From Guyanagaster necrorhizus (lineage: Eukaryota; Basidiomycota; Agaricomycetes; Agaricales; Physalacriaceae): 64,000 nt of DNA. Within the stretch, counting starts at the first letter, position 1; each line of letters begins with the position of its first letter. The stretch covers positions 131,656 through 195,655 of the forward strand of contig NW_025064937.1 in NCBI RefSeq assembly GCF_019112545.1, read 5' to 3'. Of the stretch, positions 1 to 64,000 are shown piece after piece. Below the pieces are notes generated by a model that was given only the letters and a program-made list of their open reading frames with translations, made no database searches and had not been told where the DNA came from. Made by a program: the position numbers and the translations under genes.

Positions 1-1457
1 CCTGGAAGGAATATGGCTGATGGCATCCAGAGGACCCACTCAAGCCAATTCCCCCTTATCAACCCAAAGACCAACCACAACCAATGTTGAGCTCTCCACC
101 CATTCCACTGAAACAGGCCATATACACAGCACCATCCATCCATAGCAACACTGAAACATTGGACCCATCAATCTGAAGTACAGCAACTTGATTCACCAGG
201 ATCCAATATCAGCTGAATCCTTTGGCACTATGATGTGAAGGATTCCAGAACCCTTGGACCAGAAAAGGGAGCTGACTTCTTGGTGGACAGCCACCCTCTG
301 ATCAAGCAGGGACTAGTGGGGCTGGAAAAGAACCAGTACAAGATGACCCTGAGGCTGTCCACCTTGGGTTCACCATACAAGATGGGGTGATCATCTAAAA
401 GGACACTGCCCCAAAAGAGAGTCCAGTCGCTGATGATCACTCCCTCCATTCATTCTCTGGACCCCCACATGAATGGAGATGACCCCTGTACTCAGAATAG
501 CCCAACCCAATGGATGCCCTACCTGAGAATGCCACTGTCTTACAGTGTCGACCCAAACTACTTTGAAAGCCTTGTCCCTTCAAGGGCACTTCAGATGATA
601 TTGACTGATTCCTGGTCGATTGCAAACAATACTTCGAAGTTTATATCGAATATCTTGGCTCCAATATGAATAAGGTCATATTTGCCACCTCTTACCTTGA
701 AGAGAAGGCAAAAACTTGGTGGATTCTGATCTCCCCAAACTTCTGGTCAATGACTCAGGAGCATTACTGATACTCCTCATGGCTGGTATTTAAACAAATG
801 CTAAATGATAAATTTATCAATTCTGCAGTACAAGAAGTTCACAAACAAAAGATCAAGGAATACAAAATGAGAGATAAGGTGGCCACAGATTATTTCGATG
901 AGCTGGAATACCTTGCAAAGCTCACCAGAATTTGGGATGACATAGCAAATGATGGATGAATGGTTGAGGCCCTCAAGAGAGGTGTCCCCTCTTTGTACAT
1001 CATGATGATTTCCACAATTAGCATTAAAGCATTAATGCTGGTGGGATATGACAAATGAAAGGAATGAATCATTGAGATGTACAAAGAATGACAAAGGCAG
1101 AAAGTGGAATCATTGATGCTGCAGGACTATACCAAAAAGCTGACCCTGCCAACCCTGAACAAGTCAGGGCAAACTGCTGGAAAATCACTGGGACCCTCGA
1201 TGGCCCCTACTTATGGAAGCCAGAAGACCAGGACAGGAACAACATATACAGGAACTGGAAAACTGATGGACATAGACCAGATGAAGAAAGAGGACAAATG
1301 CTTTAACTGTGGACAAAAGAGCCACATGGCAAAGGAGTGCCCAAAGAAGAAACAAACACACAAAGACATTCAGGCACAAATTGCCAAGTTGCAGAAAGAA
1401 GACAAGGAACTTGGCAAAGAAACCAAGGTGGAGGAAGTAAAAGAAGGGGCCGACTAG
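1..1457 (+). pseudogene. gag pseudogene of element 1
   Basis: Gag packages the retrotransposon RNA into the particle. The C-terminal zinc knuckle is intact at 1,299-1,340 (CFNCGQKSHMAKEC, a CX2CX4HX4C motif), followed by a lysine/glutamate-rich tail. Upstream, the capsid-like region is recognisable by similarity to element A (YFDELEYLAKL-type helix near 890-930) but is cut by TGA codons, for example in PSI*STA near 175. Gag stops at TAG 1,455-1,457; the pol frame starts in the -1 frame at the same site, as in the other copies. Confidence 0.8.
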
Positions 1458-4400
1458 TGAGCAATTCCACTGTGCTGGCCAAAGACTCTTATGGTGTGCA
1501 ATCACCAGCCACTAGTTGGACTGATAAAATCTCTGTAGTTACCCCTATGCCTACTGTATCAGTGCATTTGAATATACCTCAGACTTTTAACCTACACACC
1601 ACAGAATTGCCAAAGAAAACTCAAGTGCCCTTGGGCTGAACAGGGGCAGAGAGCCCCAATACTTGGCTCAAGCCATTTGACACAGAATGGACTTGGAGGG
1701 CAATAAGGAACACCAAGGATGAAGCAATGGCAAAGGCCATGCTTAAAAATTGGGTCCATAGAACCCAAGCCAAAGAAGTGATTGACAAGATGATAGAAGG
1801 AATGAAGAAGGCAGAATGGTGCCATGCCCTGGAGTGGCTCAATGAACTTCATGGACCACAGAAATTTATCTGACAATCCAAAATGCCTGGACAAGATCTA
1901 ATCACTAAGGCACAAATTGAGACTCTTACATCTTGATCTGTTCATGCAGTAACTGCCTTGATCAATAGTGGTTGTACTGGGAGTTCAATTAATCAAGCTT
2001 TCATCGACAAGCACCAACTCCCAACCAGGGCCACTGTGGCCCTGATCCTGGTATATAATGCTGATGGAACCAAAAACCAGGCTGGTTCAATAACCAAGTG
2101 CATGGAACTCCAACTTATGATCAGTGATCATTCTGAACAAATCGATTTAGTAGTCATGGATCTCAGGACCAAGAAAGTCTTCCTTGGCCATGATTGGCTG
2201 ATATGCTACAACCTGCTAATCAATTGGAAAACTGAGAAGGTCACATTTGCAAGGTGCTAATGCCAGAAAATTCCATTTGAATTACCTGATGAGGATCCAG
2301 AAGATCAGTGAGATGAAGAGATGGAAGACAGAGAAACCATCCTTGCTGTTGACCTACAGTGTGAACTACACATTTGTGCCATCCATCATTCCAACAACCT
2401 CACTGCCAAGGCCAATGAATGGAGAGAGGAAAAAACCTTCAAAGAAATGGTGCCCAAATGGGCATGTGACTTTAAGGATCTATTTGAAAAGGAAAGCTTT
2501 GATGAACTACCAGAGCTGAAACCATGAGACCATGCAATCAAGTTAATTCCAAATGCAAACACCAATCTGGACTGCAAGACATATCCACTTGGCAACAATG
2601 AGCAGCAGGAGCTCAACAAGTTCTTAGATGAGAACTTGTCCAGCAGACACATCAGACCCTCAAAATATCCCATGGCATTATCATTCTTTTTTGTCAAAAA
2701 GAAAGACAGCAAGCTCTGACCAGTCCAAGACTATCAAAAGCTTAACAAAATGACAATCAAGAACCAATACCCTCTCCCATTGATCTCAGAGTTGATGAAC
2801 AAACTCCAAGGTGCTAAATATTACATCAAGCTCGATGTCTGATAGGGATATAACAATGTCCACATTAAGAAAGGGGATGAATGGAAAGCAGCATTCAGGA
2901 TGAACTGAGGACTGTTCAAACCAACAGTCATGTTCTTTGGGCTCACCAATTCAATGCAGGAAGGGAAGTTCTGAGTTGAGGCCAACTTGAGTGAAGGAGC
3001 AATTGGAGCTGTCCTATCTCAGAAGTAAGACAAAAAATGGCACCCTGTCGCATTCCTATCCAAGGCACTCATGATCACTGAACGAAATTATGAGATCTAT
3101 GACAAAGAACTCCTTGCCATCATGCTTGCCTTGGAGGAATGGTGACATTACCTCATCAGAGCTATAGAAGCTTTTGAGATCTGGACTGATCACCAAAACC
3201 TTCAATATTTCTGACAACCCCAAAAGCTCAATCACCACCAAGCCAGGTGGGTCACTGAGCTCAGCCAATATCAATACACCCTGCATCACAAGGCTGGCAT
3301 GGCCAACAAAAAGGCTGACCTCCTAAGCCAATGAGCTGATCATGATCAGGGGAGTACCAACAACAAAGGAGTGACATTATTATAGCCTGAGCACTTCTGA
3401 GCCATGATAATGCTAATGGAGGAAGAAATCCATGAATGCATCAAAAGCACAACTTGAGACAGCCACAGATGGGACCAACGAGTGGCCCCATCTCTCAACC
3501 ATGAGCGAGGCATGACAAAGGAAGGAGGCTTAATTCAGTATGACAGTCAAATCTACATTCCCCAAGACCAAGAACTATGAGGCAAGATCATTGCCACTTG
3601 TCATGATCATACAACTGCTGGCCACCCACACATTGCCAAAACCAAAGAGTTAGTTCTATGAGAATATTGGTGGCCCAAAATGGGCAATGACATCACCACA
3701 TACATTAAAGTGTGTGAAGTCTGTCAATGTGGCAAGTCTTCAATGCAGGCCCGGGCTGTGCCATTACACCTGAATGAGATCCTGTCAGCACCATGGACTC
3801 ATATTTTGGTCGATATGATCACTGGACTGCCTGACTGCAATAGCTATGACATAATAATCATCATAGTCAATTGCTTCTCTAAGGTGATCATACCAATCAC
3901 CTGTTTGACTGAACTAACTTCCAAAGAATGGGCAAAAATCTTACATGATAAAGTCTACACAAAGTACAGAATGCCACAAGTGGTCATCTCAGATTAGAGA
4001 CCCCAGTTCATCTCTAAATTCCTAGATGACCTCTACTGACTCCTACATATAAAACACAATGCATCCACAGCATACCATCCCCAGACTGATGGACAGATGG
4101 AACATGCAAACCAAGAAGTGGAGAAATACCTGTGACTGTCCATCAATTACTGACAGGATGACTGAACAGAATGGCTAGCACTTGCTGCCTTCCAACATAA
4201 CAACCATGTCCACTTTGCAACCAGGAAAACCCCATTCTTTGTTAATCATGGACATCACCCTCAAGTTGCTCACACTGAGCAACACCGGACTACAACCCCA
4301 GCCTCAATGGACTTTGCCACTACAATGGCAAAAATACACTCCGAAACCAAGATGGCTCTTGAAAAGGCCACAACAGTCATGACACAGCAATACAATAAAC

Positions 4401-4869
4401 ATCACCACACAGCTCACACCTATAATACAAACAATAAGATTTGGCTTGATGCCACCAACCTCCACCTTCCACATCCAAAACACAAATTGGCTGATAAACA
4501 GACTGGCCCTTTTCCAGTACTCTCCAAAGTGGAGGCCAGTGCCTATAAGCTTCATTTACCCTCAGCTTGGAAAATCCATGATGTCTTTAATGAGACATTA
4601 TTAACATCTTATATTGCTCCTGCATTCCCTAATCAGGAAAGACCTCCACCTCTGCCCCCCGATCTTATCGACAATGAAGAACACTATGAAGTCAATCAAA
4701 TCTTAAACCACAAGTTATGAAAAGTAAAACCTAAAGGGAGAGGAATGACAACTACAGTCGACTATCTGGTCAGCTGGAAGGGCTACAGACCAGAATCTAA
4801 CCAGTGAGTCAACAAGAAACTGATGAATGCTGATGACATCATATATGACTATAAATTATCTCTAAATTA
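1458..4869 (+). pseudogene. pol pseudogene of element 1 (protease, RT, RNase H, integrase, chromodomain)
   Basis: Protease-like region near 1,955-2,260 has INSGCTGSS where active retropepsins have DSG/DTG. RT fingers/palm lie at about 2,560-2,955. The palm is cut after FFGLTNS, so the YLDD catalytic box is missing. RNase H follows at about 2,965-3,340. Integrase covers about 3,550-4,180 with a CX2C zinc pair (CEVCQCGK) and the D, D and E positions recognisable ([23 protein letters not shown]). The chromodomain is at about 4,680-4,868 and ends at TAA. Numerous TGA/TAG codons make it non-coding today. Confidence 0.85.
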
Positions 4870-4903
4870 AGCCATCAGGATGATGGTCTTAAGGAGGGGG
4901 TAA

Positions 4904-5368
4904 TGTTATGATTTTTTCATTCATTCCCCAGAAAACTCCTATTTATGCTTAGTCAGAGCACTAGGATGAGCACTTAGGACTGTGGGACAAAAGCTTAGTC
5001 ATCACAAATAACCAAGTCTATCATTGTCTTTCAACACAACAGCATTGCCTGGTGACACACAAGCAACCTTTTATGTATGATAGCAATGCCCAAGGACAAA
5101 GAGCACAACAGACAGAGAAATGCACAATAAGTAGTGGTATTATTAGCAGACCATATACAGTATTTAAGACTGCTCACTCTTGCTGGTAACCTCCAGCTTT
5201 GAGCTAAAGTTTATTCCATCTCATTCTACTCTTGAGCTAGTCACACAAAGCCTTGAAGCACAGAGAGTCAACACTGGTACACATAAGTGAACTCTAATGA
5301 AAGGCTCAAACATGAAGCCACATTAGTTTATCACATGCTAGTTGATCATGTGCAGCTTGAGCCTAACA
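4904..5368 (+). repeat. 3' LTR of element 1 (465 bp, TGTTA...TAACA)
   Basis: Starts TGTTATGATTTTTTC just after a purine tract (AAGGAGGGGG at 4,891-4,900) and ends GAGCCTAACA. It shares the blocks CTTAGTCAG, CAGTATTTAAG and GAGCTAAAGTTTA with the LTRs of A, B, D, E and the solo LTRs. Confidence 0.9.
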
Positions 5369-6650
5369 CTTGCATTAATTCATTCTATTCTTGCTATGGC
5401 TGCAGCACTTGACCTAGAGCTCCATCAAGTCAATATCAAGAGTGCATATTTGAACAGAAAGCTCACTAATGAAGAAATCATCTATATGCATCAACCTCTC
5501 AGCTATCCTGAGCCTGGCTCTTATCCTGGTCAAGTCTGTCATCTTGTAAAGACTCTGTATAGTTTGAAGCAGAGTGTTTGTCACTGGTATCAATGTCTCA
5601 TTGAGATTTTGGTGGTGTAGCTGGGATTCAAGCAGTATCATGTTTTACAAGCAGGAGGGCTGAAACTTGACTGTCATTGCTGTCCATGTTGATGACTACA
5701 CCATTGCAGCATCATCATTGTGTTTAGTGTAAGAGGTAAAGGAAGGTATGGCAAAATATGTGGAAGTCATGGATTTGGGGGAGCTGCACTAGATTCTCAG
5801 CATTGAGATCATGCATGATGATGAGTCACACTTCATTTCCCTTTCCCAATGCTCATACATCAATGCCATTGTTCATTGCTATGGCTTTGAAGACCTCAAG
5901 CCAGTCTCTACACCAATAGATATTAATCTCTATTTGTCTTCCTTTTCTACACCAGCCTCTACCCAAGAAATTGCAGCCATAAGAGATGTCCCTTGCAGGG
6001 AGTCTGTTGGTTCTTTAATCTGAGTTATTTGCAGGACATGCCCTGATATCACATTTTCCATAACAACAGTCTCAAAATACTCAACAGCTGCTGCAGAGGC
6101 CTATTGGAGGGCTGTAAAGCATATCTTTTGCTACCTAAAGGGCACAAGGGATTACTGGTTGATGTTTGGGGGAAACAAAAGAGTTTGGCATGGATATGTG
6201 GATGCTGATAGGAGCATAGCCAAGGATAGGTATGCCATTACTGGATATGCTTTTATGCTGAATGGTGAAGTTGTTTTGTGGTTGTCTAAAAAGCAGGAGA
6301 TCATCTTAGTTTCAACCACTGAGTCCAAATATGTGTCTGCAACACATGCATCAAAGGAGGCACTCTGGCTTTGCAGTCTGCTCTCTCAAGTTTTCTCACT
6401 GATTACTGAGGCTACAACTTTATTCTCAGATAATCAGTCTGCCATTGCACTCTCAAAAGATCATCAATATCATGCTTGAACCAAGCACATCAATATTTGC
6501 TTCCACTTCATTTGCTGGGTCATCAGTGAAGGCTCTCTTCATCTTGTTTATTGTCTCACTGAGGATGTGGTTGCTGATGCTCTCACCAAGCCTTTACCTT
6601 CAGCCAAGGTGAAGCACTTTGCTACTGAGCTTGGACTTCACTCTGCTTGA
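5369..6650 (+). pseudogene. Ty1/copia reverse transcriptase - RNase H remnant
   Basis: The 3' half of a copia pol gene. RT is recognised by the block ALDLELHQVNIKSAYLN, then EEIIYMHQP, and LVKTLYSLKQS with the W-Y that typically follows (CHWYQ). RNase H follows with YVDADRSIAKDRYAITGY and VVLWLSKKQEIILVSTTESKY. The frame ends at TGA 6,648-6,650. Frames are interrupted (5,618, 6,021 and 6,477). The 5' half lies beyond the left edge, because element 1 was inserted in the RT domain. Confidence 0.85.
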
Positions 6651-6657
6651 AGGAGAG

Positions 6658-6868
6658 TGTTGGATTAGCAAGCAGGAGCTCCATTGTATCCTGCCAGATG
6701 AGCTTGATACCTCTTTATGTTGGGATGAACAATATATATTGAATATGATCCATCAAGCACCCTCACTGTATTTCTGCTTATTGCTATGCTGTGTGAGGAT
6801 GAGTATCTACTTATGTTACTTTGTTTATATTACTGATTAGTATCCTATAGTCTACACTATAGCTAACA
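6658..6868 (+). repeat. 3' LTR of the copia element (about 211 bp)
   Basis: The RNase H stop is followed by a short purine tract (AAGGAGAG, 6,650-6,657) and then TGTTGGATTAGC, a typical copia LTR start. The TG...CA segment ends at AGCTAACA (6,861-6,868). The partner LTR is not in the window, so the length rests only on terminal dinucleotides. Confidence 0.55.
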
Positions 6869-6915
6869 GTGTACTCTATTAGGTGTTACAAAAATGCATC
6901 ACTTTCTTAGAAATG

Positions 6916-7277
6916 GATACAGCAGAGTGCTATCCACTGATCACATCCACACCAACACACACAATACTCTTAGTTCATGGAGAGATTATAATATGATAAA
7001 TGTAGTAACAGAAAATATAATTGTCTTCTTCAATGAATTCACTGCATGCAAATAGCAATAGCATGCATACAACAGTCCTAGGTCTCTCTAAGTCTCAAAG
7101 CTTTTCATTTTATCAAAACAAGAGGTGACAACAGGTGTTGCCAGACCTCAAGGCAAAGGTATTGTAGCTCAATACAATATGTTGAAACAATCCCACAACT
7201 CTCAAAAAGGTTCCAAGCATAGTTCAGATCAAATCAAAGTCCCTAACACACATGATACATGACTCAAAGCTTAGTGC
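6916..7277 (-). repeat. Dispersed repeat R1, copy 1
   Basis: Reverse-complement match to 35,289-35,654 over about 365 bp, including blocks for GACTTAGAGAGACCTAGGAC, CAACATATTGTATTGAGC and GAAGACAATTATAT. Sequence outside these limits does not match. I cannot assign a class; no coding potential or clear terminal repeats were seen. Confidence 0.6.
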
Positions 7278-8495
7278 TCTAAGCAGAAACCAATCACAAA
7301 CATATCCACAAGTGCCAAAGAGCTCAGATCTCTGTGCACAAGCTTCCAAACCAATCATAGATCCACAGGATTCAAACCTATGCAATCCAGAGACACAAAA
7401 CACAGTAAACACTGTCTGACAGACCCAAAGGGTTTGAACCTCTGCCAACTTGTGGAAATAACCAAAAAGTGCACAGTAATCAAGCCAAAGAGTTCAAACC
7501 TCCGCCACCTATAGTGCCACACATCACAAATACCTCAAAAACTCAAGATGATGCTCTTCAGACACCACTCTCTTATTCTCAGATTAGAGTGCAATCTAAA
7601 ACCTCTTATCAAATCAAACTCAAGTTCCTCATGAGCTTCTGTGCCTTGCTCAGTTCTCAAATCTCTCTTAATAATATCAATAACAAGTCTATTCTCTTGC
7701 TCAAAGTTACAAACACAAACTCAGAGCTATAGTGCAAGGCTGTCTGTGCCTAATACACTGCAACTGTGGAGGGGTTGGAAACATTTTCTCTACTCATACA
7801 ATGTGGTATTTAAATATCTACTGTGGTACTTACTAATACAGTCCTACTATGGTATCTTCAAAGTGTGAGACTCCATGCCAGATCCCATGGGTGTTATTCA
7901 TGCACATATCACAGTTGCTATGCTTATTCTGTTCTGGGCCAGAACTGTGCCCACTGTTCTCTCACTAGCTGACATTAGCTAGCTGGCCTAGCCAGATCTG
8001 CTCACTTTCTTCTTTCTCTGGTGAAGCATCCTGACACTGGAGAACTGTTCCAGACCCTCAGGGTTATCTCTTATGTCTGGAGTCAGCCACAATGACTATG
8101 TTCTCTTTCCCAGTGTCCAGGCATTCTGTCTGACTCACAATATGCACCACTTATGGTCTAGCATGCATCAATTAATCCACCCAATAGGTATGTGTCATAT
8201 CTTGGGATGATGCAGAATCCCTCACAGTGTTATGCACACTAAGGCATCATAATTATGCATGCAAGTCTCTGAGCACTATGTGTGCTATCCACCCTTTGGT
8301 AGTATTTCTCTGTTTATTACTTTGTTGTCATCCTTTCTTTTCTCTGTTCAACATCTAATTATTCAGATACCTTTCTTTGCATCTCAGTTCTCTATTCTCA
8401 GGTGTGTTTCATCCATACATCAATGGATGCACATCCTTGATCAATGTGATCAGAATTGCTGATCATATTTTGATCATATTCTTTTTATTTTTAGC
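7278..8495. other. Decayed intergenic repeat-like sequence without recognisable gene
   Basis: AT-rich, CpG-poor sequence with only short chance frames. No LTR termini, RNA gene or protein motif recognised. Confidence 0.4.
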
Positions 8496-8731
8496 ATGTC
8501 TTCTTGTAATGATATTGGCATATTTTGGGGCCAAGTTCTGGGACCTCTCAAGCAGTCTAACCCCCCTGGTATTAGTCTATCACTAGGCCATGCACTCTGC
8601 CTATTGTTACTTCAGTTTAGCATCATAATGGCTATGTTTCTTTATGCTCTAGCTCTATTTTTAGTTACATGCTTAGTGGACTGGAATATAGTTTATGTAT
8701 TCTCAAATTTTGCAAATTTACATGCCTGAAT
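8496..8731 (+). pseudogene. Membrane-protein-like remnant, related to 20,571-20,863
   Basis: A 77-codon frame rich in hydrophobic residues (LGHALCLLLLQF, FLYALALFLVTCLVDW). The same pattern occurs on the minus strand at 20,594-20,863 (LGHALHPSSL, CALAIFFIACIVDC), and the DNA aligns with it down to the shared ACATGCCTGAA end. Either a decayed host membrane-protein family or a coding part of an unrecognised repeat. No start-to-stop gene can be defined. Confidence 0.3.
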
Positions 8732-8929
8732 ATGGAGAGGGCATGTCAATGTCTTCAAAGAATTGTAGTTGTAAGACTACTATTTTAACTTATGGTCCTG
8801 GAACAAATACTTACCTTTGGAGATGCAGTCCAAGTTGGACTGCAGTGAAGGATCAGCAGCCATAGGAAAACATTGATGAGACTTTTCCCCCTGAGGCTCC
8901 CATAGTTTTATGACCCTTCCCAACCAAGT

Positions 8930-11900
8930 AGAATGTGTAATCTTGAAGATAGTAGATACAGCCTATCATTCAAGCATGCATCAATTCCGATCCTCTGCCC
9001 ACCATGTGCATGGACACTTTTCCAATGCTCTGGCTGGAATATACAGCTGTACAAATCGTCCGAATTGTCTGCCTGCATCGAGACTCGAAAGGAGCAGCGC
9101 CATACCTTTCATTTCCCTTTCCTTCCTTACCTTTTATCCTCACGTTGACATACATAACTGACCGGCTCATGTTTCGTGTCATTCACCTCTTCTCTGAGGT
9201 CTAGGACTTGGGACTGCATATATGTATATATTTCCGCGCCCACAAGTCTCCCCCAGTTCCCTAAATCACACATAACAGCATGCATCAATGTGAAATTCCA
9301 TTGTTCTAATTCTTCGACCGGGCAATTTCTTGAACACAAAGTTACCAAACCTAACCTGTCCCGAGCCCCCTTTCACGATCCTCCTTCCTTTTCATCAACA
9401 GCTTAATCTCCGGATCGTACCCGTTCCCGCTCAACCAATTTTGTTGTATGATCGGGCACACATACCTATGTTTCATCACCCCATTCAGGTAATAGGCCGC
9501 CAGTGTAATACTCTCAGGGCCCGTATTCCTTTTCTCCAGCTGGATGGCCTTCCCGCAACTTCTGCAAACGACTTGTTGCGGTTCGATTCGCCATGTATCT
9601 AGTTATCGGCAGCGTTCTATAAAGAGCGTTAAGTAAGCACCGCCAAAAAAAGAGCCGACCTGCGAGGACGAGGACGAGCCCGTCTTGAACCACCGCGTAA
9701 GTGGCGGCAGAGAACAGAGGGGCGGAGGATCCATATCAACTTCTTCGATGGTCCGCTCAGGCTGGCGAGGAGCCCAGCAGGCTGATTCGGCGAGGACAGC
9801 GAGTCTATCCTGTATATGATCTTTGTTTTGAGAATAGACGCGTCCAGGTAGCCGGGAATAGCGACTGGGTGTATAGACCGGTAGGAATAGTTATAGAAAC
9901 CCATTATTGAGGAGGAAGGAGAAGGGAAGTGACCCACCCACACCAAAGATTGAGCTTTTTGAGGAAGAGAAAACACTTTCAGGTGATGTGAAGTGAGTCG
10001 TTGCGCTGCGAGTGTGTTGTTCCCAGATTGGAAACACCGCATCCGAACATTGGTTGCCACCTTGCCTAACGCTAGCTCAGGGAGGAGGGAGGGATTTAAA
10101 CTTTAGCAAAGTAGAAGATCCGAGATAAATAAGACACAGGTTGGACGTATCAAGTCTGAGTCCGACGTCGCTGCAAACGGTATTTCCTCAATCTAGGTGT
10201 AATGATAAACCCTTAAAGTTGTCTGAGATCCGAGGAAGAAGGGTGAATTAGACCATTATGGGATAAACGTTTAACCCTAAAATCCTATCCGGCTAGTAAT
10301 AGAGAGGCGATGCAACCTAATTCCGTACAGACACACACTTTCCTTGCAATGCCGACACCACTGGCCTGCGCGGTCGTCAAATCCAGACTGAGGCTCAGAC
10401 AAGTTAATCCCCAATGCCTATTCTAAGTACACAATAGCATAACAGAGAGGAGGGAAAGTCGAGTCAAATCTCAGCAGAGGTCCAGCGTGGTATTTTGGTA
10501 CTCTTGTCTGAGCCTATCGGGGCTAAGTGAAATCGTCTTGTGTATACATAGGCGATAAACGAATTAAACATGGTCGCTCAGTGCACTTACCTGTTTGGAG
10601 CTACCTATTGCCAACTACCAAACCTCTTACCAACTTCAGGACTGCGTCAAGCAGCAGAGAGCCATGCCGACCTGCAACATAAGCCGAAAGCCAATGAGCA
10701 GGCCAAAAGAGAAAGAAACGTCTCCCAGAACACGCGAACCGAATCGCTTTCCCTTTATCAAAATTGATCGTTGAGTAGCGAAACCAACGTCGCAGATTAG
10801 GCAGCAGATACCTAACGCAAAAAAGAAGTTATCTAACACGACCAGAGCAACAACTTCTTCAGAGAGAGGCATCGACAGGGAGGCGGAATCGGTCGGGTCC
10901 ATGTTTCTATTGAATGCAGCTTCGACGATGATGAGACTTGGATTGTGCGGAGAAGACACGTGGCTATGAATCTCGTCGATCCAATAAAGGGGTGAGCTGG
11001 GACTTCACAAGATTAAAAGAGAAGCAGACATCTGATCAAACAAGATTTGAGTCCTGAGCACATCTTGATACATCGCCAGCCAACCTAATGTTTGACCCTA
11101 GAAAGACTTCGCCCCTGTGATGACCTATCTCTCTTTGCTTTCCGATCGAGGCAAGGAAGAGAGACTTACATTAAAATAAGAGTCTTCCGTGGAAAAGATG
11201 TTGGTATGACGAGAGCAAAAGCACGACGGGTAACCTTTAGGAGCAGAAAATATTAAATGGAAAAAGGAGACGCATCAGGGTCGCGTGAACTTTAGGGCAG
11301 GATTCAGGGATATTGCAGCTTCCCATCGTTGGTAGCGCAGCTTTGTACTATATCGTCATCCATTTGCCCAGCGAACCACGGTCCCAGAGAATTAACTGTT
11401 ATTCTTGAGCAAGGAATGCAAGAGTCGATCTGAAGATCAGTAAATAATGAATGGAGACGAAAAGAATAGGTTTACTTGTGCCACTGTCAAGGTGCCACAC
11501 ATGGGCCAGTTCCCCGTGGAAGAAAAAGAACAGTATGATACGGCCTGGGTTTCATCTCAGTGAGAAAAACGGTATTGGCAACATTGATATATCCTAGAAT
11601 AACCGTGGTCAGCATAGTGCAACCTGTGGTAAGATAAATAAATACCCAGAATGTCTTCTACAACTCTGACGGGACGGCGGAATTTCGTGTTTCTGAGCTC
11701 TGACTAGGACTGTTGAAGAAAAATTGTTGCGACTGACCTGGCGTATTGTAAAAGCAGAAGGTAGAGTCATAGAGAACATGACCACTGCGAACAATAAGTT
11801 CGATGTCGTGGTCCGAAATTATCACTGGCTCGGACCGGATGCCGGTTTTTCCTTATTCCTGCCTTCAATCAGTATAGAATGACTATCGCGCCTTTCACTG

Positions 11901-13394
11901 CACACGTACCATGGATTCATGTGGAGCGCTCGAGCGGTAATTGCATATCGGTGAATCTGGTAAGGCAATTACCGATTGCCCTGGAAATACTGTTCAGCAT
12001 GGCTTGCGCGACTGTGGTATGCATTCCGACCTTTAAGATCCTGTCTGTGACAAAAATTGTACCAGGTAGAATGTGCGGTGTGCTAGTCGAGAGCTCACCA
12101 ACAAGGATACCTTTTCATGGCCACGAACACTGTTACGAGACCTCGAAAGCGTGATCAGATTAAGGAATCGGACGGCGTATCTCCACAGCAGTTGAGAAGG
12201 TCGGCTCTGTCATGCTCTCATGGTCGAGGGACACACTGTCCGAAGACTACGTCCCTGTAGAGCTGCACGAAAGACACGAAAGGGTGGGGGATGAAAGCGC
12301 TCTACAAGGCCCCTCATATACGTACTCCGTAGGCCGCTCTAAAAGGAGTACCAGATTCCATTTAACGTCACGTTCATGCTGAATCCATATTTTTCCATCG
12401 TAACCAACCATCTTGGGCATGACGCGAACTGCCATATTATCCGTTCCCACCAAACGGGAGTACAGCTCTGATAGTAGCAGTGATCAAAGGTCCTCGTTTG
12501 GCTAACGTGTACCAATAGCAGGGAAAGCTTGTGATTTCTGGCTCCTAAAGGCATCCTATGGCTGCAGGAAGACGTTCTAGGTTCTTCCTGCATCACAATC
12601 CTATCTCCGTCTTATCATTTTTCAGAAAGGACCTTTGATCTAAGCTTGGGCATCTGACTCTTATGAACGAGCGATTGTCAAGGACATGGGCCAACAAGCG
12701 CCATAGTTAGAAATATATTCGCAAGAAAATACAGATCTCGTCCCCTGACTCTCCTCCTTGTTTCTTTTTGCGCTCACTCGAAACATTGTTTCCCGACCAC
12801 AGACCACCAACGACAAGTGCCAAGGTATATACAGTCAGGAAATCTCGTATCGGTAGCGAGCAAAGCCGACTCGGATGAACATTCAGCAATGTCTTCGAAA
12901 GAGCGTGATCAAGCCGGACCTTTTCCAAGGGCAAACGTGGGTAGCCGCGGTAGTCTGACATGTACCCGTCTTTTCTTGTCTCTGCCGCCACAGCGACCAG
13001 TTAGTTTTCTCTCAAATCCGAGCATATATTTCGATATTTTCATCCTCCGGGTCTACGGATACTACCGGAAAGCTTAAACATGTCTACTCGCCGTCAGGAT
13101 TCACTTCAAGCCGCTTGGACACTTCTTCAAGCAGTTTCTCTCGTATTCGATCGCCAATTCGTGTAACGAGTCGCAGATCCTTTCATCATGTCACATTTGA
13201 GGCAATGCATAACTAAATGCTTCTAGGCTATTCTCGCTTGCTCATGCTTTCAACGGTCTGTGGCAAAGTTTACCTGTACTGAAGGCTGAATTAGGCGATA
13301 CCATAATCCATCTCCGCGTATAAAACTCAGTTCATAACCATGTATTCCTCAGGACTCAGCCAGTTTCAATATACACTGACAGAAGGCGTCTACG
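8930..13394. other. CpG-rich host-like island, left part, no confident gene
   Basis: Composition changes sharply near 8,930: CpG dinucleotides become frequent and the TG/CA excess of the flanking transposons vanishes. Frames present are short: minus 9,629-10,060 (143 codons, Arg/Ser/Pro-rich), minus 10,636-10,959 (listed separately), plus 11,879-12,154 (91 codons), minus 12,707-12,991 (94 codons). None was recognised and none has a convincing exon chain. The stretch may hold spliced small genes, a decayed gene or regulatory DNA. Confidence 0.5.
10636..10959 (-). CDS. Possible exon(s) of a small membrane protein, unrecognised
   Basis: A 107-codon frame with two hydrophobic stretches (VALVVLDNFFFALGICCLI and FGLLIGFRLMLQVGMALCC). 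A GTATCT donor-like site with a CTAAT branch-like motif lies inside it, so the true product may be spliced differently. An ATG with the MDPTD start lies internally. I do not recognise a family. It could equally be a chance frame in the island. Confidence 0.2.
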   Translation of the reverse strand: MSSPHNPSLIIVEAAFNRNMDPTDSASLSMPLSEEVVALVVLDNFFFALGICCLICDVGFATQRSILIKGKRFGSRVLGDVSFSFGLLIGFRLMLQVGMALCCLTQS

Positions 13395-14069
13395 ATGGCT
13401 ACGAACACATTTCATGTCTATGACAGTGTTCGTACGTCGGCGTCGCTTCTTCGTGTGGCTGGTATATTATGGGCGAGCCTGATTGTGATGGTTGCTTTAG
13501 ACGGCAAGGGAAAGCACAATGTTTGTTCCTACAATCACCTTCGACGATGCTGGGACTATTTTCGTCAAAAACTGTTGGATCGCACGGATGCTACTTGGCA
13601 GGAACCTATCGCCGTAATATTCCCAAGAGACACCAGTAACGAAATCATTCTCTTGCTCCTCCACGCCGCAGTTGCCTCCATCGACATATGCACCTACCGC
13701 GCCGGAAATCAGTCCATCACTGAGCAATTGTCCATCTCTGTGCTCCGAGAAGATCGAACAATAATGATCCGCCTTCCCGAGTGGCTTGCTTCCAGCCTTG
13801 ACAGATGTGGAGATGCACAAACTGCCTTCAACCTTTCCGTATTCCTTCTCTTTGCCTTTTATCATGGGGCTCTTCATCGTTGCTTCGACATAATGAGGTA
13901 CTCAGAAATTCCCGCTCTCGCTATCGGTGGCTATGTCTCTCGTGTCTCGCGGGAAGGAAACTTACCTCTTCCGGAACAATTCTGGATGGAATCTCAGGCT
14001 CATATATTTGGAGGGCTACTTCAGCTGGAATGTCAGCTACACGCTAGGCGCAGTAATCTATCACCATGA
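13395..14069 (+). CDS. Hypothetical protein (224 residues as an unspliced frame)
   Basis: The longest clean frame in the host island. It starts at an ATG in good context (TACGATGGCT), about 75 bp downstream of TATAAAA (13,319-13,325). Residues about 18-35 are hydrophobic (LLRVAGILWASLIVMVAL) and could be a signal anchor. A second hydrophobic run is near residues 147-158. I do not recognise the family. The downstream plus-strand frame to 14,181 also looks protein-like (HHEIIPAFAYFTV) and ends at a CAG|GTATGT donor, so the real C-terminus may be made by splicing rather than by the stop at 14,067-14,069. Convergent with the minus-strand gene at 14,428. Confidence 0.45.
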   Translation: MATNTFHVYDSVRTSASLLRVAGILWASLIVMVALDGKGKHNVCSYNHLRRCWDYFRQKLLDRTDATWQEPIAVIFPRDTSNEIILLLLHAAVASIDICTYRAGNQSITEQLSISVLREDRTIMIRLPEWLASSLDRCGDAQTAFNLSVFLLFAFYHGALHRCFDIMRYSEIPALAIGGYVSRVSREGNLPLPEQFWMESQAHIFGGLLQLECQLHARRSNLSP

Positions 14070-14427
14070 GATAATACCAGCTTTTGCATATTTCACAGTC
14101 AGAATTTGCTGGAGGATCCTGAGAGGGCCACAGGTATGTCTTGCGTCCAAACCTTATTTTCCGCCAATGACTATATGGTAGCGACACAATATATGCGATT
14201 TACTCGAGGTATTATGAGGCAGATATTTGATGGTGCCGTCGATTGGGGTAGTATAAGTCTGTTGAAACCGACTAATGTCAGGTCAAATAACTTATCTTGC
14301 TCATCGTGTCTTAGCTAAAGATGTTACTGGCATAATAAATCTTATAATGTAGCATACCAATGACATGATAGCTTCGGATCCAAGTACAATTTCGCGAAGT
14401 TACAATTACCTAAGACATGTCATACGA
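14070..14427. other. Convergent intergenic space between the two island genes
   Basis: May include the spliced 3' end of the plus-strand gene (donor-like CAG|GTATGT at about 14,135). Otherwise nothing recognisable. Confidence 0.35.
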
Positions 14428-17400
14428 TTAAAGAGGATTACTTTCTCCATCATCCCCTCCGTATCTGATAGTAAAATGTGCTTCGTCATGACCTAAAATG
14501 CCGTCTCTTGAGACGACGAATATGGTCAGTAATCCTAAAATCGCCATGAATACATTAAGTCTGGAAATACTCCACCATGGACGAGTTGACAGTTCAGAGA
14601 TAGATGAGGTACATTGGACTGACATAGAATGATTGGAACACGAAGAAGGAAGTCGTGAGGATAAGGGAGATGGTGGTGTTGTCGCCCAATCAATACCAAA
14701 GTTATCAACTAATGGGATATGCACGCCCCAACATGCGTCACAGGCAGGCCATCCTTGGAGTCGGTATCCTATATATGGCTGGCACGGGTACATCGTCATT
14801 TGAGGAAAATCGAAGAAGCAGGATATATCCTTTCCATCATGCTTGTTTTTGAATCCACAAGCTTCATGTATAGTGCGAAGAAATCCATAGTCTCGCCTCT
14901 CCAGGACACACGCACCATACACAGCCGTTTCACGTATCCTAATCTTGAATATATTCTTTGTATTTTCCGTCGATATTATCTCCCCAAAGTCTGGTGTCAG
15001 CGACCACACAAACTCTGGCTTGCAGGCCTGGCCTTCAAGCCCTGGGGTTGAAATCTCATGCGGGGGTCTGACAGCCAGATAAATGTTTCCGGAGCTGATA
15101 TGAAGACGTAATTGGGAAGAGGAAGAATCTGGATGGACTTCTTGAATATATCGGTCATACATCTTTGAGAGATTAACATCTTTCTCGTTGTTGTGTGACT
15201 GATCAATTTATAGCGCAAAGCGAACATCTTCAATGGAACTGTGTCAGACCATCTTTATTATTATTGAGCGAGATCGAAGACTCACCAAATAAAAGCGCAG
15301 AATACCAGTCGACTCCGATATGGTCCATACCAGTATGACGATGAGCCCTTGGAATTTGAACAGCCTGAGCGAACGAGGCGTTCATCTCCGCTGATACGCA
15401 GTGGTCTATTGGAGCGAAATCGCATATCTTCGTGTCTGACTCATCGCCGCATGGAGAGGAAGTTGAATAAATTGGTCTGATTAGTAAATGCTGATGAATT
15501 TTTGCGATTGAACACGAAAATACAAGTCTGCAGGACATAAGTAAGTTGAAAATCATTAAGTTTCACCCATTGACATACCCGTCATTGGGCAGCTTTAGAT
15601 GTCTGCACTCTGAATTGACAGGAAGAAACCCATGATCATGAATCGTGATATGTCACTCTGTCAAAGAACGTCGACGTAAAGGAATTGAAGCGAGGAATTG
15701 AAGTTGCGAAAACCTTCGCGGCATGTATTGGGGATTAGGGCTATGCCGTTGAATTCCAATGACCGAACCGAGGCTGAATCTTTCTTTCATCGTCAATACG
15801 GTTCCTACGGTCGTGCAACTAAGAATGTCGTAAATGCTGAGGACATCATCTTTACTCAAACAACGCCCAGGAGTCGTCAACTCCTGGGCCTTGGCTGCAA
15901 GATTTTCCATCCCTTTTTCGTCCATGATATCATCAATTGGAATGCAACAGCGCAAAAGATCATATTGTTCATGAGCGCAGTAATGAGAGTCATCATAACC
16001 TCATGGCGGAGGCCTTATGTATTTAGGCACAAATACGGGGGGTTCTCAGTCCAGAAGTTCGCAGGCAAGCCTCGTCCAATGGTACAGAGGAGCAAATCGA
16101 TCATCTAAGAATAGATCAAGTAGTATCCGTCCATTATTGTCAACATGCACTGCGTTTGGTCTAAAGTTCTGCGGACACGTGAGTACCATGTGCCTACTGA
16201 CATATGGGATCAAGACGCTAGTCACTGATTTAACGTGATAGTAGGCAGACTGCAAGAATAAGTGACAATAGGATGACTTAAATACACACTAACCCGCATG
16301 TCTTTCATCTAAGGGATTCAAAAAGCTCGTAAGGAATGCAGCTAAATATTATATTTCTGGGACTTACAAGCTGCGCTCTAAACGCGATGTGTTGTAAGAT
16401 ATCCAATGATATCCTATAATCATGAACAGTCCGACTGTGTGATTTCCCCATCACAGGATGTCAGTGCTATGTGAGATATAATAATGGATCTTGATTACGA
16501 ACGGTCGTGGTAGATCAGTGCAGGAAATTGTGCAGTGTGACAGACCCCAAACAATTGAGAAACATTTTCATGGCTATGTTTCATGAATGAGCATGAAATA
16601 GTACATTATATACTAAACTGACTGGACATAAAGCAATCGCTCCAAATCTCTGTAAAGAACCTGCGCAGTTGCCAGTCATATCTCATATGACAGCTAGAAG
16701 CGATGAAGTGCCAAATATCTACTAACCTTCAGATCATTCTCTTCGAATTCCGGATAGCCTCGGTAAATACGAATTAATTTGGTGTCTCCGTTGACAATGC
16801 ATTTGTGTTCAACAAAATCAGGTCTGTAGAATAGATCGGAATTTTTTATGCAAGAAGATGTCCGGTGTCCAAGATTAATTTCTCCCATTATAATTTCTCG
16901 AATCTAGACGTCTCTTAGATCAGGATAGGGAAATTGGCGCATTGTATGTACCACGCCTTTGTAAATGCCTTTACTGGCCTCGATTGCCGTAAGCAGTTCG
17001 TCATGGTTGCTAGATATAACAGGATGTAGATCGTCCCGAAGGACAGCATATAGACGCTGCTCGAGGCTCATACGTCCATCTTTGGTTGCTATATGTAGAC
17101 GATCGAGCGAGGATTTTATAGCGCCAAAGCCGGAGTTCATGTCATGACGAATCGACAACGCAATGGCACGTGTTTCGACGACTGTCCCGGTCTAAAGAAC
17201 GTGTATAAGCAATGGGACAGTCAGTTCGAGTCGAAGAATTACATATATCGAAGTCTCTCTGTAGGTTACCGGCCCGCTGTACAAAACTGTCGATCTTATC
17301 GCGCACGTCTGTGATCATCAGATACTGCATTATCCTGCTCTTATCAGCGCTCCCCTTCTGTATTTCACGCATCTCGCTGAGGATCTCCTCGAGGCACCTG

Positions 17401-17778
17401 ATCTGCTTGTTACGAGATGTCGACGAGCATGGAAACTGCATGGACACGTACTGCTGAAAATCGTCGCACACTCCTTGAACGTCAGACACGTCCCCGTTAC
17501 CTGCTCTAGAGTACCGATCTGCAACGGTTTTTAACGTGGTGATCGTATTCCAGATGCGCTCGACGAATTCATCGATATCCTTTCTATTCGTAGAGGCTGT
17601 CTATATCCCGTTAATTAGCTTATCGGTCTAAATCAGGTCAGCGAGAACGCACGTCGATGATCTCCAGCACAGTCGAAGCCAAACCTGCGACGCTCTTGAT
17701 ATACGCTTGTATGCCCTTCAACGCGACCAAGGTCGGACGAGTGATCGAATTTTCCTTTTTTCTGGATTTCTTCGCCAT
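14428..17778 (-). CDS. Multi-exon protein with N-terminal four-helix-like adaptor and kinase-like body
   Basis: ATG at 17,778 is in good context (CACCATCATGGCG). Proposed exons: 17,778-17,653; 17,600-17,243 (52-nt intron, GTGCGT..TAG); 17,181 to about 16,910 (61-nt intron, GTAATT..CAG, branch-like CTGAC). These give a helical N-terminal region of about 250 residues resembling the MLKL-like or STAND-type N-terminal domain of basidiomycetes (ETRAIALSIRHDMN block). Downstream minus-strand segments carry NGDTKLIRIYRGYPE (about 16,800-16,740), HENVSQLFGVCHTAQFPALI (about 16,570-16,495) and NGRILLDLFLDDRF (about 16,150-16,100), a kinase-like arrangement. The last exon, 15,162-14,428, ends with a hydrophobic segment (FMAILGLLTIFVV). 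A GTGAGT donor at about 15,285 links 15,556-15,286 to it. No VAIK-lysine, HRD or DFG motif was found, so this is at best a pseudokinase. Several junctions near 16,900, 16,000 and 15,650 could not be closed in frame, so the model may be incomplete or the gene damaged. Confidence 0.45.
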
Positions 17779-17816
17779 GATGGTGGGAAGGAAGGAAGAA
17801 TATTTCCCAGCGCATG

Positions 17817-18339
17817 TCAGTGATCGAGGGTCGTGCCCAAGGACCTTTGATAGAAGTCCCATGGTGCCTCGTTGTAGGAACCGTATGTCACGAGTTCATT
17901 CATGGGGATGATCATAGCCAATTCAACTGACGCCGGACGGATTGGTGAATCATAAAGGAAGGAATGTATGAACCGAGGCATTAAGAACAGCCTGAAAAAT
18001 GCAGACGTGATCAAAATTTCTTCGTACTGGACACCGGATGACGATGAAGGTACATGATAGATGGAACTATTCGAAGCTTGAAGGGAGTTAAATAATGTAT
18101 GTGTTATATATACCAAGAGCAGTACTCACTGCTTGTGTAGAATACCGAGACATGCCCCAGAATTGGTGACAATAAAGAGATAGTGCACTGACTTGGCGGG
18201 AAAAGATCGGTTCGGAGTTCCGCAAAGAGGGTTTGAAAGGCTTGTTCTTGAAATAAAGATCAGTAACCGAAAGATCAGAGAAACGGGAAAAGGGCTGCCT
18301 TCTTCTGGTTAGGTATATTGATATCTGGCTAAGATGCAT
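17817..18339 (-). CDS. Partial hypothetical gene upstream of the kinase-like gene
   Basis: Minus-strand frames 18,339-18,088 and 18,116-17,817 can be joined by an intron starting GTGAGTACT and ending TTCAAG. A second possible acceptor, TTTTTCAG, lies before GCTGTTCTTAATG. The C-terminal part (MPRFIHSFLYDSPIRPASVE...) reads like real protein, but I do not recognise it. Its stop at 17,817 is only 39 bp from the next ATG, so it might instead be 5' leader or an alternative first exon of the downstream gene. It could also be the truncated end of a gene cut by transposon accumulation to the right. Confidence 0.3.
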
Positions 18340-18873
18340 CCCCTAGCCTCCTCAGCGCATGCAATCAGCTAGTCCCACCATGAGAATTGGAGAACGAGCT
18401 TAACATAAGGTATTCTTTATGGGTAATAACAAGTATGAGAAAAGCTGACTGAGATTTGAATGCTGCCAGAGACATAAAACTTTCTTGTATTCTTGGTGAT
18501 CTGAGAGGCAATTATAGAGTTCAGTATTATTACAGGATGTTGGTGTCTTGAATATTCACTTAAGTTTCATCTCCAGTAAGAACAAAGAAGAGGCATAAAG
18601 GTTATAGAAAATTTGCTGCTGCAGAGCAGAGTTCATGAATGCAACACTTTTCAATGTGAGGCCTGAGGGATGCTTGATGGGACAGAGCCAAATACAATGA
18701 CAAATATGTCTTAAGAAGAGCATCTGTATTCTCTGTCACTTGATAGTGCTAGGACCAATTCTATGAAATGAAGGATTGGAAAGCATCAGAGAATAAACAG
18801 GTTTCTGACTGACTTGCTTTATCCAGACAGTCTTTGACAATGCCTTTCTTGAACCTGATACCATGTGATATAT
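18340..18873. other. Right edge of host island, transition to CpG-poor repeats
   Basis: CpG frequency drops after about 18,400. No coding or RNA gene seen. Confidence 0.4.
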
Positions 18874-19344
18874 TGTTACAATTTTTCACCTTTTCTTTTT
18901 CTTTTCTTATGAATTAACCCCTATTTATGCTTAGTCAGGGTGCTTAACACAGGTGCTTGAGACCATGAGACTGGCTTTGTCATCACAACAAGCCTAGTTG
19001 GTCATTGTCTTTCAACACAACATGATTGCCCAATGATGCACAAATGTATTATTGAAGGGCATCATGACACTCAAGGACAATGAGCACAATAACTCAAGGA
19101 CACATAATAAGTAGCATTAATTATAGCACACACAATCTGTAGTATATAAGGAGGCTCACTCTCACTGGTAATCTCCAGCTTCGAGTTAAAGTTTATCTTC
19201 ACACCATTCTATTCTCAAGCCAACCCTAAGGCCTTGTATCACAATGATCAATATTCACATCAGTGAACTCTGATGTTCCACTTGGAGTGTGAAGTGATGT
19301 CAGTTTATCATGTGTTTACAATCACATGAAGCTTGAGTCTAACA
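18874..19344 (+). repeat. Solo LTR (471 bp), gypsy A family, with perfect 5-bp target duplication
   Basis: Begins TGTTACAATTTTTCAC and ends GAGTCTAACA. It is flanked on both sides by TATAT (18,869-18,873 and 19,345-19,349). Related to the LTRs of elements 1, A, B, D and E. No internal element sequence adjoins, so it is a product of LTR-LTR recombination. Confidence 0.92.
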
Positions 19345-21181
19345 TATATATCTTTTTAAGATCATCTTGCATGAGATACTTGTCAGTGTTCTCAATAATC
19401 CACTATAGATAATGATGCTACTTTTAATTAAATCTCTATAGATAAAACCATTGGAATTATAGCTCACTTTAACACATCAAACCACATGAACTAGTAAAAT
19501 CAACAACTTCGTCTAAACATGATTCTCAGCTCACATCCCACTCTAGTTCACATGAATCTTAAATAGACTGCAAACACTCACAGCTGCATCATCATCTCTG
19601 CTCCAACAAAGACAGCCATGATCAACATCATATCAGAACTGGTGACATACACTGTGATTCCCAAGAATTTCAATAAGCACACTAAGGATACCAGTAAACA
19701 CAGCATCAGTATGCACACAAAGAATGAGAAGAAGAAATATGTATCAAAGAGATCTATAGACCTCTGCATGAGAGTGGACATGTGGCCAAACTGATAATTA
19801 ACTGATAAACTAGATGTCACATACCAGTCCAAGCCCAGATATTATAGCAGAAGCAGCTCAGTTACAGTTGAATGTTAGTTGAAAATCAAATTAGAATTTG
19901 TGCAATAAACACTAAAAGCTACAGTACAGATATTAGATTCACAGCCTATGAAAGAAGAAAGAACAGCTTACTAAGGTCACAACATACATCCACTCCTGCT
20001 GTTGCTTAGTGAACACACTCTTTCTAGCTTTGCAAATTTGAATTCACAGTAGATCATGATTGACTATATGAGATGCTCTATGAAGTTAAGCTCTGAGAGT
20101 GGTTCAAAAATATCATCATATCACTGATGAGCAGTGCTGCCAGTGCTCTCATGGGTCATTGACAATCTGAGGCTGTTAGAAGTGAAATAACTAGGATCAG
20201 AAGATAGAGTAATGATTGGATAACATCCAGAACAGAGAAGAGTTGCAGGTTGTGAGTTAGTGTGGCAATATTTTTATAGATCTGAGTTGATGATGCAGGC
20301 TTAACCTGGAGAAATATGATAGGTAATAAAAATAAATTGGTGTTGGTGTTCTTGTGCTGGAGTATGAGAGACATCTTGATTTCTAGATTAGAAGAGATTG
20401 GTGCCAGTGCAATTAGTGCATACTTGTTATGACTTTTCTACTTATCTTTTATCTTATCTTATCATATCAGAATATCTATCTTATCTCAGGTGCTTGGCAA
20501 CCATGGACCAGTTGCTATGACTATACCAGACAACTTGTGCCATTGTATTACAATAACATGCTCACTGCATGTTCAGGCATGTAATTTTGTAAGTTATGAC
20601 AATACACTGACTGTATCACAGTCTACTATACATGCAATAAAGAATATGGCTAGAGCACAGTGAAATGAGACTTGTATGATAGCTGGCTTGAGTGATGAAG
20701 GGTGGAGAGCATGGCCTAGCAGTAGAATGATACCAGAGGAGGTGACACTGCACATGTGGTCCCAGCACTTGACACTAATTGGGCTAATACAAGTACAGAA
20801 AGACCCATTAAAAGTAAAGAGTACACAATCAAAATACAATGAGAGCTTTGCATGTGGCTTCACATCACATTGATCAATGATGCACAGGCATTCAATTGCT
20901 GAGGGTCATGTTATAGAATAGAGCATTGGTGCACAATGAGATAAATCGAAATATCAGAGAGATTGGCTGAGAAATGAGAAGATTTGATGAAAGAAATGAC
21001 CAGAAATGATCTCAGGAGTCTAGAATGACTCCTGTGCATGGATTAATTGCCCTGGGGAGATAAGAGTGAAGAGAGAGGTGGCCAGGCCACTAATAGAGAT
21101 AACCAGTGTCAGGTTGCATAGAAACAAAAGACAGTCCTGACCCAGAGCAGAATATGCATGTCAGACTGTGACATGTGCTGA
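19345..21181. other. CpG-depleted decayed repeat sequence
   Basis: Only short frames occur. Minus 19,578-19,832 (84 codons) has a strongly hydrophobic centre. Minus 20,594-20,863 repeats the membrane-like remnant of 8,496-8,731. No complete gene or transposon boundary recognised. Confidence 0.4.
20571..20863 (-). pseudogene. Membrane-protein-like remnant, second copy
   Basis: Reverse-complement relative of 8,496-8,731: shared LGHAL, a hydrophobic CALAIFFIACIVDC stretch, and DNA identity through ACATGCCTGAA. Not an intact gene. Confidence 0.3.
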
Positions 21182-22294
21182 TGTGCTAGGAAATGGCTAA
21201 GCCACTAAGAGAGATGAATGAGAAATGAACCCTCAAACACTAACACCTAACCACTCAATATATGGTCACCAATATGAGTGAGTTTGGGCAGTTTGAGTAT
21301 GATAGAAGCACTCTGCAGATTCAGATAAATCAAATATGAAGATATAAAAGCATTTTATTCAATGCTAGTTTGTGTTCTAAGATGCAATACTCACAGGGGT
21401 GATAGGAATAAGATGTAGTATGTGAATTGAGACTTAAAATATAGAGCTATGATGCTCAGCTTAACTTAGAATACTCTGAAACCCAATACCAAGTCTCTCA
21501 AGCACTGAAACTTGGCCAGCTGCACCTGTGGCCAGCTAGTGGTCTTTGAAACTAGAGAACTGATACTCAGATGCTGAAACCCTTATTAATCCAGAATCCA
21601 AATTATACCAAAACCCAAAGTCTGATAGAGACTTCAACTCTTATTTAATAAAGGTGACTTAGTAACAATAGCTATCCAAGTTGAGATTACACACAAAACT
21701 GCTGATACAGGGACTAACTACTGAGAGCTAGAATGCCTAAATCACATGGGTGGATTGCCTCCTGCATGATTCCCCCTTGTCCTGCTTTTAGACATAACTA
21801 ACTAATACAGAATCTATAAATAACTTGATCTGATTACTCATTTTCCTTGGCTAGCCTGAAATTAGATTGTTATCCTGCCTTGGCATGTCTTATATCTCCT
21901 TTTCAGGTGATCCAGAACTCTACCAGCACTCTATTTCTATAGTCCATGATTATTTACTATATAATCAATCATCCTGTGATTCTGCTTGTTACTTCTGGAC
22001 TTGCTAATGATCATGATTGATTGATCATAGTGGTCCAAGGCAGTTGAGCTCCCTGGTTGTGGCTCATCCCCTGAACTATATGTCTCTTTAATCATTCATG
22101 TCTGAGAAATCCTCACTGCATGCATTTTGCACCAGACCTGATATGCTAGCCATAGGCTAATGAGTTTTGCTTTGCTTTTCACTTCTGGTTTGGGTGCTAG
22201 CTGGATCTTATACTTCACTGCCAGTCATGATAATAAACTCCTGAGCTAGATTATAGTATACCAGCCCTGATAGCATTTAGAATTGGCTCAAACA
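21182..22294 (+). repeat. Long LTR copy 1 (about 1,113 bp) with primer-site-like sequence
   Basis: Aligns along its length with 22,770-23,878 (shared GATAGAAGCACTCTGCAG, GGACTAACTAC.GAGCTAGAA and GTAGAATTGG-type blocks). It ends ...CTCAAACA and is followed at 22,295 by TGGTATCATTGG, which looks like a tRNA primer-binding site. Element terminus inferred from TG...CA and the paired copy. Confidence 0.6.
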
Positions 22295-22769
22295 TGGTAT
22301 CATTGGAAGTGTTGGGAGCATAAGACAGAAGGTGTCAGGCAATCAGGTGGAGGTGGATCAGAAAGTAGAAAGAAAGAATGGATATGGATAGTAGCATGTG
22401 TACATCAGAGGCCAGTATAGATAGAGAGCCATTCCACAGTAGAGATAAATTCATTCTGTTCTCAGACTATCTTCTAAGATGTTCCATATAATGATGAGAG
22501 TGAGATTCAATGATGTTCCTCTGCTATAATCCTTACCCATTGTTCAATACTCTATTTCTGCCTCTATAATAGTAGAGAATCTCTGCAGCATCTTTTTTCA
22601 GCTTACACTGACTCAGCCTCAAAATTCCAGAGGCCAATTCATATCATCTGCAACATTGACCATTTCAACACCAGATCTCTCTTGAGAATCCTCACTATCA
22701 TCATCAACACCAGCAATGGCCTCATCCACCTCTCAGATAGTATCAATCTCAGCATTTTCACTAGTGATG
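22295..22769. other. Spacer between the two long LTRs
   Basis: 475 bp with no recognisable coding. Probably an internally deleted remnant between LTR copies or the leader of a truncated copy. Confidence 0.4.
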
Positions 22770-23878
22770 TGTTTGGTAACAGCTAAGTGACTAAGAGAAG
22801 AAAATGAGGAATGAACTCTCAAACATCAACATCTAATCACTCAATACACTATCACCAAATACAATTGAGGTTGGTTGTTTCAATATGATAGAAGCACTCT
22901 GCAGTCTTGAATAAATCAAAGAAACAGTTGATAAAGATAGTCATTCAACTCTATCTTGCTTTCTAAGATGCCATACTCATGAGAGTAGTTTATTGCAATG
23001 GTTAAGTACAATTAGGACTTAGAATCAATGCACAATTGCACTCTAAATCAACTTAGAATATTCTGAAATCCAATAAACTCCAAAACCCAAATACTAAGTC
23101 TATCAAGCACTTAGGCTTGACTAGCTGCACTCTTGGCTGGCTAGCAGTCCTTAAAACTGAAGAACTTGTATTCTGACACTGAAACCCAAAATACAGTTAA
23201 TATTCCAATCTCATCCTCTCTAAGTGATAAAGCAACTTAAATAAATCACTAAGTTGAAGCAGAACTCAAAATCCGTTGTCTCAGAGACTAACTACAGTGA
23301 GCTAGAAGGCCTGAATATGGGGGTGGGTCGCTTTCTTACTATTTCCCCTCCTTCCCTACTTTTATACATCAAAAACAGGTACAGAATCTATAAATAAAGT
23401 GTTGAAAATAGTATTTCTTCTGTTTGAAGCAGAATCATACTATTATTCCAGAATGGTGGGGCTCCTGGACTCCCTTAGGCTTGCACAGACCTTCCTGGCC
23501 ACTGCACAGCTTTATTTTAAGCTTACAGTGCCTGTGGGTACCTAACTCCTTTATGTTTACTCAGAGTTTTAATCTCCTGAGTTATTCTTAGTAGCTTGAT
23601 TGACCAGGCCCAATCAGGCCTGGCCAACTGGTTGTATCTACTCTATTCCTCTCAATTCTAAGTCTCTTAGATCACCTGATACCTAGAAAATTCAGACTTA
23701 GGCATTTGAGTCAAAACTTGGAGTGCTAGCCACAGATCATTGGGTCCCACTTCCTATTACTCCTGGATGGTGCTGTCTTTACTCAATACTCCACAACCTG
23801 CTATGGTATTATACCCCTACCTGTCTTAGAATACCTTGTCCTAGTGGTATGTAGAATTGGCCCTATTTGAGATACTAT
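22770..23878 (+). repeat. Long LTR copy 2 (about 1,109 bp), probable 5' LTR of element F
   Basis: Pairs with 21,182-22,294 at nearly the same length. It is followed by a decayed primer-site match (TGAGATACTATT at 23,879) and then, after about 290 bp of leader, the gag of element F in the same orientation. Confidence 0.6.
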
Positions 23879-24167
23879 TTCTAAGTTCAACTTGGACTTA
23901 GTATTTTCCAAGGTGTGGTGCAGAACTTTTTTAAGTTCAAACCTGAATTAGAATTTTTATCCTTATGCCATGTTATTTTACAAAGTCCTTTTTGGACTTA
24001 GTATTAGTGACTAGCATAACTATCACCTTAGAGCCTCAGCCATAGTCCTCTACTGGCTAATAGTCCTCAGTTACTAGTATATTTTAGTGTGTTATGCAGA
24101 ATTCACAGATTATAGAGCTGAACATATGCCTAGCATATCACCAGTGCCATAGCAGCTACTGATCACA

Positions 24168-25258
24168 ATGTCCCTGCAGAATATTTCAAGGCTTTATGGT
24201 GATAAATGCAAAGGGGAGAGCCCATAGGACTTCCTCAGCATATTCTGGCACATTATAGATGACTGAAGCATCCCAGCAGATGAGAGACATGCAAAGTTCA
24301 AACATTCTATTGCAGCAGGGTCTGATGCCATAGAGTGGTATGTCAAACTCAGGAAGGAGGACAAGGTGAAGTGGGACAGCTTCAGTGTGACATTTGATGT
24401 GAGATGGCCATTGATTCTAGCAATAGCAAAAACCCAGAAAGAGAAAAAAGAGAAGCTGATAGCATACTTCTTAAAGGAAGAGAATCTGGAGGTGAAGAAG
24501 ACATTGGGTGGCATAGAGATGTGGTTGCACAACTCATGGTCAAGAGAGGTTTTATGCTTGGCAAAGAGAACAGGTGTGGCAGATAAGAGAACATACATTG
24601 CTATGGTGCAGAAAGGTCTCCCTTCAATCATCTGTGACAAGATTGGCATGTTGTTCATGAACTGGCAGGATTTCACAATGAAGGTTCATAAGGTGCCAAT
24701 TGTGAAGATCACTAACTATGTTGAGAAGAAGAAATGGGACAAGGAGTGACAGGCAAAAACAGAGAGAGAGATCACTGAGTTGCACAATGCATTAGCATGA
24801 ATGGCTCAGGAATCACCACATATGATGCTCAGCAACCAGCTTACATGGATCAGCTTCAGTGCTTTGCCCTCTCCATCACTGGCACCACATTGTTTTAGCC
24901 ATCCAGAGCCTGATTTAGGCAACACTCTATCTACCAACACACAACAAGGTATCTCTGAAGCTACAACTCAGCAGATTGATTGGATGCCCAATCACATTGA
25001 TGACTACCCAAAGAAGGCAAATGATGAGGCTGGCATGGCAGCTTATGAGGAGCAGAGGAGGGAATGGGGAGGGAATGGGAAGTTCATCACCCTAGCAGAT
25101 GGGTTGACTATGTGATGTCTTATCCACTCCATCTAGTAACAGTACTTATCTGTATGGAGGAGTGCTTCAGGTGTGGAATGAATGGACACTCAGTTCACAA
25201 TTGCCTCATTCAAGCAAAAGACACATCACTCACTATAGACCTGAAGGAGAAGATCTGA
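24168..25258 (+). pseudogene. gag pseudogene of gypsy element F
   Basis: The frame from ATG 24,168 contains the capsid pattern of a second gypsy family: AGSDAIEWYVKL, then FDVRWP followed by KEKKEKLIAYFLKEE. A zinc knuckle CFRCGMNGHSVHNC (CX2CX4HX4C) lies at about 25,165-25,206. There are two early stops, a break at 24,749 and a frame change near 25,110, so it is dead. Different from the A/B/D/E gag and from the C gag. Confidence 0.7.
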
Positions 25259-25409
25259 TGGCAACTTTGCTACAAGGCATTGGGGGCATATCAGAGGGGT
25301 ACAGTGGAGGAGGTGCATCTTGTTGAGGTAGGTGGTGATGATGAGGGCCAGAGAAATAGAGAAGGGCTACATGCTTAATCAATGTCCAACACACAGTTCT
25401 ATCTCCAGG

Positions 25410-25840
25410 GTGTGAGATGAAGATCTGTGGGATTCCTGCAGATGCCAGATCAGCTTATGGGGACATGCAATCAGGCTCCAAGCATTCTCATGTAAATGTC
25501 AATAATAAATATGATATTGTTGACCTTTATACTGCAGGAGTGCAAGCAGAGGATGGCAGAACACAGAAGATGAGGCACTTTGTACAACTGGTTATGCTCA
25601 ATGGGCTATGAAAAGAGGTCATAAGGCTACCAGCAGCTATAGATGATGGTGACCTTGCAGAAATAATATGTACAGCAAAGTATGATGAGGTGGCACATCA
25701 GTTAGAGATATTGCAACCATCTTTCAAGAGGTTCCATATGGCAGATGGGACACTCATGCTATTGAGGGGTTCTTGGAAAGGGATGATGACATTTGACCCA
25801 GCAAAAAAAAAAGTCACATTCAAGGTGTTTGCTAGCAGTG
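25410..25840 (+). pseudogene. Protease-like start of pol, element F, cut by element E
   Basis: Frame with AAIDDGDLAEIICTAKYDE, then FHMADGTLMLLRGSWKG, the usual order of aspartic protease and flap region in this gypsy type. It is interrupted at 25,841 by the 5' LTR of element E. The rest of pol is not found in the window. Confidence 0.5.
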
Positions 25841-26213
25841 TGTTACAATTTTTCACCTTTTTTCTTTTTCTTTGGCTCTTATTCACACTTAGTCAGGGCA
25901 TCTAACCAGTGCTTGAAAACACATGGAACCTGCTTATGCAACCATAATAAGCAGACCAAGCTCATTGTCCTTCAAATAGCACCAGTTTCCTTGATGACAG
26001 GCAATACTCTTTTGTAACAGTAGTAATGGACAAGGACAATAAACACTGTAGTATAGGAATATATAATTAGTAAGTATATAATTATCCAAGACTCAAACAG
26101 TATATAAATAGTGTAGCTCTTGCTACATATATCCAGCTTCAAGCTAAAGTTTATTCTATACCATCTACTCTTGAGCCAACTTGTCTCTGGCCTTGAAGCA
26201 CTCACATATATAG
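25841..26213 (+). repeat. Element E 5' LTR, left 373 bp, interrupted by element A
   Basis: Begins TGTTACAATTTTTCACC after CAGTG and runs to TATAG, where element A starts. The missing right end lies inverted at 41,636-41,729. Together, minus the 5-bp duplication, they make 462 bp, matching sister LTRs of 456-471 bp. Confidence 0.9.
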
Positions 26214-26644
26214 TGTTACGATTTTTCCCTATTTTCGTATTCTTTCATCCTTTTATTCCTATTTACGCTTAGTCAGGGGACACGAGACTATGGGAAGGCT
26301 TAGTCAGCACAACTAACAAACCATCCTGACAAGCAAGATGGACGACACAATCATCCTTTTATGTACGGTAACGATGCTCAAGGACAACGGGCACCATAGA
26401 CACAGACATACATAATAAGTAGCGATATTATTAGAGACAATTATACAGTATTTAAGACCGACACTCTAGCTGGCATACCCCAGCTTTGAGCTAAAGTTTA
26501 TACACACCATTCTACCTTGAGTCAATGTCTGACCTTGGGTCACACTCCATAGATATACATAAAGTGAACTCAGGTGATCCCTCAAAGTGTGAAGGGACAC
26601 TTGTTTATCACGTGTATCTGTTCATGTGACAACTGGGCCTAACA
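26214..26644 (+). repeat. 5' LTR of element A (431 bp)
   Basis: TG...CA ended, with TGTTA/TAACA terminal inverted repeats. It differs from the 3' LTR of the same element at 17 positions by my reading, nearly all C/T or G/A, many at CpG. Confidence 0.95.
26449..26456 (+). promoter_or_regulatory. TATA-like box in LTR (TATTTAAG)
   Basis: The block CAGTATTTAAG is kept in the LTRs of elements 1, A, B and D and in the solo LTRs 18,874-19,344 (slightly altered) and 37,956-38,414. Conservation across diverged copies suggests it is the core promoter of the family; no start site can be seen. Confidence 0.4.
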
Positions 26645-26700
26645 ATTAGCTCAAAGCTTCTACCTTCCCTTTCTCAAGCCCAACTGTGCTGAGAAACTGA

Positions 26701-26877
26701 ATGCCCCCAGTAACAACCGCTGAATTAAACCACGACTTCTTCGAGCTTATTGCTTCCATCATTGGAACCTTACTCGGACTTCTCGCCATTATCACCCTCT
26801 GCCATGGACGACAATCAGTAGCAGCTTGGATAGTCAGGCACTATCAAGCGTTCCAGCAGATCCAGCATATACTATGA
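26701..26877 (+). CDS. Leader ORF (58 residues) with one membrane-like segment, element A
   Basis: ATG lies 57 nt after the 5' LTR. Residues about 17-34 are hydrophobic (IASIIGTLLGLLAIITL), followed by LCHG and a short amphipathic tail. The reading frame differs from gag. After TGA 26,875-26,877 the same frame stays protein-like (LPFHDIP) up to TAG 26,938. The old copy E (41,576 on the minus strand) has the homologous ORF with many changes but the same pattern (FF.L...IIG.LL, LCHG.QS, AW, YQ), so the peptide rather than just the DNA appears conserved. Function unknown. Alternatively it is an upstream ORF regulating gag translation. Confidence 0.5.
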   Translation: MPPVTTAELNHDFFELIASIIGTLLGLLAIITLCHGRQSVAAWIVRHYQAFQQIQHIL

Positions 26878-27088
26878 AACGTAACCCCCGACCTCCCATT
26901 CCATGACATCCCTGACTCCATCAGAACGACCTTCCAGTAGCAAGAGCGACCCATATCAGAAACCGGAATTGACAACCTGAATCCGGGGGGCCTTCACGAG
27001 GAAGAAGGACCCCAACATTCCTCTCGAAGAAACAGCGGAAACCACAACCCTGCTCTCACAGGATTCCGGAACCCATGGATGATGACTA

Positions 27089-29962
27089 ATGCCCAGGAGC
27101 CCGAGGAGGTCCCCAACCATGTCGTTCCACCAGCCCCCACCTCCGAGCATCCTGCCTCCCCAATTCCCTCAGGGATTGGAAACCATGCTTGGGACTCCCT
27201 TGATGCCCCTCAGATGGCTTCGAGATCCCGCCAGAACTCCAACCCCCCCCACGACTCCTCCGGCTCCCCCACTGCCCCAGACTCCGGCTCCAGCCAGTCC
27301 ATCAGCAGGTTGGAGGTTGAAGACCCACATGGAAGAACCATCCATCCCGACTATGCTAACATCGAGATTGCGATCTCCACAGCCAGGGACCCCTATCGAC
27401 ATCTCCATGTTGGTAGTGAGCCAGAAATCGGGACAGCAAGTGCATGAGGAAGAATTGCCCAAGACAGGATTATATGGTGGGTATTCCCGGACTGGGACCT
27501 CACAGTCCCGTTTAACTACAATGACGCCACACAGCAGCAGCAGCAGAACCAGGCCAGACGAGCAGAAGCCAGGCAGGCCCAGGAGGAGCTCGCTGAGTAT
27601 GTACAAAACGAGGCCCAAGAGCAGTATGAGGCCACCACATACGATCAACAGGGGAGAGAACAAAGAAGAAGAGAGGATGCAGAAAGGATGGGGTCCGCCT
27701 CCCCAGGGTGGTATGGACTCCGCACAGACTCGGGTTCTCCATTCAGGGAGCCCGACTCAGACTCAGACCCATGGACTGGACCGGCCAGCATTGTCACTAC
27801 AAGCGAGGCCATCAGAAGGGGACGAGCGGAAAATAACCGACCCCCCACCCCCCAGTACCCTGCTAGAACCGACACCATCTCCTCAGACGCCGACTTGATA
27901 CTCGGAGCATACGGACTCTGAGTACCAGACAATGCCCACGTCTCCGACCAAGCCCTCCAGCGATTCCTGGGAAGTAGAGTCACCCACCAGTTTCTCAATC
28001 CCGAGTTCCGACACTACTTCAGTCTCTATAGCCGAGAACTGGAGGCAACGAGAGTGCAAGGCGGAACGCGATATAGTAGGCTCAGTAATCCCCCAATCCA
28101 ACGAACCAGCCCAGCAACAAGATCTAACGATGCCGGCCCTAGCACCCAAGTCAACAGGAGGGTCCCCAACGACCCTCCGACCAATGGTGCTGTCCATCTA
28201 TGACCCGCCCGTCAGTTCCCTCCTAGAGGAAGGGGACAGTGGGGACGAGGGTGACGAGGAGGATGAGGGAGACAGTGAAGGACCTTACACAGCCAAAGAA
28301 CGAATCAGAAGGGCCGGCGAAGACACAGACGAAGAAGCACTGCGAGAAGAGTTGGAACGAGCAAGAAGTAAGGAATATCAGGAGCTATACAAGCAGGGGA
28401 GACTCTTTTTATGGCCGGAGGTGTGCTGGCAAGCGATCCCCCTAGGACTAAAGTATCGATATGCAGGGGAAATTGAAAAAAAGAGAATTCTGCAGTATGC
28501 CGTGACAGAGTATGCTTGGAAGGAATATGGACGACGGCATCCAGAGGACCCACTCGTGCCAATGCCACCGTATCAGCCGAGCGAAAAACCTTCCATGCCA
28601 AAACCCATGCCATGGATGCCGCCCGTTCCACCGCAACAAGCCGTATACACGGCATCGACAATCTGAGGACAAGCCGACATCAGCCCCTCAATCTGAAGCA
28701 CGGCCTCCTGGCTTAGTCGCACCCGAGAATGGCAACAACTACAGTGGGGAGGATTCCAGAACCCTTGGACCAGCAAAGGAAGTCGGCTACTCAGGGCCCA
28801 ACCGCCACCAGATCAGGCAGAAGGGAGCGGCAAAGAACCAGTATGAGACGACCCGAAAGCAGTTTGCCTTGGATTTATGGTCCGGGATGGAATAATCATT
28901 CGCATCAAAAATCCGAAGGGCAGCCCGGTCGCCGATGACAACTCACTGCACTCCTTCCCAGGACCACCAGCCGAATGGAACCAACCACCATTCGATGGGT
29001 GGTCCAACCCAATGGGCACGCTACCACACAATGCCAATGTCCTACAGTGCCATCCAGACCTCCTACGCAAACCCCGTCCCTTCAAAGGGGCCTCAGATGA
29101 CATTGACCGATTCCTGGTAGACTGCGAACAGTACTTTGAAGTCTACATCAGATATATTGGGACAGACATGAACAAGGTCATGTTCGCCACCTCCTATCTG
29201 GAGGATAAGGCCAAGACGTGGTGGATTTTAATTTCTCTGAACTTCTGATCTACCACTAGGGAGCATTACCGGTATCCCTCGTGGCTGGTATTCAAACGAA
29301 TGCTAAACAACAAGTTCATTGATCCTGCCATACAAGAAGTGCATAAACAAAAAATCAAGGACTACAAGATGGGAGATAAGGCGGCAACAGACTACTTCGA
29401 TGAGCTAGAACGGCTCGCCAAGTTGGCAGGGATCCGAGAAGACACCGCCAATGATGGGCGAATGGTTGAGGCCCTTAAACGAGGAGTCCCTTCCTTGTAC
29501 CTCATGATGATCTCTGTGATGGGCGTCAAAATGCTGATGCTGGTTGGATACGATGAATGGAAGGAAAGGATCATCAAGATGTACAAGGAGCAACAAAGGC
29601 AGAAAGCGGAAGCTTCAACCTTGCAAGACTATGGCAAGAAATCGACACCACCAATCCCGAACAAGTCGGGGCAAACTGCCGGGAAATCATTGGGGACTCC
29701 TGCTACCCCAACCTATGGTAGCCAGAAAACCGGGACTGGAACCACATATACTGGTGCTGGGAAGCCGATAGACATCGATCAAATGAAAAAGGAAGGCAAG
29801 TGCTTCAACTGCGGGTTGAAAGGTCACATGGCCAAGGACTGCCCGAAAAAGAAGTGGACCCGTGAAGACATTCGAGCACAGATCACGGAACTGCAGAAGG
29901 AAGACGAGGAACTGGGAAAAGAGACAAAGATCGAGGAGGTAAAAGACGGGGCTGACCAGTGA
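27089..29962 (+). pseudogene. gag of element A, one frame with five internal TGA codons
   Basis: N-terminal 270 codons are proline-rich. An acidic stretch follows (about 28,225-28,285), then a capsid-like region (YFDELERLAKLAG near 29,393) and the zinc knuckle CFNCGLKGHMAKDC at 29,801-29,842. TGA codons at 27,896, 28,664, 28,694, 28,844 and 29,246 are all in the same frame as the final TGA at 29,960. Relatives show TGG at 28,844 (element D) and at 29,246 (element 1), so at least these are lesions. The start codon is uncertain; the plus frame at 27,079-27,447 overlaps as the leader frame. Confidence 0.75.
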
Positions 29963-32900
29963 GCGACTCCACTGGATCAGCCAAAGGACTCTACGGTGTG
30001 CAGGCCCCTACCATTGTACAAACTTATAGTACCTCTGTAGCTACAAAAACACATTCGAATATACCCCGAACAGCCAAAACACACCATAGCGAGTCACAAA
30101 AACAAACTCAAATGCCTACGGGCCGAACTGGGGCAGAGGGCCCCAAACATTGGCTCAAACCATTCGAAACTGAATGGACATGGAGGGCCATCAAAGAAGC
30201 AGCAGACAAAAGCACAGCAAAAGCTGTCTTACATGGGTGGATACACCGAAACAGGACAGGGGAGGTCACCACCGAAACCATAAACGGGTTAAAAAGGGCC
30301 GATCGAAGCCAGGCCCTGGAATGGCTAGATAAACTAAAAAACCCATCAAAGTTTGTCAGATGAACCAAGACCCCAGGGAGAGACCTAACCACCAAGGCTC
30401 AAATCGAAACCCTAACCAGTCGAACCATACACATGGTGACCGCCCTCATCAATAGTGGGTGTACCGGCAGCTCCATCAACCGAGCCTTCATTCACCAGCA
30501 CAAACTCCCCACTTGATCCACTGCAGCGCTCATACCAGTATATAATGCCGATGGAACAAAAAACCAAGCCAGGTCAATCACGGAGTTTGTCGAACTCCGA
30601 CTGACTATCGGGGATCATTCTGAATGGATCGATCTAGCCATAACGGATCTCAGGACCAAGGAATTGTTCCTGGGACACGACTGGCTCATCCAACACAACC
30701 CGCTCATTAACTGGAAGACCGGACGACTTACGTTTGCACAATGCCAGTGTCAGAAGATTCCATACGAATTACCCGACGAAGATCTGGAGGACAAGTGGGG
30801 TGAGGAGATGGAGGATGGTGAAACCATCCTAGTGGTCGACTTACAAAGAGAGATGCACATTCAGGCCATACATCATGCCAACGATCTAGCAGTGGAGGCC
30901 AACAAAGGGAGGGAGGAGAAAACATTCAAGGAGATGGTGCCGAAATGGGCACACGATTATCGAGACCTCTTTGAGAAAGAGAGTTTTGATGAACTCCCAT
31001 GCCCAAAACCCTGGGATCACGCGATTGAGCTGATCCCCAATGCCAATGCAAACCTGGACTGTAAAACCTATCCCCTCGGCAACCACGAGCAGCAGGAACT
31101 CGACAAGTTCTTGGAGGAAAATCTATCCTCAGGCCAGATTCGACCATCAAAATCCCCCATGGCCTCCCCTTTTTTCTTCATAAAGAAGAAAGATGGCAAA
31201 CTCTGGCCTGTCCAGGATTACCATAAACTAAACGAAATGACTATCAAGAACCGATACCCGCTACCCCTAATCTCGGAACTAATGGACAAACTCCAAGGAG
31301 CCAAATACTACACTAAACTCGACATCTGCTGGGGATATAATAATGTTCAGATAAAGGAGGGGGATGAATGGAAGGCTGCATTCAGAACCAACCGAGGACT
31401 GTTCGAACCAACAGTAATGTTCTTCGGATTGACCAACTCCCCCGCCACTTTCCAGTGGATGATGAATGACATCTTTAAAGACCTCATCACCACCGGAAAG
31501 GTCACTATCTACCTAGACGACATTCTTATCATGTCCAAGACGAAGGAAGAGCACCGCAACCTGGTCTGACAGGTACTCACTCTTATGAGGAGACACAAAT
31601 TATTCCTCAAAGTGGAGAAGTGCGAGTTCGAGGTACTGGAAACGGAGTACCTTGGCGTAATCATCAGCGAGGGGAGTATCCGAATGGATCTGATCAAAGT
31701 GGCAGGGGTAGTGGATTGGCCGGTGCCAACCAAGAAGAAGGAACTACAATCCTTCCTTGGCTTCACCAACTTTTACAGAAGGTTCATCAGGGACTACAGC
31801 AAGATCGTTCATCTGATGACACAACTCACTGGCAATACCCCATGGGGGTGGGGAAACCCTCAGCAACTAGCCTTTGAGGACCTGAAACGACGACTGGCAG
31901 AAGATGTCATCCTTGCTATTTCATCAAATGAGGGAAAGTTCCAAGTGGAGGCCGATTCAAGTGACAGGGCTATAGGCACTGTATTATTCCAAGAACAGGG
32001 TGGGAAATGGCATCCAGTCGCCTTCCTCTCCAAGGCACTAACTGTGACAGAAAGGAACTACGAGATTTATGACAAAGAATTGCTCACAATAATGCTCACC
32101 CTGGAAGAGTGGCGGCATTATTTAATCAGGGCTATCGACATTTTCGAAATCTGGACAGACCATCAAAACCTCCGATACTTCCGTCAACCACAAAAGTTGA
32201 ACCGGCGTCAGGCCCGATGGGTTACCGAACTCGCCCAGTATCAATACACCCTCCACCACAAAGCAGGGGTCGCCAATAAAAAGGCCGACCTCCTCTCCCG
32301 CTGTGCAGACCATGATCAGGGGGGAGATGACAACACAGGAGTCACAATCCTTCATCCTGAACATTTCCGAGCATTGATAATGCTGACAGAGGAGGAGATT
32401 CATGAGCACATTAGAAGTGCGACCAGAGACCCACACCAATGGGACCAAAAGATCACCGCTTCGCTCAATCATGAACGAGGAATGATGAAGGAGGGAGGAA
32501 TGATCTGATACGACAGAAGGATCTACATCCCACAGGTCCAAAGTCTACATGGGGAAATCATTGCAACATGCCATGATCACACCATGGCAGGACACCCCGG
32601 CATTGCCAAAACAAAAGAGTTAATCCTGCGGAATTACTGGTGGCCTAAACTTGGGAAGGACATTACATCCTACATCAAAGCCTGCAAAACATGTCAAAGA
32701 GGAAAGGCATCCACACAACCCAAGGCAGCCCCTCTATACCCGAACGAAATACCATCTCAGCCATGGACCCACATTACAGTAGATATGGTTACCGGGCTGC
32801 CAGACTGCAATGGCTATGATGCCATACTCATCATAGTGGATTGCTTCTCCAAGGCGATCATCCCAATTGCTTGTTCAATGGAGTTAACATCAGAAGGATG

Positions 32901-33840
32901 GGCCAAGATCCTATGAGACGAAGTATACAGCAAATACGGGATGCCCCAAGTAGTCATCTCCGACCATAGACCACAATTCATCTCGAAGTTTCTTGACGAC
33001 TTATACAAACTATTGCACATTAAATGCAATACATCAACTGCCTACCATCCACAAACCAACAGTCAAACTGAACGTGCAAACCAAGAAGTTGAAAAATATC
33101 TTCGTCTATTTATCAACTACTGACAGGATGACTGGGTTGAATGGCTGGCACTTGCCACCTTCCAACACAACAACAGGATCCACTCCGCTACAGGCCAGAC
33201 ACCCTTCTTCATTAACTATGGGAGACACCTGCATGTCGCCCAAACGACTCATCACAAGATGACAATGCCTGCATCCACGAACTTTGCCACAACCATGGAA
33301 AGAATCCATGCAGAAACCAAGAAGGCGCTTGAAAAGACGGCGTCAACCATGAAAAAACAGTACGACAAACATCGCCGGCCCCCACACGTCTATCAAGTCA
33401 GTGACAAAGTCTGGCTTGATACAACTAACCTCCACCTGCCCTGCCCAAAACGAAAACTTGCTGACAAGTGCATGGGCCCCTTCCCTATACTGGCATGGGT
33501 TGGGGAAGCCGCTTATAAACTCTGCTTACCGATTGGCTGAAAGGTACATGACGTCTTCAACGAAAGCCTTCTAACTCCATACATCGCCCCTGCCTTTCCA
33601 AATCAGGAACAACCACCTCCTCCACCACCTGACTTGATCAACAATGAAGAACATTATGAAATCGATCAAGTCCTGAACCATAAACTCCGGAAAGTTAAAG
33701 CCTGTGGTGGCGGCATGACCACCACCATTGATTACCTTGTCAGCTGGAAGGGCTACAGCCCCAAATCAAACCAGTGGATAAATGAGAAATATATGAATGC
33801 AGACGAGACCATACATGACTATGAATTATCCCTTAATTGA
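29956..33840 (+). pseudogene. pol of element A (protease, RT, RNase H, integrase, chromodomain), seven internal TGA codons
   Basis: The pol frame opens at 29,956, overlapping the gag stop in the -1 frame. Order of domains: protease-like INSGCTGSS (Asn codon 30,451-30,453 where Asp is expected), RT with intact YLDD (31,510-31,521), RNase H (VEADSSDRA, YDKELLTIM, WTDHQNLRY), integrase with H/C zinc residues (AGHPGIAK, CKTCQRGK) and the D, D, E positions ([26 protein letters not shown]), chromodomain (YLVSWKGYSPKSNQW). Internal TGA at 30,361, 30,514, 31,567, 32,506, 32,914, 33,121 and 33,538; final stop 33,838-33,840. No TAA or TAG. Confidence 0.85.
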
Positions 33841-33860
33841 TCCATCGGAACGATAGTCTT

Positions 33861-33870
33861 AAGCGGGGGG
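33861..33870 (+). promoter_or_regulatory. Polypurine tract of element A
   Basis: AAGCGGGGGG three bases before the 3' LTR. Relatives have AAGGAGGGGG at the same place. It primes plus-strand DNA synthesis in LTR retrotransposons. Confidence 0.8.
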
Positions 33871-33873
33871 TAA

Positions 33874-34304
33874 TGTTACGATTTTTCCCTATTTTCGTAT
33901 CCTTTCATCCTTTTATTCCTATTTATGCTTAGTCAGGGGACACGAGACTATGGGAAGGCTTAGTCAGCACAACTAACAAACCATCCTGACAAGCGAGATG
34001 GATGACACAATCATCCTTTTATGTACGGTAACGATGCTCAAGGACAACAGGCACCATGGACACAGACATACATAATAAGTAGCGATATTATTAGAGACAA
34101 TTGTACAGTATTTAAGACCAACGCTCTAGCTGGCATACCCCAGCTTTGAGCTAAAGTTTATACACACCATTCTACCTCGAGTCAACGTCTGACCTTGGGT
34201 CACACTCCATAGATATACATAAAGTGAACTCAGGTGATCTCTCGAAGTGCGAAGGGACACTCGTTTATCACATGTATCTGTTCACGTGACAACTGGGCCT
34301 AACA
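33874..34304 (+). repeat. 3' LTR of element A (431 bp)
   Basis: Appears identical to the 3' LTR of element B (41,730-42,160, reverse complement) but differs from A's own 5' LTR at 17 positions. Confidence 0.95.
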
Positions 34305-34365
34305 CACGCACTCTGCTGGACTCCATGAGTGCACTCAAGCCCACTCGATTGGCACATTCCTAACA
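34305..34365 (-). repeat. Element C 3' LTR, detached 61-bp end
   Basis: The reverse complement starts TGTTAGGAATGTGCCAA, the same terminus seen in C's other LTR at 57,211. It continues to CACGC, where the copy is cut. The remaining 441 bp lie at 49,821-50,261; 61+441-5 gives exactly 497 bp. Confidence 0.92.
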
Positions 34366-34529
34366 ACCATAAACTGTGGAAAATCAAAGCTAAAGGCGGG
34401 GGTATGACAACAACAGTGGATTATCTTATCAGTTGGAAGAGGTACAGCCCCAAATCTAATCAGTGGATCAACAAGAAGCTAATAAATGCTTCCGATGCAA
34501 TCTATGACTATGAATTATCCTTAAATTAA
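34366..34529 (+). pseudogene. Detached chromodomain end of element D pol
   Basis: Encodes HKLWKIKAKGGG, then a chromodomain core (YLISWKRYSPKSNQW) and the terminal SLN stop. It continues in frame from the D pol fragment ending ...VLNH at 57,708 when the loop is flipped. The first five bases ACCAT are the target duplication (ATGGT on the other strand) of element C. Confidence 0.9.
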
Positions 34530-34562
34530 GCCATCAGGACAATGGTCTTAAGGAGGGGGTAA

Positions 34563-35018
34563 TGTTATGATTTTTCCCTTTCCTCTTATTATAAACCCCT
34601 ATTTAGGCTTAATCAAGGCATCAAAAGACAAGTGCTCAGGACTGTGAGAAGGCTTAAGTCATCACAACAACTGACTTCATCATGGCTCTTTAATGCAACT
34701 GACACTCAACAACAAGCACATAATCAACCTTTTATGTATGGTCATGATGCTCAAGGACAATGAGCATGCAGGACAGAGAAATGCACAATTAGCACTCGAT
34801 ATTATTAGCAAACCATGTACTGTATTTAAGGAGGCTCACTCTAACTGGAAACCCCAGCTTCAAGCTAAAGTTTATAACTACCATTCTACCTCCAGTCTAC
34901 CTTTGACCTTGTGACACACCGATGCAAGCACATGCTAGTGAAATCAGCTGATTCTTCGAAGTGTGAAGGGACACCTGTTTATCATGTGTACTGGTTCATG
35001 TGATGCTTGGGCATAACA
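34563..35018 (+). repeat. 3' LTR of element D (456 bp), displaced by the inversion
   Basis: Starts TGTTATGATTTTTCCC after AAGGAGGGGG (34,551-34,559) and ends GGGCATAACA. A-family LTR. Adjacent ATATG may be half of a target duplication; the partner would lie beyond the right edge of the window. Confidence 0.88.
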
Positions 35019-35023
35019 ATATG

Positions 35024-35288
35024 CATCTTCTCCTAAGTGTTATGGTTGCTTGTCAGACACAAGGGGGCAGACAGCAGAAAGCTGTCTGTCATTATCTCAC
35101 AGGTTGTTGATTGCATAGCATGTCTCTAGACAGGTCATATTAGTGCTCCATTGCTTGAGACATAGTGGAAAAAATGGTTTCTCATTTTGAAGGCAGGATG
35201 ATGCTCACTGCTCAGCTCTCATGATGCTCTGGTGGATCTAGAGCCAGAGAAACTGAAATTTGGTGTCTATGAGCCCATGGTGCAACAC
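35024..35288. repeat. Dispersed repeat R0, copy 1 (partial)
   Basis: Matches 40,141-40,410 in the same orientation (GCATCT.CTCCTAAGTG start; TTTTGAAGGCAGGATGATGC and ATGAGCCCATGGTGCA blocks). Abuts the element D LTR on the left and repeat R1 on the right. Class unknown. Confidence 0.55.
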
Positions 35289-35654
35289 AGTGCTAAGCTT
35301 TGAGTTGTATATTGTGTGTGTTAGAGATTTTGATTTGATCTGAGCTATACTTGAGACCTTTTGAGAGTTTTGTGGAAGTGTTTCAACATATTGTATTGAG
35401 CAACAGTACCTTTGCCTTGAAGCCCACCAACACCTGTTGCCACCTCTTTTTTTGATAAAATGAAAAGCTTTGAGACTTAGAGAGACCTAGGACTGTTGTA
35501 CACATGCTATTGTTGTTTATACACAGTGGATTTATTGGAGAAGACAATTATATTTGCTGTTACTACTTTTATCACATTATAATCCCCCTATAAACTAAGA
35601 GTATTCTGTGTGTGTTAGTGTAGGTGTGATCAGTGAATAGCCCTCTGCTGTGAC
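35289..35654 (+). repeat. Dispersed repeat R1, copy 2
   Basis: Inverted relative of 6,916-7,277. Lies between R0 and the truncated RT of element E. Confidence 0.6.
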
Positions 35655-35689
35655 CATTTTCATCTTATGCACATGCAAGACCTCTTCAC

Positions 35690-37545
35690 CAGATGATTTT
35701 ACTATAGTCTCAAATGAACTGATGGTAGAAGTTGGTGAACCCTAAAAATAAGTGAAGTTCCTTCTTCTTCATCAGCATAAGCCATTCTATTACTCCTGCT
35801 ACCTACATTGAATCCATGTGGATGCTCCCTTCACTGATAATGACCCTGAGGTATTCTGTCTCCAGCACTTTGAATTTGCATTTCTTGGCTTTGAGGAATA
35901 GTTTGTGTTTTTCCATAAGGTCAAGTACCTGTCAGACCAACTGTCAGTGCTTGTCTCAGTCCTTGAACATGATAAAGATATCATCAAGATAGATTGTGAC
36001 CTTTTCAGTAGCAATAAGATCTTTAAAGATGTCATTCATCATCCATTGGAAGGTCACAGGAGAGTTGGTCAGTCCAAAGAACATAACAGTTGGTTCAAAA
36101 AGTCCATGGTTTGTCTGGAATGCCTCCTTCCATTCATCTCCTTCTTTGATTTGTACATTGTTATATCTCTATCTGACATTAATCTTAGAGTAGTATTAGG
36201 CATCACACAGCTTGTCCATGAGTTCAGAGATCAGGGAGAGGAGATAGTGGTTCTTGATTGTCATCTTGTTTAGCTTGTGATAATCTTGGACAGGCCAGAG
36301 TTTCCCATCTTTCTTTTTAACAAAGAAGAAGGGTGATGCCATTGGGGACTTGGAGAGACAGATGTGGCTACTGGATAAGTTTTTGTCCAGAAACTTATTA
36401 AGCTCTTGCTGTTCTGGGTGACTGAGAGGATACATCTTGCAATCTAGGTTGGTGTTAGCATTCAGGATTAGTTCAATTGCATGGTTTCAGGGCTTCAGTT
36501 CTCATAACTCATTGAAGTTCTCCTTGTCAAACAGGTCCCAGTAGTCCCACTCAGAAACCATCTCCTCAAAACTCTTGATCTCCTTTTCCACATGAGCCTT
36601 TGCTACTAAGTTGTTCACATGATGCATGGCTTGAATGTGGGCTTCATGCTCCACATTGATCATGAGGATCATTTTCTCATCCTCTATTTCCTCATCCCAT
36701 CAGGCTTCTGAGCCCTTATTGAAAAGTTTGAAAGGTATTTTTCAGCATCAGCATCTGATGAAGGTGATTTGGCCAGTCTTCCAGTTGACTAGTGGGTTAT
36801 GTCAGATAAGCTAATCATGTCTGAAGAGGAAGACTTCTTTGGTTCCCAGGTTGGTGACTGCCAGATTAATATGTTCTGAATGATTGCTAATGGTTAAGCA
36901 AAGCTTGACATATTCAGTAGTTGAGCCAGCTTGGTTCTTGATCCTGTCTCTATTATATATAGAGATAGGGGCAGTGGTGGCTTGGGTTAGAAGAATGTGC
37001 TTAATGATAAAAGCATGATTAATAGAGCCACTGTTGAACAGAGCCATGATAGCATGAACAGTCTTGGTGGTGAGAGTCTCAATCTAGGCTTTGGTGGTCA
37101 AGTCCCAGCCTGTAGTTTTCTGCCATCAGATGTATTTCTTTGGCCCTCATAGTTTATTGAGCTATTTCAAGGCTTAGCACCTTTCTGATTTCTTCATTCC
37201 TTCAACCATCTCATCAATGACCTCCTCAGCCTGAGTCTGATGTATCCAATTCTTGAGTACTGCCTTAGCTTCTTCTCCTGTCTTCACATCTTTGATGGTT
37301 CACCAGGTCCATTCAGTGTCAAATAGTTTTAACCAGCCAGTAGGGGTTGCTTCTCTTGTTCAGCCTATAGGTGATTGAGTTTTGGGTATAGGTGATTTCT
37401 TAGGTGGTCTCATAGTAGTTGTGATGCAGGATATATTTGAATGTGTGTAAATAGGAGTAACTATAGGGGATACATAAGTCTGTCCAGCATCTATAGAAGA
37501 CACACCATCAAGTTCGCTGGCTGGCTGAGTGGAATCACTCACTTG
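35690..37545 (-). pseudogene. Protease-RT pseudogene of element E
   Basis: Minus-strand RT includes [19 protein letters not shown] (about 36,360-36,300) and an intact YLDD box (about 35,992-35,980). Protease-like sequence lies near 37,047 with FNSGS in place of the DSG motif. TGA and other stops are frequent. The frame ends at the left truncation within the RT connection region. Confidence 0.75.
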
Positions 37546-39250
37546 TCAGCCCCATCTTTTACTTCCTGAACTTTTGTTTCCTTGCCAAGTTCTTCTAGTC
37601 CATCAGCCTCCTTCTGCAATTCTGTGATCTGTGCTCAGATATCTTCTCAGATTCACTTCTTTGGACAATTGCACAACAAGTGACCCTTCTCCCTGCAGTT
37701 GAAGCACTTGTCTTCCTTCTTTATCTGATCAATGTCCATTGGCTTTCTAGTTCTAGTATATATGGTTCCAGTCCTAGTCTTCTAAGGAGTATAGGAGGGA
37801 GTTGATATGCTGGATTTCAGAGAGGTGGTTGACCCACTGAGTTTGTTGGAGTCCAAACAATTAGGTTTACAGTTGTTTTGTTGATAGGCATTTGCCATCT
37901 TCTGCTGTTGTCATTCTTTGTTCATAACTGTCATCTGTTCCTTCCATTCATCATCTGTTATGATTTTTCCCTTTTCTTCATGTTTGAACCCCTATTTATG
38001 CTTAGTCAGAGTGTCAAAAGACAAGTGCTTAGAACCATGGGAAGGGCTTAGTCATCACAACAAGCTGACTTTGCCATGGTTCTCCAATGCAACTGACATC
38101 CAACAATGAACACACAATCAACCTTTTATGTATGGTAGCGATGCCCAAGGACAACAAGTCTCCAGGACAGAGAAATGCATAATAAGTAGCAGTATTAATA
38201 GCAAACAGTAAAACAGTATTTAAGAGGCTCACTCTTGCTGGAGAAACCCCAGCTTCAAGCTAAAGTTTATTCATACCATTCTACTCTTGAGCTATACCTT
38301 TAGCCTTGTGACACACCACAGGATATCACATCAGTGAACTCAGATGACTACCCAAAGTGCAAGGTAGCTTCTGTTTATCATGTGGTTTCCTTCATGTGAT
38401 GCTTGGGCCTAACATCATCTCTCTTTGGAATATTGATGCCAATATCTGAGATGATCTTCATATAAGATGGTGGTATGCTGATCTTGGACATCTCCATCAT
38501 GTGTCTGTCATCATCAATGCCATTGAGAACTCTGGCTAGCTTCAAAAGTCATTCCAACTCATCAAAGTATCCAGTGGTGGTCTTGTTACCCATTTACAAC
38601 TCTTTTATCTTGTTCTTGTGAATTTCTTATATGGTGGAATTGATAAATTTATTCTGGATCATCTGTTTAAAAGTTTCCTAGGATGGCAGCTGATGGTGCT
38701 GCCTGGTACTAGAATAGAAATTCATGGATTGCAGGGTTCATCAGGTTTTGGCTTTGTCCTTGAAATATGAGGCTGCAAAGGCAACCTGATAGATATCAGC
38801 TGTCAGATATGCAGAGTACACTTCAAATATTGCTTGCAGTTGATGAGGAATCTGTCAATATCATCCAATACCCCCTTGAATGGTCATGGCTTTCATATCA
38901 GATCAGGCTTGCACTGGATTAAGAGAGCATCAATGGTGAGGGGTCCTATTGGATTTGAATATCCATCAAAGAGTGGGTGTTCCTACTCTTTAGGTGATCT
39001 AGGAAACAAGTGTAGTGATCCACTGTCAGCCACCACACTTTCCATGGAACCACTGATCAATTTTCTAATGATTTGTCTGTCTTTAATAGTGAAGCCTAAT
39101 TTGGTGGCTTCAGGATCATTTCCAGAGGTCTGTCTGCTGGTCTCAGCTTTATCAGCAGATGGCTGTCTAGCAAGGAGTTAGATTCTTTGGCTTCTTGCCA
39201 CCAGAGGTGGCAGGGGGGTCACTGGTGTGGATCAATAGAATGGATGATAG
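37546..39250 (-). pseudogene. gag pseudogene of element E, split by a solo LTR
   Basis: Zinc knuckle CFNCREKGHLLCNC at about 37,668-37,709. Capsid-like coding resumes at 38,415-39,180 after the solo LTR at 37,956-38,414. The N-terminal gag piece appears to lie beyond an insert, at about 40,425-40,594 (EETDKEALNEKIH, comparable with DTDEEALREELER in element A). Confidence 0.65.
37956..38414 (+). repeat. Solo LTR (459 bp), A family, with perfect target duplication
   Basis: TGTTATGATTTTTCCC...GGGCCTAACA, flanked by TCATC at 37,951-37,955 and 38,415-38,419. Inserted in element E gag in the opposite orientation. Confidence 0.93.
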
Positions 39251-40420
39251 AATGCTGATGAGAATGATCAGGTCAAGGGCAGTGTTCATATAGCAGTGGT
39301 CCTAGCTAATCAAATCAAAGGTGCTGTATATATAGCTCACTGTGGTGAGACAGGGGGGGTCTCTAGCATTGGTTGTATATTATACTAAGGCTGGTATGCT
39401 GAGAGCCTTGGTATCAGGTCTTCAGAGTACACCTTGTTATAAATGTAAATGACTTGTTTGGTCATGCTATACTATAAAATGCTAATTTTTTTATGATTAT
39501 CAGCTGCTAAATATCTTTCCCCCAGAGGCATCACCCTCCATGTGACATCTCTCAGAATCTCTATTACCCATTGTAAGGCTAGCAAACTCCCTGATATGAG
39601 AAATATGCATCTGCTCTTGCAAGTTCTTTTATAATCACAAGAGGGAAATCCAGCAGCTCAGAGTAAACTCAACAGAATCCATCTGAAGCAGTGGCTCATT
39701 GGTAGAATGAGCCCTAGTGTCTGCCTCAACACAAGTGGGATGTAGAGGAATAAGATAGAAAATTTGAGGATGACTCCAAGTCATCTGCTTGTGCAATACC
39801 AGGCTCAAAGGCTTTTAGATATGCTTATGGCTCAGTTTGTTGGAGACTAGTGGGATTTTATTTCTTGGCTTTGTACTGTAAAAGTTGGTCCTCATTCTAT
39901 CTACAGGATTATTCCTTAAATACCAAGATCCCAGAAGGCTGCCTCCTTATTAGCTGTAGCTCCTATGTGTGTCCAGACCAGTGGGGCACCACCAATCTGC
40001 TCAGCAGATCCACTATCCATGAGCAAATCAGCTACACCTTCCATATCTAGTGCCTCATCAAATAGCTTTATAAGACTATCCATGCCCAATCCATCTCTGA
40101 TCAGATAAAGTATCCCTTGTATGCATGCTCCAGCTGATAGGCATCTGCTCCTAAGTGCTATAGTTGCTCATCAGACACAAAGAGGATAGACAGCAGAAAG
40201 CCAAGTGTCATTATCTCACAGGTTTGTTGACCATGCAGCAGATCCCTGAGTGGGTTGTGTTGGTGCTCTATTGGTTGAGCCATAGTGGGGGAAATGGTTC
40301 CTCATTTTGAAGGCAGGATGATGCTTACTGCTCAGCTCTCATGATGCTCTGGTGGATTTAGAGCCAAGGAAACTGAAATTTGGTGCCCATGAGCCCATGG
40401 TGCAGCACACTGTGTCCTAT
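39250..40420. repeat. Insert of unknown class containing R0 copy 2
   Basis: Interrupts element E gag. The right part (40,141-40,410) repeats 35,024-35,288. A minus-strand frame without ATG at about 40,136-39,915 (RDGLGMDSLIKLFDEALD) stays open for about 75 codons but is unrecognised. Boundaries are approximate. Confidence 0.4.
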
Positions 40421-40599
40421 ATATGCAATTAAACTCCTTCTCTTGCTCTCAGTGGATTTTCTCATTGAGAGCTTCTTTATCAGTTTCCTCCTCCTCAAGC
40501 ATGAATGTGTCAGACTCAAACTTTGCAGCATACTCATCCAGCTTCACTGTCACTGGAGAGTTGTTCTTAGTTACTGGGTCCAGGATCAATGGAAAGATG

Positions 40600-41092
40600 T
40601 GTTATGCATATGCTGCCAGCCTTTACATCACCTTAACTGATCATGCTCACACAAGTCTCACTGGACTCTGCCTGGTTCTCATTACCCACCAATTTCATTT
40701 CACCATTACTATTTCATATTGGTATTTCACACTCTAGTATCTAGATCCTGAATATGATAGTAAATAGTTGACACCACATCCCAATGGACCCCAACTTAGA
40801 ATTAGCTACTAATAGTATATAAATCACATATGAGCATTGTAAACACTCAGTTCAAATATCAACTTGGATAGCCATCTACACTTTGTACTCACTTCAACTC
40901 CTCCCTACCTCATCCATCAGATTCTGCTCTGAAGGATACTCCTTTTCACTTCTCCAATGAAACTCCACTCCATCTATCCAAATTCTTAGGCCCTGACTCA
41001 AGAGTGATGTTGCCAATAGCTTCATTGATACCCACATACTCTATGATCTCCATGCATGCACTCAAACCCACTTGATTGGCACATTCCTAACA
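40600..41092 (-). repeat. Solo LTR of the element C family (493 bp) with perfect target duplication
   Basis: On the minus strand it starts TGTTAGGAATGTGCCAAT and ends ATGCATAACA. AGATG flanks it on both sides (40,595-40,599 and 41,093-41,097). Inserted in element E between leader and gag. Confidence 0.92.
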
Positions 41093-41423
41093 AGATGAGA
41101 GGGTCCAGTGATGGACTGCTGCCTTTGCTCATCTGATGCCTCTGCTGCCATCTAAGCATGATATCAGCAGATAAAGAGATTATTATTGTATAATCAATCT
41201 CCTTTAGATCAGAGGAACCTCTGAACATAGTCATCACTAAGATGAGCAGCTCCAGAGGGTTGGATTTTGGGGGGGATCTCTGGGATTCTAGATCTTGCAG
41301 AGAAGGGTTGAGAGGTGAGAGGTGAGGGGGTTCTGTTCCCTTGGAGGCTCTTCTGTGGGATTCTGCTGGGAGGTCATGAAAGGGGAGGATCAGAGAGATG
41401 TTTCAACAGATTTGGTAGAAGGT

Positions 41424-41576
41424 TCAGAGTTTCTGGTAATACCAGATTACCCAGGCAGTTATGGACTGGTTTCCATGACAGAGATAGACTATGATAAAAG
41501 GCCTGAGCAAGATACCAATGATGGCACTCAAGAGCTTAAAGAAGAGAATAGTGATATCAGTGGTTGATATGGGCAT
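41424..41576 (-). pseudogene. Leader ORF of element E (about 50 codons)
   Basis: ATG at 41,576 lies 60 nt after the LTR end. Same layout as the element A leader ORF: FFKLLSAIIGILL, then LCHGNQS, AW and YQ, then TGA. Diverged at many positions yet open over the same length. See findings. Confidence 0.5.
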
Positions 41577-41635
41577 TCAGTTTCCTTCACCTGCTGATGG
41601 TGTAAGAAAAGGAAAGCTAGAAGCTTCAAGCTAAT

Positions 41636-41729
41636 TGTTAAGCCCAAGTTATGCATGATCTAAACATGTGATAAATGAGCACTGTATCATGTTCATACAG
41701 TTATGCTTGAGTTCACTATATGTGCTATA
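41636..41729 (-). repeat. Element E 5' LTR, detached right 94 bp
   Basis: On the minus strand it begins TATAGCACATATAGTGAACTC and ends GGGCTTAACA. It completes the LTR half at 25,841-26,213. Confidence 0.9.
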
Positions 41730-42160
41730 TGTTAGGCCCAGTTGTCACGTGAACAGATACATGTGATAAACGAGTGTCCCTTCGCACTTCGAGAGATCAC
41801 CTGAGTTCACTTTATGTATATCTATGGAGTGTGACCCAAGGTCAGACGTTGACTCGAGGTAGAATGGTGTGTATAAACTTTAGCTCAAAGCTGGGGTATG
41901 CCAGCTAGAGCGTTGGTCTTAAATACTGTACAATTGTCTCTAATAATATCGCTACTTATTATGTATGTCTGTGTCCATGGTGCCTGTTGTCCTTGAGCAT
42001 CGTTACCGTACATAAAAGGATGATTGTGTCATCCATCTCGCTTGTCAGGATGGTTTGTTAGTTGTGCTGACTAAGCCTTCCCATAGTCTCGTGTCCCCTG
42101 ACTAAGCATAAATAGGAATAAAAGGATGAAAGGATACGAAAATAGGGAAAAATCGTAACA
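41730..42160 (-). repeat. 3' LTR of element B (431 bp)
   Basis: Reverse complement shows no difference from A's 3' LTR (33,874-34,304) by eye. Confidence 0.95.
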
Positions 42161-42193
42161 TTACCCCCCGCTTAAGACTATCGTTCCGATGGA

Positions 42194-45100
42194 TCAATTA
42201 AGGGATAATTCATAGTCATGTATGGTCTCGTCTGCATTCATATATTTCTCATTTATCCACTGGTTTGATTTGGGGCTGTAGCCCTTCCAGCTGACAAGGT
42301 AATCAATGGTGGTGGTCATGCCGCCACCACAGGCTTTAACTTTCCGGAGTTTATGGTTCAGGACTTGATCGATTTCATAATGTTCTTCATTGTTGATCAA
42401 GTCAGGTGGTGGAGGAGGTGGTTGTTCCTGATTTGGAAAGGCAGGGGCGATGTATGGAGTTAGAAGGCTTTCGTTGAAGACGTCATGTACCTTTCAGCCA
42501 ATCGGTAAGCAGAGTTTATAAGCGGCTTCCCCAACCCATGCCAGTATAGGGAAGGGGCCCATGCACTTGTCAGCAAGTTTTCGTTTTGGGCAGGGCAGGT
42601 GGAGGTTAGTTGTATCAAGCCAGACTTTGTCACTGACTTGATAGACGTGTGGGGGCCGGCGATGTTTGTCGTACTGTTTTTTCATGGTTGACGCCGTCTT
42701 TTCAAGCGCCTTCTTGGTTTCTGCATGGATTCTTTCCATGGTTGTGGCAAAGTTCGTGGATGCAGGCATTGTCATCTTGTGATGAGTCGTTTGGGCGACA
42801 TGCAGGTGTCTCCCATAGTTAATGAAGAAGGGTGTCTGGCCTGTAGCGGAGTGGATCCTGTTGTTGTGTTGGAAGGTGGCAAGTGCCAGCCATTCAACCC
42901 AGTCATCCTGTCAGTAGTTGATAAATAGACGAAGATATTTTTCAACTTCTTGGTTTGCACGTTCAGTTTGACTGTTGGTTTGTGGATGGTAGGCAGTTGA
43001 TGTATTGCATTTAATGTGCAATAGTTTGTATAAGTCGTCAAGAAACTTCGAGATGAATTGTGGTCTATGGTCGGAGATGACTACTTGGGGCATCCCGTAT
43101 TTGCTGTATACTTCGTCTCATAGGATCTTGGCCCATCCTTCTGATGTTAACTCCATTGAACAAGCAATTGGGATGATCGCCTTGGAGAAGCAATCCACTA
43201 TGATGAGTATGGCATCATAGCCATTGCAGTCTGGCAGCCCGGTAACCATATCTACTGTAATGTGGGTCCATGGCTGAGATGGTATTTCGTTCGGGTATAG
43301 AGGGGCTGCCTTGGGTTGTGTGGATGCCTTTCCTCTTTGACATGTTTTGCAGGCTTTGATGTAGGATGTAATGTCCTTCCCAAGTTTAGGCCACCAGTAA
43401 TTCCGCAGGATTAACTCTTTTGTTTTGGCAATGCCGGGGTGTCCTGCCATGGTGTGATCATGGCATGTTGCAATGATTTCCCCATGTAGACTTTGGACCT
43501 GTGGGATGTAGATCCTTCTGTCGTATCAGATCATTCCTCCCTCCTTCATCATTCCTCGTTCATGATTGAGCGAAGCGGTGATCTTTTGGTCCCATTGGTG
43601 TGGGTCTCTGGTCGCACTTCTAATGTGCTCATGAATCTCCTCCTCTGTCAGCATTATCAATGCTCGGAAATGTTCAGGATGAAGGATTGTGACTCCTGTG
43701 TTGTCATCTCCCCCCTGATCATGGTCTGCACAGCGGGAGAGGAGGTCGGCCTTTTTATTGGCGACCCCTGCTTTGTGGTGGAGGGTGTATTGATACTGGG
43801 CGAGTTCGGTAACCCATCGGGCCTGACGCCGGTTCAACTTTTGTGGTTGACGGAAGTATCGGAGGTTTTGATGGTCTGTCCAGATTTCGAAAATGTCGAT
43901 AGCCCTGATTAAATAATGCCGCCACTCTTCCAGGGTGAGCATTATTGTGAGCAATTCTTTGTCATAAATCTCGTAGTTCCTTTCTGTCACAGTTAGTGCC
44001 TTGGAGAGGAAGGCGACTGGATGCCATTTCCCACCCTGTTCTTGGAATAATACAGTGCCTATAGCCCTGTCACTTGAATCGGCCTCCACTTGGAACTTTC
44101 CCTCATTTGATGAAATAGCAAGGATGACATCTTCTGCCAGTCGTCGTTTCAGGTCCTCAAAGGCTAGTTGCTGAGGGTTTCCCCACCCCCATGGGGTATT
44201 GCCAGTGAGTTGTGTCATCAGATGAACGATCTTGCTGTAGTCCCTGATGAACCTTCTGTAAAAGTTGGTGAAGCCAAGGAAGGATTGTAGTTCCTTCTTC
44301 TTGGTTGGCACCGGCCAATCCACTACCCCTGCCACTTTGATCAGATCCATTCGGATACTCCCCTCGCTGATGATTACGCCAAGGTACTCCGTTTCCAGTA
44401 CCTCGAACTCGCACTTCTCCACTTTGAGGAATAATTTGTGTCTCCTCATAAGAGTGAGTACCTGTCAGACCAGGTTGCGGTGCTCTTCCTTCGTCTTGGA
44501 CATGATAAGAATGTCGTCTAGGTAGATAGTGACCTTTCCGGTGGTGATGAGGTCTTTAAAGATGTCATTCATCATCCACTGGAAAGTGGCGGGGGAGTTG
44601 GTCAATCCGAAGAACATTACTGTTGGTTCGAACAGTCCTCGGTTGGTTCTGAATGCAGCCTTCCATTCATCCCCCTCCTTTATCTGAACATTATTATATC
44701 CCCAGCAGATGTCGAGTTTAGTGTAGTATTTGGCTCCTTGGAGTTTGTCCATTAGTTCCGAGATTAGGGGTAGCGGGTATCGGTTCTTGATAGTCATTTC
44801 GTTTAGTTTATGGTAATCCTGGACAGGCCAGAGTTTGCCATCTTTCTTCTTTATGAAGAAAAAAGGGGAGGCCATGGGGGATTTTGATGGTCGAATCTGG
44901 CCTGAGGATAGATTTTCCTCCAAGAACTTGTCGAGTTCCTGCTGCTCGTGGTTGCCGAGGGGATAGGTTTTACAGTCCAGGTTTGCATTGGCATTGGGGA
45001 TCAGCTCAATCGCATGATCCCAGGGTTTTGGGCATGGGAGTTCATCAAAACTCTCTTTCTCAAAGAGGTCTCGATAATCGTGTGCCCATTTCGGCACCAT

Positions 45101-46078
45101 CTCCTTGAATGTTTTCTCCTCCCTCCCTTTGTTGGCCTCCACTGCTAGATCGTTGGCATGATGTATGGCCTGAATGTGCATCTCTCTTTGTAAGTCGACC
45201 ACTAGGATGGTTTCACCATCCTCCATCTCCTCACCCCACTTGTCCTCCAGATCTTCGTCGGGTAATTCGTATGGAATCTTCTGACACTGGCATTGTGCAA
45301 ACGTAAGTCGTCCGGTCTTCCAGTTAATGAGCGGGTTGTGTTGGATGAGCCAGTCGTGTCCCAGGAACAATTCCTTGGTCCTGAGATCCGTTATGGCTAG
45401 ATCGATCCATTCAGAATGATCCCCGATAGTCAGTCGGAGTTCGACAAACTCCGTGATTGACCTGGCTTGGTTTTTTGTTCCATCGGCATTATATACTGGT
45501 ATGAGCGCTGCAGTGGATCAAGTGGGGAGTTTGTGCTGGTGAATGAAGGCTCGGTTGATGGAGCTGCCGGTACACCCACTATTGATGAGGGCGGTCACCA
45601 TGTGTATGGTTCGACTGGTTAGGGTTTCGATTTGAGCCTTGGTGGTTAGGTCTCTCCCTGGGGTCTTGGTTCATCTGACAAACTTTGATGGGTTTTTTAG
45701 TTTATCTAGCCATTCCAGGGCCTGGCTTCGATCGGCCCTTTTTAACCCGTTTATGGTTTCGGTGGTGACCTCCCCTGTCCTGTTTCGGTGTATCCACCCA
45801 TGTAAGACAGCTTTTGCTGTGCTTTTGTCTGCTGCTTCTTTGATGGCCCTCCATGTCCATTCAGTTTCGAATGGTTTGAGCCAATGTTTGGGGCCCTCTG
45901 CCCCAGTTCGGCCCGTAGGCATTTGAGTTTGTTTTTGTGACTCGCTATGGTGTGTTTTGGCTGTTCGGGGTATATTCGAATGTGTTTTTGTAGCTACAGA
46001 GGTACTATAAGTTTGTACAATGGTAGGGGCCTGCACACCGTAGAGTCCTTTGGCTGATCCAGTGGAGTCGCTCACTGG
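42194..46078 (-). pseudogene. pol of element B
   Basis: Mirror of element A pol (sum of coordinates 76,034), with protease-like, RT (YLDD), RNase H, integrase and chromodomain. The same seven internal TGA codons and the same Asp-to-Asn change at the protease site (minus-strand INSG near 45,583) are present. Confidence 0.85.
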
Positions 46079-48945
46079 TCAGCCCCGTCTTTTACCTCCT
46101 CGATCTTTGTCTCTTTTCCCAGTTCCTCGTCTTCCTTCTGCAGTTCCGTGATCTGTGCTCGAATGTCTTCACGGGTCCACTTCTTTTTCGGGCAGTCCTT
46201 GGCCATGTGACCTTTCAACCCGCAGTTGAAGCACTTGCCTTCCTTTTTCATTTGATCGATGTCCATCGGCTTCCCAGCACCAGTATATGCGGTTCCAGTC
46301 CCGGTTTTCTGGCTACCATAGGTTGGGGTAGCAGGAGTCCCCAATGATTTCCCGGCAGTTTGCCCCGACTTGTTCGGGATTGGTGGTGTCGATTTCTTGC
46401 CATAGTCTTGCAAGGTTAAAGCTTCCGCTTTCTGCCTTTGTTGCTCCTTGTACATCTTGATGATCCTTTCCTTCCATTCATCGTATCCAACCAGCATCAG
46501 CATTTTGACGCCCATCACAGAGATCATCATGAGGTACAAGGAAGGGACTCCTCGTTTAAGGGCCTCAACCATTCGCCCATCATTGGCGGTGTCTTCTCGG
46601 ATCCCTGCCAACTTGGCGAGCCGTTCTAGCTCATCGAAGTAGTCTGTTGCCGCCTTATCTCCCATCTTGTAGTCCTTGATTTTTTGTTTATGCACTTCTT
46701 GTATGGCAGGATCAATGAACTTGTTGTTTAGCATTCGTTTGAATACCAGCCACGAGGGATACCGGTAATGCTCCCTAGTGGTAGATCAGAAGTTCAGAGA
46801 AATTAAAATCCACCACGTCTTGGCCTTATCCTCCAGATAGGAGGTGGCGAACATGACCTTGTTCATGTCTGTCCCAATATATCTGATGTAGACTTCAAAG
46901 TACTGTTCGCAGTCTACCAGGAATCAGTCAATGTCATCTGAGGCCCCTTTGAAGGGACGGGGTTTGCGTAGGAGGTCTGGATGGCACTGTAGGACATTGG
47001 CATTGTGTGGTAGCATGCCCATTGGGTTGGACCACCCATCGAATGGTGGTTGGTTCCATTCGGCTGGTGGTCCTGGGAAGGAGTGCAGTGAGTTGTCATC
47101 GGCGACCGGGCTGCCCTTCGGATTTTTGATGCGAATGATTATTCCATCCCGGACCATAAATCCAAGGCAAACTGCTTTCGGGTCGTCTCATACTGGTTCT
47201 TTGCCGCTCCCTTCTGCCTGATCTGGTGGCGGTTGGGCCCTGAGTAGCCGACTTCCTTTGCTGGTCCAAGGGTTCTGGAATCCTCCCCACTGTAGTTGTT
47301 GCCATTCTCGGGTGCGACTAAGCCAGGAGGCCGTGCTTCAGATTGAGGGGCTGATGTCGGCTTGTCCTCAGATTGTCGATGCCGTGTATACGGCTTGTTG
47401 CGGTGGAACGGGCGGCATCCATGGCATGGGTTTTGGCATGGAAGGTTTTTCGCTCGGCTGATACGGTGGCATTGGCACGAGTGGGTCCTCTGGATGCCGT
47501 CGTCCATATTCCTTCCAAGCATACTCTGTCACGGCATACTGCAGAATTCTCTTTTTTTCAATTTCCCCTGCATATCGATACTTTAGTCCTAGGGGGATCG
47601 CTTGCCAGCACACCTCCGGCCATAAAAAGAGTCTCCCCTGCTTGTATAGCTCCTGATATTCCTTACTTCTTGCTCGTTCCAACTCTTCTCGCAGTGCTTC
47701 TTCGTCTGTGTCTTCGCCGGCCCTTCTGATTCGTTCTTTGGCTGTGTAAGGTCCTTCACTGTCTCCCTCATCCTCCTCGTCACCCTCGTCCCCACTGTCC
47801 CCTTCCTCTAGGAGGGAACTGACGGGCGGGTCATAGATGGACAGCACCATTGGTCGGAGGGTCGTTGGGGACCCTCCTGTTGACTTGGGTGCTAGGGCCG
47901 GCATCGTTAGATCTTGTTGCTGGGCTGGTTCGTTGGATTGGGGGATTACTGAGCCTACTATATCGCGTTCCGCCTTGCACTCTCGTTGCCTCCAGTTCTC
48001 GGCTATAGAGACTGAAGTAGTGTCGGAACTCGGGATTGAGAAACTGGTGGGTGACTCTACTTCCCAGGAATCGCTGGAGGGCTTGGTCGGAGACGTGGGC
48101 ATTGTCTGGTACTCAGAGCCCGTATGCTCCGAGTATCAAGTCGGCGTCTGAGGAGATGGTGTCGGTTCTAGCAGGGTACTGGGGGGTGGGGGGTCGGTTA
48201 TTTTCCGCTCGTCCCCTTCTGATGGCCTCGCTTGTAGTGACAATGCTGGCCGGTCCAGTCCATGGGTCTGAGTCTGAGTCGGGCTCCCTGAATGGAGAAC
48301 CCGAGTCTGTGCGGAGTCCATACCACCCTGGGGAGGCGGACCCCATCCTTTCTGCATCCTCTCTTCTTCTTTGTTCTCTCCCCTGTTGATCGTATGTGGT
48401 GGCCTCATACTGCTCTTGGGCCTCGTTTTGTACATACTCAGCGAGCTCCTCCTGGGCCTGCCTGGCTTCTGCTCGTCTGGCCTGGTTCTGCTGCTGCTGC
48501 TGTGTGGCGTCATTGTAGTTAAACGGGACTGTGAGGTCCCAGTCCAGGAATACCCACCATATAATCCTGTCTTGGGCAATTCTTCCTCATGCACTTGCTG
48601 TCCCGATTTCTGGCTCACTACCAACATGGAGATGTCGATAGGGGTCCCTGGCTGTGGAGATCGCAATCTCGATGTTAGCATAGTCGGGATGGATGGTTCT
48701 TCCATGTGGGTCTTCAACCTCCAACCTGCTGATGGACTGGCTGGAGCCGGAGTCTGGGGCAGTGGGGGAGCCGGAGGAGTCGTGGGGGGGGTTGGAGTTC
48801 TGGCGGGATCTCGAAGCCATCTGAGGGGCATCAAGGGAGTCCCAAGCATGGTTTCCAATCCCTGAGGGAATTGGGGAGGCAGGATGCTCGGAGGTGGGGG
48901 CTGGTGGAACGACATGGTTGGGGACCTCCTCGGGCTCCTGGGCAT
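46072..48945 (-). pseudogene. gag of element B
   Basis: Mirror of element A gag with the same five internal TGA codons and the CX2CX4HX4C knuckle. A few residue differences from A were seen (for example A/T and I/M just before the knuckle, and S/L in the preceding linker). Confidence 0.75.
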
Positions 48946-49156
48946 TAGTCATCATCCATGGGTTCCGGAATCCTGTGAGAGCAGGGTTGTGGTTTCCGCT
49001 GTTTCTTCGAGAGGAATGTTGGGGTCCTTCTTCCTCGTGAAGGCCCCCCGGATTCAGGTTGTCAATTCCGGTTTCTGATATGGGTCGCTCTTGCTACTGG
49101 AAGGTCGTTCTGACGGAGTCAGGGATGTCATAGAATGGGAGGTCAGGGGTTACGTT

Positions 49157-49333
49157 TCATAGTATATGCTGGATCTGCTGGAACGCTTGATAGTGCCTGA
49201 CTATCCAAGCTGCTACTGATTGTCGTCCATGGCAGAGGGTGATAATGGCGAGAAGTCCGAGTAAGGTTCCAATGATGGAAGCAATAAGCTCGAAGAAGTC
49301 GTGGTTTAATTCAGCGGTTGTTACTGGGGGCAT
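49157..49333 (-). CDS. Leader ORF (58 residues) of element B
   Basis: Same 58-codon ORF as in element A, ATG 57 nt from the 5' LTR, with one hydrophobic segment and the LCHG motif. Not independent evidence of conservation because B is almost identical to A. Confidence 0.45.
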   Translation of the reverse strand: MPPVTTAELNHDFFELIASIIGTLLGLLAIITLCHGRQSVAAWIVRHYQAFQQIQHIL

Positions 49334-49389
49334 TCAGTTTCTCAGCACAGTTGGGCTTGAGAAAGGGAAGGTAGAAGCTTTGAGCTAAT

Positions 49390-49820
49390 TGTTAGGCCCA
49401 GTTGTCACATGAACAGATACACATGATAAACAAGTGTCCCTTCGCACTTTGAGGGATCACCTGAGTTCACTTTATGTATATCTATGGAGTGTGACCCAAG
49501 GTCAGACATTGACTCAAGGTAGAATGGTGTGTATAAACTTTAGCTCAAAGCTGGGGTATGCCAGCTAGAGTGTCGGTCTTAAATACTGTATAATTGTCTC
49601 TAATAATATCGCTACTTATTATGTATGTCTGTGTCCATGGTGCCCATTGTCCTTGAGCATCGTTACCGTACATAAAAGGATGATTGTGTCGTCCATCTCG
49701 CTTGTCAGGATGGTTTGTTAGTTGTGCTGACTAAGCCTTCCCATAGTCTCGTGTCCTCTGACTAAGTGTAAATAGGAATAAAAGGATGAAAGGATACGAA
49801 AATAGGGAAAAATCATAACA
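49390..49820 (-). repeat. 5' LTR of element B (431 bp)
   Basis: Shares 12 variants with A's 5' LTR that distinguish both from the two 3' LTRs, but differs from A's 5' LTR at about 9 positions, mostly C/T or G/A. Confidence 0.95.
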
Positions 49821-50261
49821 GCGTGAGCATCGATGAAGCTATTGGCAATGTCACCCTTGAGTCAGGCCCAAGGATCTGGATGGACAGGATGGAGATTCAT
49901 CAGAGAAGTGAACCAGAATGTCCTTTGGAGTGGAATCCGATGGACGAGGTAGTGAGGAGTTGAAGTGAGTGTGAAGTGTGGGTGGCTTATCCAAGTTGAT
50001 ATTCGAACTGAGTAGTTACAGTGATATACATGGCTTTATATACTAATGGTAGCTAATTCTGAGTCGGGTTCCATTGGGTTCCGGTGTGAATATTCGCTAC
50101 CGAGTTCGGGGTCTAGGTATTACAATGTGAAATACAGATGTGAAATGATAATGGTGAAATGAAATTAGTAGGTAATGGGAAGCGGCCGGAGTCCAGTGGG
50201 TAGCATGATAGAATTCGTGGTTGGTTGAGGTGACATGGAGGCCAGTGGCATGCATGTAACA
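49821..50261 (-). repeat. 3' LTR of element C, main 441 bp
   Basis: On the minus strand it begins TGTTACATGCATGCCACTGG and is cut at GCGTG by the insertion of B. Aligns with 57,211-57,707. Confidence 0.92.
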
Positions 50262-50280
50262 GTATCCCCCCCTTAGTGTT
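50262..50280 (-). promoter_or_regulatory. Polypurine tract of element C
   Basis: Minus-strand AAGGGGGGGATAC directly before TGTTACATG of the 3' LTR. Its position shows that the accessory gene lies inside the element, upstream of the tract. Confidence 0.7.
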
Positions 50281-50384
50281 CTTGCCCTCAAGAGCGCTGA
50301 TCCCAATGGCTGGTGGGGCCACATGGAGGATTGTTGGTGGCCATGGGAGTTTTGTATCTTGATCTGAAACCACCATCATCGCCT

Positions 50385-51744
50385 ATGTTGTTGCTCACCA
50401 CATATCATCGCTCATGCACTCCCAAGCCTCTGGTGAGGGGATCCACCCCCGATGGCCCTGAAGAGGCCAAGGAATTGTTTCATCTAGAATGAGAGGCTGC
50501 GGAGGAAGAATACGTGGAGGCCATGGAGAGTCATTTGGAATGGCAAAGGGAGCAAGAGCGGGAGGAAAAGGTCCAGGCAGACCATGTGGCCTGGGAGGCA
50601 CAGAAAAAGGAGCAGAAGGAGGAATTGGAGAGGAAGAGGGAGGAGGTTTGGCAAGCCATGGAGAGGCAGGCTAAGGAGGCAGAGGAGGCATTGAGAGAGG
50701 TGGCTCAGAGGGCAGCTGAGGAGAGGGAGGCCGCGGAGGCGGTGGCAAGGGCTGAGGCTGAGGAAGTAGAGCCAGAGGGGATGGTTATGGAGGATGGGTT
50801 GCTGATGACCCCCATGGAGGCCACTGATTTTCAGCTGCATCAAGTTTTGGCGGAATGGTATGGTCCTGGCCCCAGTCTTCACTTCAAGAAGGTGACTCAC
50901 CATATGCCTCCAGAGTCTGATGATGAGCAGGCAAAGAGGACTGAGGGGGACGATGAGTCTGAGGAATCTGAGAGGACCCTGGAGAGGAGGAAGAGAGTGC
51001 AGGAGGGGAAGAGAAGGGCAGTGGTTCCAGTGGAGAAGGGACGTAAACACAAGTTCAGGTCAAGGGGCATAGTGGATGACAGTGAGACAGAGGCGATTGT
51101 TAGCCCCAAAAAGCAGGCAAAGTTGGAAGTGGTGGGGCTGGCGGAGGGCAAAGAATTGTTGGATGGTGAAAGTAAGTGTCTTGGTTTTCTTCCATGGCTC
51201 AACTTAGCTTTTGTTTTCAGGGAGTTGTATGTGTTGTCATCAAGATGGTGCACGATGTTATGCATGACTGGTAACTGAAGGTGCCAGTCGAGGGCAGACT
51301 TGCTCTTGCTGCAAGGTCAAGAAAACCACCTGTTCATTCAACAAGGGCATCACCACGAGTGAGGTGATCAGCAGTGTGGAGGTCTCCGCCGGTTTCCACC
51401 AACTTTCAAAATTGATACGCAAGTTGATGCATCACATGGATGAGTTGGCGGACGAGGTGGCAGATGTTCATGGTACTGTGGCAGGTCTTCAAGATGACTA
51501 TGGTTCCGATGATATGTCGTCTCCTTTGGAGCTGTTTTTGGAGTCTGAGGTGGAGGCCTGGAAGAAGGCCCGACTGATTTTCAAGGATGAGAGAGATCAG
51601 GAGGTGGAGGATCTTCGGGAGGTGATGTTGAAGGGGCTGGACGAGAATATAGAGGAGTTGAAGGAGCGGGGGAGAGTTCGGGTTTCAGTGTGGGCCCGTC
51701 AGGTTCCACTTCTTTGTAAAATCTTTTGTATGAAATGTATATAG
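50385..51744 (+). CDS. Antisense accessory gene of element C: coiled-coil, Gal4-like zinc-cluster protein (one intron)
   Basis: ATG 50,385. Exon 1 is 50,385-51,171; intron 51,172-51,220 (49 nt, GTAAGT..TTTTCAG, with CTCAACTTAG as branch region); exon 2 is 51,221-51,744 (TAG). Splicing joins the two frames exactly. Product about 435 codons: a long Glu/Arg/Ala-rich coiled coil (codons about 40-130), an acidic stretch, a basic patch (RRKRVQEGKRR), a CX2CX6C-X14-CX2CX6C cluster (Cys codons 51,226, 51,235, 51,256, 51,301, 51,310, 51,331), then a second coiled coil (LIRKLMHHMDELADEV). The Cys spacing equals a Zn(II)2Cys6 cluster with a longer loop. Two in-frame TGA codons (50,490 and 51,265) fit CGA-to-TGA decay, so this copy is probably a pseudogene. 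The gene starts 124 bp from the LTR, so antisense LTR transcription could drive it. Function is inferred from layout only. Confidence 0.65.
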
Positions 51745-51889
51745 AAAGGGCATCAGATGTTGGTAGTGGAGAAAAGAAATGTAAATACAAGATTTCGATT
51801 TTGAAAGTGTAAAAGTGATTGAAATGGTAAGGTGGGAGCTGGTGGTGTCCAGAGTAGTATTGTATTAGGAATGGGATGTTTGAATGACT

Positions 51890-54800
51890 TTGGACAAGGG
51901 TCCTGGTTTGCCTGGGTATCGATGATGGAATTCTTTAATAAATTCGTCAGTGGAGAACTCGGAGGCCGGTAACCAAGCAAACTCTTTGTTGGTACCTTTG
52001 TATCCTAGCCACTGGATTTTGTACAGCAGTGGGCAGCAGAACCGGCGGTCCAGTTTAGAGTTGAGGATTTGGGCTATTTCGAAATGTTCTTCTCTGTCGA
52101 CTTCGACTGGAGGCGGTGGTCGTTGGATTCAGTTAGGAATGGTGTTTTCTTCTATGGGTTCCAATTGTGACACATGGAAGACAGGGTGAATGGACTGGAG
52201 ATCTGGTGGAAGACTCAGAGTAAAGGAGTGGGTACCAGGTTGGGCTATGATTTTGAAAGGACCAAGGTATTTCTCCAAAAATTTTCTGGTCGGGCAGGTG
52301 GTTTTGATATGTTTGAAGCTGAGGTAGGCCTTGTCCCCTACTGTGAATGGAGGTGCCAGAATCCGATGTTTGTCTGCTTGAGTCTTGTAGTGAGACTGAG
52401 CTTCAGAAATTTCATCCTTCAGTAATTGATGGAGTTCATCAAGGTTGACTGCGAAATCTCAGGCCTGGGCGGAGGTGATGTCCCTTTCAGGGTGAATGGT
52501 GATGTTGGGGTGGTAACCCTTGTTAGCAAAAAATGGAGAGATTCCGGTGGACACATTAGGGGCATTGTTGTAGGCAAATTCAGCAATGGGTAAGAGGGTG
52601 TCCCAGTTGTCCTGCTGGTAGGAGCAGTAGATGTGGATGTATTGTTCCAGGGTTTGGTTTGCTCATTCCATTTGTCCGTCAGCCTCCGGATGATAACCAG
52701 AGGTGAGGTGGAGTTCCATGTCAAGGGCCACAGCTAAAGTGCAAGTAAATTGGGAGATGAATTTGGAGCCATGGTCAGATGTGATGTGACTGGGTACCCC
52801 ATGTTTGGAGAATACATGGATAAGGAAAAGTTGGGCTAGCTCTATGGAGTTGATGGTGTCATGAGTGGGAATGAATATAGCTTGCTTGCTAGCTCGGTCT
52901 ATGACTACTAAGATAGTGGTAAATCTGTTGGAGTCCAGTAGTTGTTCAATGAAGTCCATGGAAATGGAATCCCATGGCCATTCGGGAACTGGCAGAGGTT
53001 TTAGTAACCCATAGGGGCAGTGTCTAGGTGCCTTATTGCACCCACAAACTGTGCAGGACTTAACATAGTGTTGAACATATTTGCATATCTTTGGCCAGGT
53101 ATAGTTCTGCTGGACTAGTTCCAATGTCCGGTTTTGACCAAAGTGGCCTGCCAAGATGTGGTCATGATTGTTCTGTAGTATATGGAGATGGAGATCTCCG
53201 GACTCCAGGACATAGATGCAGCCTTCAAAGCAGAGGATGTCTGATTCATCAATGGTCCACTGAGAGGGGGAGGATTCCAAAGTGGCCTTAGCCTGGCAGA
53301 GGCCATCAGAGGATGTAGGGTCAGAACATTGTGCTTGTTTGATATCCATGTGGAGCTTGTCAATGTCCATGATGGCGCTGGCTCAGAGGGTAGGGCCTTC
53401 AAGGTAGATTGCATGGAGTGACGTCGAAAGTTGTTCTTGGGTGAACACAGGTCGGAAATTATGGGGGTTGACTTGGGCATATTGGCTATCCCCCTCTTTA
53501 GGGTAGATGTCCCATTGTCTAGTGAGTGCATCCAGTTTTCCACCAAGTTTTCCAGGGTGGAAACGAATTACTAGGTTGAACTGGGATAGGTATTCAGACC
53601 AGTGGACTTGTTCGTGGGTTAGAATCTTAGTGGTGGCAAAGTATTCAAAGTTCTCATGGTCTGTTACAACATTGATGGAGTCTGTGGAGCCTTTAAGATA
53701 GTGTTGCCAATGTTTAAAAGCTTCAAAAATGGCCAGGAGCTCCTTGTCATGGGTGTCATAGTTGAGTTCAGCATTTTGGAGGCTCCAGGAGCAGAATGCA
53801 ATTGGGTGAATTTTGCCATCTTCAAGATAGATGGAGAGGATAGCTGCGATGGCGTAATCAGAGGCATCGGTTTCCACCACTATCTTTCGATCAGGAACCC
53901 AGTGAGTAAGGATGGGAGCATGTGTAAAGGCTTGTTTCAATTCATTGAAAGCAGCCAAGCATTTGTCATCAAATTTCTATGGAGTTCCCTTGTGGGTGAG
54001 TCATGTAAGAGGGATGACAATGTCGCTATATCCATGTATGAAGTGATGGTAGAAGTTGGCAAAGCCAAGGAAGAATTGGATGTCCTTGACTTTTCGCGGC
54101 ACCGGCCAGTCGACAATCGCCTTGACTTTTTCTTCAGACATGCAAAGTCCTTCAGGTGATAGGATGTAGCCTAGGTACTCTATGGAGTCCCGGTTGAATT
54201 CGCATTTGGAACCTTTGCAGTAGAGTCTATTAGCTCTAAGCCTGTGTAGGACCTCACGAACATGTTTCTGGTGATCTTCCGGGTTGTCGGAATATATGAG
54301 GATGTCGTCGAGGTAGACTACTACTGATATGTCGAGCCTGTCTGAGAATATATCATTCACAAATCGTTGGAATGCCGCTGGAGCATTTGTGAGGCCAAAG
54401 GGCATGATGTGCCATTCGAAGGAACCATAACGGGTCTGGAAGGCTGTTTTCCATTCGTCCCCCTTAGCTATGCAAATGAGATGGTAGGCATGCTGAAGGT
54501 CAAGCTTGGTGTAGATGTGCATGGAGTGGGCAGAGTCGAGGAGATCAGAAATGAGGGGGAGAGGGTAGCGATCTTTCTTGGAGATTTTGTTTAGGCCACA
54601 GTAGTCGACGCAAAGTTGGAGTTCACCAGTCTTTTTCTTGACGAATAGAACTGGAGCCCTGTGTGGAGAGCAGGATGGAGTAATGAACCCATTGCACAGA
54701 TTATCATCAATAAACTCTTATAGAGCTTTGAGTTCAGATTCTGAGAGAGAATAAATGGGTCCAAGTGGTGGGGATGTCCCTTCCTCAAGGTTGATTTTGA

Positions 54801-55737
54801 GGTCGTACGGTCTGTGTTCAGGTAGTTTTTCGGAGAGGGTATCGCTGAAGACATCTGCAAAATTGTGGTACTCTACTGGCACTGATGAAAGATCTGCCGG
54901 TTCCGTGGATGCAGCTTTAGCTCCAATATTAGGCAAAGAAGGCTGCAGTGTGAACTGCTGAGCACCTTCTTCTGCACTGGCTCAGACAAATGCGGCAGCA
55001 GATATGATGGAGATCTTTGGGTGTGCTTTCGTAGTAAAAGATTCTGAGGGAGGATAGGAGTAGATGGGTTCATATGGGAATGAAGTCCGCCGGCTACCCG
55101 ATGTGGACTTGGAATGGGGTGAAGCCCTGGAAGTTGGACTGATAGAGTCTGATGGGCATAGAAGTCCCGAAATTGAGCTGGAAGGCTTGGAAAGGGGTGG
55201 ACTGTTGTCCTGTGGGCACGGAAGTCCCTGGGATGCAGTGGAGGCCATGGAATTGGTTGGAGTGGGGTCCTGGTAGCTTGAACAGAAAATGATACTGTTC
55301 TCAGCCCAGTCAATCAGTGGATTGTAGCGGGAGAGCCAGTTGTATCCTAGGACAAGATTGCAAGATGAATCCAGAGGAGTGACATAAAAGTCGATGGGGA
55401 AAGTGTCTCTGGATGGGAAACAGATGGGGATGGTTGTGATTTGAGATATATGGCTTCCGATGGAGCCATCAAATAATCGAAGTTGCACACTAGGAATGGT
55501 TTTAATGGGAATTTCATTGGCAGCTACATACTTAGTGTCAACAAAGCAGTGGCTAGAGCCAGAATCAATAAGGGCAAGAAAACGCAGAATGATACAGGTT
55601 GGAGAACTGTCAGGTTCCATAGCAGTCGGTAATTCTGCTGAGAGGGGAATGTGGAAGGAGTGATTGGAAAGGGATGTTGCATTGAGAGTGATGACCTCTG
55701 GTGTGCAGATAGAGTCAACACAACCCTGAACTCGCAC
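51890..55737 (-). pseudogene. pol of element C
   Basis: Minus strand: protease [12 protein letters not shown] (Asp codon about 55,566-55,564), RT with YLDD (54,315-54,304) and [12 protein letters not shown], RNase H (VETDASDYAIAAILS), integrase with AGHFGQNRT, CTVCGC and the D, D, E positions (MDFIEQL, TSDHGSKF, ADGQME), then a chromodomain (YKIQWLGYKGTNKEFAWLP, about 52,050-51,990). Breaks include stops at about 54,998, 54,720, 54,001, 53,383 and 52,663. The catalytic residues of protease and RT remain. Confidence 0.85.
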
Positions 55738-55757
55738 AGAGAGAACAGGGTTGCTTC

Positions 55758-57170
55758 CTAGTTTTCTGACTCTGTCGGGGCTGGTTCCACAGGAGCAGTG
55801 TCAACTTCTGCTGCACAACCCTTGGTGGAAGCTGCTGCCTTCTGCTTGTTGCAGTCCTCAGTCTTGTGTTTGGCTCCACAGAACATGCAAAGGTTGTTCT
55901 GGCACCAGTGGTCTTTTTCTTCCTGAGTAAGACAGCCATCTTTGCCCAGCTTGTCAGCATAGGGCTTAGAGATGGTAGATTTCAGTGTGGAGCTGGAGTC
56001 CAAGGAAGATGTGTTAGACCCCTTGGATTTGGGGTTAGGGGATTTATTGTCCCAGTTTTCACAGGCAATTTCGGTCTTCTGGGTCCAGTAGCGAGCATCA
56101 AGTTCTTGAGCAAGGAAGCGCATATCACGAAGATTGTTTGGCTTCCCATGCTGTGCCATGTCATCCTTGATATGGGTGCAGAGGCCACAGTAAAAGGCAT
56201 GGCAGAGGGAGTTATCTCCATACCCAATTTATGAAGCATACTGGTTGAATTGGACCATATACTTCATGATTTGATCACCATCACATATCTGAAGGTGTTC
56301 TAATGCATCTTCAGCATCTCCAATAGCATCAAAGAGGCCGAAGTTGCTATGAAGCTCATCTAGGAAAGCTGCATAGGAGAATTGCCAGGCTGGTGGATTC
56401 CGTGGATTGGGGTTAAGAATGTCTGGTTCGAACCAGTTAAGCACAGTGCCGGCCAGGAATGAAATGGCGTAGTTAATCTTGTTGGCATCTGTTGCAAACG
56501 TGGTAGGTCTGTCATTGAAATTCAACTGAAGGGAGATGATGAATGCCTTCAGTTTGTGAGGGTCAGAGCCATCAAATGGTTCTGGTTCCTTGACCTTGGT
56601 ATGGATGGTGGCTGGTTTGGGGTTGTTGAGGGAAGCGGAGACTCCTCGTAACAGATTCATGAATTCTAGGAACATGTCCTGCTGGTTTGGATTGTTACTT
56701 CCTGCAGGGCCATTGGGACCATCTGGTCCTTCTGGTCCACCTGGAAAAGGGTTTGGTGGATTGCCACCTGGTTCCCGTCAGATGGGAGTATGCATAGGAG
56801 TGTCTTCATCTCTGCCCTCTGAGTCTGGGCTGTCTGGGTTCTCATGCATGTTGCTCAGAGATAAGGGGTCTATTGGGGGGTTGGTTCAGGCACCATACAT
56901 CAGGCTGGCCTGTTGGGCCCCATTGGTTGGGACGCTGGTGGTGTCGAAAGGATTAGGGGAATCATCGTAATTAGGTTGGCAGGCAGTGAAGCTAGAGTGA
57001 TGGTAGGTTTCCCTACAGGAACGTTGTCCTCCACTGGAGGCTGATCCAAAAAGGCCTGGTTGTTCCTTTGAGGCAGAGGCCAGAATGTCTTCCATGGAAA
57101 ACATGTTTGGATGGGTAGGCTGGGTTTGTTCAGGATCAGTTTCTGTGGGTTGGGTAAATGTGGTGGACAT
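55758..57170 (-). pseudogene. gag of element C
   Basis: ATG 57,170 lies 40 nt after the 5' LTR. The Gly/Pro-rich linker (GGPEGPDGPNGPAG) is followed by a capsid domain (EPFDGSDPHKLKAFI, then LNWFEPD) and a knuckle CMFCGAKHKTEDC (CX2CX3HX4C) near 55,895-55,857. Stops: TGA at about 56,886 and 56,778, TAA at about 56,229, TAG near 55,758. Otherwise one frame, apparently continuous with protease as in gag-pol polyproteins of this type. Confidence 0.8.
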
Positions 57171-57210
57171 GATAAAATTTTTTGACTCAAGGGTTTGAGT
57201 TCGAATATAC

Positions 57211-57707
57211 TGTTAGGAATGTGCCAATTGAGTGGGCTTGAGTGCACTCGCAGAGTCTGGCAGAGTGTGTGGGCATTGACGAAGCTATTGGCAATGTCAC
57301 CCTTGAGTCAGACCCAAGGATCTGGATGGACAGGATGGAGATTCATCAGAGAAGTGAACCAGAATGTCCTTCGGAGCAGAATCTGACAGATGAGGTAGTG
57401 AGGAGTTGAAGTGAGTGCGAAGTGTGGGTGGCTTATCCAAGTTGATATTCGAACTGAGTAGCTATGATGATGTACATGGCTTTATATACTAATGGTAGCT
57501 AATTCCGAGTCGGGTTCCATTGGGTTCTGGTGTCAGTATTCGTTACCGAGTTTGGGGTCTAGATATTACAATGTGAAATACGAATGTGAAATGATACTGG
57601 TGAAATGAAATTAGTAGGTAATGGAAAGCAGTCGGAGTCCAGTGGGTGGTGTGATTGGATTCACGGTTCGTTGAGGTGACATGGAGGCCAGCGGCATGCA
57701 TGTAACA
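57211..57707 (-). repeat. 5' LTR of element C (497 bp)
   Basis: Minus strand TGTTACATGCATGCCGC...CACATTCCTAACA. Followed by ATGGT target duplication at 57,708-57,712. Confidence 0.93.
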
Positions 57708-57712
57708 ATGGT

Positions 57713-60700
57713 TCAGGACCTGGTCAATTTTGTAGTGTTCCTCATCATCAATTAGGTCTGGTGGGGGTGGTGGAGGCCTTTGTTGGTTTGGGAAGGCCAG
57801 TGCAATGTAAGGTGTTAGCAGGGTTTCATTGAAAACATCATGGATTTTCCAGGTCATCAGCAGGTGTAGTTTATATGCACTTGCTCCAACCAGTGCGATG
57901 ACCTGAAAGGAGCTGGTGTATTTGTTGGTGAGTTTATGCTTAGGTCAGGGCAGGTGGAGGTTCATTGTGTCCAGCCAAACTTTATCATTAGCTAGATAGG
58001 TGTGTGTAGGGTGGCAGTGTTTATCATACTGCACTTTCATGGAGGTTGCCACCTTTTCTAGTGCCACCTTGGTTTCTCTGTGGATTTTCTCCATTGTTGT
58101 GGCAAAATCCATAGAGGCAGGAGTAGTTGTTCAATGTCATTCTGTTTGGGCAACATTCAGATGTTGCCCATGATTGATGAAGAAGGGAGTCTTCCCCATT
58201 GATGAGTGGACTCAGTTGTTGTGCTGAAAGGCTGCTAAGGCTAGCCATTCCACCCAATCATCTTGTCGATAGTTGATGAAAAGTCATAGGTATTTCTCAA
58301 CTTCCTGGTTAGCATGCTCCATTTGTCCATCGGTTTGTGGATGATATGTGGTTGACGCATTTTGTTTGATATGCAAAAGCCGATATAAGTCATCTAGGAA
58401 TTTGGAGATGAACTGTGGCCCTCGATCTGAAATAACAACTTGTGGCATGCCATATTTCACATAGACCTCATTGCATAGGATTTTTGCCCATCCTTCTGAA
58501 GTTAGCTCAGTTGAGCATGTGATGGGAATGATTGTCTTTGAGAATTGATTGACAATCATGATGATGGCATCATACCCATTGCAATCCAGTAACCCCATGA
58601 TCATATCCACTATTATGTGAGTCCATGGTGCAGATGGAACCTTGTTCAGGTGCAGAGAGGTAGCTCAGGGTTGCATTGATGACTTTCCTTGCTGACAGAC
58701 TTCACATGCTTTGACATACTTAGTAATATCGGTACCCATCTTGGGCCACCAATATTCCTGTAATACTAGTTCTTTGGTCTTTGCAATGCCAGAGTGGCTG
58801 GCAGTGGCATGATCATGGCAGGTGGCGATGATCTTGCCTCAGAGTCTCTGATCCTGTGGAATGTAGATTCACCCATCATAGCAGATCATCCCTTCCTCCT
58901 TTGTCATTCCTCTTTCATGGTTCAGAGAGGGAGCAATCTGCTGATTCCATTTATGGCTGTCATGAGTGGCACTTTTTATGTGTTCATGAACTTCTTTCTC
59001 TGTTGGCATGATCATGGCCCTGAAGTGCTCAGAGCATAATAAAGTCATGCCTTCATTGTTGGCACCTCTCTGGTTATAGCCAGCCCTCTGACTGAGCAGG
59101 TCAGCTTTCTTGTTAGTGGTCCCTGCCTTGTGATAGAGTGTGTATTGGTATTGGCTTAACTCTGTAACCCATCTCACCTGTTGTCAATTGAGTTTCTGTG
59201 GCTGTCAGAAATAGCAGAGGTTTTGGTGGTTGGTCCAGATTTCAAAGATTTTGACTGCCTCAATCAAGTAATGTCGCCACTCTTTGAGGGCGAGCATAAT
59301 GGTGAGGAGTTCTTTGTCGTATATCTCATAGTTTCATTCTGTGATGGTGAGTGCCTTCGAGAGGAATGCAACTGGTTACCATTTATCATCTTGTTCTTGA
59401 GAGAGAACTGCTCCAATAGCTCCCTCACTCGAGTTGGCTTCAATGTGGAACCTTCCCTCCTGGGTCAGAATTGCAAGTATGACATCTTTGGCTAGCCACC
59501 TTTTGAGGTCATCAAAACCAACTTGTTGAGAGAGGCCCCAAGTCCAAGGGGTGTTGCCAGTCAGTTGGGTCATCGGTCAGACCATTTTACTGTAGTCCTG
59601 AATGAAACACCAGTAAAAGTTTGTGAATCTGAGGAACGACTGCAACTCCTTTTTCTTGGTTGGGGTTGGCCATTCCATTACTCCAGCAACCTTGACTGGG
59701 TCCATCTGAATGCTCCCTTCCATGATGATGACTCCCAAGTATTCCATCTCTGATACTTCAAACTCACATTTCTCAGCTTTGAGAAATAGTTTGTGTTTCC
59801 TCATGAGGGCTAGTACTTGTCATACCAACCCCCTATGCTCCTCCTTTGTTTTAGACATGATCAGGATATTGTCAAGGTAGATAGTGACCTTTCCAGTGGC
59901 AATGAGACCCTTGAATATGTCGTTCATCATCCATTGGAACATGGCAGGTGAATTGGTGAGTCTGAAGAACATAACTGTTAGTTCAAATAGCCTCTGGTTC
60001 ATTTGAAATGCAGCGTTCCACTCATCCCCCTCTTTGATGCAGACATTGTTATATCCCCATCAAACATCGAGTTTTGTATAGTATTTCACCCCTCATAGCT
60101 TGTCCATTAACTCAGAAATGAGTGGCAGGGGATATCAGTTCTTAATAGTCATCTCGTTTAGTTTCTGGTAATCTTGGACCAGGTGAAGTTTGCCATCCTT
60201 CTTTTTGAGGAAGAAGAATGGTGACACCATAGGAGATTTGGAAGGTTGAATCCTTCCACTGGATAAGTTTTCATTGAGGAATTTGTTGAGTTCCTGTTGC
60301 TCATTAATCCCCAGTGGGTAGGTTTTGCAGTTGAGGTTCACATTGGCATTTGGGATGAGCTCAATGGCATGATCCCAGGGCTTAGGTGCTGGGAGTTCAT
60401 TGAAGCTCTCCTTCTTGAATAGGTCCTGATAATCTTGGGCTCACTCAGGTACCATTTCTTTAAACATCTTTGCTTTCTTCTGTTCATTGGCTTTAGCAGC
60501 TAGGTCATTCGCATGGTGAATTGCCTGGATATGCATTTCTCATTGGAGGTCAACTGCCAAGATGGTTTCCCCATCCTCCATCTCCTCATCCCATCAATCA
60601 TTGGAATCTTCATCTGGCAGCTCAAAGGGGATTTTTCAGCACCAGCACCAGGCAAATGTGATTCGTTCAGTCTTCCAATTGATTAGTGGATTATGATGTA

Positions 60701-61445
60701 TGAGCCAATCATGATCAAGGAAGATCTTCTTGGTTCCAAGGTCTGTGACCACAAGATTGATTCACTCTGAGTGATCTCTGATGGTGAGCCTGAGCTTTAC
60801 AAATTCAGTTATTGAGCCGGCCTGATTCTTGGTTCCATCAGTGTTGTACATGGGAATTGGGGTGGCCATGGCTCAAGTCAGAAGGTGGAGCTTGTCGACA
60901 AAAGTGCAGTTGATAGAACTTCTGGTACACCCGCTGTCGATAAGAGCTGTTACAGTGTATGTTGCTCAGTTTGTGAGCATCTTGATCTGGGCTTTGGTGA
61001 TTAAGTCTCATCCAGGTGTCTTGGATTGCTGGATGAACTTTCGTGGTCCTCTAAGCTTGTCTAGCCACTCCAAGGCTTGACACTGTTTGACCTTTTTTAT
61101 TCCTTCGATTGTTTCATCATCAGCTTCTTTGGCTCGGGTTCGATGAACCCAGTTCCTAAGTATGGCTTTTGCCACTGCTTCATTTGCAGCATTCTTGATG
61201 GCCTGCCATGTCTATTCAGTTTCAAATGGTTTGAGCCATGTTTTGGGGTCCTCTACTCCTGTTCAGCCCAAGGGCATTTGAGCTTCTTTATGTGATTCTC
61301 TGGTGTGCATGGCATAACTGGGTATATTCAAATGCATGATAAGGACAATCATAGAAGTTTCTACAGAAGTACTATCAGTCCAACTAGCAGCTGTTGTTTG
61401 CACACCATGAGTCCTTTTGGCCAGCCCAGTGGAATTGCTCACTAG
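57713..61445 (-). pseudogene. pol of element D (protease to integrase)
   Basis: Protease ALIDSGCTRSS near 60,950-60,920. RT has YLDN instead of YLDD near 59,880-59,868, so one catalytic Asp is lost. RNase H has IEANSSEGAIGAVLSQEQ and WTNHQNLCYF. Integrase has DMIMGL, VVISDRGPQF and [17 protein letters not shown] occurs in the RT at the same place as in A, B and E (LV*QVL), and stops elsewhere. TGG is kept at the ...W-KIHDVFNE site where A and B have TGA. Confidence 0.82.
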
Positions 61446-63967
61446 CTGGCCCCATCTTTTACTTTCTCAACCTTTGTTTCTGTGCTGAGTTCTTCTTCTT
61501 CTTTTTGCAAGTCGGCGATCTGTGCCTGTATGTCTTCTCTGGTTCATTTCTTCTTCAGGCAGTCCTTCACCATGTGGCCCTTCTGTCCACAATTAAAACA
61601 CTTCTCTTCCTTCTTCATTCGGTCGATGTCCATTGGTTTCCCAGCTCTGATGTATGTTGTTCCTGTTCCAGTCTTCTGGGAGCCATAGGTGGGGGCTGTA
61701 GAGGATCCTGATGATTTCCCAGCAGTTGTCTCTGACATTTTGTTCAGGGTTAGCAGTGTCGACTTTTTGGGGTTCTCTTGCAGTGTCATTGATTCTGCTT
61801 TCTGCCTTTGTCATTCCTTATACATCTTGATGATCTGTTCCTTCCATTCATCATAGCTATTTAGCATCAAAATTTTGACACCAATGGCAGAGATCATCAT
61901 GATGTAAGAAGGAGGGACTCCTCACTTGAGGGCCTCAACCATGCATCCATCATTGGCAGTGTCATCCTGGAATCCAGTGAGCTTCATGAGTCACTCTAGC
62001 TTATCAAAATAGTCTGTGGCTGCCTTATCCCCCATCTTATACTCCTTGATCTTCTGTTTATGAACCTCCTGCACCACTGGGTCAATGAATTTTTTGTTTA
62101 GCATCTCCTTGAACACCAGCCATGAGGGATATCGGTAATGTTCTCTGGTTGTTGATCAGAAGTTAGGGGAGATAAGAATCCACCATGTCTTCACCTTTTC
62201 TTCGAGGTAGGAGGTGGCAAACATGACCTTGTTCATGTCCATCCCAAGGTATCTGGTGTAAACCTTGGAGTATTGTTTGCAGTCGACAAGGAAGTGGTCA
62301 ATGTTGTCAGAAGCTCCCTTAAAGGGGTGGGGTTTCCATAAGAGGTCAGAGCAGTGCTCCCATCAGGTTGGGCCATTCAGAAAAAGGGGGCTATTGCCAC
62401 TTGTGTGGTGGGCCAAGGAAGGAGTGTAGTGAATTGTCATCTGCCACTGGGCTTCCTTGTAGCAGCTCATCCCTTCATATGATGATGCCATCACAGACAG
62501 TGAACCCTAATCGAACTGCCTCTGGGTCATCCCATATTGGCTCTTTTCCACTCCCTGTGGCTTCATCTGAGAGGGGCTGAGCCCCTAGTAATTGGCTTCC
62601 TTTGCCAGTCCACAGGTTTCGATGGAATATCAGCATCTCCCTAGGTTGAGGTTGGGATCAGGAGAGCCGGATTGCCATTGAGCAAGTGGACAGGGCAGAG
62701 TATGAAAACATGCTCCAAATGGATAGGGCCATATATTCGGCTCACTTCAGGGCTACAGGCAGTGTCTGCAGCATCAGTCTGACTCTTACTGGCATCGGAT
62801 ACGCCAGTGGCCTTTGGACCTGATCCTCAGGATGTCTCTGGTTGTATTGGATGCAGCATAGTCTGTTGCTGCATGTTTCAGGATTTCTGTTTTTTCATCA
62901 GTGGTAGAATTCAAGTATAATTGTCCTAACTGTGATGCTAGCCAAGTAGCATCATGCTAAAAAAATGTTACCCCTCTCAGGTAAAACTCCTGGTATTCCT
63001 GCATTTGTGCTCTCTTTATTTCCTGCTCCAGTTCTTCTTCATCCATGGTTTCTACCAATCTGTATCCAAGGACCCCACTGGGGCAGGGCAGGTCACTACT
63101 CTCAGTCCCCTCTTCCTCTGTTTCCTCTTTGTCCCCTTCCTCCTTGAGGAGGAAAATGGTGGGTGGGTCATAGAAACTCTCTGCCCCTTCTAGCTGTATC
63201 GTCATTCCAGATCCTTGGCTGGATGCTCGGCCCAGCAGTTGCAGGACCTGGTGTATAGTTGTAGGTGGCAGGGGGCTGGCTGCCGATATTAGAGTCATAT
63301 CTATTTCCATCAGTCGCTCTTGCCACCTCCACTCACTCATGATAGAGGCAGATGTTTTGTTGGTAGTTATTGTCAATAAGCTGACCAACAACTCTACTTC
63401 CAAGGAAACCTCGGAGAGTGTGGGTGGAGATATGGGTGTTGCCAGGGATCTGAAGTCCATAGTGTCTGAGGATGGACTCATCACTCCTGAATGCTGAGTT
63501 GGTGCTGGGAGTTCATCAGGAAGGGGGATATTGTGGTGTTGGAGGGCGTTGACCTCTTCTGGTCCAGGTGCTGTCTGCCCAGTACTCAGAGGTTCCACTC
63601 CTTGTGGTACTAGGTTCTCTAAAGACTGGGGAGAGAAGAGAGGGGTCTGCTCATACTGGGGCAAGGATGCTGGCAACCTCTGGTCAGAGCCTATACCAGT
63701 TGGAGACATTGCCTCTGTCCAGTTGGTCCCTCTCCATCCTTCACTGGGTGTCCTGGTTTTGCTCATCATACTCGGTGGTGGCCCTCCTCTGCAACTCCTC
63801 TTCTGTGTGGTGGTCTTCATGCTCACCACATACTGGCTGCAGGTTATCTCACTGCCTATGCTCTTCCTGTTGTATGGCATCATTGTAGTTAAAGGGAACA
63901 GTAAAGTCCCAGGTTGGGAAGTACCAATGTACAGTTTCTTTCCATTGCTCTCATCGTTGCTGTTCAT
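61442..63967 (-). pseudogene. gag of element D
   Basis: The 336-codon N-terminal frame (63,967-62,957) is uninterrupted: Ser/Pro/Thr-rich, then acidic (EEEGDKEETEEEGTE-like), then helical (MDEEELEQEIKRAQMQEYQEF), matching the order in element A. The knuckle CFNCGQKGHMVKDC lies at 61,559-61,600. The middle part has stops and frame changes. Gag ends at TAG 61,444-61,442 with pol in the -1 frame. Confidence 0.75.
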
Positions 63968-64000
63968 TGTCTAGCTGGTCCAGGAGACCTTGCCCCACCC

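What the first reader, a model, noticed from the sequence alone, without database searches (positions are those of the whole stretch)
26209..49825. Swapped target duplications: the 7.4-kb loop between A and B is inverted
A has TATAG on its left and CACGC on its right. B has CTATA on its left and GCGTG on its right. Flipping 34,305-41,729 gives A a TATAG/TATAG duplication and B a GCGTG/GCGTG duplication. The same flip rebuilds a 462-bp element E LTR (373+94-5) and a 497-bp element C LTR (61+441-5, equal to C's other LTR), matches element C's ATGGT duplication, and rejoins element D's frame (VLNH/KLWKIK). These independent coincidences make an inversion by exchange between the oppositely oriented A and B very likely.
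Basis: seen in the sequence. Interest (0 to 1): 0.92.

Follow-up and report, generated by a model that had tools for sequence, protein, structure and literature searches.

The report
Inverted DNA between twin retrotransposons
In this fungal genome two near-identical retrotransposons point in opposite directions and the 7.4 kb between them reads backwards, most likely because the two copies recombined; it is a well-documented case of a known kind of rearrangement, and long reads must still show that the flip is not an assembly error.

Summary
A (26214-34304) and B (41730-49820) are 8,091-bp inverted copies of one LTR retrotransposon with 20 differences. Flipping 34305-41729 restores both 5-bp target duplications, the split LTRs of elements C and E, C's ATGGT duplication and D's frame. 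Of 32 related elements with both ends read, 26 have identical target duplications and 4 differ at one base. The loop is therefore inverted relative to the order in which the elements inserted.

New here: all 13 two-against-two LTR differences group A's 5' LTR with B's and A's 3' LTR with B's. Neither independent insertion nor a simple crossover predicts this; gene conversion between the arms does. The inner 3,284 bp are identical. In 9 of 9 controls each LTR is nearest to its own partner. So the arms have exchanged sequence, and a crossover inversion is plausible.

Open: a real inversion, or an orientation error in an assembly with N runs. A link of about 3.3 kb, not 8.1 kb, decides. The mechanism is known (Galileo in Drosophila). 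Modest interest; new member of a known kind.

The parts
26214..34304 (+). Element A: 8,091-bp Ty3/gypsy-type LTR retrotransposon with chromodomain; LTRs 26214-26644 and 33874-34304 (431 bp each)
41730..49820 (-). Element B: inverted copy of A, 20 differences, all transitions; 3' LTR 41730-42160, 5' LTR 49390-49820
34305..41729 (.). loop of 7,425 bp, inverted relative to insertion order
26209..26213 (+). TATAG left of A; its partner is CTATA left of B (41725-41729)
41725..41729 (-). CTATA left of B, reverse complement of TATAG
34305..34309 (-). CACGC right of A, reverse complement of GCGTG
49821..49825 (+). GCGTG right of B
25841..26213 (+). first 373 bp of the LTR of element E
41636..41729 (-). 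last 94 bp of the LTR of element E
34305..34365 (-). first 61 bp of the left LTR of element C
49821..50261 (+). remaining 441 bp of the left LTR of element C
57211..57707 (+). intact right LTR of element C (497 bp), followed by ATGGT (57708-57712)
34366..35018 (+). 3' end of element D, beginning with C's duplication (34366-34370)
57708..62628 (-). remaining part of element D, into which C inserted
31021..34304 (+). inner 3,284 bp of arm A, identical to B; tract of the latest exchange

Best explanation
Two related LTR retrotransposons inserted 7.4 kb apart in opposite orientation: A into an LTR of E (duplicating TATAG), B into an LTR of C (duplicating GCGTG); C already lay in D. The 8.1-kb inverted arms then recombined. 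Gene conversion made them nearly identical from LTR to LTR (shown by the LTRs, provided the four LTRs are assembled correctly), and at least one exchange ended as a crossover and flipped the loop (inferred from the swapped duplications). The latest exchange covered the inner 3.3 kb; the outer 5' LTRs carry nine private C-to-T/G-to-A type differences.
For: Swapped duplications and rejoined C and D and E: in 8 of 8 fetched E relatives (of 40 other rows listed) the two E pieces are contiguous. Duplications identical in 26 and one-off in 4 of 32 other elements. LTR differences A5-B5 9, A3-B3 0, A5-A3 17, B5-B3 18; 13 of 13 two-against-two sites group A5 with B5 and A3 with B3, 6e-7 under random grouping; in 9 of 9 controls each LTR is nearest to its own partner. 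No arm difference in the last 3,284 bp (7.1 expected; 1.5e-4) and 9 in the 5' LTR (0.9 expected; 0 of 20,000 samples reach 9). Another exchange product in this genome: a chimeric LTR joining two elements on contig C29, outer flanks ACAAT and AATGG.
Against: The LTR pattern of a crossover without conversion is absent (0 of 13), so the crossover itself rests on the swapped duplications. No parental copies: the nearest other copy in the capped lists is 84% (5' end), 80% (3' end), 83% (LTR), so chimerism cannot be scored, and two copies of a subfamily otherwise not found, within 24 kb, are an unexplained coincidence. Conversion over 8.1 kb is long: in plants, converted LTR regions are mostly 100-1000 bp and conversion between elements is rarer than within them (PMC7251063, passages). 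N runs occur in the assembly, so the orientation may be wrong.
Confidence: 0.7

Rival explanations
1. Assembly orientation error. The loop is not inverted in the organism; the assembler joined the outer ends to the wrong loop ends across the identical inner 3.3 kb of the arms.
For: The inner 3,284 bp are identical, so short data cannot tell the two orders apart. In maize centromere 10, resequencing corrected five elements with mismatched duplications (PMC4806543, passages).
Against: The window has no N. Only about 3.3 kb must be bridged. Gene conversion, read from four LTRs that each adjoin different sequence, holds in either orientation and shows that the arms recombine. Searches found each inner junction once, but do not test orientation.
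Confidence: 0.23
2. One-step hybrid-end insertion. A alone existed, with LTRs already diverged; one end of A on one sister chromatid and the other end on its sister were inserted together into C's LTR, giving the inverted copy, the 5-bp duplication, the inversion and the swapped duplications at once.
For: Predicts identical copies with swapped duplications (model described for DNA transposons in PMC2775673, passages); explains the shared LTR differences, the closeness of A and B and the lack of other close copies without conversion.
Against: LTR integrase acts on linear cDNA ends, not on integrated elements (established knowledge, recalled). The uneven spread of the 20 differences asks for later conversion anyway.
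Confidence: 0.04

Closest known systems
Galileo-generated inversion 2z3 of Drosophila buzzatii (PMC2775673; abstract and passages seen)
   Same: [quoted passage not shown] terminal repeats that differ within a copy and agree between copies.
   Different: There a DNA transposon, with non-inverted chromosomes at hand and chimerism shown with parental copies. Here an LTR retrotransposon nest, one assembly, no parental copies, and LTRs sorted 5' with 5' and 3' with 3', which points to conversion.
Chimeric centromeric retrotransposons with mismatched duplications, maize centromere 10 (PMC4806543; abstract and passages seen)
   Same: LTR retrotransposons whose unmatched 5-bp flanks are read as recombination.
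   Different: No reciprocal inverted pair appears in the passages seen; the paper also reports mismatches that were assembly errors.
Transposon-linked rearrangement in Marasmius oreades protoclones (PMC9674265; passages seen)
   Same: Mushroom fungus; deletions laid to recombination between element copies and one inversion at a pair of hAT copies.
   Different: In the inversion one hAT copy is inverted and the middle deleted; no swapped duplications are reported in the passages seen.

Membership tests
Inversion by ectopic recombination between inverted transposons | two homologous copies in opposite orientation at the ends of the segment | tested here: met
Inversion by ectopic recombination between inverted transposons | reciprocally exchanged target duplications | tested here: met
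   controls
Inversion by ectopic recombination between inverted transposons | both copies chimeric for two parental elements | tested here: inconclusive
   the LTR pattern of a crossover alone is absent (0 of 13 sites); no parental copy above 84%, so the interior cannot be scored
Inversion by ectopic recombination between inverted transposons | inverted and uninverted orders both seen in nature | not testable with these tools
   no reads and no related genomes held; no second allele of 38416-40646 in the assembly
Inverted-repeat arms kept alike by gene conversion | arms more alike than their insertion history allows | tested here: met
   13 of 13 LTR sites; 9 of 9 controls the other way (these are the pairs with both full LTRs in hand, tandem pair L015/L054 left out)
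Tf1/sushi chromovirus (A and B) | reverse transcriptase, RNase H, CCHC knuckle and chromodomain | tested here: met
   Pfam matches; integrase not tested
Tf1/sushi chromovirus (A and B) | self-priming: PBS complementary to the mRNA 5' end (PMC10085805, passages) | tested here: inconclusive
   13-nt complement between PBS and LTR in A, B and E; in 5 of 9 controls 13 nt, in 4 only 6-7 nt; the mRNA start is not known
Tf1/sushi chromovirus (A and B) | RT-integrase phylogeny within the group | not tested
   no tree was built

The most novel reading that the evidence does not exclude
A chromovirus integrase used the ends of one already integrated, LTR-diverged element on two sister chromatids as a hybrid element, making the inverted second copy, its 5-bp duplication, the inversion and the swapped duplications in one event. 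An LTR retrotransposon would then be capable of alternative, cut-and-paste-like transposition.
Probability: 0.04. Interest if true: 0.8.

Novelty: new member of a known kind. Interest (0 to 1): 0.35.

Why it matters
If the flip is real, it is a legible record in a fungus of nested insertions followed by conversion and inversion between LTR retrotransposons, and a warning that LTR divergence cannot date such pairs. If it is an assembly error, swapped target duplications prove a cheap check for misoriented loops. The loop parts examined are old transposon remains (CpG observed/expected 0.03); genes were not searched for systematically, and I expect no phenotype.

Tried and rejected
Junction pattern searches found each inner junction once; they cannot test orientation, because A and B share their 3' ends. 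A loop stretch, 38416-40646, matches elsewhere only in part and at up to 85% among the 40 scored candidates, so I saw no second allele. Considered and rejected: independent hot-spot mutation as cause of the shared LTR differences (it would not sort 13 of 13 sites one way); B as an assembler's duplicate of A (it has its own 5-bp duplication in C's LTR). A general excess of changes in 5' LTRs: 70 in 5' against 63 in 3' LTRs of 9 controls, so the excess in A and B (11 to 6, 12 to 6) is not general.

Papers: a six-term search for flip-flop of inverted retrotransposon arms returned none. Searches for exchanged or swapped duplications (3 papers, 20 of 32 listed, 7 papers) showed no title about swapped duplications at a fungal LTR pair; I opened only those named here, and did not open the Candida albicans paper on long repeats (PMC6591007, listing only). 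(10 of 501 listed) were seen as listings, from which PMC7251063, PMC4352252 and PMC10085805 were opened by passages. One search has an off-by-one error and is superseded.

Full report
What was checked. Self-comparison of the window shows one dominant feature: 26214-34304 (A) and 41730-49820 (B) are inverted copies of 8,091 bp without gaps. The corrected comparison gives 20 differences, 20 of 20 transitions, at element positions 6 to 4807. Each copy has 431-bp LTRs. Frames of A as they stand match CCHC zinc knuckle, reverse transcriptase and RNase H families (a fourth frame of A, 27089-27895, matched none) and a chromodomain. The best named relatives of the RNase H frame are from Armillaria ostoyae (120 of 3,382 hits listed, the top six unnamed), so the host is probably a basidiomycete.

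The swapped duplications. A reads TATAG...CACGC, B reads CTATA...GCGTG. Flipping 34305-41729 makes both pairs match; the chance for two pairs of 5-mers is 1.5e-6. The same flip rejoins further things, which I compared piece by piece: the left LTR of C (61+441-5=497, the length of its intact partner), C's own ATGGT duplication and D's frame (by homology). For E, I asked relatives elsewhere in the genome. Of 40 other rows listed, the stretch after the break was fetched for 8. In 8 of 8 it aligns to the E piece left of B (scores 71-95; shuffled maximum 33 or less) and not to what follows A here (20 or less).

Controls on duplications. Ends of other members of the A superfamily in this genome were read where both could be had: 32 elements, of which 26 have identical 5-bp flanks, 4 differ at one base and 2 do not match. 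One of the 26 (L036/L056, ATGAC, 16 kb apart) is my own pairing. The two failures are L072/L058 (ATTTG/ATTGT, with a 10-N run) and L015/L054, which share an LTR with a neighbour. Five further fetched ends could not be read (L079, L084, L089 are N; L085 and L087 show no end), L095 lacked a partner, and L023, L029, L033, L034, L051, L067 and the hits without a locus or second end were not pursued. A and B are the only reciprocal swap seen in this set.

Gene conversion. Reverse transcription makes the two LTRs of a new insertion identical (established knowledge), so A5 should be closest to A3, and B5 to B3. In 9 of 9 other elements with both full LTRs in hand this holds, with 133 differences, all transitions (ten pairs were taken, the tandem L015/L054 does not fit and is left out of the 9). 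In A and B it fails: A5-B5 9, A3-B3 0, A5-A3 17, B5-B3 18. Of 22 variable LTR sites, 9 are private to one 5' LTR, and all 13 others group 5' with 5' and 3' with 3'. A crossover alone would group A5 with B3 and A3 with B5; 0 of 13 do. As separate duplications show two insertions, sequence must have passed between the arms over nearly their whole length. The 20 remaining differences are uneven: 9 in the 5' LTR (0.9 expected), none in the last 3,284 bp (7.1 expected; 1.5e-4). I read this as a later exchange of the loop-side parts.

What this says about the flip. Conversion and crossover are two outcomes of one kind of repair, and another exchange product exists in this genome. On contig C29 two related elements share a middle LTR that over alignment columns 1-300 differs from the outer LTR at 10 and from the far LTR at 52 sites, over 300-420 at 16 and 2, and over the last 28 columns at 5 and 4; the outer flanks are ACAAT and AATGG. 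I therefore hold a crossover inversion most likely. But the inner 3.3 kb of the arms are identical, 6 of 95 loci then held contain N runs, and mismatched duplications have been assembly errors before (PMC4806543, passages). Against so long a conversion stands that in plants converted LTR regions are mostly 100-1000 bp (PMC7251063, passages). Orientation is the main open point: 0.7 for the biological reading, 0.23 for an assembly error.

A coincidence left over. In the capped lists no other copy is closer than 84% at the 5' end, 80% at the 3' end or 83% by LTR. Two members of one subfamily within 24 kb and no third is odd. Young copies may be missing from the assembly: for another young element (L014, 2 LTR differences) the nearest copy is also only 91%. 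Or B was a more distant relative that was converted to A's sequence. Or B arose from A in one step (the novel case).

Comparison with the known. The nearest described case is the Galileo inversion of D. buzzatii (PMC2775673, abstract and passages), with the same two structural marks; its third mark, chimerism, could not be scored here. Transitions at CpG as in A and B are described for basidiomycete transposons (PMC4352252, passages). The kind is known; LTR retrotransposon, whole-arm conversion and a fungal host make it a new member, not a new kind. Searches behind this.

Noticed in passing
G000 C29:118014-133588 (L015, L054, L067, L104, L105): Two related elements fused through one chimeric middle LTR, with unmatched outer flanks ACAAT and AATGG: a second product of ectopic recombination in this genome.
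   Followed up: partly
LTRs of A, B and nine control elements: LTR pairs of the controls differ by transitions only (133 of 133), 0.168 per CpG site against 0.004-0.041 at other C sites: decay by methylation and deamination, which spoils LTR dating. The older LTRs of C differ at 46 sites, 4 of them transversions.
   Followed up: partly
26482-26494 with 26646-26658: 13-nt complement between LTR and primer-binding site, as in self-priming Tf1/sushi elements; element E carries a matching change on both sides.
   Followed up: partly
39568-40411 and 35019-35292: An ~840-bp repeat with many copies in the genome, the best 85%; a second fragment begins exactly where D's LTR ends, so it may be D's target.
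   Followed up: no
40647-41092: An LTR of the C family inside the loop, 78% to C's intact LTR; whether it is a solo LTR was not tested.
   Followed up: no
whole genome G000: Among the copies compared, A and B are the only near-identical pair (next 84% for A, 91% for L014), which hints that young copies are missing from the assembly.
   Followed up: no
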